Assembly: GCA_943736015.1 (NCBI GenBank)
Contig: OX031058.1
Coordinates: 21,849,001 to 21,913,000, forward strand
Reading direction: 5' to 3'
Source of the DNA: Tridacna crocea
Taxonomy: Eukaryota; Mollusca; Bivalvia; Cardiida; Cardiidae
DNA length: 64,000 nucleotides
Of this stretch, positions 1 through 64,000 are shown one piece after another. Position 1 is the first letter of the stretch. Every line of letters begins with the position of its first letter. The position numbers were made by a program, and so were the translations under genes. Under the pieces are notes generated by a model. That model was not told the DNA's origin. It made no database searches and was given only the letters and a program-made list of their open reading frames with translations.

Positions 1-59
1 AAAAAAATTAAGATTTTGCTGAAAAGATTTTTTTGTATGCTGTCAAATGATGTTCTCAA

Positions 60-335
60 AATCATTTCAGTTATATTAAGGTGGCCAGTGCACCTATCCA
101 TACTTTATCTGAGTTCCTTTTAACAGTAATTTACACAATATTCCAACGAACCCACTGAGTTCTTTCCCACATAACCATTGTCAAAACAATGATCAGTAGA
201 GAGAGGAACGAATCCTATGGCAAAGACTATCAAAAATCCTAGGAAAAAAAAAAGCCTTAGCTAGGGATTTCATCTAGCAAGTCCCTGGTTTCAAGCCTTG
301 CAAGTTATCAACTGAGAAGCAGTAGATAAGGTGGA
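60..335 (-). mobile_element. tRNA-headed SINE
   Basis: Body words TCCCACATAACCATTGTC, AATGATCAGTAGAGAGAGG and AATCCTATGGCAAAGACTAT are shared by all body copies here; decayed tRNA-like head near 255-335. POLE2 intron 8. Confidence 0.65.
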
Positions 336-366
336 TAAGAAATTACTGACATCAACAAAAGGATAC

Positions 367-423
367 TGCTTTTGTCAGGTCCAGCTGCACCACACCTGTT
401 GGATCTTCCAGAAACCACTTACC
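367..423 (-). CDS. POLE2: POLE2 coding exon 8 (last in window)
   Basis: Residues 190-208, GKWFLEDPTGVVQLDLTKA, the most conserved OB-fold strand pair. Acceptor TCTACAG/GGTAAG, donor AAAGCA/GTATCC. The next exon is beyond the left edge. Note that the exon itself opens with GGTAAGT, which looks like a donor but lies directly after the acceptor. Confidence 0.94.
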
Positions 424-3400
424 CTGTAGAAACATATAGAACGCATTATCTCGTTTTAACCCTTTGGCTGCTAAGTGTAAGTAAATGACCTTGTGTGGAG
501 AGTGTAGATCAAAATCAGACTGCACAGAACATGCAGTCTGATCTTGGATCTACACTGCCCAACAAGGAGACATTATTCCCCAAAACATACCTTTGAAGCA
601 GCAATATTTGGCACAACTAAATGAGCTTTTGTGGACGATGTAGATCAAGATAAGACTGCACAGAACATGCAGTCTGATCTTGGATCTACACTGCACAATA
701 TGGAGACATTATTCCCCAAAACATAACTTTGAAACAGCAATATTTGGGTTATTAATATTGAACTGAAAATTTTATTTTTAGTTATTTAGCACAATAAGGG
801 TTAACAATGTTTACAGAAGTGGACTTTGAAAAAAGCATCATTGTAAAATATAGAATCTGAATTCGAGGCATGCTCTTGGAAAACAGGATTTGATGCATCT
901 CCCAGATACATTAAACCAAGCAATTTGTTGCATGATAGTGATAGATATTAAAAATAACTTTTATCTAACAAACTGCTAAATCCTAGAGTAGAATCGTCCT
1001 TGGATATGCAGAAAATCACCAAATGCTATATCTGACTGCAAAGCAGGGCTCCAGATTAAGGCATGTCCATGGACTCCTGTCTTCTAAATCTATTTTTGGT
1101 TCGATTTGATTTTTCCACTGAAAATATTGACTACTGCGCATGCACAATTGGCTTCCTATAGAAATTGTTACTAAATTGTCGCTTGTTGAACAAAATCACG
1201 AAGTATGTAAGCGCTCACTTATCTATATAATAGGCTAATTCTCCATGTGTGACTTTGATTTGGTGGCTTTCTTCACTTCAAAATTAAATTTCAAAATGTC
1301 ATTTGACTGGCTATGACAACATCTTCACTTTTGTATAAACTCTGCTAGTCCAAAAAGATTCACTTGATGTAAGAGGTAAATTATAGAAAACAATTACTTA
1401 TCATCCTACTAAGCTGATCTCATTTATTGAATAAATCATATTTACACTGTCCTGGGCGACAAAACTTTAACTGTATCAAAACAGAAAGCATTTACTGACA
1501 ACAAATTCGAAATTCTAAAGAAGCCTTTAGAAAACGTTGTGGGAGAAGGAGAAAATGCTGGTAACCAGTATTTTCTCCTTATCCCACGTTTTCTGTCCTT
1601 CACAGAACAAATTTCAAATTTTTAGTCACTTTTATTTTGTCTTCGGCAAATGCTTTCGATTTGGACAAACCTAAAATTTTGTCCTTTGGTAATTAGTAAA
1701 TAAGTGAGAAAACATTGAGAAAACAAGATAATGCTGATTACCAGCATGATCTCTATCATCTCTATTCCTAGAAAAAATCATACCTTGTGATACAAACAAG
1801 GCTGGAAAAGACAAGAAACAAACAAACCTCCCTCATCTGTGTCAACATTCCTAGGACTATGACCTCTCCGAGTTTAGCTGTTGTGCCGAGTAAATATTCT
1901 ATAGGTTTCAACTGAAACAGGTAAATTATCAAGCCTCAATGATATATACAAGTAATCATCCATTATGTTTTGAATAAAATTATAAACTACCAATTTGATT
2001 TCCTCAGACTCTTTCCTCATTTTAGTCTCTTGTGCTAATTGGAAGCATGCCAAAATAGAACCTGTGCACCATTTGTATTTTGATTTAACATTATCTATAT
2101 TGTTGGAAAAAGAGAAGTGCTGCAGCTTGGTAGCCTGCAATTTCTCTTTTTCATACAATGTTTTCAGTAGTTTTTCAAGGACATGTCTTAACTAAAACCA
2201 AATCTATTTTACAATCTGTATTATGTTTCCATCAAGGACAAGAGGGCCAAGATGGCCCTGGATCACTCACCTGAATTTCTGAGGACCATAGCCAATTTTT
2301 TTTTGGACGTATTGGAACACAGGAAACAAAATCATTATTTTGCCAAGCAATTTTCAAAAGGTCACCCGTAAAACTCATTTCAAAATCTGACCAGCAGTTT
2401 CAGAAAAGAAGAATTTTTAAGAATTTCTCAATTTCCATATAGTGCAAGAAGCCCCCATTCACCAGAGCCATGTTTCTTGACCTATCAATATTTCGCCAAT
2501 TTCTTTTGAAAAGGGTCATTCAAGGAAAATTTCTGTGAAATCATTTTCAAAACTGACAAGCCGTTTCAGAGAAGAAGAACTTTCGAGAATTTCTTCATGT
2601 CTCTATAGTGCAAGTAGCCCCCATTCACCAGAGCCATATTTCTTGACAGATCAAAATTTTGCGAACAGTTTTTGAAAAGGGTCACCCAAGGAACATCTCT
2701 GCGAAATTACTTTGAAATCTGGCCAGCGGTTTCAGAGAAGAAGATTTTTAAAGAATTTCTTAGAAAATTCCATTTGGTTGCCACAGCAACCAGAGTTTTT
2801 GATGGAATCAAAGTCTGTGAACACTTTGGCCCAGCAGTTTAGGAGAAGTTGATGTTTAAAGAATTGTTGATGACGAATGACTGAAGACGGACACCGGGTG
2901 ATCCTAAAAGCTCCCCTTGAGCATGTTGAGCTCAGGTGAGCTAAAAAGTGTAGAATCAAGTCTTTAAGTACATAATTTTTTTTAAAAGCTTTTTTATCAG
3001 CAGTATCTATTATTCCATAGAGACATTAAACTTATCCATATTTCTTGGGTCACTAAAATGTCCCTTGTCCCACAGATGCCTCCCTTTTTCAGCCTCTGGC
3101 TGGGAATCAATCCTAGGATAAAAGTTTCACATCCCACAACTTGATCAAAGCACAACAAGGGAATTTGTATGCAAAGTGGGATATTGGTAATCATCTTCTG
3201 CAAAATGAAGGATAATCGTTTGCTTGCTTGCTTGGTGTATGCTAGGGTGCAGCATAGGTAATCATTCTATTGCAAAATGAACTATGTAGGATAAACCTTT
3301 GCTTCCTTGTTGGTGTTTAACACCATTTTGGTACATTCTTTCAGTCAAGTAACTGCAAGCAGTGCTACTATCTATGCTCTCCCAGACTTATTTTTTATTT

Positions 3401-6400
3401 TTACTTTGCATCACACTCTCATATCACTGACTGCTCTCCTACATTGACATCATAACAATGATCCACATTGAGACTGGAATGAATCCTATCCTTACAGAGC
3501 ATGGCTGTGCTGGAATCTAACGACTCCTGATTAATCAGCCCTCTATAAAAGAGAACTAAGCATTTGGACTGTGCATAAATGATTGTAAACACTATCATAG
3601 AACAATGATCTGAGCCATGCTATGGTAAAATGAGGTTTAATACATCTCCTTGATGCTTTGTACTAAGACAGGCATCATTTAACCCATTACTATTCAATCC
3701 CTACTTTTGACGACCCTGAGAAAGAAGCCTTTAGAAAACATTGTAGGAAAAGGAGAAAATGCTGGTAACCAGCATTTTCTCCTTTTCCCACAATGTTCTC
3801 TACCCTTCACAAAACAAATTTCAAATTTTCAGTCACTTTTATGTTGTCGTCTGCAAATGCTTTCGATTTAGACAAGCCTAAAATAATGTCGTTTGGTAAT
3901 GAGTTAACTATAGATCCGTAAAATCCATTTTATCTGACAACTAACAGAGTTATGTGGTAGACTTGTCCTTTGAGATTCAGATATATGAACAAAAGCGGAA
4001 AGTTTTGACTTGAAGACTATGCAGGCTGACATGGGTTGATAATTTTTGTAGATGAATTGAGTTCCCTTTTTCAAAGTGCATGGCTATTTTATGTGAACAC
4101 TACCTGAAACTTTTTACTTTCTTCTGGCATACTTCCAATAGCAGGAGGTGTGAAAAGATCATGTCTTAATGTTCTCTGAAATGATAAAAACAACTTCTTC
4201 ATATAAAAATAACATATAAAAATATGTATTTAAAATACTTAGACTAGTACGTAGGCAAAAAAGTTGCAGATGACATAAAAAAAGGTTAAACAGTAAAAAA
4301 AAATACAAGAGCTCTGCAAAGCGGAGCATATATGCCTGGCGGGGCTAGATGGTGAAAGAGCTTAAAATAAAAAACGCCTGCAGGTATCCAAGTTTTAAAA
4401 GTCACATGCACAAATACACATCAAAGAGATTCACTGCGGTAAGTGTGAACTTCCAATGAAAACTGTTGGAGTTGCGCACACAAGAAATTGCTAATAGGCG
4501 GACGGACAGACAGACAGAAGACCAGGGCCGTAACATAAAACGACCCTTCCAGCGTATAAAAACACTGTAGGGAAAGGAGAAAACACTGTTTACATAATCT
4601 GTGTTAGTCAACAGCAATATCTGAATGAATAGATCTACATAAATACCTGATGTAAAATTGTATATCTGTCTCGAAACAAGCTGGCTTTATCATTTGCATT
4701 ACCATGTAGACATGGAGGTGGCAGTGCAAGGTTGTTGTTTCTAAATGAAATGAAGATAGAAAGAAACATGCTGACAAACTGACTATTAGAAATTTGCTTT
4801 ACAAAGAGACTCCATATTCTTAGTCTAGTCTTCATCTGAGTTGGCTGCAAAATCAGCATAGTTACAGTCAGCCGTCAAAGAGACAGTTTTTAAACTTAGG
4901 TTTGTTAGATTCTATTCTATTTTAACCAGATTACAAAATTAAATATTTTTCTTAAGCATAATTCTTTTTTCTTTTAAACCCTGAACTTTATCAACCCTGA
5001 GGAAAACATGAAAACATTGTGGGAAAAAGAGAAAATGCTGGTTACCAGCACTTCGTCCTTTTTCCACAAAGGTTTTTCATCTTTTCAAAACAACACCCTA
5101 TCATGCAATCAATATTTATACTGTTGTCTGCAAATGCTTCCATTTCAACAAGTCTAAAATTTTGTTGTTTGTCACAGGGTTTAAAATCTGTATTGTTGTA
5201 TTATCATGATCAAGAGAATCATCCATGTTTTTGTACCATATCACGAAGTATAACTGGATATACTTTCAGACCTCCAGATAGAGGGAGTGATTGTGATTTC
5301 AAACTTGAATATAATAATCATTCTCATCTAAACCCTATGTTGTGGGTAGTCATTAGATTCGTCTCGATGAGACGATTCTAAAGAGTACCCACAACATAGG
5401 GTTTGGAAGAGAAATAACGGATTTCGAATACCATCACTCCCTCATATCTGGAACTCTGTACTTTAATCAGCTCAAACAAATAGCTGAGTCTCAAAGTGTG
5501 CAGAAAAACATTAGAATGCAAGGTCATCCAGTCTAAACTTCATCTATACTCTTTTCAAGAAATGTCACAGGTTGTGACTAGCAGAAGGGACCTAATAAAT
5601 TTGTACAATTTTGCATAGTCAAGCTCTACTAATTAACCTTTCATAAAACAATTCCAAGTTTTAACAACCCTGATGAAGAAAACTTGTTACTACCATTTTC
5701 CTCATTTACCACAATGTTTTCCACACCATCAGACAGAAATAACCATTTGAGGTACAGTTAATTTGTCATCTGCAAATGCTTTCAATTTGATCCTGCTCAA
5801 AGTTCTGTGGTTTAGTATAGAGTTAACTGCCTACTAAAGAGGGCAAACTTTTAGACTGTAAAGCGTAGTCAGGGAGTCTGGTCTCAGTCTAAAATATTTG
5901 CAAGGAAAATCAAAGCCGGTAAATAACTGAAAATAAGCTGAATAATTTTTTGAAGAAAAACATGCATACATACTGTATAAATTTCTTCCTCTCTCTAACA
6001 TATGTGTATCTTGGCACTGAAAATCCATCTATCACAGAAAATATTTTGTCACTGCAATAAACAATATGCTAAACTCATAACTCGTTACCAAACACCAAAA
6101 TTTTAGACTTGTCCAAATTGAAAGTATTTGCAGATAACAAAACAAATGTGACTCAAAAATTGAAACTTGACTACAGAAAAGTAGAATAGATTGTGGGAAA
6201 AGGACAAAATACTGGTTACCCGTATTTTCTCCTTTTCCCACAATTTTTCCTACAGGCTCCTTTCTCATAGTTGTTAAAACTCGCGATTGTATGGTAAAGA
6301 ATTTAACTGAATATGGACTAAATGATTAATAAGGCCCCTTGAAAACAAAAATGAACCCCTTTCTACAGAATGTGATGCTTCACTTCAATGAACCTGAAAA

Positions 6401-9102
6401 AAAAAAAAAAAAAAAAAGATTTTTGAAAATATTGTGGATAAAGGAGAAGTTAAAGATAACCATTTCAAACTGTATCAATACTGACATATGCCAATGAAAT
6501 CAAGATGGAAAAGTCTGAACCTTTTTTATTTGGCATGATAGTTACAAACAAGAGCTTTGCCAAGCTGTGCATGTACACCCAAAGGAGCTTAAGCATTCTC
6601 AGTGGAATGGGTTAAAATCTAGAACGCCTGCAGATATCCAAATTTTAAAAGTCACATGTATAACTACACATCATAGAGATAATTATATTGCTTCAAGTTT
6701 GAACTTATCCCAATGAAAACTGTTGTAGGAGTTACACACACAACGAATTGTTAACTGCCTGACGAATGACTGGGGCAATGACATAATCCAACCCTTTGGG
6801 CATATATAACATGAGGATTGGCCAAGAAAAAATTTGCAAATATCCATTGCAACATCTTTCTCTGAGATAGGAATGAAATGGAAAATTGTGACAAGAGTCC
6901 AGCATCTATATTTCAATATTCCCATGGTTCATACCTAAACACAGCGGACCTAAAGGACATCATTATCTGCCTTCTGAAAAAGGCAACACCAGCAGACTGA
7001 CTGGCCTAAAAATCTATCATTAACCCTTTCCCAAACAACAAAATTTTAGACTGGTCCAAATTGAAAGCACTTGCAGACGACAAAATAAATGTAACTCAAA
7101 AATTGAAAATTGTTTCCAGTAAGGTAGAAAACATTGTGGGAAAAGGAGACAATGCTGGTTACCAGCATTGTCTCCTTTACCCACAATGTTTTCAAAATGC
7201 TTCTACCTTAGGGTCGTAAAAACTAGGGATTGTTTGGTAAAGAGTTAAGTACAATTATACTGTGTTGACTGGGGAATGACACCAGTACAAAATGACAAAC
7301 TAAAATGAAATGGAAAGGAGTGCTGTAAACTTGTGTATATTTGGCACAAGAAATTTTCAAATAGATGGAGGGCAGATGATGTGGCAATCCAAAGTAGGAT
7401 GACCATGCCAAAGCCCCTTTACATGCATTACAGCAGAAACATGATATTGGCTGTGTGTACAAACCCCTTTCATCTAGTATTTTTTTTATACCTACTTGCG
7501 TATTTTTGTTATTCTTAAATCACAGAAAAATTATATAAATCTATATACATGTATCTATACAGGTAACAGATTCAATATACATCTATAAAAAAAAAACTAC
7601 TGTTGGTGTTTTTTGTCTTTTTCCATTATAAAAGTAATGTCTGATTTTGTTGGACAATTAGTCAATCCTTATACAAAGCTATTACTTTTCTTCATCCTGT
7701 TCTGCATTGCATTCTTGAACTGCAGTTTCACAGATAATCTTGTCTATCAGTGGTGATGACACTGTAAAGGACAAAACAAACACATCTCCATTTTCACCCT
7801 TTCCCAAATGAATCCTTGTTTAAAGACCTTGATGGAGAAGGCCTTTAACCCTTTACTACACAATCTTTACTTTAACCCTTTCCCAAATAAGCCCTGGTTT
7901 TTAAGTGTCTGCAGTAAAAGTCTTTTGAAAACACTGTGCTCGTTACGAGCAATTTCTCCTTTTCCCACAGTGTTTTCTACCCTTTTTGAGAACTTTCTGC
8001 CATTTTCTCCAAATCTGAAATTATCGTCTGCAAACTCTTCTGGTTTGGAAGTGTCCAAAATTTGTCGTTTAGGAAAGGGTTAAACAACCCTAAGGAAAAG
8101 GCCTTATGAAACATTGGGGGAAAATGAGAAGATGTCCGTAACCAGCATTTTTTTCCTTTTCATACAATTTTTTCTATACCCTTCCACAAGCAATTTTAAA
8201 AAATTGAGTCACATTTATCTTGTCATCTGCAACTGCTTGCAAATTGGACAATTCTAAAAATTTGACATGCGGTGAAGGTTTAAATCACTGTGATAATAAG
8301 AAAAAAGAAGATCTACATTTTTAAAGATAAGTTTCATTGTGTATAGTTTGTATGTGCCAAGTTTAATCTGTCATCTGCAATTGCTCTTAATAATGGCAAG
8401 TCTGAAATTTTGTCATCTTGTAAAGAGTTAAATACATTGTAGATGCGTTTCAGAATCTAAAACTCAGCAAGATTCTTTACAAAACAAATGTTGATAGCGC
8501 TCCTAGAACTGAGCATTTAAGAAAAAAGGTGAAGATTTGAAAAAAGAATGAAGCCATAATTATGAAATCACTTACAAGGTTGTTTCTGTACTATTTCTAT
8601 GATCTTGTCCAACCATTCACTACAGTCTTCTTCATCTACTTGAGTCAGGACTTCCACCAAGTAGCGACTTGCCTCGCTGCAAAGAAAATAACTCATCATA
8701 TTTTCATCTTTTAACCCATTACCACACAATCCCTAGTTTTGACAACCCTGAGAAATAAGCCTTTAGGAAAGATTGTGGGAAAAGAAGAAAATGCTAGTAA
8801 CCAGTATTTTCTCCTTTTCTCACAATGTTTTCTATCCTTCACAAAACAAATTTCAAATTTTCAGTCACTTATATTTTGTCTTCTGCAAATGCTTTCGATT
8901 TGGACAAGCCAAAAATTTTGTCATTTGGTAATGATTTAACCCTGTAATAAACATTATTACAATCTTGTTTCAACTCGTTACCAAATACTAAATAACAAAA
9001 TCTTGAACGGCAGTCCAAATTCAAAGCATTTGCAGACGTCAAAATAACTATGAATAAAAACTTGAAATTTGAATTGGAAAGGTTAGAAAACACTTTCCAA
9101 AC

Positions 9103-9165
<63 letters not shown>

Positions 9166-9996
9166 CATCAAAGGAAGCTGCAATAACCTATCTTTCGACT
9201 GACAATATTGGGGAAAAAATTTCTGCAATAATTCACAGTACACGCTTCTTCCACTTTCGGTTATCCAAAAAGAGGCCCTGTTTGTACACAAGGCATGTAC
9301 ATGCATATTTCTAATGCACGACAGTAAAATAACTAGGTCAACAATGAAACCAAGTAAAATATATTTGAAGGTGCAAATGATATAAGATAATGAAAATTTA
9401 GTTTAATAATTTTCAACTTGAACGGTAAGAGAAACAGAATGTTTGTTTTGTAAAACTGATCCGCTACTGGGGACGATTCGATACTGGTGACCAAGCTGTA
9501 GCTTTAACAAGGGCCAATAAACTGAAGTGTCTAATGTAATATGTAGCTACCTCAGTTGCTTCCAAGTGGTCAATCTTTTATGAACGGGCGTATCTGCTGG
9601 CCCAGAAATTGAAACCTGCAGGGGAAGCCGTGCATTTTTATTTCACATTCAAAAATAAAACAAGTAGAGTATAAACCATGTGTTTACTCATGTAAACATT
9701 CTACCAGGACCTTAAAAAAGTATCCAAAATGTTGATTGTGTACTATTCATGATACATCCAGTCTGCACCGAACTTCTACGGGCCGACTTTATTATGGGTC
9801 GAATTTATCATGGGCCGAAATCGTAATGGGCCGACAGTGTTATTTGAGGCAATGTCCTGTTACCTAGAAATGTTGTACAAATACATGTAATTAACTTTTA
9901 AGTTGAATTTAATCACATGTAGGTTATTAAATACCTGCGAAGAGACAATCCGTGCATTTTGAAAGAAGAGGTAATTTGAGATTTCAGTTTGGACAT
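367..9996 (-). CDS. POLE2: DNA polymerase epsilon subunit 2 (partial, coding exons 1-8)
   Basis: B subunit of the replicative DNA polymerase epsilon holoenzyme, nuclear, acting in leading-strand synthesis and origin firing. Coding exons on the minus strand: 9996-9935, 8676-8576, 7761-7686, 6051-5974, 4740-4647, 4175-4104, 1911-1828 and 423-367. All have AG acceptors and GT donors, and the phases agree at every junction. Joined they give 208 residues with no stop. Seen in the product: FKMHGLSLRSEASRYL near the start, then IIEIVQKQPLSSPLID, SVPRYTYVRERKKF, SLFRDRYTILHQRTLRH, LFTPPAIGS and WFLEDPTGVVQLDLTKA. From memory of the family these follow vertebrate POLE2 in order and without gaps: the N-terminal helical domain, then the start of the OB fold. 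The inactive phosphodiesterase half, about 315 residues, must lie left of position 1. The start codon is the only ATG placing the conserved FK.HGL motif about 12 residues in. Introns hold SINEs and palindromic MITEs. Confidence 0.96.
456..804. mobile_element. TTAA-bounded element with two copies of the GATCAGACTGCACA hairpin
   Basis: TTAACCCTTTGGCTGCTAAG at the left, AGCACAATAAGGGTTAA at the right. Two tandem units of about 129 bp each hold a stem TGTAGATCAAGATAAGACTG / CAGTCTGATCTTGGATCTAC around AACATG. Its left edge is 32 bp on the acceptor side of POLE2 exon 8. Confidence 0.7.
1515..1698 (+). mobile_element. Palindromic TTAA MITE, 5' truncated
   Basis: Core largely intact (GTTGTGGGAGAAGGAGAAAA); right TTAA mutated to GTAA. 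Beside POLE2 exon 7. Confidence 0.75.
1828..1911 (-). CDS. POLE2: POLE2 coding exon 7
   Basis: Residues 162-189, LKPIEYLLGTTAKLGEVIVL followed by GMLTQMRE: start of the OB fold. Acceptor TTTCAG/TTGAA, donor GGGAG/GTTTGT. Confidence 0.95.
2231..2944 (+). mobile_element. Helitron-like repeat with internal 180-bp tandem units
   Basis: Starts near CAAGGACAAGAGGGCC. Three units of about 180 bp share AAAAGGGTCA...CAAGGAA, CAG(C/A)(G/A)GTTTCAGA and CCCCCATTCACCAGAGCCAT. Ends with the stem GAGC-ATGTT-GAGCTC and AGCTAA, the same terminal word as the 33-kb element. Lies in the POLE2 intron between exons 6 and 7. Confidence 0.55.
3290..3500 (-). mobile_element. SINE body, decayed
   Basis: GGTGTTTAACACCATTTTGG, TCACTGACTGCTCTCCTACA and GGAATGAATCCTATCC. 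Confidence 0.5.
3679..3907 (+). mobile_element. Palindromic TTAA MITE, full (229 bp)
   Basis: TTAACCCATTACTATTCAAT to TTTGGTAATGAGTTAA; both TTAA kept. Core GCTGGTAACCAGC intact. POLE2 intron 6. Confidence 0.92.
3950..4080 (+). repeat. CAGCCT...AGGCTG hairpin repeat, partial
   Basis: Shares GCAGGCTGACATGGGTTGAT, TTTTGTAGATGAATTGAG and AAAGTGCATGGCT with the 53.6-kb copy. Confidence 0.45.
4104..4175 (-). CDS. POLE2: POLE2 coding exon 6
   Basis: Residues 138-161 (RTLRHDLFTPPAIGS and on). Acceptor TTTCAG/AGAAC, donor TTTCAG/GTAGTG. Starts and ends in phase 0. Confidence 0.95.
4647..4740 (-). CDS. POLE2: POLE2 coding exon 5
   Basis: Residues 106-137, ending ASLFRDRYTILHQ, a strongly conserved POLE2 stretch. 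Acceptor CATTTAG/AAACA, donor CATCAG/GTATTT. Confidence 0.95.
4974..5184 (+). mobile_element. Palindromic TTAA MITE, diverged
   Basis: TTAAACCCTGAAC...CACAGGGTTTAA; core GCTGGTTACCAGC kept. Confidence 0.7.
5274..5451. mobile_element. 178-bp MITE with a central hairpin
   Basis: TIRs CCAGATAGAGGGAGTGAT and, inverted, CCAGATATGAGGGAGTGAT. Centre 5330-5404 is a second inverted repeat (AAACCCTATGTTGTGGGTA and complement) with a smaller GATTCGTCTC hairpin in the loop. In a POLE2 intron. Confidence 0.7.
5633..5826 (+). mobile_element. Palindromic TTAA MITE, old copy
   Basis: Both TTAA present; core palindrome largely lost, right arm GTCATCTGCAAATGCTTTCA clear. Confidence 0.65.
5974..6051 (-). CDS. 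POLE2: POLE2 coding exon 4
   Basis: Residues 80-106, containing FSVIDGFSVPRYTYVRERKK. Acceptor ATTGCAG/TGAC, donor ATACA/GTATGT. One end of a MITE lies about 25 bp on the acceptor side. Confidence 0.94.
6077..6306 (-). mobile_element. Palindromic TTAA MITE, full
   Basis: Core decayed at the centre (GGTTACCCG). Left end 25 bp from the POLE2 exon 4 acceptor. Confidence 0.85.
7020..7248 (-). mobile_element. Palindromic TTAA MITE, full (229 bp)
   Basis: TTAACCCTTTCCCAAACAAC ... GGTAAAGAGTTAA; core carries matched GGAGACAATG/CATTGTCTCC changes in both arms. Confidence 0.92.
7686..7761 (-). CDS. POLE2: POLE2 coding exon 3
   Basis: Residues 55-80 (LSSPLIDKIICETAVQECNA). Acceptor TTTACAG/TGTC, donor GAAAA/GTAATA. 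Phase matches exons 2 and 4. Confidence 0.94.
7872..8083 (+). mobile_element. Palindromic TTAA MITE, subfamily B
   Basis: TTAACCCTTTCCCAAATAAG...GTTTAGGAAAGGGTTAA; core centre GCTCGTTACGAGC; left arm shortened. Confidence 0.85.
8080..8283 (+). mobile_element. Palindromic TTAA MITE, decayed
   Basis: Shares the TTAA with the preceding copy; core and arms diverged. Followed by a right-arm fragment at 8361-8431. Confidence 0.65.
8576..8676 (-). CDS. POLE2: POLE2 coding exon 2
   Basis: Residues 21-55. Acceptor TTTGCAG/CGAGG, donor CCTT/GTAAGT. Contains EASRYLVEVL and WLDKIIEIVQKQP of the N-terminal helical domain. A palindromic MITE starts 34 bp on the acceptor side. Confidence 0.95.
8711..8939 (+). 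mobile_element. Palindromic TTAA MITE, full (229 bp)
   Basis: Both TTAA kept; core GCTAGTAACCAGT. POLE2 intron 1, 34 bp from exon 2. Confidence 0.9.
8967..9104 (-). mobile_element. Palindromic TTAA MITE, half
   Basis: Long arm only; cut at the palindrome by the (GA)n tract. Confidence 0.7.
9105..9162 (+). repeat. (GA)n microsatellite
   Basis: About 28 GA units; truncates a minus-oriented MITE at its palindrome. Confidence 0.98.
9935..9996 (-). CDS. POLE2: POLE2 coding exon 1
   Basis: Encodes residues 1-20 plus two bases of codon 21 (MSKLKSQITSSFKMHGLSLR). Donor reads CGCAG/GTATTT on the minus strand. The initiator ATG is at 9996-9994. A large transposon begins 55 bp upstream. Confidence 0.92.
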
Positions 9997-10107
9997 TTTG
10001 TATGTATCGATTTTCGCGCATTTTTTGTTAGTAAACAAACTAATTTCCGTCGGGTATGTGTATTCCCCGGCCCCAATCGAAAATTTAGGCTATAATTCCC
10101 GGCCCTA

Positions 10108-10710
10108 ACGGCCCCCCCTAGCTAAATATTTTATTTTTAGGTCAAATTTCATCAAATTAGCACCAAATTGTAGCATAGGTAATAACCTTTATAATGGTAT
10201 ATAGAAACTTGGTTTTTGCGCATATATAGTTGTGTTATAAGCGTTTGAAATTAGCCATTTTTTTGCTAGAGCATGTAGTGTTTTTTTTTAGAAATAAAAA
10301 TCCGGCCCCTATAGCTAAATACTTTATTTATCGGTCAAATTTAATAAAATAAGCACCAAATTGTAGCTTATATAATAACCTTTCTCGTGGTATATAGAAA
10401 CTTGATTCTACATGAATGTGTAGTTGTGTCAGAAGTGTTTGAAATTCGTCTATTTTTTGCTGAAGCGTGTTGTAATTTTGTTAGAGATAAAAATCCGGCC
10501 CCTCTACCTAAAAATTTTAATTCTTGGTCAAATTAAATAAAATTAGCACCAAATTATTAGCTGAGGTAATAACCTTTCTATGGTATAAAAAAAAGTTGAC
10601 TTTTCGTGCATGTTACGTTGTGATAAAAGCGTTTGAAATTCGTTATTTTTTTTGGGGGGGGGGGGGGGGGTTAAAACGTGTCCTAATTTTTTCGATATAA
10701 AGAGACGGCC
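10108..10710 (+). repeat. Left subterminal tandem array (about 3 units)
   Basis: Units start at CCGGCCCCTATAGCTAAAT-like words near 10108, 10303 and 10500 and contain AGCACCAAATT and GTGTTTGAAATTCG. A run of 18 or so G interrupts the third. Confidence 0.8.
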
Positions 10711-10831
10711 CCTATATAGATCTATTCAAAGCTCTTTTCTCCCTTGATTTAAATAAAAATGATATCATTCTATAGTCCTTGAGTAAAGCTTCCGAATGAT
10801 ACGAAGAAAATGAAAATTGACGCATGTTGGG

Positions 10832-11060
10832 TTAACTCATTACCAAACGACAAAATATTAGGTTTGTCCAAATCAAAAGCATTTGCAGACGACAAAATAA
10901 AAGTGACTGACAATTTGAAATTTGTTTTGTAAAGGGTAGAAAACATTGTGGAAAAAGGAGAAAATGCTGGTTACCAGCATTTTCTCCTTTTTCTACAATG
11001 TTTTCTACAGGCTTCCTTCTCAGTGGCGTCAAAAGTATGGATTGTGTGCTAATGGGTCAA
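10832..11060 (-). mobile_element. Palindromic TTAA MITE, full (229 bp)
   Basis: TTAACTCATTACCAAACGAC to GCTAATGGGTCAA; core perfect at GCTGGTTACCAGC. Nested in the 10-13 kb transposon. Confidence 0.92.
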
Positions 11061-11177
11061 TTACAGGGATGTATACGGTCCATGTTTAAAATAGAGACTC
11101 GAGGTTCACCAAATACGCTTTCAATTGATTGAGAGAACCTTTTGTTTCATTTTCATATGTTATGAGGAAAGTATAAA

Positions 11178-11500
11178 TTCAATCATGGGCCGAGCCCCGG
11201 TAGCTTATTCGGTAGCGTGCAGGACTCGAGAAGAAAGGGTGGAGGGCTCGATCCCCGGCCCTGGTAGCTCAGTTGTTAGCGTGCACTTCTTTATAACAAA
11301 TGGTCGTGGGTTCGATTCCCGGTGACAGGATTCATTCCTCTCTCACCGCTGATCATTGTTTCGACGATGGTTATGTGGGAAAGCAGCCATTGGCTTGTAA
11401 AGAAAATTGTGTAGGTTAAAGAAACTCAAGGAAAGCACGGATAGGTGCACTGGCTGCCGCAATATAACTGAAATAATGTTGAAACTGCATACAAGCAATC
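11178..11500 (+). mobile_element. SINE with two tRNA-like heads
   Basis: Two box A/box B pairs in tandem: GGTAGCTTATTCGGTAGCG with GGGCTCGATCCCC, then GGTAGCTCAGTTGTTAGCG with GGGTTCGATTCCC. Body: ACAGGATTCATTCCTCTCTC, GGTTATGTGGGAAAGCAGCC, GGTGCACTGGCTGCCGC. Inserted in the 10-13 kb transposon. Confidence 0.8.
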
Positions 11501-11892
11501 AATCAACAACCAATCGAATTATAACATGTGATTGAAGAAGAAAGCAAACTGTATTGTATACATATTTATTGTCATTATTTCAATGCCACTCTAAATATCT
11601 ACCTATCTTTATAACAAAAAAAAAAATTTAAAACAATACATAGTAATGCAAGAAATTTATATTGTATAAAAAAAAAACATCGTAAGAATTCTGTTTGTAA
11701 TGAACACCATACATAACTAGGTGTAAATTAATGACCCGTTCTCTGGAGTTTTGTAACATATGTCGTTTGCTCCGACTACCAAAACCACATTCTGAAACAT
11801 TAACATATATGTATACGGTATTATTTCGCCATATTGATCCAAAGTTGTACAAATGATGGGATTTGTCGTTCAAAAACGTTCTTTTTTTTTTT

Positions 11893-12180
11893 TTAAACAA
11901 GTGTTTTCAATTTGGACAAGTTTACAATTTTGTCGTTTGGGACAGAGCTTTAAAAGCTAATAGTTAGAGACTGTCTGTGATTAGATAGAGAACATTGTGG
12001 CAAATAAAACAGTTGGCATAAAGCACGTTACCTTCTCCCACAGTGTTTCCTAAAGCCACCTTTTTTTTACACTCATCACCAAACGACAATATTTCGAAAG
12101 CATTTACAGACGACAAGATGAAAGATACTGATTTTTTTGTGTGTGAAGAGTAGAAAACATCATGGGAAAAGGAGAAAATG
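11893..12180. mobile_element. Palindromic MITE fragments
   Basis: A right-arm piece (11893-11955, +), a decayed core (about 11990-12060) and a minus half (12062-12180) cut at the tandem array. Confidence 0.6.
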
Positions 12181-12950
12181 CATAGGGGCCGGATTTTGTT
12201 AAGCCATGAAATAACTGGAAGAAATACGGAAATCTTAGTCCCATTTTACTGACAATATTTCAAAAAGTGTTGCAATGACCACAGTTTATTTCATACCATG
12301 TAAAAGCATGATACCTAAGCTTCAATTTCATACTATTTTGAGCATCTTACAACGAAAAAAAAAAAAAAAAAATAGCATAGGGGCCGGATTTTGTTAAGCC
12401 ATAAAATAACTGGAAGAAATACTGAAATCTTACGCACATTTCACTGACAATATTTCAAAAAGTGTTGCAATGACCACAGTTTATTTCATACAATGTAAAA
12501 GCATGATACCTAAGCTTCAATTTCATACTATTTTGAGCATCTTGCAACGAAAAAAAAAATAGCATAGGGGCCGGATTTTGTTAAGCCATGAAATAACTGG
12601 AAGAAATACTGAAATCTTACTCACATTTCACTGACAATATTTCAAAAAGTGTTGCAATGACCACAGTTTATTTCATACCATGTAAAAGCATGATACCTAA
12701 GCTTCAATTTCATACCATTTTGAGCACAATACAACGAAAAATAAAAAAAATTAGCATAGGGGCCGGATTTTGTTAAGCCATGAAATAACTGGAAGAAATA
12801 CTGAAATCTTACTCACATTTCACTGACAATATTTCAAAAAGTGTTGCAATGACCACAGTTTATTTCATACCATGACAAAGCGTGATACCTAAGCTTCAAT
12901 TTAATACTATTTTGAGCATCTTACAACGAAAAATACAATAATTAGCATGG
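12180..12950 (-). repeat. Right subterminal tandem array (4 units)
   Basis: Four near-identical 188-194-bp units begin GCATAGGGGCCGGATTTTGT at about 12180, 12374, 12562 and 12755. Reverse-complemented they share AAATCCGGCCCCTAT and the GAAATTGAAGCTTA...GGTAT region with the left array. Confidence 0.88.
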
Positions 12951-13960
12951 GGGGCCGTAGGGGCCGGGAATTATTACTTATTTTGTTAGGTAGGGCCGGG
13001 GAATACACTTTGCCTTTCCGTCTCACGTTAGACACACACAGTCATAAAAATCACACAGTTTCGTGATCGTTTCCAAGAGATTTGATACATGTATGCTAAA
13101 ATTTGGATAAAAATATTCCAATGAAAAAATATTTCAACTATTACTTAATGAATTCTGCATGACTTGTCACTTTTATCATGATAATTTAGCCATTCAGTGT
13201 TCTTTTTAGGCAGTGGCTAGAGATACGGTACCGTACCTCTAGCCTATATCAAAGAAATGGCTAGAGATACGGTACCGTACCTCTAGCCCCGGAGTCTAAA
13301 GATACGGTACCGTATCTTTAGTCATTCTTATGATATAGGCTAGAGGTACGGTATTTTGTAGATACATGTAAGAAATTATAAATTTACTTCAGTTTGGATT
13401 ATTATTCGTTATTAGTATGGCTTAGTATCAATCTCGACATCAAAGGACAGAAACTCGTTGCTGTGTGCGAGTTTGCATCGATGCGCGAAAATAATAATTG
13501 CATTGATTAGTTAGGTGAATTTAATTGCTTAAGATGTATGCGGATCTTAAATTATTTTAGCTTTTGTTGTTCTTTAATTGATTATGGAAAACGACATAAT
13601 TAATCAATTACTCAATCACGGAAATTGATAATTAATCTATTACTCAGTCACGGAAAATTTTCTGACAGCACTTTCAAGCCAATTTTGTATCATACGGTCA
13701 AAATGGCTCATAGTATTCACGTCGGGAAGAAATTTGAAGATTTTCAAACATTTAAAAGCGCAATAGAGTGCTATCGAAGTGCAGAAAGTGTGCAGTTTTA
13801 CTAGAGGGATTCTAGGACTATACAAAAAGCCCAGCCGCGCGTACAAACAAAAATAAAAGAAAGGATAAAGTATTACGGGATATCGCTTTAAATACTGTAT
13901 TCATGGTGGCAAGAATTTCATAGCCAGAGGGACAGGAGTGAGAGAACAAAGGTTATCTAT

Positions 13961-13990
13961 CTGTCTGTCTGTCTGTCTGTCTGTCTACCA
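13961..13990 (+). repeat. (CTGT)n microsatellite
   Basis: Six to seven CTGT units inside the 13-15 kb element. Confidence 0.9.
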
Positions 13991-14164
13991 TCCATCTATT
14001 TATACTTATTAAGTTATTTTATCTATTCATTTATTTATCTACTCTTGGGTTGGGAGCGGTGGATAGAGTTGCGTGTTTATGTTCGGGTCTGGTAAGCACG
14101 ATTCGAACTGAAATTTGGTGTGGGCTATTGCTTATGTATGGTAGAAGCAGAATTTTACGGCATG

Positions 14165-14442
14165 AATTATATATAAATATTTATTGCAAACATTAAGGCC
14201 AAAAAATAATGTGAACAATGAGTTCTTTTAACGTTCTCCGCACAATATTCTTTCCAAGCCACTGGCTGCTTTCCCACATAACTATCGTCGAAACACTGGA
14301 CAGCAGTGAGAGAGAAATGAATCCTGTCGCAATGACTGTCATCAATCATCGGAAAGTTTATTAGCCGAGCCGTGGATCGAACGGCGATCTCCTGTTCTCA
14401 GTTCCGGTACGCTATACCGACTGAGCTATGGGGCTAGGCCTG
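14165..14442 (-). mobile_element. tRNA-headed SINE
   Basis: Reverse strand head GCCCCATAGCTCAGTCGGTA ... CCGTTCGATCCACGGC is tRNA-like with both internal promoter boxes; body TTCCCACATAACTATCGTCG and CAGTGAGAGAGAAATGAATC. Inside the 13-15 kb element. Confidence 0.8.
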
Positions 14443-14475
14443 CACATGGTTGTAAATAACTTTAGGAATTTGATT

Positions 14476-14600
14476 GAATGAATGGTGTTTAACGCCGTTT
14501 TCAACAGTATTTCAGTACTTATTCATGCTTTCCTCTAGTTTTTATAACCAGTACTCGGCACAATATTCTTTCTAAGCCACTGACTGCTTTCCTACATGCA
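14476..14600 (-). mobile_element. SINE body fragment
   Basis: GGTGTTTAACGCCGTTTTCA, TACTCGGCACAATATTC, CCACTGACTGCTTTCC; no head. Abuts a MITE fragment. Confidence 0.55.
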
Positions 14601-14603
14601 GTA

Positions 14604-14768
14604 CATGTCCTTTGAAAACACTGTAGGAAAAAGAGAAAATGCTAATTTCTCATTTTCCAACAGTGTTTTCTACCCTTTTGGATGACCATTTTCCACCATT
14701 TTTCATCAAAATTTAAATTGTTTACAAATTCTTTGAGTGGAAATTTTGTCTTTTGAGAAAGGGATAAG
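14604..14768 (+). mobile_element. Palindromic MITE, subfamily B, 5' truncated
   Basis: CCTTTGAAAACACTGTAGG to GAGAAAGGGATAA; core centre partly deleted. Confidence 0.7.
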
Positions 14769-15246
14769 CAGGAATAATACATATGTTATATAGAATCCCT
14801 GGGTTAAGTAATCAAGTTCACCTAATAATCAAGTTAATCAACGCAATTTTTATTTTCGCTCACAAGTGCACATTCGCACACTGCAACTTGATGAGTTTCT
14901 GTCCTTTGATGCCGATCAATTACTACAAATACATACTAATAACGATAATAATCAAAACTGAGGTAAATTTATAATTTCTTACATGTATCTACATTTACCG
15001 TACCTCTAGCCTATATCATAAGGAATGACTAAAGATACGGTACCGTATCTTTAGACTCCGGGGCTAGAGGTACGGTACCGTATCTCTAGCCATTTCTTTA
15101 ATATAGGCTAGAGGTACGGTACCGTATCTCTAGCCACTGCCTTCTTTTTATCCTTCAGTTGAAATTTTCGGTATCCTAAAATGGTGGGCGAAATGGAAAT
15201 TTTTGTCTCAAAATGGAAAATGTCTCTGAATGAATTTGATAGGACT

Positions 15247-15475
15247 TTAACCCATTACCACACAATCCCTACTTTTGACGCCCCTGAGAAAGAAGCCTTT
15301 TGAAAACACTGTGGGAAAAGGAGAAAATGCTGGTAAGCAGCATTTTCTCCTTTTCCCACAGTGTTTTCTACCCTTCCCAGAACAAATTTCAATTTTTCAG
15401 TCACCTTTATTTTGTCGTCTGCAAATGCTTTCAATATGGACCAGTCTAAAATTTTCTCGTGTGGTAAAGAGTTAA
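15247..15475 (+). mobile_element. Palindromic TTAA MITE, full (229 bp)
   Basis: Both TTAA kept; core with CACTGTGGG/CCCACAGTG variant in both arms. Confidence 0.93.
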
Positions 15476-16337
15476 CAGTTATTCAGTAAAGATTACTTCA
15501 AGGTATTAGTAAGGTACATCATATTTTAACTACTCAAACGGTTCGTCTGTCTGACCCTTGTGGTCCCAGAAATAGGCATGTGCAGACAACGCAGAAGTAG
15601 GGCTGTGTAATTAATTCCTGGCACTCCTGAGCTATCAGATTCTTTGGGAGCTTGCTTTAAAAACGGGCATCATTTTGAGGACCTTCTGCAAATTTGTATA
15701 TATTATAGTTTGTTAACTTTTCGGTGATTTGATTCACTGGTTTTCTGCCTGTTTACCGTTTCAGTGTTACCACTGGTAGGCTACTCGGGCATATTCGTAT
15801 CTGCATATTGATCAGCATATATCACCCTGGTATGGAAGAGTAAAGCTAAACCAAAAGCAAAACTTTTAATGTCTGTATGGAGTAATACGAATGCAAAATA
15901 ATTTCAGCATATTTTTTTTTCTGATTAAGACTGGACACATCGTCAGCAGTCCGGCCATGGCCGCACCACAATTTTGACTGCTTGCAGTAGATCTAGATCT
16001 ATGAAACTCAGCAAGTATTTATTAGAAAAAAGATCTAGTCTAGTCTATTTAGATCTATTTGAGTTTCATAACTTGTCTTGAAAATTCGTCGGAATCGCTA
16101 TAAATTTTATTCCCCCCACGTCCCCCAGGCAGGTCCCCCTATCCCACTTGAGACAGGGTTTACAAGCCCCCTCTTTACCTTCAATACAAAGGGTAAACCA
16201 GGGCTATATACTTGAGATTGTTTCTCCGCTACACCGTTGAAGGCTAGAGCGTAGACCGCTCAAGAAAGCTACCCTCCGAATCGAATGTAGCACTCTTGTC
16301 CCAACCAGTCAAAGTTCTACATGTCCACATGTTATCA
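15476..16337. other. No gene seen
   Basis: Unique-looking sequence with no convincing ORF or recognised repeat; small AGATCTAG-rich inverted words near 15990-16050. Confidence 0.5.
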
Positions 16338-18993
16338 CTGTATGGAAACTCTGTACGGGAAATTTCTTCGGTGAATTCAAGATGGCGGACACGTATTATT
16401 GACAAAGTAAGTGTCGTTTAATTTTGGTCCATACTTGTTTCAAATTGCATCCCCTACATTAAGTAAGGTACCAATCTAAAGGGCTTTGATTGAAAAATCA
16501 AGCGATAGTAGCTTATGAGAAAACGGGAGTGCCTCTTGTCCGTAATCCTGCGATGAACATGATGTTTTGATGAAGTTAAAAAACTAAGCGGGAGACCGGA
16601 AGAAAACTGGCTTTATTTCATCGAATAGAAAGCTAATGATAAAAGAATGTGCCTCGATCGGTGGGGAAATGTCATATTCTTACAACTGTACCAAAATACG
16701 TTGCTTACATTTCCTGATTTAGCTGTTATTAAGTTTTGAAATTTTGCATGGTGTACTCTTCGGTGCAAACCGAAACTAAACTGCTGTACGGTTGGGTGAT
16801 CGGAATTTCTGTTCGCTTCGGTAACAAATATGAAGTCAAAAATCTGTACGCTTCGGTGAAAATGATTAAAGGGGAAAAATGCTAGAACAGTCTATTTGTA
16901 TTTTCCGCGAGAATTCCTCATACAAGTACATGAAACCAATTTGTGTCATTTACTCTACATCTTGTTTGTTATGTTAAAACCGTATAATGCTTCAAAAATG
17001 AGTCACGCTAGAGTTTCCTGGCTTTGTAAGGATTTGATAGAGAATTCTTTGTTATTCCTATTTTCTAAAGGAAAAGTACGAGTCATTTCAACATAGTGTT
17101 CAAAATTAGTGTGAATTAAAAAAGAACTTATCCCCAGATAAAACTACAATGTATCAACGCATTCAGATGACCTCGATCAAGAGCTTTTATTCGGGTATAC
17201 TAAATACCGGAGTGTAACAAAAAAATTATGTTATTAACATTATCAGAATGTAACAAAAAATTCAGTTCCAAGTATATAGTTCTATAGTAGAACACTGAAA
17301 GCAGAAGAAAAATAATATCACTAAAGTAAATCCTCATTCGTGTAACTGAAATATAAAAGTGGGAGTTTATAAAACCTTAAAAATGAAAGGTACGGAATAA
17401 GGACAATGTTCCTTGGAAATGCTTACAAAAGGATGATATAAAGGGGTCGTAACTCAGAAAACTATGTCATGAAGACAGAGTTGCCTGAGTGTGCTGTATA
17501 ATCATCCAGAGTTTCTAGTCAAAGGATTTGATACTTTGGAAATTAACGTCGAACTTAGTGTGTGTTTTTTTCTTCCCTAAATGAAAAGAGAGCTATGGTT
17601 CTTCCAGGGTGACTTTCTCAGTTCTATCAATGTATGAAAAACATTGACGGTTTCAATTAGTGAAAAAACGCATAATTTATGCTAAAGCAAATCTCTTAAA
17701 TGTGAATTTAACAAGAGGCATGCGATCATAATTCTTGTTTAAAAGGTCTCTTAAGGTATAAAGAATAACAATGATCACTTCGGCGATATCAGTGTAAATT
17801 AAAAATGAGCTATTGCTACAAGGCAGTGTACAAAGGAGTTTTGTATTGCATTTTTCACTGCCGGCTCTTAGAGTTTGAAAAGTCAAGCCAAAGCTCAGAG
17901 ATGTGCCATTGTTTGATTCCGGCTTTATATGGTTTTCCAACTGGTTCTGTTCCGATCAACACAAAGTTTGCTCTGAAAGTGCTTCATGTGTTCATTGGGC
18001 TTGGACTCTAAAATGCGTTGCCAACAGACATACAAACATAACCAGTGTTCTTTGTGGAATTCTAACCAACACCATCCACAAAAAGTTACTAAAAATCTCC
18101 ATTACCTACTGCGCCACGGAGGACCCCTGATCAATAAATGATGATAGAGGAGGTACGGTTCTATATTTCGCTTTTCACATAATGCGTCTTTGAAGTTTAT
18201 ACTATGGATCCGATGGCTTCTACATTTTTGGTGTCGGACCAAGACAAAAACCTTAAGTTTATTATTTTTATGTTAAAGGTCCATATACCTATACATGTAT
18301 ACAAGATGCTTGTGTTCATGTTGCTCAGCCCTTCTCAATAACGAGCCAGCCTTTAGTGTACGAAGTTGTGCATTTATACATCACGTTTCTTTGAGTTCAA
18401 CATAAAAAAAATCAAGTAAATGACCAATGTAGGTTGTTCGTACATTTCCTTTTTTCGCCCCTTAATCGTTTTCACCGAAGCGTACAGATTTTTGACTTCA
18501 TATTTGTTACCGAAGCGTACAAAAATTTCGATCACCCAACCGTACAGCAGTTTAGTTTCGGTTTGCACCGAAGAGTACACCATGCAAAATTTCAAAACTT
18601 AATAACAGCTAAATCAGTAAATATAAGCAACGTATTTTGGTACAGTTGTAAGAATATAACATTTCCCCACCGATCGAGGCACATTCTTTTATCATTAGCT
18701 TTCTATTCGATGAAATAAAGCCAGTTTTCTTCCGGTCTCCCGCTTACTTTTTCAACTTCATCAAAACATCATGTTCATCGCGGGATTACGGACAAGAGGC
18801 ACTCCCGTTTTCTCATAAGCTACTATCGCTTGATTCTTCAATCAAAGCTCTTTAGATTGGTACCTTACTCGTTGTAGGGGATGCAATTTGAAACAAGTAT
18901 GGACCAAAATTAAACGACACTTACTTTGTCAATAATACGTGTCCGCCATCTTGAATTCACCGAAGAAATTTCCCGTACAGAGTTTCCATACAG
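16338..18993. mobile_element. 2,656-bp element with about 540-bp terminal inverted repeats
   Basis: Left arm 16338-16877 and right arm about 18450-18993 are near-perfect inverted copies starting CTGTATGGAAACTCTGTACG. Flanks ATGTTATCA and TGGTTATAA agree at 6 of 9 positions, a possible decayed 9-bp duplication, so Mutator-like is likely. Both arms carry TTCAAGATGGCGGACAC. The 1.57-kb interior has no convincing ORF. Confidence 0.78.
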
Positions 18994-19516
18994 TGGTTAT
19001 AAGAAACTCAAATTTTAATCAATCTAGACCTACAGCAAAATTAAGAATAAAGGTAGAAGGCAAAAGATCTAGGGAAGGAAATAGACGTTTTGATAGATCA
19101 AAATTTGTCTAGAATGAAACGAGAGATATTAAAGCTCCAGACTATCAACGGGGATCGATCTTAAATCTGGAAACGGTTTGATTTCTTTGTGATACAAGTA
19201 CAAAAGTTGCTGCAAAGATGCAGCAAAATGGGTAAAAGCACGGCGAAAAAATAATTTCGCAGTTGCCATTTTGTTTCAAGAAATCTTTCAGAATTCACGG
19301 AATTCGTTAGGCCATAATGCAATCGTATTACTAATGAGTAGTCCAGTAGATCTATTGAACTAAAGAAGATAAAGGTAACATAAAGGATAACACAATTGAT
19401 TGGAAGATATTATATATACAAAAATATATAGCTATGAAATATATTTATTAAATCTTATAAAACAAAAATTGCGTTAAAAAAAATGTTCATTCTAAAGGAA
19501 CAAGTACTGCGATCCC
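18994..19516. other. No gene seen
   Basis: A+T-rich sequence between the long-TIR element and an old MITE; nothing recognised. Confidence 0.5.
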
Positions 19517-19730
19517 AAGCTTTAATAACTATGAAAGAAGTTTTTGAAAACATTGCTTGACAATGAGAAAATACTGGTAAACAGCCTTTGCTTCTTTTTC
19601 CCACAATATTCCTATAATATCAGAGAAAGAAAATTATCATTTGAGCAAATGTAGTTAGTCATGTATGTACTCCCGTAAATGCTTTTAGTTTGGTTAAGTC
19701 CATAATTTGGTCGTTTTGTAAAAAGTTATA
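19517..19730 (+). mobile_element. Palindromic TTAA MITE, old copy
   Basis: GAAAACATTGCTTG, CTTTTTCCCACAATATTCC and GTAAATGCTTTTAGTTTGG remain. Confidence 0.6.
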
Positions 19731-20097
19731 TCTAAAAATCAAATGCCATACCACGTGGGAAGAACAGAAAATATGAAAGAGAAAAAGTACAGACAATTCA
19801 ATTTTTAGTTGCAGTAATTATCATTTACGTTTTCCCTGCACTTGGCCATCATTTGTTTTGCTACAGTATTGATCGAACGGTCAGTTTACTTTTTCAGAGG
19901 CAACTCTTTCGTCAGCTATATTACTATTACATGATTAAGTGTGACAAATTTGGTTTTACATCTAACCTTTTACACAGCCTAATTACAGTTCGATTTATTT
20001 TATTCCACTCCCCCTTTTTTAATGATGCCCATTTTTGACAAAGAAATGTCACAATATAAAAAAGGAGAAAATGATTGGACTGAACCCAGGCTGCGCT

Positions 20098-20326
20098 TTA
20101 ACCCATTACCACACAATCCCTACTTTTGACACCCATGATAAAGAAGCCTTTTGAAAACACTGTGGGAAAAGGAGAAAATGCTGGTAACCAGCATTTTCTC
20201 CTTTTCCCACAGTGTTTTCTACCCGTCCCTGAACAAATTTCAATTTTTCAGTCACCTTTATTTTGTCATCTGCAAATGCTTTCAATTTGGACCAGTCTAA
20301 AATTTTCTTGTGTGGTAAAGAGTTAA
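20098..20326 (+). mobile_element. Palindromic TTAA MITE, full (229 bp)
   Basis: Both TTAA kept. Core 20153-20219 is a perfect inverted repeat with 33-bp arms and one central base at 20186. Confidence 0.95.
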
Positions 20327-20427
20327 ACAATCCCATGTTTTAACGATACTGAAGAAAAGTTTTTTGAGTAAAGAAATAGGAAAGGCCTATCTTGTAAAAT
20401 CAACAGGAATTTGGTCAAAATAAAAAA

Positions 20428-20562
20428 TTAACTCATTACCAAACGACAATATTTTAGGTTTGTCGAAATCAAAAGCATTTGCAGATGACAAAATAAAGGT
20501 GACTAAAAATTTGAAATTTGTTTTGTAAAGAGTACAAAACAGTGTGAGAAAAGGAGAAAAAT
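20428..20562 (-). mobile_element. Palindromic TTAA MITE, half
   Basis: TTAACTCATTACCAAACGAC through GGAGAAAAATTGC; ends at the palindrome centre. Confidence 0.8.
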
Positions 20563-20639
20563 TGCGGGTGAAAAAAAAAGTCAACAGAAATTTGGTCGAG
20601 ATAAAGAATTAAAACCAGTAAAAGCTTGGGTTGGACTTG

Positions 20640-21030
20640 AAAAACATTCTTACATTTAGGTTTGCATGCTCTAATACTATGGCATTTCTTAATTCTGGCT
20701 GCCCATCCATTGGAATAAGATAAATCCTGAATCCCCAGCTCACAGCCAAGTTTCTTTACCCTTTTGACAAGCATATTACCACTTACAATAATATTTCTTG
20801 AACTTAAGTCTGAGTATCAACGATAAAGGCTCTCATCCAGGTTCATGTGTTTTGGTGTGCTAGTCTGAACCCTGTAATCTTCCAAACCACTGGTCCATTT
20901 CTCTATGTTTTTAAAATAAAAAACACTGAGTGTGGATGGTCGAGAACTCTTGCCCCACTTTTTTGTTGAATACTTCACAACTTCTTCCCAAAAAATATTA
21001 TGGTTTTTGATTTCTCTCTTCTCCAACGAG
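20640..21030 (-). pseudogene. CENP-B/Tigger-like transposase fragment, broken
   Basis: Two minus-strand frames read the DNA-binding half of a pogo/Tigger (CENP-B-type) transposase. The first, 21026 down to 20817, has REIKNHN...EEVVKYSTKKWGK...RPSTLS (first helix-turn-helix). The second, about 20774 down to 20690, has VKRVKKLGCELGIQDL and SNGWAARIKKCHSI (second helix-turn-helix). A stop and a frame change separate them and no DDE domain follows. It is a dead remnant. Confidence 0.72.
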
Positions 21031-21098
21031 GTAAACTAGTTTCTGCGTTTTGCACCTCCCTTCCATATTTACACTACAAAGATGGAAAGAAAAGTTCA

Positions 21099-21345
21099 TT
21101 AACCCTTGATTACCTCAAGGAAAATGTATTTTGAAAATAATGTGGAAATGAGAAAATATTGGGAACTAGCATTTTCTCTTTTTCCAACAAATAATTTTTC
21201 CTATCAAACACTTAACCTATTTTTGAATTACATTCCCAATATGTTTTTGACTGTCAGAGACAAATCTCATTGCTTGAACTACATTTCATTTGTTGTCTGC
21301 AATTCCTTTTTATTTCAGCAAGTTGAACTAGAGCTATGACTTAAT
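21099..21345 (+). mobile_element. Palindromic TTAA MITE, old copy
   Basis: TTAACCCTTGATTACC, TTTTGAAAATAATGTGG, CTAGCATTTTCTCTTTTTCC; right end decayed. Confidence 0.55.
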
Positions 21346-21349
21346 GTGA

Positions 21350-21650
21350 CTTAATACCCCTGCCAGCCCTTTGCCAGAAAAAAAGTGTCAAATTCAAGGG
21401 GAGATAATTTTCCAACTAGGAAGAGTTGACACTTGAAAAGTGCATCTTGCAAATCTTTGATATAATTATGATTAATATATGTGCAAAGTTTTAATACAGT
21501 TGAAGGAAAACTGTAGGAGGAGTTTTGGACACAAAATTACTGGTATTTTGTACTCAGATGGACAGACACACAGACAGATACACAGACAAAGCGGATGATT
21601 CAAGTACAACCCTGAAAACATTTATTTTGTGAGGGGTACAAAAATTTCTC
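21350..21650 (+). repeat. Dispersed repeat with GACAGACACACAGACAG tail
   Basis: TCAAGGGGAGATAATTTTCC, ATATATGTGCAAAGTTTTAA, GACAGACACACAGACAG and CATTTATTTTGTGAGGGG; a repeat style common in bivalves, family not named. Confidence 0.4.
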
Positions 21651-21686
21651 ATTTTTTTTGGTAGTTTATATAGAAGTAGTTTGTAG

Positions 21687-21777
21687 TTACCAGCATTTTC
21701 TCCTTTTCCCAAAATGTTTTCAAAATGCTTCTTTTTCAGGGTTGTTAAAAGTTGGGATTGTGTGGTAAAGGGTTTAA
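21687..21777 (-). mobile_element. Palindromic MITE, half
   Basis: Begins ACCAGCATTTTCTCC at the palindrome centre; ends TGTGTGGTAAAGGGTTTAA. Confidence 0.75.
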
Positions 21778-22559
21778 GAAGAACTCAATAATTAATCAAA
21801 CATTCTTTAACTTATCGTTTGCCATGTGGTCCAAATGGCCCAAAAAGTCTGCATTGCAGTTTGCTCTTATTAAAAACTCTCACTGACACAATGCTTTCAA
21901 AAGTTACCTCACTGCATGGCAAAAAAACTCTGCTGTGCTGGATGTAAAAGGGTTTCTGTAAATTACAGATTCGCTATAATGGATGTACTGTATGTAGATA
22001 CATTTTTATCTTGAATGTGTGAAGGATATATGTTTTCTTAATCTTTTTTTAGGTGGTCTAGTCTGGGCATTTGTCATATTTTGTAGGATTTTCATTAATT
22101 ATGATTCATTCCGATCGATAAAAATGTGAAGTCAAACACAGTCAAAGACAGGTGAAGGTGTGATAAACATTATACTGCATATTAATCTCTTTATTAAGAA
22201 GGCTGAGAAGAATACATAAACTACCCATACTCGGAGTAATTCCCCTTGAATAAAGTTATTTAAAAACATGTTTTGGTCACACACCAACACAAAATTACAC
22301 TGATATGACATCTTTAAAAGAAATTAAAGTAACTTGATAATAAAATGTTGAGTTTAAAAAGTGCTCTAAAAAATAAGAAGTCGATATGACCAAAGTTTGC
22401 AAACATTTTTCCACCGGGAATTGAAATGACCAAAATATGTCGAAATGACTGGGTGTCGAAATTACCAGGTGTTCAAATGACTGCCATTCGATAGAAACAA
22501 GTTTTTACAACTGTATTTATACTAGCCTCTCTCAACTATGCTATTTTCTTCATTTTGTT
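21778..22559. other. No gene seen
   Basis: Short loosely repeated words of the AAATGACC/GTCGAAATGAC kind around 22380-22500; otherwise nothing recognised. Confidence 0.45.
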
Positions 22560-23324
22560 TTTCAACTAACGTAAAGTGTTGTATTGAATAAATTTCAAAT
22601 TTTTCTCACAATTCAAACTTTTATCCGAATATATCTACAATCCGGATACTGAACAGATGAATCTCGTCCATGTTTACTGTTTTATTGCCTTTGAGTTTGA
22701 TATGGTTCATATGCAAAGATATACACGTGTTTACTTTAAAAAAAGAAACATGCGACTTACAACCATTGGCACCCGTAGAATCGTAAAGAAATCATGGAAC
22801 TAGTGTCATATCTTCTCTACCAAGCTTATTTGCTATTTCCGGTTTGTTCCTTTCGCATCAATTTTTGTTTGTAACACCAATTTACATTGCTTTTTCTCCT
22901 CAGTTTGTTTAATTTATTGCTACTATCGCTTATTTCCGTCCATGTTATCTGCGCTTTTGCTTTGCTTTTTATTCCGGGCTGATATTCATTCAAAATATAT
23001 GGGTCTTGCAAGAGAATGATGAACGACTAATGGTCAAAGGGAAACAACTCGTACAAAATTTCATAATTAGTAATGCTACAGTTGCCTCCCTTATTGGAGA
23101 GGAAAAGGCTTATTTCTGACTGCTTCGCGTTGTGAGTACGTGCATACCACTGAATGGTACGTACGCCTACAAAACAAAGACTCCGCCCAAAACCTCTCTT
23201 TGGCTACTTCCGGAGGTGCTACATTACTGCGGCTATAGTATGTGCATAGTACGTGCAGTAGGCGGGACATGGAACCTCCTCTTCCTGTCTCTGGTCCTTA
23301 TATGCCTGTGCTCCTTACAAAAAA

Positions 23325-23363
23325 ATGCCAACCAAGAGCAAGCATAAAACCGAGGACGAATAA
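23325..23363 (+). CDS. Mini-ORF in duplicated block U1
   Basis: Twelve codons, MPTKSKHKTEDE, then TAA. It follows a promoter-like stretch shared with the second copy (CAGTAGGCGGGACATGGAAC, then CTTATATGCC). The paralogous ORF at 31615 keeps length and frame. It may be a micropeptide or just part of a conserved 5' region. Confidence 0.2.
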   Translation: MPTKSKHKTEDE

Positions 23364-23997
23364 ACGCGGTAACGTCTGTAGAGACGATCCGTTGGACAAA
23401 CGATAAATTTTTATCTAGGTGTAACGGATATCAACCAGTTTATGTGGTTAACTTGTTAATTTTAACCGTTCTAAAAACGACATGCCACCAGACAAAAAAA
23501 ATCTGTCAAAATTATTATTTTTCTTAACAGGCGGCAGGTAGTGTCCCGTTTATTTCATGTTAATTATAACCCCCAATATTTGAATTTGGAATTCATTGTA
23601 AGATCGCGCTACAATAAAAATGCAATATTTTGTAACAGATATCATTGAGGTAATAGATGTTCAGTACATGAAATTAATGAGTTAATGATAACCACTACGA
23701 TAACTTAACGCAAACTTACAAACAAAAGTTCTCTGTTTTCATTTAATGTCGATATCGACATATATCGCTAAATATGGAAGGTCATTTTATAGCTCAACTT
23801 CAGAACATAAACTGGCTTAATGTAGGAAGATGATGTCTAGTTAAAATAAATCCCAATGAATATCAAACCATTCCCGTTACAAACCCATAGAGCGCCAAAT
23901 AAACAAGAGATAACTTCAATCTAAAAAAAACTTTTCGAACAATTAAGGTTTTAAAGTTGCATAAAATTGTACAGAAAGTCTGAGGAAAGAGCACGGT

Positions 23998-24050
23998 GTA
24001 GATCAAAGATCAGACTGCACGTTTTGTGCAGTCTGATCATGATCTACACA
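23998..24050. repeat. GATCAGACTGCACA hairpin
   Basis: Stem GTGTAGATCAAAGATCAGAC / GTCTGATCATGATCTACAC with a short loop; in duplicated block U1. Confidence 0.7.
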
Positions 24051-24196
24051 GACTCTACAGGCAACTTTTACTGTATATTGCACTTTGAAGTTTTCGTTTT
24101 TACGCGCCTTTAGACATCGAACCTCTGTCGACGATTTGAACAGTGTACTGGAACTACATCTATCTGATAAAGATTTTAACTCTATCCAAATAGGCT

Positions 24197-24305
24197 TAAC
24201 CCTTTCGGCGCCACAGGCGAAAGCGGAGACTTTTGTGGACGGCATAAATCAAGATCAGACTGCACAGAACGTGCAGTTTGATCTATGTCATCCGCTGGTG
24301 TAGTC
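24197..24305. repeat. TTAA-started GATCAGACTGCACA element
   Basis: Begins TTAACCCTTTCGGCGCCACA with a small GGCGCC palindrome, then the AAGATCAGACTGCACAGAAC hairpin half. Confidence 0.5.
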
Positions 24306-25469
24306 AAACCTGTACAAACAAAATCTTTATGAGTTTCAATAGAATGTGTTTAGAGCCGTCCGCTGGAATTTGAATTCATTTATTTTGCACTGAAAGGTTT
24401 ACGAAACAAGTGAACTGTGTAGACTCGGAATCAGATCGTACATTCTGTGAAGCGTCATTTTAAACTATGCCGTTCGCAAACCTCATACCTTTGCAAATGG
24501 CGATTTTCAAAGATTAAAACCCTTCTCGGTGATCCCAATCGACTTTCAAGTAGAAAAAGCAGGAAATAATCTTATTTAAAACTTAGATTCTAGTGTTTTG
24601 TATTAAAATCAATATCAAAGACACTCTTTTGTTAAAATTAATTGAAATCTTCATCAAAAACAGATTAAAAACGTTACATGCACGTCACCTTTTTCCTAGT
24701 GTTGTGTTTGGTACTTTGATCCGTCAAGCGTCTAGGAGAAATGATGAAGGGCGGATCATTATAAGGGAGACTACTCTTGCTTTACTCTTACTCTTAGAAA
24801 ATACGAGTTTTCTCCCCTAGACCATAATTTTTTAAAAAAAATCCCCGCTGCGATAGTTCTGCAGTACGAGTCTATAGGCATCATTTATTGGGTTGATTGA
24901 TAAAAGATATAATTCGATATTGTAATTAAACTGTATCTAATTGAGAAAAATGGCTATTTATATATTTTTTTCGTCATATATGAATCAAGGAAAATCATAC
25001 CTGCACTTGCATAATTATGTAGACTACACAGTGGCTTATTTAAATCAATGAAAAAATTTGTCAAACAGTATGCTTGTATATGACTCTTTCTTATACATTT
25101 TAATCAAATAATTATCGTTCAATTTTACCATTTACAAGACAGTCCCGATACTTAGGGACATTGTTTAGGCTTTTGGAAAACATAATGAGAATCTTGAGAA
25201 AAACTTCTGGTTGCATGCTATTTTCCTTTTGCCACAATAGTTTCATATCCTTCACAAAGTCCTTCTTTTGAGAAACTTTTGATCAATCACTATTAATGTT
25301 ATTAATACTAAATAGTACAGAACTTTTATAGTCTAGTCGATTTGTTTGTTTAAAATTCAACCCTTATCCTACTAAGTAACTGAGATGAAAAATTCAAACT
25401 GATAGTAAAAACCAAAATTTGGCTATTTCAAAGGTATTTTTTTCAGGATCAGACATCCCCTTATAGGAC

Positions 25470-25535
25470 AGTGTAGATCAAAGTTCAGACTATTTGTTCT
25501 GTGCAGTCTGATCTTGATCAACAGTGTCTGCAAAA
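25470..25535. repeat. GATCAGACTGCACA hairpin
   Basis: GTGTAGATCAAAGTTCAGAC paired with CAGTCTGATCTTGATCAACA; matched at 34380 in block U2. Confidence 0.6.
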
Positions 25536-25584
25536 GGTCAATGAGTTGCACTTAACAGCCTAAGAGTTGATACCATTCAAATAT

Positions 25585-25822
25585 TTTCAATGATATCACA
25601 GCTGGAACCACTTCACCTATACATGCTCTCCCAGCATTTCTTTTCCAGCACTTCTCACTATGGTGTTCCTAAGTCATTGGCTGCTTTCCCACATAACCAT
25701 CTAGGGTTATTCAGAAGCAAAATAGGAATGTATCCTGTTGCAATGACTATCGTAAATTCTCTGAGAGAAATTGGCAAGATGGAATTTTGTACCAGCAACA
25801 TGCTTGCTCAAATGTTGTTACC
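25585..25822 (-). mobile_element. tRNA-headed SINE
   Basis: Body TGCTTTCCCACATAACCATC and GCAATGACTATCGTAAAT; head end ACCAGCTGAGCTACAGAGC. Feeds a long read-through ORF that is not a gene. Confidence 0.65.
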
Positions 25823-25834
25823 AGCTGAGCTACA

Positions 25835-26029
25835 GAGCATTTTCATCTTTTCCCACAATGTTTTCAAAAGCTGTCGATTTCTCAGAAGAAGAATTCTCCT
25901 TTTCTGGTCACAAGCGTTTTCGTCTTTTCCAACAATGTTTTCAAAAGCCATCTCTTTATCTGAAAGACTTCTCTTCTGGTCACCAGCATTTTCTTCTTTT
26001 CCCCACAATGTTTTCAAAAACCTCCAATA
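25835..26029 (-). repeat. Three tandem half-palindromes of the MITE
   Basis: GCATTTTC...CCCACAATG, GCGTTTTCGTC...CAACAATG and GCATTTTCTTC...CCACAATG, each followed by TTTTCAAAA, spaced about 70 bp. Confidence 0.7.
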
Positions 26030-26261
26030 TTTCAACTCTTTCCCAGACAGCAAAGTTTTGACCTTGCCCAACTTGAAAGTATTTGCAGACAACAATTTAA
26101 ATGCGACTCAAATAATGAAATTTGATCCTGATAGGGTAGAAAACACTGTGGGAAAAAGAGAAAACGCTGGTTACCAGCATTTTCTCCTTTTCCCACAGTG
26201 CTTTCAAAAGGCTTCTTCCTCAAGGGGTGTTAAAAGTTGTTATAGAGTGGTAAAGGGTTAA
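26030..26261 (-). mobile_element. Palindromic TTAA MITE, near full
   Basis: Core CACTGTGGGAAAAAGAGAAA with GCTGGTTACCAGC; right TTAA kept. Followed by two more half-cores (26270-26395). Confidence 0.88.
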
Positions 26262-26529
26262 AAAGCCTTCTTTTTCTTCAAAGGCATCCTGTCTGGTTAC
26301 CAACATTTTTTTCTTTTCCTACAATGTTTTAGAAAGCCTACAGTGTTTTCAAAAGCCTTCTCTACTTGGGGTTGTTAAAACTCAGGATTGTGTGGAATGG
26401 GGTAAAAGGAATGACAAGATAAAAAGATAGAAATTCATAAAACAAACCTTATTTATTTAACAATGCAGTTCTGTGCATATACATGTATATATACATGTAT
26501 TTTACAAAAATATTCAGTTCTTTGGGTGT

Positions 26530-26757
26530 AATTACTCTTTACCAACAACAGAATTTTAGACTGGTCCAAATTGAAAGCACTTGCAGACGACAATATAACT
26601 GTAACTGGAAATTTGAAATTTGTTTCTAGCAGGGTAGAAAACATTTTGGGAAAAGGAGAAAATGCTGGTTATCAGCATTTTCTCCTTTTCCCATAATGTT
26701 TTCAAAAGGCTTCTCCCTCAGGGTCATAAAAACCAGGGATTGTACAGTAAAGGGTTA
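26530..26757 (-). mobile_element. Palindromic TTAA MITE, full
   Basis: Left TTAA mutated, right kept; core GCTGGTTATCAGC with TTTTGGG/CCCATAATG. Confidence 0.88.
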
Positions 26758-26803
26758 AGAATTATCATTAAAACAAAGTGAAGTTAGTTAATTCATATTC
26801 CTG

Positions 26804-27032
26804 TTTAAACCTTTACCACAAAATCCCAACTTTTAACAACCCTGTGAAAGAAGCAGTTTTAAAATGTTATAAGAAAAGGAGAAAATGCTGATAACCAGTA
26901 TTTTCTCCTTTTCCCACAATGTTTGCTACCCTGCTGAAAACAAATTTCAATTTTTGAGTTACATTTATTTTCTTGTCTGCAAAAGCTTTCATTTTGGACA
27001 AGTCTAAAATTATGTAGTTTAGTAAAGTTTAA
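26804..27032 (+). mobile_element. Palindromic TTAA MITE, full (229 bp)
   Basis: TTAAACCTTTACCACAAAAT to TAGTAAAGTTTAA; core centre GCTGATAACCAGT. Confidence 0.88.
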
Positions 27033-27169
27033 AAAATTTGAATCAGTGTTTACATTCTCACTATTTCCTGTACCTGAAGCTAATACTTTAACAAACAATA
27101 CTGAAAGCATTTGCAACTGACAAATATAGGTCAAGGGATGGTTACTGTTTTGAGTTGTTAAAAAAAAAA

Positions 27170-27245
27170 AACTTGGGGAAAAACAACATGTAGGTCATCT
27201 ACATTTTCCTCTTTTTCCATAATCTTTTCAAAAGCTTTATACCTA
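27170..27245 (-). mobile_element. Palindromic MITE core fragment
   Basis: CATTTTCCTCTTTTTCCATA and TTTTCAAAAGCTTTATACC. Confidence 0.5.
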
Positions 27246-27249
27246 AGGG

Positions 27250-27545
27250 AAGCCAAGCCCTGGTAGCTCATTCGGTAGCACGCAGGACTTGGAAACAAAA
27301 GGTTGTGGGCTCGATCCCTGGCTCAACCAATTTCTTTTAGGGGATTGCTGATAGTCATTGCCACAGGAATCATCATTCCCCCAACACTGGCTATTGTCCT
27401 GGGAATGGTTATGTGGGAAAGCAGCCAGTGGTTTGGAAAAGAAAACTCTTTGGAATACTGATAAAAGAGACTCCAGGAAAGCATGAATTGGTGAACTAGC
27501 CACTGTGACATAACTGAAATAACACTGAAAGTGGCTCTAGTCACC
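27250..27545 (+). mobile_element. tRNA-headed SINE
   Basis: CCTGGTAGCTCATTCGGTAG (box A), GGGCTCGATCCCTGGC (box B), body ATGGTTATGTGGGAAAGCAG. Confidence 0.75.
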
Positions 27546-27579
27546 ATACAATCAAAACAATCAATTGTACCAGCAGGTA

Positions 27580-27923
27580 TTAAACTTTTACCACATAATC
27601 CCGTTTTATTAACCCTGAGGATGAAGGCTTTAGAAAATAATGAGGGAAAGGGAGAGAAACGCTGGTAATTTGCATTTTCTGCTTTTCTCACAATCTTTTC
27701 TATCCATTGCAAGACATATCTCAACATCTGGTTGACATTTAATTTGTTGTCTGCAAATGATTTCAATATGTACTGGTCTAAAAGGCAGCATTCTCTCATT
27801 TTCCCACAATGTTTTCTATCCTGTCAAAGAAAACTTTTCTACTCTGTGCACCATGTGATTCGTCTTCTGCAAATGGTTTCAGTTTTGACCATCCTTTATT
27901 TTTTTTTCATTGTAAAGAGCTAA
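27580..27923 (+). mobile_element. Palindromic MITE with duplicated right half
   Basis: TTAAACTTTTACCACATAAT then a full arm set, then a second right half from GCAGCATTCTCTCATTTTCC. Confidence 0.65.
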
Positions 27924-28052
27924 AAGAGACTACCGGTATTAACCTCAGTGAATACCTACTCTAATACTTTTCCTGTTTTCCTTTCAGTCATTATTTGCCT
28001 TTTCCCTACTCAAATATTCCTTTAGCCACAAATTGTTAATTTGCAATATATC

Positions 28053-28254
28053 TTAAGTCTTTACCAGATGACAAAATTTTAGACTAGTCCAACTTGAAAG
28101 CATTTGCAGACGACATAACATTTGGAAAGGGTAGAAAACATTGTGGTAAAAGGAGAAAATGCTGGTTACCGGCATTTTGTTCTTTTCCCACTAGGTTTTT
28201 AAAGGTTTTCTTTCTCCAGGTCGTCAAAGGCGGGATTGTGTGGTAAAGAATTAA
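28053..28254 (-). mobile_element. Palindromic TTAA MITE, shortened long arm
   Basis: Both TTAA kept; about 27 bp missing after GCAGACGACATAACA. Confidence 0.85.
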
Positions 28255-28276
28255 TCCATGTCAGTCATCCGTAATT

Positions 28277-28504
28277 CAATTCTTCACCAAACAACAAAAT
28301 TCTAGACTTGTCCAAACTGAAAGCATTTGCAGATAACAAAATAAACAAAACTGAAAAATTGAAATTTGTTTTCAGCAGGGTAGGAAACTCTGTGGGAAAA
28401 AGAGAACTTGCTGGTTACCAGCATTTTCTTCTTTTCCCACAACATTTTCAGAAGCCTTCTTTATCAGAATTGTTAAAAGTCCGGATGGCTTGGTATAGGG
28501 TTAA
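28277..28504 (-). mobile_element. Palindromic TTAA MITE, full
   Basis: Right TTAA kept; core CTCTGTGGGAAAAAGAG...CTTTTCCCACAACATT, asymmetric. Confidence 0.88.
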
Positions 28505-28549
28505 AGCAGTTGAAGAGGTCAGTTTGAATTTAGCTTCAGGTTTTGAGAT

Positions 28550-28632
28550 TTGAAAATATTGAATGATGAAAAGGAGAAAAACCTTAGATACCAGCATTTC
28601 CTCCTTTTCCATCAGTGTTTTCTGCTTTTTTA
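28550..28632. mobile_element. Palindromic MITE core only
   Basis: GAAAAGGAGAAAAACC...CCAGCATTTCCTCCTTTTCC. Confidence 0.55.
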
Positions 28633-28684
28633 AATCATGAATCTCATAACTTAAGCTATATGTAATTTACAGAATGCAAAACCT

Positions 28685-28918
28685 TTAAACCCTTTACCAG
28701 ACAAAAAAAATTTAGCCTTTGTCCAAATTGAAAGCATTTGCAGACGGCAATTTCAAAGTGGTTACAATTGTGCAAATTTTCTTTGACAGGGTAGAAAACT
28801 TTGTGGGATAAGGAGAAATTATGTGGTTACCAGCATTTTCTCCTTTTCCCATGTCTTCCAAATTTAAGGCTTCTTTTCCAGGAGGATCAAAAGTTGGCAT
28901 TTTGTGTGAAAGGGTTAA
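28685..28918 (-). mobile_element. Palindromic TTAA MITE, near full
   Basis: TTAAACCCTTTACCAGACAA to GTGTGAAAGGGTTAA; right core arm shortened. Confidence 0.85.
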
Positions 28919-28952
28919 CCTGGACAATTTTGTAGTCTCAGTTATCATGAGT

Positions 28953-29182
28953 CAACCCTATTCCAAACGACAAAATTTTAGACTGGTCCAAATTGAAAGC
29001 ACTTGCAGACGACAAAATAAAAACCTAATTGAAAAACTGAAATATGTTTCCAGCAGGGTAGAAAACATAGTGGGAAAAGGAGAAAATGCTGGTAACCAGC
29101 CTTTTCTCCTTTTCCCATAATGTGTTCAAAAGGCTTCTATCTTAGGGTCGTACAAACCAGGGATTGTTTGGTAAAGGGTTAG
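28953..29182 (-). mobile_element. Palindromic TTAA MITE, full
   Basis: Ends mutated to TCAA and TTAG; core GCTGGTAACCAGC, nearly perfect. Confidence 0.88.
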
Positions 29183-29260
29183 GCATTTTGTTCTTTTGTT
29201 ACAGAATCAAAATACTGAATTTCAACACATGGTAGTTATCTTCTTATGAGAGGGACATAC

Positions 29261-29436
29261 CACTAGCTGATTCTGTTTCTTTATAAATGACTTCACAATG
29301 GTTCTATAATATGGTAGACATCTGAATTCTGTTTCTTCAGTGTTCCACATGTTTCTTATTGAACGTTCGTGAAGTTTAAGTGCTGCAAAAATTACTGGAC
29401 AACCATTAACTCCCCAAGCAATTCTGTACTGAAAAT
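29261..29436 (-). CDS. Unassigned exon-like ORF
   Basis: I do not recognise this protein. On the minus strand an open frame of 58 codons runs between a strong acceptor (TTTCATTTCAG) and a good donor (CTAGTG/GTATGT). It starts FQYRIAWGVNGCPVIFAALK and includes LHERSIRNMWNTEETEFRC. The composition (W, C, Y, charged residues) looks like a globular protein rather than repeat translation, and no MITE or SINE overlaps it; MITE copies flank it at 28953-29182 and 29825-30060. It could be one exon of an otherwise undetected minus-strand gene, or a pseudogene remnant. No partner exon was found. Confidence 0.45.
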
Positions 29437-29824
29437 CTGAAATGAAAAAAGAAATTTTCAAACCTTTCAAACACTGTATCAGTAAAAAAAAAAACGCCCA
29501 TGAGGTAGAGGTTTTTTTTGGAAGGTAGCTGAATGCACAGGTATTTGACCTACTTCTTTGTACATACTCAGATAGAACAAATAGATTTTAATTTGCGATT
29601 TGTAAAAAATATTCACACGCTTATTGGCAGGCCCTTGCCGCCATATTTTCTTGAACATTTATGAAACCATTGTTTATGAGCACTGAGCATCACCCAATAA
29701 CCCAATAGATATACTGCTTTTCAACAAAACAAAACAATGGTGATGATTAAAAGGTAATTGCTTGCCAGGTTACTTTTCATTATCTTACTTCATTTTGAGC
29801 CATTAAAGAATTTCAATGTTTCTA

Positions 29825-30060
29825 TTTAACTTATTTCTATACAACAATGTATTAGGCTTGTCCAAATCGAATGCATTTGAAGACGACAAGATAAAAGTGA
29901 CTTAAAATTTGAAATTTGTTTTGTGAGGGGTAGAAAACATTGTGGGAAAAGGAGAAAATGCTGGTAATGATTATCAGCATTTTCTCCTTTTCCCCCAATG
30001 TTTTCTAAAGGCTTCTTTCTCTGGGTCGTCAAAAGTAGGGATTGTATGGTAATGGGTTAA
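29825..30060 (-). mobile_element. Palindromic TTAA MITE, full with enlarged loop
   Basis: Core centre GCTGGTAATGATTATCAGC has 6 extra bases between the arms; both TTAA kept. Confidence 0.9.
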
Positions 30061-30639
30061 GTATCTTGTACGCAACAAGCCATCGTTTTTGAAGACATTC
30101 ATTGTTTTCAAACCACCATAATAAATGGCATTTTCTCCTTTTCCAACAAGGTTTTTCTACCCTTTTTATGGCAAATTTCATCATTCCAACCACATTGTAT
30201 TTTACACATAAAGAAATCATCTACATGTATCCATGGGCTGACAATGCTTCAGAACCCTGTGGCCAAAACAAAACATACAAAATGTTTTCTTCAGTCTGAC
30301 AGAATGGTTTGATATCATGTTATAGAACTGACTTTAGATTTGTTGGTCAATAAGAAAAGGATCTATGTACAAAGCCTACATTCGATCCAAAGGGGAGCTT
30401 CGATGCCATTTTTTAAATGTTTCTCCTCTCCGAGACCCAATTACAAAATGACACCTGGGAAATCCTTCAGTCTACAGGTATATACAAAGCCTAGTGGTTG
30501 CATGGTTGCTCCAATGCTATTTTTGTTATTTGGTCTCCACAGCAGAGACTAAATAACAACAGTAGCATCGGAGCAAGCCTTCAGAGTCGGACTGAAGGTA
30601 CACAGTCCCCAGCTTCAAAATATATCCTTGAGAACTCTA

Positions 30640-30830
30640 TGTTCTTTTGAAACCACTATAGAAATAGGATGAAATACTGTTATCCAGCATTTTCTGGTTT
30701 TTCCTATCATTTCATTTTTCCTATCAAGGACAGAAGTCATCTTTTGACCAACTTTTAGATTTGTCGTCTGCTAAATTGCTTCCTATTTGATCAAAGTCTA
30801 AAGTTTGTCATCTTATAAATAGTCAAATGT
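30640..30830 (+). mobile_element. Palindromic MITE, old copy
   Basis: TATCCAGCATTTTCTGG, TTTGTCGTCTGCTAAATTGC, AAAGTTTGTCATCTTATAA. Confidence 0.5.
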
Positions 30831-31614
30831 TTACCAAACTTTTCCTCCATTTTTTGTGTTACTTATTTTTCAAAACTTAAATGAAGTGTTTTAAGAACAG
30901 AACTTTTATGCTTCTTTTACAAAGCCAAACTTTTATCCGAATATATGTATAACCCGGACACTGTGAAAATAAAACTCATCAATGATTCCAGTATTTTGTG
31001 GATTGTTTTACGGTTTATATGTGAAGATACACGCGATTTTTTGTGTTAGATTATGAAATGTACGACTAACAACAAGAAGCACCCGTCAAATCACAAGAAA
31101 TCACGGAAAACTATCTCGTCTCCTTGTGTTTGTTTATTTCCGGTTCCTTCATGTTGTTTCAACTGATATTTGTTAAAACATTATATCATGTATTTTTTGT
31201 CCATTGTTTTATTTACTTTCTTGCTCCCTTCCTTCGCTTATTTATTCCATTTTACCTGCGCTTGTGCTTGGTGTTTTGTTCTAAACTGATTTTCTTTCAC
31301 AATTTAAGGCCATTGCGATAGAATGATGAACTACCAATGGTCAATGGGAGACAACTTGTACAAAATATTGTTATAAGTAATGTCAGAGTTGCTTCCCTTA
31401 TTGAAGAGAAAAGTGCTTATTTCTGACTGCTTCACGTCGTTACCTTTGAAGATAGGTCTACAAGAGACAGGCTCCACCCAAAGCCTCGCTTTGGCTTTTT
31501 CCGGTTGTGCTAAATGACTGCGGCTACAGTACCTGAATGGTAGAAGCAGTAGGCGGGACATGGAACCTCCTCCTTATGCCTGTGGTCCTTATATGCCTGT
31601 GCACCTTACAAAAA

Positions 31615-31653
31615 ATGCCAGCAAAGAGCAAGCGTAAAACCGAGGACGAATAA
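31615..31653 (+). CDS. Mini-ORF in duplicated block U2
   Basis: Twelve codons, MPAKSKRKTEDE, then TAA. Differs from the U1 copy by two conservative residues (T to A, H to R) with start, length and stop kept. Confidence 0.2.
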   Translation: MPAKSKRKTEDE

Positions 31654-32271
31654 ACACGGTAACGTCTGTAGAGACGATCGGTTTGACAAGCGATAATTTT
31701 TCATGTAGCTGTAACGACTTTGAATCAGTTCGTATGGTAAAATTGTTAATTTCAATTATTCTAAAATCGACATGCCACCCGACAGAAAATAATTCAGTAA
31801 GACATATTATTAGTCAAAACAGGCGGTAGGTAGTCTCCCTTTTATTTCATGACAATAATAAATTATTTATAACGCCAATATTTGAATTTGGAATTAAGGT
31901 AAGATTTCTCTAGAATAACAATGCATCATTTGGTAACATATCTCTGAGTCAACAGATATTAATAAATCAAATTAGAGAGTATATGATATCACAATGATAA
32001 ATAAACGCACACTTACCAACAAAAATATGTTTTCATTTACGGACAGATACGCTTAATATTGAAACTTTATCTTATAAACTAGTTCAAAACAAAACTTCTG
32101 GTTTGTAGAAATAAATGAGGTAGATTCAAAATTGAGCCCTAAAGCTGTCCCCTGTACTGACAACTATCTAGGGCGTCAAATAAACCCAATAGAAATGTTC
32201 AGTCTAGAATCTTCTCCCAAACAGTTACATTATCAAGGTTGCTTTTGTGAAGAATGTCTAAGCAAAGCGGA

Positions 32272-32330
32272 CAGTGTCGATCAAGACCAGACTGAACGTT
32301 CTGTGCAGTCTGATCTTAATCTACACTGGT
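32272..32330. repeat. GATCAGACTGCACA hairpin
   Basis: GTGTCGATCAAGACCAGACT paired with AGTCTGATCTTAATCTACAC; U2 counterpart of 23998. Confidence 0.6.
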
Positions 32331-33229
32331 TGCAAAGACAACTATTATTGTATATGGTGTTTTGAAGTTTTTTCGCGCCTACATGTGGACCTCTTTAGAC
32401 GGTTTAAATATATAGACTCTACAGTCCATTAAATGTATCTTGTACAGATTTTAACACTACATAGGTTCAAAGAGGAGAAAGGAGGGGGGGGGGAGCAGAT
32501 CATTATAAGGGCGATTACTCTTGGTTTTCTCTTACTCTTAGGCAATACAAGTTTTCTCCCCTAGACCACAATTTTTTAAAAAAAATCCCAACTGCGATAG
32601 TTTTGCATTACAGGTCTATAGGCTTCATTTATTGAGTCGATTGCTAAAGGATATAATTCGATATCGTAAATAAACTGTATCTAATTGAGAAAAATGACTA
32701 TTTATTTTTTTTTTTGTCATATGTGAATCAAGGAAAATCATATACATGTATACACATATTATTATGTAGATTACGCCGTAGCTTTAAATCAATAGTATGC
32801 TTGTATATGATTATATTTCTTATACATTTTTTATCGAATAATTCTCATGCAATTTAACCCTTCACGTAAGAGTCAGGATATTTAGGGACACTACTTAGGC
32901 TTTTGGAAAACATTTTTGGAATCTTGAGGAAAACTGCTGGTTACAAGCATTTTTCCTTCTGCTACAACGATTTCATATTCTTCACAAAGTCCTTCTTTTG
33001 AGAAACTTTTGATCAAACAGTAGATCCCATCTGCAGATGCTATTTAAAACCAAAGACTACAAAACTTTAAATTTATAGTTTGGTAGATTTATTGGTTAAG
33101 AATTTAACCCTTATCCTACTATGTAACTGAGATAAAACCTTCAAACTGATAGTAACTAGAGGCGCTTGAGCGCCTGTATCGCTCCACAGGCCTGATTTTT
33201 CTGTAAAAGTGAAGAGAAGTTTTTAACAA

Positions 33230-33451
33230 TTACCATTCAATCCTGCATTTTAGCTACCAACTGAAGAGAAAAAGCTAAGAAAAAGATTGCGAGAAAAGGA
33301 GAAAATAATGGTAACCAGCATGTTCTTAGTTTTCCACAATAATTTCTACCCTTTTTGATACAAGTTTTACTAATCTGAAGCTATATTATATTGTCTGCAA
33401 CATCTTTCAATTATGAGCAGTTACAAAATTTTGTCATCTGGTTATAGTTAA
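33230..33451 (+). mobile_element. Palindromic MITE, diverged
   Basis: AATGGTAACCAGCATG centre; GTCATCTGGTTATAGTTAA end. Inside the Helitron-like insertion. Confidence 0.6.
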
Positions 33452-33638
33452 AGAGGGTCTTGTCACAAACCATTTTGGGTGGGGAAACATCTAAATATAG
33501 AAAACTAAGTCACCAGGTTTAACACCCCTTCTGTTCACTTTGCACTTAGTCACCAGTAGGTCAACAAACCTTTACCAGAATAATAAAAGTGCAGAGGTTC
33601 TCTTGTTTTATATGAAAAGCACTATGGATTATGTAAAG

Positions 33639-33840
33639 CAACCCTTTACCAAACAACAAAATTTGGGGTGTGATCAAACTGAAAGCATTTGCAAACGACA
33701 AATTAAACATTGATGAAATGATGATTTCTCTCTTTGATAGAGTAGAAAACACTGAGGGAAAAGGAGAAAATGCTGATTACCAGCATTTTCACCTTTTCCA
33801 ACAGTGTTTTCCAAAGACTTCTCGTCTTTGGTTGATTATG
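33639..33840 (-). mobile_element. Palindromic MITE, right end lost
   Basis: ACCCTTTACCAAACAACAAA; core GCTGATTACCAGC. Inside the Helitron-like insertion. Confidence 0.75.
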
Positions 33841-34379
33841 AGAAATTTCACCTTTTTCCACAGTGAAAACAACAATGAAATCCAATGAATAGTTTGAGAG
33901 AAAAAATTTTTCAAAGATTTTACTTTATACCATAAAAGGAAAATGAGTCTCCCAGAAGCCATGTTCTTTGACGGATCTTTTTTTTTTAAGGAATTCTATA
34001 AACCTCTACCTAAGGAACATTCCTGCAAAATAATAATGCTATCCAATTAGCGGTTGGGGAGGAGAAGATTTTTAAAGGTTTTTTACTTTGGTTGCCATGG
34101 CAACCAGAATTCTTCATGGAGCACAATTATTTGAAAAAAATTGAAACAGGACCACCTAAAGAACATTCCTGTAAAATTTGGTAAAAATCCAGTCAGTAGT
34201 TTCTGAGAGGAAGTTTTTTAAAGAAAAAGTTTACAGACGCACAAACGGACAAATGTACGGACGGACAGACGGACACAACACCATGACAAGAGCTCGCTGG
34301 CCTTCGGCCAGTGGAGCTAAAAACCAAAATTTGGCTATTTCAAAGGTATCTTTTTCAGGATTAGACATCCCCTTATTGG

Positions 34380-34440
34380 ACAGTGTAGATCAAAGATCAG
34401 ACTATATGTTCTGTGCTATCTGATCTTGATCAATACTGTC
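34380..34440. repeat. GATCAGACTGCACA hairpin
   Basis: GTGTAGATCAAAGATCAGAC with CTATCTGATCTTGATCAATA. Confidence 0.6.
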
Positions 34441-34465
34441 TGTAAAAGGTCCTTGAGTTGCACTT

Positions 34466-34607
34466 AACCCTTTACCCCATAAGGCATTTCTATAGTATCT
34501 CTAGTATCCCTGATAACAGCAAGGATGCAGCTGTTTCTTATTTGTATATGACACCTTTTGATAGAGTAGAAAACTTTGTGGCAAAAGTCGAAATTGCTTG
34601 TCACGCA
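34466..34607 (-). mobile_element. Palindromic MITE, subfamily C, half
   Basis: TTAACCCTTTACCCCATAAG, CAGCTGTTTCTTATTTGTAT, then GAAATTGCTTGTCACGC; ends at the palindrome. Confidence 0.75.
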
Positions 34608-34849
34608 TTTTGCGAGTTTGCTAGTGTTTACTTCGAACCCTGGATTTAACCAATTTGCAATGGAAATAGGGACGTTTTAACCAAAAGCGGGATGTTTTGA
34701 CTGTGGGACGTTTTATCCGGATACCGTCTGCGCATGTGCAAAACGCGCTTAAACTTTTACCTGAAGGGATTCCTCATATCTGTAAATATATTCTTTATTT
34801 ACTGAATACTACAAATATGCACTGCGACTGATGTCGCCGTGCAATTATG

Positions 34850-36175
34850 GTCAAAGCGAAAAAACTCGTACAATCTGTTTATCCATTAGTTACTCTCCCT
34901 TTGTCTACTCCCCCGCCCCACCTCGGAATAGTCTTTTTTTCAACTATTAGAAACAGTCATACCGGAACATAAAGAGGCGGTGCAAGGTTAATTTTTTACC
35001 CATACGGTCTATCGAAAGAACCCTTTCCTATGTTAACCCTTATCCCGCTTATTAATTAAAATAAAAGTTTCAAGCCTAGTCTGTGCTGTTTCAAAGAAGT
35101 TTTCTGTTAGGAAAATGTTCCGATTGAACTATGTAGATTTTAGGTCAAAGAACACCTTTGTTAGTACACTAAAATTTAGTCTGTGCTGATTTTTAAAGTA
35201 ATGGTTTGCCTGCTTGTATTTTTCTGTCAAAGGCAGGATGTTGTGGCGTTTTTTTTTTAAAAAAAATCAATTTATTGTCTAAGGGATTAAGTGTTCAAAT
35301 TAATAAAGAGTGGTCTCCGCTCTTCACTAAAAAAAAGGGGGGGGGGGTGGAAGTGGTGGGGTCTAAACTGGAGACAGCATCAATAATATTCGGAATAAAA
35401 CATAGCTCTCATCTCCATTAAATACATGTAGCTTGGAAGATTCGGGTATGCTTTCACTTTCTGCCCCATGCTCCTCACGGTTAATGATTAAAGAAATGAT
35501 TTCAATTCAGCCCAAACAGTCGATATTATAGTTCATAATCTCGAAAACCTAATTTAACTAAATTATGTTGTTTGCTTATGAATTTAAATTGTAACATAAG
35601 AAAGCTTATAAATTTATCGTATACAGTCATCAGTATGAAAAATATATTCATATTCTACCTGAGTTCCAACTTTGATAACCGAATTGTTACTTCAACGTTT
35701 GAAATTTTGGCGGTCGCTTTGTTTACAAATGTGACGAAACACAAGGGAGACTACAACCTGTTCAACAATGGTAAACAAGTCTGCAAATGGTTTTTTTGTT
35801 CTTTTTTCTTTCTTTAGTCTACTAGATCATGATATTTTCAGAAGTAGATGATTCCCCAATCCTGTCATAAACTAATAATGGCAGCTCTCTGAACATTTTT
35901 TTTTTGGATACAGGTCGTCTTCAGAAACGGCAATGATGTTTATTCGTCTTTGGTTTTAAGTTGTCAAAGAATATAAGGGACGTAACTCTGCCATTAAGGA
36001 AGTGATATCAGTATGTATGAGTTTTCTCCCTTTGACCATAAAATTGTTCCTAATATTCCAGCCGGTTCTGGTTCATGCCACACAGAACTTCCTATTGAGG
36101 AAAATCAGTGTAAACAGAGTGGAAAGAATTGTTCATGAAATACAGGAACTTCTAAAAGTAGCAAAAATTATTGGT
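34850..36175. repeat. Duplicated block U3
   Basis: Colinear with U4 (40630-41940): GGAATAGTCTTTTTTTCAAC, GTTCAAATTAATA, TTTCTCCCTTTGACCATAAA, CATGAAATACAGGAACTTCT. No convincing ORF. Confidence 0.88.
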
Positions 36176-37103
36176 TAGAGGAATGAATGAACTGATACTG
36201 ACTTAGTGTTTGGCAGAACCTCGGTCATTCTATTCCTAATACAGATGCATTTAGATCTAACTGTCACCAAAGGCGACGTTACATTTTGACTGGTCGCCCT
36301 TGGGTACAGAAACGACCAAGACAAAATCAGTTGAAATCTTCGCTCATTTTTTGTGCTCAAGTTTGAACTCTCTTAATTCTGCAAATTGACCACAAGACTA
36401 TGATTGCGTATTCAATATTCCTTCGTTTGAAATACAAAAAATTCTCTGTTGAAACACTGAATATAAGAGCAAATTGTGCATTTCATTAAATATTGTGTTT
36501 CTCAAAATGTTTATATTGTCGAACACACAAAATAGCCGCCAAGCACATTAACCAGATGTAGTGTTTTTTCCGAGATTTACAAATTATAAATGACTTCTGC
36601 AAGCTCAGATCCTATTTACCTGTAGATTAGGATTAAGATATAACTTGGGTAATAGGTTATGATATATATTCATTTCATGCTGTCCGGTAGGATATTGAGA
36701 AGTAGCAGTGAAAATATTTTTCCATCTTACATTGGTACCACCAGTGGAAATACCGATTTTCATGTTCTTAAATTGTTGCCTAAGTTAATTGCGCCTACCT
36801 TGCAACCAGATGGAAATATGAAGTCATTTACCTTACATTTCTGGCGCTTTACGTAAGATTGTAATGCGTTGCTATGCAGGAAAGGTACGCAATGGGCAAT
36901 AACGGAAAAGAACTGTACTGGACTTTGATAAAGCTCCTCCCAGAAAGGGTTAAAAGGATGAAATGGAGAGAATATTTGTTTTTTTGGGGTGAAAGATCAA
37001 AATTTATTTCATCTCGTGTACATCACCGGTAATATTTTCACTTGTGGCTGCACCACTCATGAAAATACCGATGGTGTCCACTCGATTAAATAAATTTCGA
37101 TCT
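36176..37103. other. No gene seen
   Basis: Between block U3 and a MITE remnant; no ORF with coding character. Confidence 0.45.
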
Positions 37104-37265
37104 TTCACCGAAAAAAGCAAATATGCTGGCAACCATTCTTCTCCTTTTCCCACAATGTTTTATACCCTTCTCATATCATGTTTTAATTTTTCAGCCACAT
37201 TTATTTTGTATGCAAGTGCTTTTAACTTGGTATAGCCCTAAATCTTATCGTTTGATAAAGAGTGA
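37104..37265 (+). mobile_element. Palindromic MITE, right part
   Basis: ATGCTGGCAACCATTC centre, CCCACAATGTTTTATACCC, TTTGATAAAGAGTGAA end. Confidence 0.65.
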
Positions 37266-37364
37266 AAAAGCAAAACCTCCTCAAAGTCCTAAACTCAGGC
37301 AACCAAAAAGGTGTGACTGAAGAACTGGAAGTTGGTTTCGGAAGGGTTGAAAACAATGTGGTAC

Positions 37365-37593
37365 TTAACCCATTAACACACGATAGTATTTTAGACTGGT
37401 CCAAATTGAAAGCATTTGCAGACGACAAAATAAAAATGACTGAAAATTTGAAATTTGTTTTGTGAGGGGTAGAAAACATTGTTGGAAAAGGAGAAAATGC
37501 TGGTTAGCAGCATTTTCTCCTTTTCCCACAATGTTTTCTAATGGCTTCTTGCTCAGGGGCGTCAAAAGTAGGGATTGTGTGGTAATGGGTTAA
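37365..37593 (-). mobile_element. Palindromic TTAA MITE, full (229 bp)
   Basis: Both TTAA kept; core GCTGGTTAGCAGC with TTGTTGG/CCCACAATG mismatches. Confidence 0.92.
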
Positions 37594-37594
37594 A

Positions 37595-37807
37595 TTAACC
37601 ACTAATACTATGCATTGCTTGCAGGAGCCTTTGGAAAATATTGTTGCAAAAGGTGAAATTGCTCGTCACAAGCAATTTCACCTTTTGTCACAATGTTTTC
37701 TATGCTATCGAAGGGTGTCATATACACATAAGAAACGGCTTCATCCATGCTGTTATTTAGGGTCAATTAGAGATACCATAGAAATGTGTTATGGGGTAAA
37801 GGGTTAA
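37595..37807 (+). mobile_element. Palindromic TTAA MITE, subfamily C
   Basis: Core GAAATTGCTCGTCACAAGCA; right arm GTGTCATATACACATAAGAA and ATGGGGTAAAGGGTTAA differ wholly from subfamily A. A half copy follows (37808-37881). Confidence 0.85.
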
Positions 37808-38004
37808 ATGTTTTCAAAATGCTTTTGAAAGGCTTATTTCTCAGCATTGTTAAAATGCCGGATTGTGTTGTAAAGAGTTAATGTGATTAGTGGCAAGGTG
37901 TGAAAATACTCAATGCTAAATTAATTAATTTTGATTTTCTGCCTAGCACCTTTACCAGCAAATTGTTTTTAGATTATTCTGCTGGTTCTCTTGTTCTTAG
38001 GGTG

Positions 38005-38120
38005 CCAAGCCTGACTCAAATACAAATACAAATACAATAACATTTATATAGCGCGAAATTTATACAACATATTCTTCTGCGCTTTACAATAATACAGAAG
38101 AACTTATTGATAGTGTTTGT
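38005..38120 (+). repeat. TATATAGCGC...GCGCTTTACA repeat fragment
   Basis: AACATTTATATAGCGCGAAA and CTGCGCTTTACAATAATACA, a widespread metazoan repeat end. Confidence 0.4.
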
Positions 38121-38134
38121 TGCATAGAAATGTT

Positions 38135-38363
38135 TTAACTCTTTACCACACAATCCCGACTTTTAACGACCCTGAGATAGAAGCCTTTTGAAAACATTGT
38201 GGGAAAAGGAGAAAATGCTGGTAACCAGCATTTTCTCCATTTCCCACAATGTTTTCTACCCTGCTGGAAACAAATTTCAATTTTTGAATTACATATAATT
38301 TGTCATCTGCAAGTGCTTTCAATTTGGACCAGTGTACAATTTTGTCATTTGGTAAAGAGTTAA
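38135..38363 (+). mobile_element. Palindromic TTAA MITE, full (229 bp)
   Basis: Both TTAA kept; core GCTGGTAACCAGC with one G/A difference near CTCCATTTCCC. Confidence 0.92.
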
Positions 38364-38371
38364 GGTCCTTC

Positions 38372-38601
38372 TTAATCCTTTCCCAAACAATCCCTGGTTT
38401 TTAAGGGTCAGGAATAGAAGCCTTTTGAAAACATTGTGCGAAAAAGGGGAAAATGCTGGTAACCAGCATTTTCTCCTTTTCCAACAATGTTTTCTACCCT
38501 ATCATATAGAAAAGTCATCTTTTTCGCAACTGTTAATTTGTCATCTGCAAAATGCTTTGAATTTGGTCTGGTTCAAAATTTGCCGTTTGGGAAAGGATTA
38601 A
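38372..38601 (+). mobile_element. Palindromic TTAA MITE, full, B-type arms with A-type core
   Basis: TTAATCCTTTCCCAAACAAT...CGTTTGGGAAAGGATTAA; core GCTGGTAACCAGC. Confidence 0.9.
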
Positions 38602-38626
38602 AAATGTACTTTCACTTTGTACACAT

Positions 38627-38856
38627 TTAACTCTTTACCACACAACAAAATTTTAGACTGTTTCAAATTGAAAGTATTTGCAGACGACAAAATAAAAGTG
38701 ACTGAAAAATTGAAATTTGTTCTGGGAAGGGTAGAAAACACTGTGGGAAAAGGAGAAAATGCTGGTTACCAGCATTTTCTCCTTTTCCTACAGTGTTTTC
38801 AAAAGGCTTCTTTCTCAGGGGCGTCAAAAGTAGGGATTGTGTGGTAATGGGTTTAA
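38627..38856 (-). mobile_element. Palindromic TTAA MITE, full
   Basis: Both TTAA kept; core CACTGTGGG/CCTACAGTG. Confidence 0.92.
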
Positions 38857-38929
38857 GTTTCTTTGGTAGAGGATTTCACCACCTTGGACCAGCACAGGAG
38901 ACAGATTTATCAGCAAGGCATGTTCTTGT

Positions 38930-39290
38930 TCTTGGTATGGCAAATGAATCGCTGGCAGAGGATCTTATTCTGTAACGATCTTCAATTTGATGAAATAGTG
39001 AATGAATGTATGTGGAAAGGGGGGGGGGGCAGTTCATTTTTAGTTTGTACTTAGTCATCCATCCTATAACATCACATAGACAGGAATCAAGCTGTTTCAA
39101 TACTTTAGATTTGTCCTCTTTATCTCCAGGACAGAAACGGAAAGCAACTTTGTGATCATCAGCATAACCATGTAGATCTAGCATTGCTGGATATTTTTTA
39201 ACAATTCTATGCGACGCTGCAATGTAGAGGGTAAAGATTACAGGTCCGGAAAATGCAGCCTGATCTTTGATCTTCACTGTCTATTAACTC
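38930..39290 (-). pseudogene. Non-LTR retrotransposon reverse-transcriptase fragment
   Basis: The minus-strand frame contains GPVIFTLYIAASHRIVKKYP followed by GYADDHKVAFRF, the YADD catalytic box of a reverse transcriptase, and DVIGWMTKYKLKMN. The palm motif before it (PQGS) is lost by deletion, and a run of about ten G interrupts the reading after KMN. It is truncated at both ends. Family not assigned. Confidence 0.75.
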
Positions 39291-39502
39291 ATTAGCAGAC
39301 AACAAAATTTTGGACTGGTCCAAACTGAAAGCATTTGCAGACAACAAAATAAATGTGACTCAAATACTGAAATTTGATTTGGGCAGGATAGAAAAAATTG
39401 TGAGAAAAGGAGAAAATGTTTTAAAATGTTTTACAATGTTTTAAAAGGCTTCCTTCTCAGGGTTGTTAAAACTTGGGATTAATTGTGTGGTAAAGGGTTT
39501 TA
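39284..39502 (-). mobile_element. Palindromic TTAA MITE, core lost
   Basis: Arms clear, but the core is replaced by short ATGTTTTAAA repeats. Confidence 0.75.
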
Positions 39503-39654
39503 GCTAATGATGTGAACTTTGTTGAGTAAACAATACTAAATCATCAAATGGCTGCTTTTCTGAATGGTTAACAAGATTTTATTCACTTTTTATAGAATTC
39601 AATTCCTTGATGAACCAAACAATCTTTGCAAGGTTAAACAGAATTGGATCAACA

Positions 39655-40480
39655 CTGTGAAATTCATTGCCCAAACAAGAAATGGAAATTTGAAACTTTG
39701 AATGGCTACTTTTCCCACACTGATCATCAGTTGTTTTATTTTTCAAAAACAATAGGTTTCAAGCTGTTTATCATACAAAGGAACTGTGCAAGTTTAATGA
39801 AAATCCGGCCCCAAATGCTGACTTCATCGCATTAATAAGAAATGGAAATTTTCAACATTAAATGGCTACGTTCCCCATACTGACTGTCAGATTTTTTTTT
39901 AAAAATTGGTAAGGTATAAGCTAGCTGTTAATAAGACAAAGCAACTGTGTAAGTTTTATGAAAATCTGACCTCATTGCATAAACTGAAGAAATGGAAAAT
40001 TTCATCAGCAAAAGGCTACTTTTCCTATACTGTTCTTTGGATTTTTTTCATATTCAAAAGGATTCACGCTATTTATGTGATTAACAAACTCTGCAAGTTT
40101 TAAAAAAATGTGATAACAAATGCAGACTTTATCAAATAAACAAGAAATGGGAATTTTCACTTTGAAATGGCTACTTTTCCCATAATGCTGGTTGGATTTT
40201 TTTTTTTTCAACAAAATCAATAGAGCTGAAGCTATTGATAAGATAAAAAAAAAAAACTGTGTAAGATTCATTGAAATCTGACCACAATTGTAGACTTTAT
40301 GCCGAAAACAAGAAATGGAAATTTCAAACTTGAAGTAACTACTTTTCCCAAACTATATCTTCGAATTTTGTTGAAAATCAATAGGTTTCAAGCTCTTGAT
40401 AAGATTAAAAAAAAAGCTGTGCAAGTTTCACGAAAATCTGCGGAGAAATTCTTACTTTATCGCGTAAACAAGAAAAAAGA
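39655..40480 (+). repeat. Tandem repeat, about 155-bp unit, 5-6 copies
   Basis: Units start at AAACAAGAAATGGAAATTT-like words near 39672, 39837, 39988, 40140 and 40309, with GGCTACTTTTCCCATACTG, CAAGCT and TGTGCAAGTTT. Ends in GACAGACAGAGAGACAG and CGGACGGCCGGCGG. Confidence 0.8.
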
Positions 40481-40629
40481 TTAACTGATAGACAGACAGA
40501 GAGACAGATGGACGGCCGGTGGACGGACGGCCGGCGGAAATCCCGCCATGACATAGACAGTACAGTTAAAAATCGCTGCGGATCGGTCTCGGATCTGTCA
40601 CAGAATCGTTTCCCGTCAGATTTCATTGA

Positions 40630-41940
40630 GATTTTTATGGCCAAAGGGAAAAAAACTCAAACAATATAATATTCATTAGTTATGAAGAGTACTCTCATTT
40701 CCCCCTCTCGGAATAGTCTTTTTTTCAACTATTACAAGCAGTACATCACACCGAAATTTTAAGAACCGGTGCAGGATTAATTTATACACACCAATGCAGT
40801 CTATCGAAAAACCCGGACCCTCTGTTGACACTTATTCTGCTAAATAAGTAAAATGAGACTTTAGAGAAACCCAGTCTTTTCTGTTTCAAAGGCCAAGGGA
40901 GTATTCTTTTGAAAAATGTTCTGAATGGACCGTGTAGATTCGAAATTAGCCTGCACGTTCATTTGCAAGGACACCTGGGTTAAGTATGTGCTGATGGTTT
41001 CCCCGCTAGTATTTTTCAGTCAAAGGCAGGGTACTGCTGCGTTATTTTGATTAAATCCATTTATAGTCCCTGGGATTAAGTGTTCAAATTAATAGAGAGT
41101 GACCTCCCCTCTTTCAAGCCCCTTCCACTCAAAAAAGGGGGATCTAAACTTGGATCAACATTCATAAAATCGGGAAAAGGCATAGCTTTCATCTCCATTT
41201 AGTAGCCTGGAAGATTCAGGCCTGTATGCTTTCACTATGTGTCCCCTGAACCTTACGGTCAATGATCAAAGAAATTATTGGAATTTGACAATTCAGCCCA
41301 TATTAATGTTATTTATTTAAATAATCTCGAAAAGCTAATTGAACGAAAAGATGTCGTTGGTTCATAAGTTTAAATATTGTAACATAATAAAGCTTATCTA
41401 TCGTATACATTCATGAGTTGATAAATTCAATTGTAAAAGTTACATTTCGATTCTGCACAAGCTTGTACTTTCAATTTCCAAGTTTAAATTTCGGTGGTTG
41501 CCTTGTTTACAAATGTGACGAAATACAAGGGAAACAACCTGTTTACAAAATAGTAACCTCGTCTGCAATTGGTTTTCCTTTCTTTTGTCTTCTGTCATGA
41601 TATTTTCAGAAGTAGCAGCATATCTGCAGTCCGTCTTAAACCAGAAATAGTGACAGCTCTAGGAACATTTTTTTCCCGATACTGATCGTCTTCACAAGCT
41701 GCAGTGATGCTTATTCGTCTTCGGTTTTATGCAGTCTTCAAATGTAAGGGAAGTAACTCTGCCATAAAAAAGTTATGTCATTAAATACGAGTTTTCTCCC
41801 TTTGACCATAAAATTACTCCTAATTTTAACCGGTTTTGGTTCGTGTCACGCGCAACTTCCCATTGACGTAAATCAGTGTTAACAGAGAGAAATTTAAAGT
41901 GTTCATGAAATACAGGAACTTCTAAAAGTCACACAAATTA
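40630..41940. repeat. Duplicated block U4
   Basis: Paralogue of U3, same orientation. ATGGCCAAAGGGAAAAAAAC near the start parallels ATGGTCAAAGGGAAACAAC in U1, so all four blocks may be related. Confidence 0.86.
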
Positions 41941-42095
41941 ATATGAACATAGGCAAAGCCTAGAAAAGGGTGAAAGAGACTTTTTTCCAAGACATATACA
42001 ACCATAATCCGCACAGCAACGAATCTGTGCAGATATGTCTTTTTTACACTGCCCAGCAAATTTTTGATGGCAGTAGATATACGTATGCTGCTTTG

Positions 42096-42331
42096 ACTAT
42101 CAAATGACAAATTCTAGACTCTTCTAAATTGAAAATTTCTGTAATGAATATTCGAAAGTGGGACAAATGAAACAAGGGTCCTCAACAGGGTCGAAAACAT
42201 TGTGGAAAATGGGAAAAAAAAAAAAAACCCTCGCTGGTTCCCAGAATTTTCTTCTTCTCCCGCAAGTTCCTCAGAATCCTTCTCCTTAAGGGTCGTTTAG
42301 ACTTAATTGGGACTGTGTTGTAGAGAGTTAA
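42096..42331 (-). mobile_element. Palindromic TTAA MITE, diverged
   Basis: Poly-A expansion in the left core arm; GCTGGTTCCCAG centre; right TTAA kept. Confidence 0.65.
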
Positions 42332-42523
42332 CTTGTGAAGAAATTTAACTCCAGATTATCAAACACAAAATATAATAACTTCATGAGAAAACACACACGT
42401 TTCTTTACTTTATTTATGTCTTTTCAACAGATGTAAAAAACAACAACTTCTCATCAACTCTACATCACAATAACGGCATAAAGATAAAAGTTGACAACAT
42501 GGTGGTAAACTATCATTACATAT

Positions 42524-42988
42524 TTATTGGGGGTACGAATTCTCAAGAGAACTCGTATCCAGGGTACGGCTTCTCTCGGGAGAACTCGTACCCTTGAGAT
42601 TGGGATACGAATTCTCCAGGGACTGAGTACGAGTTTTCCAGAGTACAACTTCTCCTGACACCATGGAATTCATTAATAAAACCTCGAGGACATTGCACAG
42701 ATAGCCAGAATGTTTTACTTTTTCCACAGTGATTTTTAATTTCAAAGGAAAATGCTGCCAACTGATTGACAAGGAACCGTATCGATCAATGTATGTCAGA
42801 CACGATTTCCGTTTCGTGAAAACAATTTCCTTTCCGTTAAAAAATAAACCATTGAGTTCTTTAGGCTTTACCCAGAATTCACGGATTTCGACTGATACAG
42901 GTTGCCGGACGTCCAACCATCTGCAACCAATATCTGCATCAGATTTATGAATTCTTTTCCAGCGCATGGTCCAGAGGCGGCCATTCAA
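42524..42988 (-). CDS. Hypothetical 154-codon ORF
   Basis: Not recognised. Longest ORF here not explained by repeat translation; begins MNGRLWTMRWKRIHKSDADI and contains EIREFWVKPKELNGLFF. The last 40 or so codons overlap a cluster of short inverted repeats (42532-42660), so the C terminus is doubtful. It lies 0.9 kb upstream of FIBP on the other strand. Could be an exon, a decayed gene or chance. Confidence 0.22.
   Translation of the reverse strand: MNGRLWTMRWKRIHKSDADIGCRWLDVRQPVSVEIREFWVKPKELNGLFFNGKEIVFTKRKSCLTYIDRYGSLSISWQHFPLKLKITVEKVKHSGYLCNVLEVLLMNSMVSGEVVLWKTRTQSLENSYPNLKGTSSPERSRTLDTSSLENSYPQ
42532..42660. repeat. Cluster of short inverted repeats
   Basis: GGGTACGAATTCTC/GAGAACTCGTATCC and GGGTACGGCTTCTC/GAGAACTCGTACCC form adjacent stems; a third, looser copy follows (GGGATACGAATTCTCC, GAGTACGAGTTTTCC). 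Confidence 0.7.
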
Positions 42989-43493
42989 AAAGTAACATCC
43001 CCTTTTGGGACAGTTATCTGCACTAGATAATTATTCAGTTGTTAAATCTGTATTACTCGAATAAATTGACCTGAAATTGAACTTTAGTTTATGCAAAGAA
43101 TATTTGAAGAGTGAATAGATTATATGACCATTTGGCCTTGGTAGTGGCCAGTAAGGAAAATAGTAACAGATTACACTTGACTTGAAGAGTGTCTCAGATG
43201 TAATCATCAGAATCAATCATAAGAATACCTTTTTTGCATGTTGGAGGACAACTCTACCTCCAGATTAAGTTAATTGTTCAACAAAATAGATCTTATTAAT
43301 CCTAAGTATGTGATGATTTTCTTGGTATAATCAGGGATTCTATATACACAATGTAGCCGCAACGTCAGTACATGTATTATAGGGGGCGCTGTTTAGGTAC
43401 GGCAGTGAAAAAATCGATATTTATTCTTATCGGCTATAGCGTTTCTTATCCCTGTTATATATGATCCCTGGTATAATGCATCCTATAAATGCA

Positions 43494-43723
43494 TTAACCC
43501 AGTACACACAGCAAAACTTTAGACACTTCTAAATTGAAAGCATTTGCATACGACAATTTAGATGTGGGTCTAATGATGGAAGTTGTCTATATAAGGGTAG
43601 AAAACAATGTGGGAAAAGGAGAAAATGCTGGTTACCAGCATTTTCTTCTTTTCCCACAATGTTTTCGGAAGGCTTAATTCTTCTCAGGGTCATTAAAAGT
43701 TGTCATTGTATGTAAAGGGTTAA
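43494..43723 (-). mobile_element. Palindromic TTAA MITE, full
   Basis: Both TTAA kept; core nearly perfect, GCTGGTTACCAGC. About 120 bp left of the FIBP start codon exon. Confidence 0.92.
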
Positions 43724-43800
43724 ACCCATTTTTTGTAGAGTGTTACTGATATATTTTCCATTGCAGTTTGTGTTATACATACTTAAATCGTATATTTCAG

Positions 43801-43843
43801 AAATATCTTTGACAGATAACCATTGGTTAACATCTAGACTAGT
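43801..43843 (+). other. FIBP: FIBP 5' UTR part of first coding exon (probable)
   Basis: A good acceptor (TATATTTCAG at 43791-43800) lies 43 bp before the ATG, and stops occur in frame upstream, so a non-coding first exon probably lies further left. No promoter was identified. Confidence 0.45.
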
Positions 43844-43925
43844 ATGAGCATAGTGGATGTTTTGGTTGGAAACTACACCATTATTGACTTTGAGTTGTAT
43901 GATCTTTGGGTGAATGGATTGTCAG
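43844..43925 (+). CDS. FIBP: FIBP coding exon 1
   Basis: Residues 1-27 plus one base. Start ATGAGC gives [20 protein letters not shown], matching the FIBP N terminus. Donor TCAG/GTAAAA. Confidence 0.94.
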
Positions 43926-46900
43926 GTAAAACATGTCCTATATGACCTGCAATAAATGAAAAAGCGGATTTGGACATTAATGTAAGGTGTTGTCTCAGGT
44001 CAACCTGCACAGTATGCGCAGGCTAGTTGTAATTTTCTATTTTGCGCAAGTCTACTAAAGAACAAAATCTAATGTAGGTCTAAGTTAAGTGATGTCTCGG
44101 ACTAATCATTAGCCTGCGCAAATTGTGCAGACTGATCTGAGACAAAATTTTATGCAAATGTCCAGGAAAAATCATGAGAAAGTGGCTGTTTAGCCAGAGT
44201 TTGGGAAAAGCAAAAAAACATAAATGTGTAGACAAAAAGTTGGCAGGACTTGAACCCATAGCTATAGTCGTTAGTCAGTATCTGTATTGACTGTGATATA
44301 GGAAAAACTACTGTAGTTGTTTGCCGTATTGAAAATAAATTTATTCTTTGTTTTGCTATAAAGACTGTACCATTTCTAAGGGAATACAAAATTTACATTA
44401 AAGCTACAAAAAACTGGGTCTTGTTTTCTTTTTTACAAATTTTCCCAATAAAGTTTTATGTTTATAGCTATCTTTGCATGTAAATGAAAATTAATAATCT
44501 TAATTAATAAACTTACAAAATGAAATCTGATTTAATACTAAACCGCTCCATCCAGACTTTTAACAGCCCTGAGGATGACAGCTCTTGTGCAGTCTGTTAT
44601 CTGTTTCTCTACGTTTTGTTTGATTTTTATCTCATTTTGAAATTGATTTTTCTGCCAGCGACTTTCACATGGACTGACCATACAACAATAAAATGTTATC
44701 CTCTCAATAATTTCCGTACATGTACTTTTAAAAGATAGAATTTAAATTCAAAATTAATGCATTTTAAAACACGATTTGTTTCGTTTTGGTTGCTACTTGG
44801 CCTTTAAGTCTTCACCAGACAGCAAGATGCATTTGCAGATGACAAGTCATACATGGCTGAAAAAATGGAACTTTAATAAGAGTGCAAGACATGGCGGGAA
44901 ATGGAAAAAATGATGTTTACCAGTATTTTTTCCTTTTCCCATAATATTTTCAAAAACCTGTTTTCCTCATAGTTGTGAAACATAGTGTTGCACTGTACTC
45001 TGTATAATCATTGACCAACTATTCTTAGCATAAATGACTTTGAGAAAGATGAATTTGAAAAAAATGAGGGGAAAAAGAGAAAATGCTCAGAACTAGCATT
45101 TTCTCTTTTCCGCCATATTGTTTTTTGAATGGCAGGTTGAATATGAATCTCATCTTTTCAATCACATTTAATCTATTGTCTGCAAAATGTTCTGAATTTG
45201 ATTGAGTCTAAACAAATCTGTTGTGTGGTTGAAAATTTGCTGTTTTATTTTCAGTTAATGAATGTGTTACAGTACTACAGCACAGAGGTGTGTTACAGAC
45301 ATCTGTAGCTGGATATGATGAGCTAATGAGTGATGTAAAGGACCATTTTAGGCTGTTTATTGGGCTGGAGCACCTGCTAAAATGTCCAACAAAATTTGGG
45401 GAACAAACCTTGCACCAGATTGATCCGAATACACAGTCTATGCTTATTCAAAAGTATGTGGTTCTGCCTGATTTTAACTCATTACCAAACAACAATATTT
45501 TAGGCTGGTCAAAGTGGAAAGCATTTGCAGACCACAAAATAAAAGTGACTGAAATTTGAAATTTGTTTTGTGAAGGGTAGAAAACATTGTGGGAAAAGGA
45601 GAAAATGCTGGTTACCAGCATTTTCTCCTTTTCCTACAATGTTTTCTAAAGGCTTCTTTCTTAGGCTCGTCAAAAGAAGGGATTGTGTGGTAGTGGGTTA
45701 AAATAGATATGAGACTTCGTTGTGAAAAGGAGGTTTAATGCATCTGCAAAAATTATCAACACAGGTCAGCACGGGCACTCTGCACAGGCTGATCTTAGTG
45801 GAAACTTTCTACTTTTGATAAATTGCATGTTCAAGGCCCATCCTACCTCAGGATTCAGCTAGCTGTCAAACATAGTGGGTTATTTTGCCCATAATTATTG
45901 CCATGATGCCTTAAACCCCACTTTGTAAAAGCACCAATCATTCACTTAGTGCCATACGAATCTCATGAGTCTCTTGGCTTCTGCTGTAGAAGACACTTGA
46001 AAATGGTATGAGAAAAGGAGCAGTTTTTATCACAAACTTATCCTGTATTTTCTTTAAAGGAAATAGCTTGACATTTTGAGTGGTGAATAAAAGAAATTGT
46101 TATATTCTGACTGTAGAAAAGACAAAGCTATTACATTTTTGAGGCTAGTGGAAAGGTATTGATTTTTGTGCTTGCAGAATCAGACTGCATTTGGTGTGCT
46201 ATTCAATCTTGATCTTTGTTATCTGCTAAGCATATTCTAACCAGCTAACTAACTGGTTACCAGCATTTTCTCCTTTTCCAACAATGTTTTCTATTTCAGG
46301 GCCGTAAAAACAAGGGATTGTTTGGTAAAGGGTTAAGGGTTCATATTTTTTCCATTTTTGTTTTCAGACTTTTCTTATTATATAAAAATACTTAAAAGTA
46401 TACTAAGATACATTTTTTGTGTAAAATTTGTGAACAGATATCTGATACACATGTGAATGTTTTGTTTTAGATATTACCAGTTTGATGATGTTATGATTCG
46501 AGAAATTTTGGGTAAAAAATTGTCAACCAAAAACAGAAACAGCCTGGACGATGTAAATGACAAGACAAGAATAGCATTGAGAAGCTGTCGAAGACAGGTT
46601 TGTTGGCATTGCCTTTCACTTAACCCATTACCACACAATCCCTTTTGACGCCCTTGAGAAAGAAGCCTTTTGAAAACACTGTGGGAAATGGAGAAAATGC
46701 TGGTAACCAGCATTTTCTCCTTTTCCCACAGTGTTTTCTACCCTTCCCAGAACAAATTTCTATTTTTAAGTCACCTTTATTTTGTCGTCTGCAAATGCTT
46801 TCAATTTGGACCAGTCTAAAATTTTCTCGTATGGTAAAGAGTTAATATCCTATACTTTTATGTTTACTAATAATTTGTCAGAGGTCCATCAAGCTGAGTT

Positions 46901-49900
46901 CAGGTCTTTGATAGGTAGTAAGAAATCTTGTTGATGCTGGTCACATAGCTCTGTCTTTTGGCAAGGCCTAGCAATGTCCCAGCCAAGTACCTGTGAAAAT
47001 GAAGAAAGACTTGACTAGGTTAACAGCTGTTATGTGATTTAAAGTACTGTTCAGAATAGTCAATAACCCTCTGACAATGAAATAAACAAAAAATTGTGGA
47101 TTAGCCATAGAATTATTGTAGTATACTCATATGATAGATTACAATAACATCTTCCATGGTGCTTTGGTGTAGATGATTGCTGTTACAGGAGACCACTCCC
47201 TCATACATGGCCTCGTCCCGATTTAAATACAATACCTAACAACTGCATTAGGGAGATATCTCTTTAGCTCAGTGGTTATGGTATTGGTCTTTTAACTCTT
47301 TACCAAACGTCAAAACTTCAGACTGGTCTAAATTGAAAGTACAAAATAAAGGTAACCCAAAAATTTAAATTTGTTTCCAGCAGGTAGAAAACATTGTGGG
47401 AAAAGGGGAAAATGCTGGTTATCAGCATTTTCTCCTTTTCCCACAATGTTTTCTAAAGGCCTCTTTAACAGGGTCATTAAAAGTCGGGATTGTGTGGTAA
47501 AGGGCTAAACCTCGAAAAACGAGGATATTTGTCCACCATGGGTTCAAATCCCGCCCGATGGGGTTTGTATTTCTGCCATGAATTTGTTTTTATGTTCGTA
47601 AGATTTCTAACAAAAATACAGGTGGTATCATCATACTGTGAATTGTTCACCCACATAGTGTCATAGCCTAGTAAGTGACATGGATGGCTTGAAACCAGGG
47701 AATAGCTGGTTCCAAACCCAGCTAGGCCAGTTTCTTTCAGAGGATTGATGATAGTTTATTTCTCTCCTACCACTGATCATTGTTTCAAATATGTTTATGT
47801 GGAAAAGCAGCCAGTGGCTTTGGAAGAATATTGTAGAGCACTCAGTGCTTGTAAAAGAAAGCTCAAGGAAAGGCTGGCACTGGCGGCCACAGTATACATG
47901 TACATGTAATTGAAATAATATTTAAAGCTTTACTCCATAGATACTCGTTTCTATGCATTGCTTGTAGGAGCCTTTGGAAAACATTGTGGCAAAAGGTGAA
48001 ATTGCTCGTGACGAGCAATTTCACCTTTTGTCACAATGTTTTCTATGTTATCAAAAAGTGTCATATACACATAAGAGACAGCTTCATCCTTCCCATTATT
48101 TAGGGTCAATTAGAGATAACAAAGAAATACCTTATGGGGTAAAGGGTTAAAACATTACAAAAAAATCAGAAGTAACTTAGAAAAAAACCAGTGTTTTTAA
48201 TATCACTGTTTAATTGTTTACAGGAAGAAAAACATCAATACATTTACAAAATGAAAAGTAGAATACCCAGTGCATTTGGACCCCTGCTGAAAAATCACAC
48301 AAAGAAAAATTGTATACTTTTATGGCTGAACATCACATTACTTATTGTTATTGCAGGAATACTGGTGGTTGCTTAGGAGCTGAAATTAGCTTGCAAATCA
48401 TTAATTAGGGATTTTATTGAATTTTTCATCAACCAAAAGAATGCTATGCACAGTTTCTGTTGCTTTTATTGAACGATGTTCAATATAGTCAGAATATACA
48501 GAATGTGTCTTGGATCTACGTTGTTCACTACTTCGTAGCATATTTTGGCAAAAACAGTCTTTTAAAAATAGTAATACATTGATTACATGCATTTGTTGAT
48601 TCATTTCAGTTTGACAATGTTAAAAGGGTATTTAAGACTGTTGAGGAGATGCCAGGATCTCTGGAAAAGAACATTCAGACTCACTACTTATTGTCTGATG
48701 ATCTTTCCAGGTAAGCTTTGTACTGTTCATGCTATGGTTGGTTGGTTTAACGCCACTTTAACAGCTAAGGTCATATCATGGTGGTCGGTGACGCACATGT
48801 GTTTCCTGGCTTTCTCACCAGTACTAACACTACTTTCTTTCCAAAGCCACCGGCTACTTTTCTCACATGCTTCAGCAGAGGTGAGAGGCGAAAATATGCC
48901 GGAAAGAAAGTTCGCCTCAACTGGGTATCTAACTCACAACCACCAGGTCATGAGTCCGACACACTCACCACTGAGCCACTGGGGCAGGCATTCATGCTAT
49001 AATGACTGTATTTGTTTGTTTATCTGTTTGATAAAGGGTTACACCTGTCGAATTGAATCAGGTTTATGTTTGAAGGGTTTGATAAGCTAGATTATCCCAT
49101 GTGCCCTTAATGTTGTACAAGAATTAATAGACAATGGTGGTAAAGCTTTGCTACATAGACTATTTTTTTCCTAAAGCAAATAATCCTGACAACCATTTTT
49201 CGTTTTCAGTTTTCATGTCACATATTATGTTGTTGTCTTCAAAATATGCTTTCAATTTAGACAAGTCCAAAATTTTTATTTAACTCTTTACCACACAATC
49301 ATGACTATTACCCCTGTATAAGAAGCCTTTTGAAACCATTGTTGGAAAAGGAGAAAATGCCGGTAACCAGTGTTTTCTTCTCTATCCAAAACAAAAATCA
49401 TTATTTCAGTCACATTTGATTTCTTGTCTGCAAATCCTTTTCAGTTTCGACCAGTCTATTTTCTTGTGTGGTAAAGACTTACATAAAGAGTACATGTTCT
49501 TCCATGTTTTATGTTGTAGGAAGTATGCAGCGATAGTATTTATGGCCAACCATAGGTTTGAAACAGGAAAAAAGAAGTTGAACCACTTAACTTTTGATGA
49601 TTTTATGTTTTGTGCAGTACTCATGATTGCAAACTGGTCCTACAGTGCAGTTGGTATGTATCAAGCTTCCAAACCTTCTTTGGTTTCAAGTGAATAAAGA
49701 CGGCAAAAACACATCAGCCATTCTCAGCGAAAAAGCGATTCGATACATTTGCAAAAATTATTTACTCATGTCAGCCTGCACATGCTGATGAGCAAAAACT
49801 TTTAACTATGTGTATGTTTTCAGCATGTGCAAGGACCATTCTATTCATGATTCAGTCTTGATAAAATGGATTTGATTAATCCATGATTATGTGATTACTG

Positions 49901-52900
49901 TGTGGTATCATCCATCATAGTGATGCATTACCCCACGTTTTCCCAGATTGGAGCTTAAATGTATTTGACTGCCTGTTATGGCCTGATAAAAGGAGTTTTT
50001 TTGTTGTTCTTTTGACTTCTATTTTGATATATATCTAGACAAGAAGATAGCAAAAATTACCTTCCTTGGCATATAGTACAAGAAGATATCAAAAACTATC
50101 CTCCTTGGCATTCAGTACAAAAAAAGTTACTGATCACTACTTTCCTCGGCATACACATGTAGTGCAAGAAGATGTCAATGACAACCCTCGTTGGCATTCA
50201 GGACAAAAACAGATAGGGATTGGCATATAGTGCAAGAAGATAGTGATCAGTACCTTCCTTGGCATATAGTACAAGAAAATATTTAGTTACTACCATCCTT
50301 GGCATTCAGTACAAGAAGATAGCGATAAATACCTTCCTTTACATACAGTACAAGAAGATATTAATAACTTCCCTCCTTGGCATTCAGTACAAGAAGATAG
50401 CGATCACTAACGTCCTTGGCATTCAGTACAAAAAAAGATGGTGATTGCTAGCTCCCTTGACATTCAGTCCTAAGAAGCTTGGGTCGGAGAGAACATGGTC
50501 TATCATTTGTGGTGTAATGTGGTTGTTTATAATTACATAAGCAGAGTATCCTCTATCCCCTAAAGTGTTTCGCAGAAAATGTATACAAAGATCAGCCAGA
50601 ATACGAATATAACAGGAAATATGTATTAACTTCGTACAAAACAATTTCATATTTTAACAACACTAAAGCGGAAGACTATGCTGGTTACCTCTTTTTCCCC
50701 ATAACATTTCTTTCCTTTCAAAGACAAATCACATAACTTGAGCCATGTATTTTTGGTTACATATAAAAAGCTTTAAATTTCGACAAGTCTAAGAATTGTT
50801 TACTTGGTAGGATGATCATCTTAAAGATGAATGAAAAGCTATGCATAAAAAGGTTCTTGCATAATACAGATAGATTTCTTCCTTTTATTCAAATCTTGAA
50901 ATTTAAACACTGTGACAGATAAGTATGTATTTTTATTGCAGAGTGTGATGACCACGAGGACATGGATGTAGATTTAGACAGGACTTTCTTACAGGATCTC
51001 CGAGATCTAAAACAAATCATGGACCGAGATTGTTTAGATGAGCATAAAATGTAGGTATTATGGTATGGCAATACTTGCCCATATTTCAGAATACCAGTTA
51101 ACCTTCACTCATAAACCCAAGTTGAGGAATCCTGAGGGAGAAGCCTTTGAAAAATTGTGGAAAGAGAGAATTGTTTACTCTTTCGAGGATAAATCTTCTA
51201 AATAGCTATGGTTTGCAAATTCTACTGATACGAACCAGTGTAACACTTTGTTTAGTAAACAGTTTAATTCTGAATCCAAAAAACAAGCTTGTTAATTAGG
51301 AGAGACAGACAGCCAAAATGTCTTGGAAATAATAACAAGAAAGGAGTGTAGCAATATTGGTGAACACAGCTCTGGATTTCTTTGTGCCATCAATTAGATA
51401 GCATTTTGAAAAAGAAGAAACTAGCTTATTACAGGGATGTTAATCCAGAATGAAAGATGGAATGATGTAACCTAATGATAATTCTTTTATGAATTACAGG
51501 TATGTGCTGAATAACTTAAAAAGCAGTTTAAGTAAAAAAAAGCAGAATGAAGTTGAAGATAGTTTTAAGGTAATTTTCTGTTTCTATCTTGAGGCTTACT
51601 TCTTGGCAGGTTTCACAACTCTTTTGAATATTTTTACCATGGCATCATTATCACTTTGAGCATCACAGTCAAATGTTAAAGCCTTTGCAGACAGCCTAGA
51701 TAAAGATCCAACTGCACAGAATGGGCAATGTGTTCTTGGATCTACTGTGTCTGTATCTTTCCTAAATTGTAAAATGGTCCAAAAGCCATAAGTTAAGTCT
51801 GTTTATTTAGAATTTGAAAAGCTACTGATATACATCTATAGACTTATTTCTACATATCGAAAAACAGTAACATAGGCCTAAAAATCTTGTTTAATGAAAA
51901 ATGGGGAAAAAAACTCATTGTACCCATTTCGTTGGATCCTCTTATATGTATAAATATTTAGATATATCTGCCAAAAATAATCTGTGAAAGTATTTGTCTG
52001 ATTAGGAAAGTTATCAGCTATATATGCGGCAGTATTTTCTAGACACTTGGGTTTCCAAAATTGCAGTATGGATATCTATCTTCTTTCTTTTGTCGGTCTT
52101 GAGTTTTGAGTTGTGGTCAAGTTCATACACTACTTGCAGAATGCAGAGTAAAGTGTAGATGTATGTTCATGGATACTGTAGTTGGCCTTGCAGCTAGTTC
52201 ACTTTTGTATGCAGTCCTTGAGTTTTCTTCAAGAATGAAGAAGCATACTAGAATTTTACTCTTGTTCCAGGTCTTTTCAAAATCCATTGTTAATATTGCA
52301 TATGGTTTGAACCACAGTAAAGAAGCTAAAAACTTTTTTATAGATGTCACAGAAAAGGTGAGTGTATCCTCAACACAATATGAACTCTAGTTGTATTTTA
52401 ATGATGTTCTAGATCAAGTTCACACTTAGTGAAGCATGCAGTTTCCAATTATGTATGCATTAACAGAGGCCATTTGATTCTAAATTACACCCAAAAAGTT
52501 CATCTATTTACGGTCAAAAGTGTATGTCAATTTTTTTTAAACCCTTTACCATACAATTCCGACTTTTAATGACCCTAAGATAGAAGCATTTTGAAAACAT
52601 TGTGGGAAAAGGAGAAAATGCTGGTGACCAGCATTTTCTCCGTTTCCCACAATGTTTACTACCCTGCTAGAAACAAATTTTAATTTTTGAGTTATCTTTA
52701 TTTTGTTGTGTGTAAGTGCTTTCAATTTGGAACAGCCTAAAATTCAGTTGTTTGGTAAAGAAGTAAAGGTTTTTAACATCTCATTCTTCCACTGCCAAAT
52801 ACATGTAGATGAATTACACTTTTTCAGTGACAAAAGGTAAAGTTTCACTGCAAGATGAAGAGACAGTTTAGCCATAATCTAAAAAGTTAAGTTGCCCACA

Positions 52901-54020
52901 GTGTGGACTAGTGATCAAATTGCACATTCTGTGCTGTCTGATCTTGCTTTTCACTGTCTACAAAAGTTTCTTGTATTATCAATGGTAAGGAAAGATTAAT
53001 AATGTCACTTTTTTATCAGGATGCTGTACTTAATTTTGTGTTAAGAACACATTATTACATGTACTTATAAAATAAAAAAAAAAAAGATGGACAATGATGA
53101 CCCAAGTTCGGACTACTTATATATGATAGGGATTTGATGCAAAACATTATAAAATGAAAAAGTTGAGTCTGTTTCACAGTTGGAAAAGTCGATTATCTTC
53201 AATTAGTATTATAGAATTTGTTATCTTTCTGTCTTATTTCAGGTTATTGAACCATGTATGACAAATAACTGGACGTTTGATGAGATGACCACTTACCTCA
53301 ATGTTTATAAAGAGTCAGGAATGCGTCTGTCTGTATTTAGGTAAAGTGCTATTTATTTAGCTGTTATTTATTTGCTGTCATTATTGTTGTCTGTGGTATT
53401 TGTTGTTGATGATGATTATAACTATAATCAGGATAATGCTGAAAACAATGAATTCTTACCTCTCTACCAGACTACAAAAGTTTGGACTGATTCATGTTGA
53501 AGGCATTTACAGATGACAGATAAAGAATGCTTTAATTTTTTTTTCTTTTAATTTCTTTTGTTACAAGTTAGAATAAATTGTAGGAAAAGGAGAAAATGCT
53601 TGTTACCATAAGAAAAGTTGTTGTAGCTGGTTATATTTAGTCCTGTGACATGTACAAAAAAATTACCAAAAGCAAAAGGTTTCAGCCCAAACCAGCCTGG
53701 GTGGACTGTGCAGGCTGAATTGGGTTGATACTTTTTTGTAGATGCACTAAGCCCCTTTTCACAAAGCATGGCTTACATATACATGATGATGAGACAGTAA
53801 GCTGTCAGTGTGATATAATTTTACCTGAAATTCTGTTGATGGTGGCCTAGAGCACTTTTCATATGGAGAAAGACAATTTGAAAGTATATACATGTATACG
53901 GAGAGAAAAATAACCAACCACCAACTTTTCCTTTTCAGAAGTAACCCAGATCTTGGGACAGTGTGGGAGCGCTACATGAATACATTTACACAGTGTGCAA
54001 TGAAGATGTATCATTCCTGA
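43844..54020 (+). CDS. FIBP: Acidic FGF intracellular-binding protein (complete)
   Basis: FIBP binds internalised FGF1 and is linked to mitogenic signalling and growth control; it is cytosolic, nuclear or peripheral at membranes and has no catalytic activity. Ten coding exons: 43844-43925, 45255-45453, 46471-46597, 48610-48710, 49520-49653, 50942-51050, 51500-51569, 52271-52357, 53243-53340, 53939-54020. Every junction is GT-AG with matching phase. The sum is 1,089 nt, or 362 residues plus TGA, against about 357-364 in vertebrates. Visible in order: [83 protein letters not shown], an acidic stretch ([11 protein letters not shown]), [19 protein letters not shown] and the C-terminal [13 protein letters not shown]. 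These match FIBP from memory over the full length. No signal peptide or membrane segment. Six or more palindromic MITEs, two SINEs and a minisatellite lie in its introns. Confidence 0.97.
43939..44176. mobile_element. TATGACCTGCAA MITE
   Basis: Opens TATATGACCTGCAATAAATG and closes near AAAATCATGA; inside are CCTGCACAGTATGCGCAGG and AGCCTGCGCAAATTGTGCAG half-hairpins. Starts 13 bp after the donor of FIBP coding exon 1. Confidence 0.55.
44804..45000 (-). mobile_element. Palindromic MITE, old copy
   Basis: TTTAAGTCTTCACCAGACAG, CATTTGCAGATGACAAG, CAGTATTTTTTCCTTTTCCC. FIBP intron 1. Confidence 0.65.
45030..45228 (+). mobile_element. Palindromic MITE, diverged
   Basis: GGGGAAAAAGAGAAAATGCT then AACTAGCATTTTCTCTTTTC; ends 27 bp before FIBP exon 2. 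Confidence 0.75.
45255..45453 (+). CDS. FIBP: FIBP coding exon 2
   Basis: Residues 28-94 ([20 protein letters not shown] ... MLIQ). Acceptor ATTTTCAG, donor CAAAA/GTATGT. MITE copies end about 27 bp before it and start 20 bp after it. Confidence 0.95.
45474..45701 (-). mobile_element. Palindromic TTAA MITE, full
   Basis: Both TTAA kept; core GCTGGTTACCAGC. Starts 20 bp after the FIBP exon 2 donor. Confidence 0.93.
45712..45840 (-). repeat. CAGCCT...AGGCTG hairpin repeat, partial
   Basis: Reverse orientation: AGGAGGTTTAATGCATCTGC, CACAGGTCAGCACGGG, CTGCACAGGCTGATC. FIBP intron 2. Confidence 0.4.
46250..46337 (-). mobile_element. Palindromic MITE, half
   Basis: Starts CTGGTTACCAGC at the centre; ends TTTGGTAAAGGGTTAA. 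Confidence 0.8.
46471..46597 (+). CDS. FIBP: FIBP coding exon 3
   Basis: Residues 94-136, [18 protein letters not shown] ... RSCRRQ. Acceptor TGTTTTAG, donor GACAG/GTTTGT. A MITE starts 22 bp after the donor. Confidence 0.96.
46620..46845 (+). mobile_element. Palindromic TTAA MITE, full
   Basis: Both TTAA kept; 22 bp after the FIBP exon 3 donor. Core with a GGGAAATGG/CCTTTTCCC mismatch. Confidence 0.93.
47245..47570 (+). mobile_element. tRNA-like SINE head split by a MITE
   Basis: Box A TTTAGCTCAGTGGTTATGG lies before, and box B ATGGGTTCAAATCCCGCCC after, a palindromic MITE inserted at TTAA/CTAA (47292-47508). Confidence 0.6.
47292..47508 (-). mobile_element. Palindromic TTAA MITE, full
   Basis: TTAACTCTTTACCAAACGTC to GGTAAAGGGCTAA; splits a SINE head, so it is the younger of the two. 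Confidence 0.9.
47640..47935 (+). mobile_element. SINE, decayed head
   Basis: TTCTTTCAGAGGATTGATGA, TATGTGGAAAAGCAGCCAGT, GGAAAGGCTGGCACTGGCGG. FIBP intron 3. Confidence 0.6.
47922..48150 (+). mobile_element. Palindromic TTAA MITE, subfamily C, full (229 bp)
   Basis: Core of 33-bp arms around GCTCGTGACGAGC with one mismatch; right arm as in 37595-37807. Confidence 0.9.
48610..48710 (+). CDS. FIBP: FIBP coding exon 4
   Basis: Residues 137-170, [20 protein letters not shown] and on. Acceptor CATTTCAG, donor TCCAG/GTAAGC. Joins directly to the RSCRRQ of exon 3, as in the family. Confidence 0.96.
48733..48998 (-). mobile_element. tRNA-headed SINE
   Basis: Reverse strand GCCCCAGTGGCTCAGTGGTG ... 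GGTTGTGAGTTAGATACCC head; body GGTTGGTTTAACGCCACT at the far end. FIBP intron 4. Confidence 0.7.
49280..49482 (+). mobile_element. Palindromic TTAA MITE, shortened core
   Basis: TTAACTCTTTACCACACAAT; right core arm cut short. A further right-arm fragment precedes it (49175-49279). FIBP intron 4. Confidence 0.8.
49520..49653 (+). CDS. FIBP: FIBP coding exon 5
   Basis: Residues 170-215, [20 protein letters not shown] ... WSYSAV. Acceptor TGTTGTAG, donor GTTG/GTATGT. Confidence 0.97.
50038..50465 (+). repeat. Minisatellite in FIBP intron 5
   Basis: About nine units of 40-48 bp: AGTACAAGAAGATAGCGATC and ACTACCTTCCTTGGCATTC-type words alternate with CATATAGTACAAGAAGAT. Confidence 0.85.
50640..50815 (+). 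mobile_element. Palindromic MITE, old copy
   Basis: ATGCTGGTTACC, TTTTTCCCCATAACATTTC, TTTCGACAAGTCTAAGAATT. Confidence 0.5.
50942..51050 (+). CDS. FIBP: FIBP coding exon 6
   Basis: Residues 215-251, acidic [20 protein letters not shown] and on. Acceptor TATTGCAG, donor AAAAT/GTAGGT. A donor 4 bp later would include an in-frame TAG, so 51050 was chosen. Confidence 0.94.
51098..51275 (+). mobile_element. Palindromic MITE, old copy
   Basis: GAGGGAGAAGCCTTTGAAAA and TTGTTTAGTAAACAGTTTAA; core mostly lost. Confidence 0.5.
51500..51569 (+). CDS. FIBP: FIBP coding exon 7
   Basis: Residues 251-274, [20 protein letters not shown]. Acceptor AATTACAG, donor TTAAG/GTAATT. Confidence 0.93.
51683..51760. 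repeat. GATCAGACTGCACA hairpin, diverged
   Basis: TTTGCAGACAGCCTAGATAA ... CTGCACAGAATGGGCAATGT in FIBP intron 7. Confidence 0.4.
52271..52357 (+). CDS. FIBP: FIBP coding exon 8
   Basis: Residues 275-303, [20 protein letters not shown] and on. Acceptor TGTTCCAG, donor AAAAG/GTGAGT. The frame stays open upstream of the acceptor, but earlier acceptors give stops in the correct phase. Confidence 0.94.
52537..52766 (+). mobile_element. Palindromic TTAA MITE, full
   Basis: TTAAACCCTTTACCATACAA; core GCTGGTGACCAGC. FIBP intron 8. Confidence 0.9.
52900..52965. repeat. GATCAGACTGCACA hairpin, diverged
   Basis: AGTGATCAAATTGCACATTC then TGCTGTCTGATCTTGC in FIBP intron 8. Confidence 0.4.
53243..53340 (+). 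CDS. FIBP: FIBP coding exon 9
   Basis: Residues 304-336, [20 protein letters not shown] and on. Acceptor CTTATTTCAG, donor TTTAG/GTAAAG. Confidence 0.96.
53457..53608 (-). mobile_element. Palindromic MITE, half
   Basis: Long arm plus AGGAAAAGGAGAAAATGCTT; cut at the centre. FIBP intron 9. Confidence 0.7.
53640..53775 (+). repeat. CAGCCT...AGGCTG hairpin repeat
   Basis: AACCAGCCTGGGTGGACTGT then GCAGGCTGAATTGGGTTGAT, TGTAGATGCACTAAGCCCC and CAAAGCATGGCTT; relatives at 3950-4080 and 58198-58310. Confidence 0.5.
53939..54020 (+). CDS. FIBP: FIBP coding exon 10 (terminal)
   Basis: Residues 336-362 then TGA; contains [16 protein letters not shown] and ends MKMYHS. Acceptor CCTTTTCAG. No AATAAA close by: the nearest are one inside a MITE near 55731 and one at 56400-56405. 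Confidence 0.96.
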
Positions 54021-54198
54021 TTATGTACAGAGACTTTTGTCATGTCAGTCACTGTTTGGATGTTTTAGAGTAGAAAATATATGTTTTGTTATGCAGTTGC
54101 TATTTGCTCACTCTCTGAATATCTGAATAACACATGCCATAGAAAGGTTCTAGTCATAGTTATGTGGGTTGTGCTGCAGGTTGTCTTGGAAATCTAGA

Positions 54199-54425
54199 AA
54201 ACCCATTACCAAATACATGTAATGCTGAGTTTTGATGGCCTTTGAAAAGAAGGCATTTGGAAATACTGTAAGAAATGAAGAAAATGCTGGTAGCCTGTAT
54301 TTTTTTCTTTTCCAAAAGTGTTTTCTACCCATATACATTCAAGTCCTACTCTCTTTGCCTTATCTAATTTGTTGGCTGCAAATATACTCAAATTGGATTA
54401 GTGAACAATATTTCTATCTGTCTGC
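54199..54425 (+). mobile_element. Palindromic MITE, diverged
   Basis: CCCATTACCAAATACATG, ATGCTGGTAGCCTG, TTTGTTGGCTGCAAATATAC. Confidence 0.6.
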
Positions 54426-54518
54426 ATTATGTTCACTATTTACCATTTCAGAAGTATTTACAGACAATATCTCAGCCTGTTAAAATTCAGGATTGTGTGG
54501 TAAAGAATTACAGGGAGC

Positions 54519-54731
54519 TTAACTCGTTACCAAATGACAAATGTTTGGACAGGTCCAAATTGAAAAAGATTTGCAGTCGACAGATTAAATGTTACTGGAA
54601 TGATGGTTTTTGTTTTGGATGGGGGCAGAAAAAGTGGTGGGAAAAGGATAAAATGCTGGTCACCAGCATTTTCTTCTTTTCCCATAACGTTTTCAAAAGC
54701 CTTCTCCTTCTCGGGATTGTAGGGTAAAGGG
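54519..54731 (-). mobile_element. Palindromic TTAA MITE, near full
   Basis: TTAACTCGTTACCAAATGAC; core GCTGGTCACCAGC; right arm shortened. Confidence 0.8.
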
Positions 54732-54774
54732 TGGATTGAAGGGAGTTTTTGAACCAAAATTTAGACTTATCTAC

Positions 54775-54970
54775 ATAGGAAATGTTGGCTACTAGCATTT
54801 TCTTCTCTTCCAACTTTGTTTTCAAAAGCCTCCTTTACAAGTGTTGTAAAAATGACAGATTGCTTGGTATGGAGGTCAAAGTTGATCCTTTTTTCTTTTC
54901 CCCACAAAGTTTTCAAAAGCTTTCCCTGCAGAACCACAAAAACATGGAGTTGTTCAGTGGAGGATAGCCA
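54775..54970 (-). mobile_element. Two tandem MITE half-cores
   Basis: CTAGCATTTTCTTCTCTTCC and TCCTTTTTTCTTTTCCCCAC, each followed by GTTTTCAAAAG. Confidence 0.55.
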
Positions 54971-55026
54971 TTGAAAGCATGTGGGGAAAAGGACCTCTTT
55001 ACTTTTGACAATTGTGAACATGTACC

Positions 55027-55183
55027 TTAACTTGTTACCAGTCAACAAAATTTTAGACTCAACCAAATTGAAAGCATTTGCCGGCAAGAAATTCAAATGA
55101 CCTCAATTTTTTTTTCTGTCTTTGAAGAGGTAGAAAACACAGCAGGAAAGGGAGGTTTCCAAAAACTTTCTTCTTTTAGCTCA
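55027..55183 (-). mobile_element. Palindromic MITE, left part
   Basis: TTAACTTGTTACCAGTCAAC; core destroyed. Confidence 0.65.
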
Positions 55184-55412
55184 TTAACCCTTTCCCAAAC
55201 ATTCTCTGGTTTTTACGGGTCTGGAATAGTAGCCTTTTGAAAAGATTGTGGGAAAAGGAGAAAATGCTGGTTACCAGCATTTCGTCCTTTTCCCACAATG
55301 TTTTCTACCCTTTCATAGGCAGAAATCATTTTTTCAGCAAGAGTTGAATTGACGTCTGCAAATGCTTTCAATTTGGTCTAGCCCTAAAGTTTGTCGTTTG
55401 GGAAAGGGTTAA
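55184..55412 (+). mobile_element. Palindromic TTAA MITE, full (229 bp), B-type arms
   Basis: TTAACCCTTTCCCAAACATT...GTTTGGGAAAGGGTTAA; core GCTGGTTACCAGC. Confidence 0.92.
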
Positions 55413-55434
55413 GTCCCATAACTGTGTGGTAATG

Positions 55435-55530
55435 GGTTTATAATAATAAAGGCACCATAAAAGGCTTTGTAACTGAGAGGTTGTGAGCTTGAATCCTTGC
55501 CTAGCTGAGCTCATTGTAAATTGTAGATCA
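55435..55530 (+). mobile_element. SINE head fragment
   Basis: TTTGTAACTGAGAGGTTGTG and GAGCTTGAATCCTTGCC resemble the B-box half of the SINE head. Confidence 0.35.
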
Positions 55531-55676
55531 TCAACATAAATAGGGGTTTTTTACATGACAACACACAATGAGATTGTTACAAATAGAGAAGTTATGTGTA
55601 AGTGGCAATTCCTTCTCTATCATTCAAAAGTTGATAAGCCCCAAATCTGAAAAAAAAATCTTGTAGTTGTTATTCA

Positions 55677-55884
55677 TTAACGACAATATTTTAGACTGTT
55701 CCACGTTGAAAGCATTTGCAGACAGCAAAATAAAAGTGATTGAAAATTTGAAATTTGTTTTGTGAAGGGTAGAAAACATTGCTGGAAAAGGAGGAAATGT
55801 TGGTTACCAGCATTTCTCCTTTCCCCACAATGTTTTCTAAAGGCTTCCTTCTCAGGGGCATCAAAAGTAGTGGTAATGGGTTAA
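55677..55884 (-). mobile_element. Palindromic TTAA MITE, shortened
   Basis: Both TTAA kept; lost part of each end; AATAAA near 55731 lies in its long arm. Confidence 0.85.
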
Positions 55885-56078
55885 TTCTTGTTACACACTT
55901 GAAATGTTTAGCACTACCTTACTTGCCTGTGCTCATGAAGCAGATTAAGATGAGACTTCACAGAATTTGTAGAAAAGACCCTCGGAAATGCAATGCAAGA
56001 TTCTATCTGCAGACAAAAAGATGTATAATATGATCTTTTGAGTACACCAAGTGTTTCAGAGGTACTAGCAGCTATACT

Positions 56079-56272
56079 TTTACCCCATTATCCGAAATTA
56101 GTGAACCTTAAGAAGAAAGCTTTTGAAAACATGGTGAGATAAGGAGAAAATGCTGGTAAACTAGCATTCCCACAATGTTTTCTATTGTTCAAGAGAGCCA
56201 CAATTGAAATTTTATTTTTAAATGCTTTCAGTTTGGACTTGTCTAAAAGTTTCTTGTTTGGGAAAGAGTTAA
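56079..56272 (+). mobile_element. Palindromic MITE, diverged
   Basis: Core right arm largely deleted; ends GTTTGGGAAAGAGTTAA. Confidence 0.7.
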
Positions 56273-56313
56273 TAAAATAGTAACAGAGATGAAAACTTTC
56301 TAATTATTTCCAG

Positions 56314-56404
56314 CAAACAAGGAAAATATGCCATTTTGGCTTTTTATGATGGATCTCTATGTGTGTTTTTCATTCAGTCAGAAGATGATTTGTTGTACCA
56401 ATAA
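56314..56404 (+). CDS. Candidate terminal coding exon, uncertain
   Basis: After a plausible acceptor (TTATTTCCAG, ending 56313) one frame reads KQGKYAILAFYDGSLCVFFI then QSEDDLLYQ and TAA; an AATAAA overlaps the stop. A second frame is also open here, and no upstream exon joins in phase with confidence. It may be the last exon of an unknown gene, or chance with the AATAAA serving as a distal FIBP polyadenylation site. Confidence 0.2.
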
Positions 56405-56603
56405 ATTTAAGACAGACTGAAAGCTGGAGACTGTTGTTTTTTACTTTTGAAGCTGCTATGATCTATATATTGAAATTTCGATGTACAGTTAAACCTATAT
56501 AAGGTCATTACTGAACAAAACAAAGTGAGACTTGACTAGTTTGAAATACTCACATATTTGCAAATGACATATTCATTGTAGCCCAAAAGATGATGTTTGT
56601 CTC

Positions 56604-56836
56604 TTAACTTGTTGTTACCAAACAACAATATTTTAGACTGGTTCAAATTGAAAGGAATTGCAGACGACAAAATAAATGTGACTGAAAATTTGAAATTTGT
56701 TTTGTGAAAGGTAGAAAACATTGTGGGAAAAGGAGAAAATGCTGGTTACCAGCATTTTCTCCTTTTCCCACAATGTTTTCTAAAGGCTTTTTTTCTCAGG
56801 GGCGTCAAAAGTAGGGATTGTGTGGTAATGGGTTAA
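56604..56836 (-). mobile_element. Palindromic TTAA MITE, full
   Basis: Perfect 35-bp arms around one central base, starting TAGAAAACATTGTGGG at 56712. Confidence 0.95.
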
Positions 56837-56926
56837 ATGAAAGAAAACTGTTTTGGTAGAGGAGAAAATCCTGTTCACAGGCATTTTCACCTACACTGTT
56901 TTCAAAAACCTCTTTTCCAAGTCTCA

Positions 56927-57160
56927 TTAACTCTTTACCAAACAACGAAATTTTAGACTGACACAGTCCAAATTGGAAGTATCTGCAGACGAAAAAATTT
57001 ACGTGACTTAAAAATTGAAATTTGTTTTGGGAAGGATAGAAAACATTGTGGGAAAAGGAGAAAATGCTTGTTTCTAGCTCTTCTCCTTTTTCCTCCATGT
57101 TTTTCAGAAGGATTCCTTCTCAGGGTTGTAAAAACCCAGGATTGTTTGGGAAAGGGTTAA
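56927..57160 (-). mobile_element. Palindromic TTAA MITE, full
   Basis: Both TTAA kept; 6-bp insertion in the long arm; core centre GCTTGTTTCTAGC. Confidence 0.88.
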
Positions 57161-57273
57161 AAGCCGGATTTATGTAATAAAGAGTTAACTATTTCACAAA
57201 CAAAGAAAATCTTTGCCTCAGAACCTCTTGTCGGAGTTTATTTTTTTACAGAATGATCTCAGGTTTTCAAATC

Positions 57274-57425
57274 CCTGAGGAAAAAGTCTTTTGAAAATAT
57301 GCTTGGAAAAGGAGAAAACTCTGTTCATCAGACAGATTATGCTCATTTGTACTAGTGTTAAATTTTTCAACTGTTGATGTTTTGAATTTGAGTCTGAAAT
57401 TTGTCATTTTAGAAGGGTAAAACAT
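57274..57425 (+). mobile_element. Palindromic MITE, old copy
   Basis: CTTTTGAAAATATGCTTGG and GAAATTTGTCATTTTAGAAG. Confidence 0.45.
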
Positions 57426-57504
57426 ATTTTGCAAGAATGATACTTGGGTAGACCTCTCTCAGAGTTCTTGATTGAACTTTGATCCATTAAGAAACATGTC
57501 CACT

Positions 57505-57730
57505 TTAACCGTTTCCCAAACAAGCCCTGGTTTTTACGTGTCTGCAGTACTAGTCTTTTGAAAACACTGTTGGAAAAGGAGAAATTGCTCATGACGAGCA
57601 ATTTCTTCTTTTCTCACAGTGTTTTCTACCCTTTAGGAGAACTTTTCCATTTTCATCAAATTTAAAATTGTTGTCTACAAACTCCCTCAGTTTGGAAGAG
57701 TTTAAAATTTGTCTTTTGGGAAAGGATTAA
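57505..57730 (+). mobile_element. Palindromic TTAA MITE, subfamily B, full
   Basis: TTAACCGTTTCCCAAACAAG; core GAAATTGCTCATGACGAGCA. Confidence 0.88.
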
Positions 57731-57740
57731 GTGTGCTTTT

Positions 57741-57905
57741 TTTTTCTCTGTGGAGGCCACAGAGAAGTCTATGAAAATATGGCTGGTTACACAAAAAGGG
57801 ACCATCTTGGAACTGAAAAGTGTCGACCCTGGTCAGCCTGTGCGGTTTGCGTAGGCTAACCAGGGTAGACACTTTTCTCTTTTATGATATTTTCTGTATG
57901 AAAAG
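57741..57905. repeat. Hairpin element
   Basis: Stem AAAAGTGTCGACCCTGGTCA / AACCAGGGTAGACACTTTTC around GCCTGTGCGGTTTGCGTAGG; nearby GTGGAGGCCACAG is a second small palindrome. Confidence 0.55.
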
Positions 57906-58197
57906 TGGCCATTCTACCTTACTATACAATCGTTTTTGAACTATCAACTCAGAAATGACCTGCAATATCTTTGATCTATTTTAATCTAACCAATTTATGG
58001 AATTTCCAGATTGTCACTTATCGTGTGACTGGTCACAAATATTTTTCCAAATTATCCACACCCTGGCAAAAGGGGATTATAATCTATCTCAGTGATGCTG
58101 TATATCAGGCAAGTCATCACATAATTATGGATCTATAAAATCCATGTTATGTGAATAATGAGGTACACTGATCGTTTGACATGCAGACAATTTTCAC

Positions 58198-58310
58198 AGG
58201 TTCTGAAAGTTTTGACATATGTCACCCTGTCCGGACTACACAGGCTGATCTGAGTTGATATTTCTTGCGGATGCATTAAACCCCCTTTATATAGAGTATG
58301 ACTCATTCAG
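58198..58310 (+). repeat. CAGCCT...AGGCTG hairpin repeat, partial
   Basis: ACACAGGCTGATCTGAGTTG, TTGCGGATGCATTAAACCCC, AGAGTATGACTC. Confidence 0.45.
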
Positions 58311-58439
58311 TGTATGTAAATGTTGGTCAGAAGCCATTAATATTTCACATGAATGATTATTATGTAGATCTCGTTTAGATTTTAGGATAAAACTCTCTGA
58401 TCCATCAAAAAAATATGACCGCCATAAGCATGGACTTTT

Positions 58440-58683
58440 TAATAAACGACAAAGTTTTAGACTCTTGATAAACGACGAAGTTTTAGACTTGTCCAAATTG
58501 AAAGCATTTGCGGATGACAAAATAAAAGTGACTCAAAATTTGAAACTTGACTTAGAAGGGAAGAAAACATTGTTGGAAAAGGAGAAAATGCTGCTTACCA
58601 GCATTTTCTCCTTTTCCTACAATGTTTTCAAAAGGCTTCTCGTAAGGGTCGATAAAAGTAGGGATTTTGTGGTAAAGAGTTAA
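58440..58683 (-). mobile_element. Palindromic TTAA MITE with duplicated left end
   Basis: ATAAACGACAAAGTTTTAGA occurs twice at the left (58442 and 58471); core GCTGCTTACCAGC. Confidence 0.85.
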
Positions 58684-58924
58684 TTGATAACTCACAGGTT
58701 GTGCAAATGAGTGTGTGCTCATGCTTGTTATTAGCCAATGGGGTAGTACATGCACGGCCATCATGGCCTTCTCCCTTAAGGCTCATTAGCAGCTAAAAGC
58801 AAAACAATTTGGAAGCCCAAATGCAAATTAATTCAATTCATACCATTTAAAGTATCAATCTTATATTACGTTTCTGATAATGCTTACACTTCAATCTCTC
58901 AAAAATTCTAGTCACCGGTAGAAA

Positions 58925-59047
58925 GAAAAAAATGTGAAACTAGAACAAAAGCTGGTCACCAGCATTTTATCCTTTTTTCCACAATGTTTTCAAAAAGCTG
59001 TCTTGCTAAATGTTCTTAAAATTCGGTATTTTGTGGTCAAGAATAAC
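58925..59047 (-). mobile_element. Palindromic MITE, right part
   Basis: GCTGGTCACCAGC then TTTTCCACAATGTTTTC; ends TTTGTGGTCAAGAATAA. Confidence 0.7.
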
Positions 59048-60131
59048 CACAATGATTCTGCACAACTGATTGGCCCCGACTTTTAATTGGACTGTCCGTA
59101 CGGCCCAGAAAGTGTGCACATTCTCTATGTAGTAGGGCGATTTAAAATGGGTAAAGGATGCTCGAAATCGTAGCCCTTGTACCATACTGTCCACTGAACT
59201 ATGGAATGGATCATCGCAATTGCACAGAATTATTCAAAAAAATAGTTTCGAAATATGAAAGTCCCAAGAAAGTTTCAGAGAAGAACCTCGTGGTACAGTA
59301 AAATAGCCAGTTCTCATTGAAACAAGTTTGCATCAGAAAAAGATGCAAGATATTAACAACAAAAGTAATTTCAGGTTTGATAAGTTATAAACTGAAAGTG
59401 AAAAATCATGAGTAGAAACTGTGTACATATTTTCTATTTATTTTGATTTTTTTTTTCAAAAGTCAGCTTCATGACGAAAAAAATATATCTGCAGGAGTTG
59501 ACGAGTTAGTACATCACCAGATTAATTTCAGTAAAAAGAAATATCACTGAAAAAATTTAAGGCACCTCATATTACATGCAAATTAAAAGCATACACCTGT
59601 AAAACGGTCATTTAGGTACTGCCAGTCCTTTGATCGTATACATGTGCATGTGACACATCCCATCAGTCAAACGTCACGTGGGGGCAAAATAGACATGCGT
59701 ATATTATGCCTTATTAGTAGTGACGGGTCACATCCATTACATGCAACAGGTGCTGCAACTTGTCATGAAAACGTGTTAAGAGTAATTTAAAACATTAATT
59801 CCACGTACACTGATGCCAGAGGACATTTCAAATGAATCTATCAGCAGTGTTAAACATAATAAATTACGGCGCATTAATGCATTAGTTTGTTGCTTTCCCT
59901 TTTATTCTTCAATACGCTGGATTACGAAACGAAGCTGAATAAAAAAAACTTGTAATTTCGGCTTTTATAAGGGAAATTTCCTATAAACCTATACTCAACG
60001 ATTCATTTGTTACTCTGAACTTCTGATTTTTTCCCCCATTTTTTTTTAAAATCAATGCACTGGACAAATAATGCATCCCGAATTCGCCTCTCCCCCCCCC
60101 TTTTTTTACAGTGAGGGAGCGCCCCCAAATA
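59048..60131. other. No gene seen
   Basis: Nothing recognised; ORFs short and low-complexity. Confidence 0.45.
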
Positions 60132-60300
60132 TTAACCCTTAGGCTGCTTATCCCGACCCACAAAACTTGCCGTCTGATCTTGGTCTTCACTGTCCGGTAA
60201 GATGATATATTTCCCCCAAAAAATAATTCCTTTGAAATAGCAAGATTTGGGTTTTATACTGTCGGCTTGAAATTTTCAATTCACTCTTTAAGCAGGTCGG
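60132..60300. repeat. TTAA-started relative of the 456-804 element
   Basis: TTAACCCTTAGGCTGCTTAT, CCGTCTGATCTTGGTCTTCA and TTCCTTTGAAATAGCAAGAT match words of the 456-804 element; right end unclear. Confidence 0.5.
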
Positions 60301-60788
60301 AGTTTAAATAGTTGGTCTAAGAAGTCACGAAAAGCAGTCAAAATAAAGCATCTGAATCGAGCTTCTCTGCAGCGAAAGTTCTCGAGGAGTTGTCGTCTTC
60401 GTGGAAGTTTACCCTTGTAGCACAGCGATCAGGGTCGATCCTTCTAAAACTTTATTTCATACTCAACTCAGCATGAAGCTTTTAAAATTATCCAGAATAA
60501 ATTTGATGCACCTCACAGAACATTTTTTTTTGCAATTTCTTAACTTTTCTTTCCCGTTTCGTATGACATGTAAGTCTTTATTCCCCATTGCTATACTTTC
60601 AGAAGCACAAATGAAATGTAAGGTTTAAGCACAAACTGATTAGAGCACGACCTTAAGTTTTTTAAGCATTCAGTCACGCTGCACAGAACGTGCAATCTGA
60701 TCCTGGGTTAATAACCTAAGCTTGTGTAGTCAAGCTTTTGAAACAGAAAACCTTTCCAAGTTTTCATATGTCGAGAAAGTTGCCATAA

Positions 60789-61064
60789 TATGACCTGCAA
60801 CACGCGAAAAATGCCATTCGGATATTTTCATAAAATGTCGTCTCGGTGCAGCCTGCGAAGTTCGCGCTGGTTAATCCGAGACGGCACTTTCCGTTTTTAT
60901 GTAATTTTCTGTTACACGCATGTCTTCTGTAGCACAAAATCTAATAAAGTCGAAAAATGCCATCTCGGATTTGCCTATTCGGACTGCGTAGGCTGATTCG
61001 GGCCGACGCCGCAGTTTACGCAAATGTCCAAAAGCCCTTTTTCGCGGGTTGCTAGCAAGTCATG
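60789..61064. mobile_element. TATGACCTGCAA MITE
   Basis: TATGACCTGCAACACGCGAA at the left, TTTTTCGCGGGTTGC...GTCATGA at the right. Two internal hairpins: TCTCGGTGCAGCCTGCG...AATCCGAGACGGC, and CATCTCGGATT...CTGATTCGGGCCG. Confidence 0.65.
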
Positions 61065-61124
61065 ACGAGACATGTTCTGTGAAAAGGAGATTTTGGTCAA
61101 AGTTTATAATCAGGCATCTTGTAA

Positions 61125-61192
61125 GTGTAGATCCGAGATCAGATTATACATTTTTGGAAGACTTTTCTCGATCTACGCCGCCCGCATAAATT
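61125..61192. repeat. GATCAGACTGCACA hairpin, diverged
   Basis: GTGTAGATCCGAGATCAGAT paired with TCTCGATCTACGCC. Confidence 0.45.
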
Positions 61193-62094
61193 TATGTAGC
61201 GATTGAAATGGTTAAAACCTGGCATTCATGTTCAACGTTAAATAGTAATATCCGATGAGTAATCTCCCTTTGACTGTGTTAACGTATTTCCAATCTAACT
61301 GCATTTTCACTACTTTAACGTGCTCTGTGTATAGCACCGTGAAACAAGACAACGAGTTGAGTTCCAAAGACAGTAATTTCACTTACGAAGCCTTTTGAAT
61401 GAAACCCACACGCTCAAAGTTTGAGATCGGTAACCCTGGATAAAAATTATATCGAGATAGACTAGGACCCACAGCTACTATATGTGGTCCATTTACCAAA
61501 TCATGGTGCCTTTAGCTAACTAAAGTGTAATTTAGTTCAGAAATCCTCGACACTATTTTCTCATCATTGTCTCATATTATGTCTGTGGGTAAAAGATCGA
61601 CAGCTGGCCGAGAATTAATTTCGAAATACCGCTCTTCAGTCTGTTCCTTCAAACTGTGACTTATCTCTAACTATGGCAAGAAAACACCATTAAGACACTT
61701 GAGGCGTTCTGAATGTCTCCTAGTTGCGATATCTTGAAATCTCGGGTCATTTTACACCGCAATATTTTCTTTTACTAAATCATCGAACTAATTTGCTGTA
61801 TACGGATAATAAATTTTCCAAAAGTGCTGTTTTGACTGGAATTGTAAACAAGATCAGATCATGTTTTTCCCCTCATAGTCTTTGCCGGACACTCCAACTA
61901 TACATAGTCCAATTCCCGAGAATATGTTTTATTTTCAGAGTTACATACCATCTGATTGGCTACACCAGAACGATTTACACAATTAAAAAAATTGTTAATT
62001 TCACAATCTAGAATTTGATTGACAACATGCTATAGAATGGTTGTGAATTATTGCACCTTCTGGTCTTTCATTTTATTTCTTGTTTATTTCACGT
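61193..62094. other. No gene seen
   Basis: A 95-codon ORF (61724-62011) has no coding character I recognise; no repeats identified. Confidence 0.4.
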
Positions 62095-62255
62095 AATAAA
62101 AGTGACTGAAAATTTGAAATTTGTTTTGTGAAAGGTAGAAAACATTGTGGGAAAAGGAGAAAATGCTGGTAACCAGCATTTTCTCCTTTTCCCACAATGT
62201 TTTCTAGAGGCTTTCTCAGGGCGTCAAGAGTAGGGATTGTGTGGTAATGGGTTAA
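62095..62255 (-). mobile_element. Palindromic MITE, 5' truncated, perfect core
   Basis: Core from AGAAAACATTGTGGG at 62137 has perfect 34-bp arms; right TTAA kept. Confidence 0.92.
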
Positions 62256-62747
62256 CGAGGTATATGACAAATGTTCGCACGCACCCTACTGCGCATGTAT
62301 TTTTGCTGTGGATATTGAATCAAAAGTGCACCTATTTCTTACACATGATGGTAATACTATTGGTGCACAGAGACAAAAGAGCACTTTCTTCGAGTAACGT
62401 TAGTATTGGTGGGGAAAAAACATGGAACTGTCACAGTGAATCAGTTACATCTCTGATGACGAGGCGTTACACACCAAACAAGGAAATGGTAGGACATTTG
62501 TAGCTGTGGAAGTTTAGCTGTGCCAATTATCTTCCAAAATGACATTCAGCCTTGTTTTTTGACGAAATAATCACGGATAGGTGTCATTTTTTCTTATTCT
62601 TTGAAATTATAAATACATGTACTATAAGTGTGGAAATTTTAGGAAAAGTATGGCTGGTAGAAAGTATGTGTGTATTTAACATTAACCCTCCATTCGGTCA
62701 AGTTATCTCCCTTTTTAACTTAATAATCTATATAACACCATGCTAAA

Positions 62748-63004
62748 ACCAGGCTTCAGGTTGTGGGTTCGGATCCCCGGCTGGCCAACTAAAAATTACT
62801 AATAGTCTTTCGGATGAGACATTAAAAAACCGAGGTCCCGTGTGACGGTGCTATACGCAGAGCACGTTAAAGAACCAGGCGAAGCTCTCAGTAGTTTTGA
62901 CCTGTATCCTTGCACTTATCCCCCGTAACAACTAACCGTCTTCTGGGGGCGTCGCTCAGATGGGCAACCGGTAGCGACGATAAATAAACGGAAATTCAAT
63001 CAAA
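62748..63004 (+). mobile_element. SINE with conserved central domain
   Basis: B-box GTTGTGGGTTCGGATCCCC, then TTCGGATGAGACATTAAAAA, CCGAGGTCCCGTGTG and GCACGTTAAAGAACC. This central block is, from memory, the widely conserved invertebrate SINE domain (Nin-DC type). Confidence 0.65.
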
Positions 63005-63297
63005 CCAGGCTTCAATACATTGTTTTGGACAAAACTAAATGAATGTTAAAATGAAGAACATTTGTAAATTTTTCCTGTTATTTTCCTGTTTAACTGTTTA
63101 TTAAAGAAAGACGCTTTAAACCCAGTATTTGAATTTTGGAACTGTGTATACCTTTTTTCCCCCCCTCAGATTTCTCAGAAAAGAGCACGGTGACCCTCAT
63201 CCTTTTTTGCTGTAATCTCCTAGAGACATGAAGAGCTTCGTCAGATCAAAGTTTTGAAACAAAAAAAAAAATCTGTCCGTTTCAGCTTGACTCACCA
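63005..63297. other. No gene seen
   Basis: Sequence between the SINE and the hairpin at 63298; nothing recognised. Confidence 0.4.
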
Positions 63298-63390
63298 AGC
63301 AGACGATATTGTTAAAAGATCAGACTGCCCACATAGTCTAATCTGATCTTGATCTTTTCCGACTGGGAAAGTCTCTGCTTTCGCCTACGC
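63298..63390. repeat. GATCAGACTGCACA hairpin
   Basis: AAAAGATCAGACTGCCCACA paired with AATCTGATCTTGATCTTTTC, followed by CTCTGCTTTCGCC. Confidence 0.5.
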
Positions 63391-63688
63391 TAATCATTTA
63401 TACAAGTTTGTGGACTAGGGTGTCGCACGTTTACGTATGTAACAATAGCGGGTCTTCTATCTTATTATATAAGTATCGCAGTCTTCATAGTTCTATTTAT
63501 AAGCCTTATTGATTCTGCCTAAGACCGCTAATAACGTGTCGTATAAACAACCAATTACCTTCATGCGTAATTTTTGTCCCTTAGAATCGGAAAACATTGT
63601 GACAAATAGATACGCGTTCGAATAAGTTGTGTTTTACCATACTAGTCTGTTTTATAACTCATTTCTCGTTTTACACGAGGAGAGGTTT

Positions 63689-63873
63689 TTAACTGCATTA
63701 CCAAACAGCCCCTGGTTTTTACGACCCAGAGAAAGAAGCCTTCTGAAAACATTGTAGGAAATTTTCTCCTTTTCCCACTCTGCTTTCTTCTCTTCTAAAG
63801 TCACGTTTCAATTTGTGAATCACGTTTATTTTGTCGTCTGCAAATGCTTTCAACTTGGGCAAGTATAACTTTT
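63689..63873 (+). mobile_element. Palindromic MITE, left core arm deleted
   Basis: TTAACTGCATTACCAAACAG; goes from ACATTGTAGGA directly into TTTTCTCC. Confidence 0.75.
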
Positions 63874-64000
63874 TTCTTCGCGAATATTCGTTTGATTCGA
63901 CATATTCAAGCAAAACTCTAGGACGATGACATCCTTAATGTTTGAAGCAAAACAAACAAGATCGCGATAATGTCGTAGTCTTGGTAAATAATTCAACGAA

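Follow-up and report, generated by a model that had tools for sequence, protein, structure and literature searches.

The question raised by this 64-kb stretch of the Tridacna crocea genome (contig OX031058.1, positions 21,849,001 to 21,913,000; "the window" hereafter denotes the whole stretch) is what the short repeat that fills it is, what moves it and why its palindromic core has stayed symmetrical.

Structure and insertion of the element

The repeat has a consensus of 229 bp, the length originally predicted, bounded by TTAA and with inverted ends of about 14 bp inside the TTAA. A left part reaching to position 55 is followed by a palindrome of 67 bp and a right part of 107 bp. The palindrome is thus internal and off-centre (model positions 56-122 of 229) and has a single central base; it extends to 71 bp if a T/T mismatch at 55/123 is tolerated, and the two lengths span the 67-71 bp that had been claimed. 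Being short, non-coding, uniform in length and of high copy number, with terminal inverted repeats and a target duplication, the element has all the features of a MITE. The CCC-like inverted termini of the original prediction hold for the left end, which is mostly CCC (50 of 62), and only in part for the right end, where CTC (30 of 65) is found about as often as CCC (27 of 65); these counts, to be set beside the CC[C/T] ends of piggyBac, concern the copies listed out of a set of 83.

Copy 3679..3907 (plus strand, family A, 233 bits) spans the model from 1 to 229, and the core search places its palindrome at 3734..3799 (plus strand). By full-length profile score, other full copies lie on the plus strand at 8711..8939 (212 bits), 38135..38363 (238), 38372..38601 (192) and 55184..55412 (211), and on the minus strand at 7020..7248 (231), 37365..37593 (230), 43494..43723 (182) and 45474..45701 (226). 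Further copies are found on the plus strand at 1517..1697 (152), 4978..5181 (119), 26805..27027 (182), 27581..27783 (129), 37620..37807 (108), 49280..49481 (132), 52540..52765 (214), 54200..54415 (102), 56078..56272 (103) and 63696..63872 (128), and on the minus strand at 6078..6302 (188), 10832..11058 (219), 26034..26261 (204), 26534..26758 (223), 28278..28504 (194), 28688..28918 (164), 28954..29181 (216), 29826..30060 (209), 33640..33824 (160), 39284..39499 (150), 47292..47508 (195), 54519..54732 (155), 55679..55884 (182) and 58469..58683 (191). Perfect cores are carried by copy 56615..56836 (minus strand, 226 bits; core search, 56714-56780) and by copy 62092..62255, which lacks the right part (minus strand, 152 bits, model 1-168; core search, 62138-62204).

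TTAA stands at both ends in 81 of the 83 copies from the window and the samples that align to both model ends, a set that favours TTAA since the model itself ends in it. Evidence for target duplication comes from empty paralogous sites in which TTAA stands once: the site L004:4474-4636, paralogous to copy 28053..28254 (minus strand), is 91% identical over 163 bp and has a single TTAA. For copy 56927..57160 (minus strand), the two flanks brought together align weakly with unbroken MITE sequence at a TTAA (about 67-73% identity). Nine neighbouring pairs of copies with complete adjoining ends have one TTAA in common. Copies are also nested: one with a C-like core (7872..8083, plus strand) lies within another whose outer parts are at about 7845-7871 and 8084-8283, TTAACCC occurring at 7845 and 7872, and the right part of this interrupted copy (8084..8283, plus strand) scores 122 bits over model positions 32-229.

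Abundance in the window and the genome

With the core alone, the search located 68 separate cores in the window, and the full-length profile gave 92 matches (65 at 50 bits or more, 45 at 100 bits or more) covering 24.3% of it, which bears out the dense repeat first reported (roughly 70 full and partial copies); the same profile search of reversed sequences, our control, gave 0 matches. This density is not a property of the window, because 19 other 10-kb stretches are equally dense, with 237 full-length profile matches covering 21.6%. Extrapolation from the 10-kb samples puts the genome copy number at about 1.0 million (95% CI 0.68-1.36 million; 50 bits or more).

Three families with mirrored core changes

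The single MITE family originally described is indeed a MITE, and comprises at least three families (A, B and C) with different flanks. The consensuses of B and C were built from 12 and 9 copies, and 28 of the 178 aligned copies fall in smaller groups, which were left out of the family comparison. Between the three families the flanks agree at 40-67% of positions and the cores are 87-91% identical (58-61 of 67 bases between consensuses), in copies gathered with core-seeded models, which are biased towards conserved cores. The terminal bases agree at 7-9 of the left 10 and 9-12 of the right 14. On internal branches the ratio of core to flank branch length is 0.17-0.24; on terminal branches it is 0.57-0.61, the core thus being slower than the flanks there too.

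The unusual symmetry ascribed to the core is borne out: in each of the three consensuses all 33 arm pairs match, with 0 of 33 mismatched. Moreover, every core change between consensuses is mirrored in the other arm (4 of 4 for A-B, 3 of 3 for A-C and 3 of 3 for B-C), for which the chance of exact mirroring is about 3e-7 with four changes and about 7e-6 with three. Pair states illustrate this in single copies of the window. The family B copy 47923..48150 (plus strand, 120 bits) has different flanks and a core with four compensated pair changes, and the family C copy 57505..57730 (plus strand, 166 bits) has compensated pairs 63, 81 and 86. A subfamily of A with C-G at pair 63/115 is represented by three full copies on the plus strand, 15247..15475 (248 bits; core search, 15302..15368, plus strand, one pair broken), 20098..20326 (240 bits; core search, 20153..20219, plus strand, all 33 pairs perfect) and 46620..46845 (235 bits), and by copy 38627..38853 on the minus strand (243 bits, model 3-229).

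Counted genome-wide as exact pattern matches of the inner palindrome, cores with like arms number 191,599 for A/A (31 bp), 15,594 for B/B and 10,018 for C/C, and mixed-arm cores number 1 for A/B or B/A and 10 for A/C or C/A; backward-read controls for these patterns gave 0. The scarcity of mixed arms is also expected from descent without recombination. More telling is that, of the three groups compared, none showed a change confined to one arm, three being a small number for such a statement.

Decay of resident copies and the origin of symmetry

After insertion, the two arms decay almost independently. Observed against expected arm mismatch is 0.096/0.110 in A, 0.053/0.055 in B and 0.094/0.090 in C, and at one ordinary pair counted genome-wide there are 6,194 one-sided and 156 two-sided changes. 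Therefore, the symmetry would be kept, or restored, in the source lineages that spread and not in the resident copies. In a check for an RNA-hairpin signature, G.T and A.C mismatches numbered 190 and 203 over 35 pairs, and 129 and 172 over the 28 non-diagnostic pairs, so that resident copies, in the orientation used, have no excess of G.U. Seen from the opposite strand, the slightly higher A.C count would amount to more G.U.

The symmetry could arise by mechanism and not by selection, if one arm templates the repair of the other when a source copy extrudes or replicates. We regard this as a possible but rather unlikely account. It would produce perfectly symmetrical consensuses in all three families, and it fits the 156 two-sided changes at the ordinary pair, about three times the roughly 50 expected if the arms were independent, as well as the 28 two-sided changes against 12.2 expected over the 28 non-diagnostic pairs of the sampled alignment; these excesses may stem from a degree of correction between the arms or from small lineages hidden in the data. 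However, more than 97% of the changes in resident copies at the tested pair (6,194 of 6,350) are one-sided, and repair alone leaves the slow core unexplained, A and B being identical at 58 of 67 core positions against 54 of 125 flank positions.

Alternatively, the palindrome may be a two-fold symmetrical site for a dimeric protein, either transposase or host factor, with the paired changes tracking changes of the protein. Constraint acts on the sequence and not on the symmetry alone, and the outer core part GAAAACA-TGTGG is identical in the three consensuses, as such a site would predict. Separate contact points would not need symmetry at all 33 pairs everywhere, and in each of the four A-B changes a base pair is exchanged for its reverse (G-C to C-G or A-T to T-A); we therefore consider this reading unlikely.

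A common core acquired by recombination or conversion between families, instead of by constrained common descent, would leave cores alike and flanks very different, as is seen, but it is highly improbable given the paired variants peculiar to each family, the near absence of mixed-arm cores, the core and flank parts of equal length across families, and an A-B flank identity above the maximum of 52 in 5,000 shuffles.

Mobilisation

Since TTAA and CCC[T/A] ends go together with at least 118 matches to PF13843 (piggyBac transposase) in the genome, many with open frames, mobilisation by piggyBac, as originally suggested, is the best reading of these sequences. CCCTT and CCCAT are among the conserved 5' end motifs of animal piggyBac elements (PMC10813416), and TTAA is common to these and the MITE, whose left ends are mostly CCC. 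Unlike the MITE, piggyBac elements encode a transposase, and the loci read here match the MITE only at the first end bases: among 13 transposase loci read (of the 118 matches), with both ends found in 7 and the left end in 1, no piggyBac agrees with the MITE ends (CCCTTTACCACACAA or CCCTTTACTCCATAG) beyond the first seven bases, CCCTTTA. The expected matching termini were thus not found in these 13 loci. None of the transposase matches listed falls in the window (C3:21849001-21913000), consistent with the earlier statement that it holds no autonomous partner. An Rfam gathering search of the window gave 0 matches, and Pfam, run on 10 of its 14 ORFs of at least 110 aa, gave one, FIBP.

We find it very improbable that the MITEs are Helitron-like or belong to Kolobok. 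Helitrons by definition have neither target duplication nor terminal inverted repeats, and the MITE has TTAA duplicated and inverted ends; the Helitron_like_N matches in the genome, at least 32, are taken as few. What speaks for Helitrons is an annotation table assigning 22.48% of the T. crocea genome to "rolling-circles", although in the accompanying text the corresponding figure for T. maxima is assigned to DNA transposons (PMC11700175). Another published T. crocea repeat table has Helitrons at 1.03% and unclassified DNA elements at 34.9%. By its size, the MITE family may be the class in these tables. Kolobok uses TTAA as well (PMC6004289, in the part available), but the commonest MITE ends begin with CC or CT and not with RR.

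Comparison with known systems

Whole-element hairpin MITEs such as MADE1 and Angel are likewise near-palindromic and non-coding, but there the element's own ends pair with each other, unlike the internal, off-centre palindrome of the clam. The closest known system is the CMITEs of Acropora corals (Wang et al. 2010, PMC2872659). From the text available, these too have TTAA duplication, CCCTTT-type termini, piggyBac relatives in the genome, and several families that differ at their ends and are better conserved internally, a trait that the clam families display in their cores. CMITEs are, however, shorter (about 100 bp, compared with 229 bp here) and fewer (about 1,600 copies, compared with about 1 million); the likeness drawn here is one of described features, and the available CMITE text does not contain "palindrom", "hairpin" or "secondary structure" (PMC2872659). 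The T2-MITEs (Kolobok) of Xenopus are also TTAA-specific, prevalent and long-lived families; their own feature is a terminal AGGRR motif attributed to the Kolobok transposase, and "palindrom" does not occur in the available text (PMC6004289). No prior description of the present family appeared in the literature searched, most subscription papers and the repeat databases being outside its scope.

Proposed mechanism and significance

Based on these results, we propose that this TTAA-inserting MITE group is probably moved in trans by piggyBac, its symmetrical palindrome being kept in the lineages that spread. Most likely, a piggyBac-type transposase would carry the MITEs to TTAA sites. As families diverged widely in their flanks, copies with matching arms, capable of forming a cruciform or hairpin, would have gone on multiplying, and the palindrome would have been kept in this way; symmetry would matter, or be restored, in the source lineage. 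A further and speculative idea, to which we give little weight, is that the palindrome acts in cis as an amplification module. As a cruciform or hairpin it could allow a TTAA element of the cut-and-paste kind to increase in number, for instance through excision coupled to replication or internal recruitment of transposase, which would explain how the element came to occupy about one-fifth of the genome. A second example may be the conserved internal region of the CMITEs in corals.

A single 229-bp element with an estimated share, from the sampled stretches, of about 19% of a 1.05-Gb genome is a big MITE contribution, and to our knowledge it would rank among the largest made by a single family. 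With about 217,000 exact inner palindromes that bear family-level paired changes, the role of a MITE's internal region becomes testable.

Abundance of the MITE in the window and the genome

Our full-length MITE profile, seeded with six copies and then rebuilt with copies from the window and the samples, matched the window 92 times (65 at at least 50 bits and 45 at at least 100 bits) and covered 24.3% of it, with 0 matches on the reversed control sequence; a core-only search found 68 places. The dense palindromic MITE described in the original prediction is therefore confirmed. The family accounts for 136 of the 165 strong near-palindromes detected across 254 kb. Since 237 matches covered 21.6% of 19 other 10-kb stretches on 18 chromosomes, the MITE density is not peculiar to the window. 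The original prediction also proposed counting copies genome-wide: for the 1,048,827,098 bases searched (31 contigs, 18 of them >40 Mb), extrapolation from the sampled stretches gives about 1.00 million copies at at least 50 bits (bootstrap 95% interval 0.68–1.36 million), or 18.9% of the genome (12.7–26.3%), and 0.75 million copies, or 15.4%, at at least 100 bits. Independently of the profile, the exact inner 31-base palindrome of the core occurs 191,599 times genome-wide with any central base and 183,553 times with A central on either strand; the reversed pattern has 0 occurrences. According to table 2 of PMC11700175, a repeat class making up 22.48% in T. crocea makes up 2.67% in Cerastoderma edule, although text and table there conflict on whether the matching T. 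maxima number belongs to the rolling-circle or the DNA class.

In one sampled stretch (L017:634, 2306, 3978), three partial copies with equal scores are spaced exactly 1,672 bp apart, and the MITE appears to sit within a longer tandem repeat. Another copy (window 49280–49481) lies directly upstream of an exon (49512–49655, + strand, E 3.3e-18) of a gene for FIBP, the acidic fibroblast growth factor binding protein. A further palindromic repeat, its arms resembling GATCAGACTGCACA...TGCAGTCTGATC, lies in the window at 482–747 and 24004–24287 (also in L006, L007, L010 and L015) and forms a 136-bp tandem pair at one place. The window also holds two GGTACC-centred palindrome clusters (CTAGAGGTACGGTACCGTA...) about 1.8 kb apart (13201–13353 and 15020–15135), and a tandem array at 12175–12953 (period about 187–192 bp, 4 copies, 92–93% matches).

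TTAA targets and piggyBac

The predicted TTAA flanks were borne out: both are present in 81 of the 83 copies whose alignment reaches the two ends of the model, and paralogous empty sites carry one TTAA. When the joined flanks of 85 copies were used as queries, 19 gave a junction-spanning match (362 matches altogether; among those listed, many repeat one nested case and some are of low identity). The empty counterpart of window 28053–28254 is L004:4474–4636, which has a single TTAA and 91% identity across 163 bp. The copy at L013:8261–8488 sits in another MITE copy, at the TTAA seen as CTTTTAACG in uninserted copies. Nine neighbouring pairs with complete adjoining ends (in L004, L005, L007, L010, L013, L015 and L016) share a single TTAA, and 8 of the 9 are inverted, where random orientation would give half.

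Mobilisation by piggyBac, also predicted, is the likeliest reading. The genome contains at least 118 matches to the piggyBac transposase domain PF13843, many with open frames and several scoring equally, as recent transposase copies would, but none of the ends found at the 13 transposase loci read equals those of the MITE. Both ends were located at 7 of these loci and the left end alone at 1, the types being CCCTTTATATAC, CCCATTTATGCC and CCCTAGTCATGC. At L026:775–3762, a MITE copy is interrupted by a piggyBac with CCCTTTATATAC ends (868–3633). L028 carries a piggyBac-like transposase frame (486 aa, 298.5 bits) that has MITE copies close by, and the 3.8 kb read there yielded no terminal pair; four other places in the genome have frames as long, at 298.0 bits each.

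Families and paired changes in the core

From an alignment of 178 long copies out of 329 matches, flank clustering gave families A (n = 129), B (n = 12) and C (n = 9); 28 copies from smaller clusters were left out of the comparison. Left and right parts are equal in length across the three, and the terminal repeats are unlike between families and mostly matching within each. Flank identity is 54/125 positions for A–B (shuffles: mean 33.8, maximum 52), 84/125 for A–C and 50/125 for B–C; core identity between the consensuses is 58/67, 61/67 and 60/67, respectively.

None of the 33 core pairs is mismatched in any consensus. A and B differ at model positions 69, 76, 81 and 86 of the left arm and at the exact mirror positions of the right; A and C differ at 63, 81 and 86, and B and C at 63, 69 and 76, again mirrored. 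The core thus covaries, its arms changing together between family consensuses. Exact inner 31-base cores with both arms of one type number 191,599 (A/A), 15,594 (B/B) and 10,018 (C/C) genome-wide, with 1 mixed A/B or B/A core and 10 mixed A/C or C/A cores. Descent without recombination would also make mixed cores scarce, but it does not yield the mirrored pairing of all consensus changes.

The nearest known relatives are the coral CMITEs of Acropora (PMC2872659), with TTAA and CCCTTT ends. In both groups, the internal region changes less than the ends; what is new in the clam is that this region is a perfect consensus palindrome with paired changes, and also the scale.

Where the constraint acts

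In trees of 173 copies, the core/flank branch-length ratio was 0.17–0.24 on internal and 0.57–0.61 on terminal branches, and it was 0.52–0.82 for nearest-neighbour pairs across six divergence classes. If constraint acted purely at the level of source lineages, the reduced core rate should not persist on terminal branches, as it does; unresolved family structure may explain part of that low rate. Within copies, arm mismatch is about at the level predicted by independent decay, and the ordinary pair 83/95 (a transition) shows 6,194 one-sided and 156 two-sided variants, the latter against about 50 expected under independence. From this near-independent decay and the mainly one-sided variants, we conclude that resident copies lose arm symmetry, with correction at most slight, and that spreading lineages retain it.
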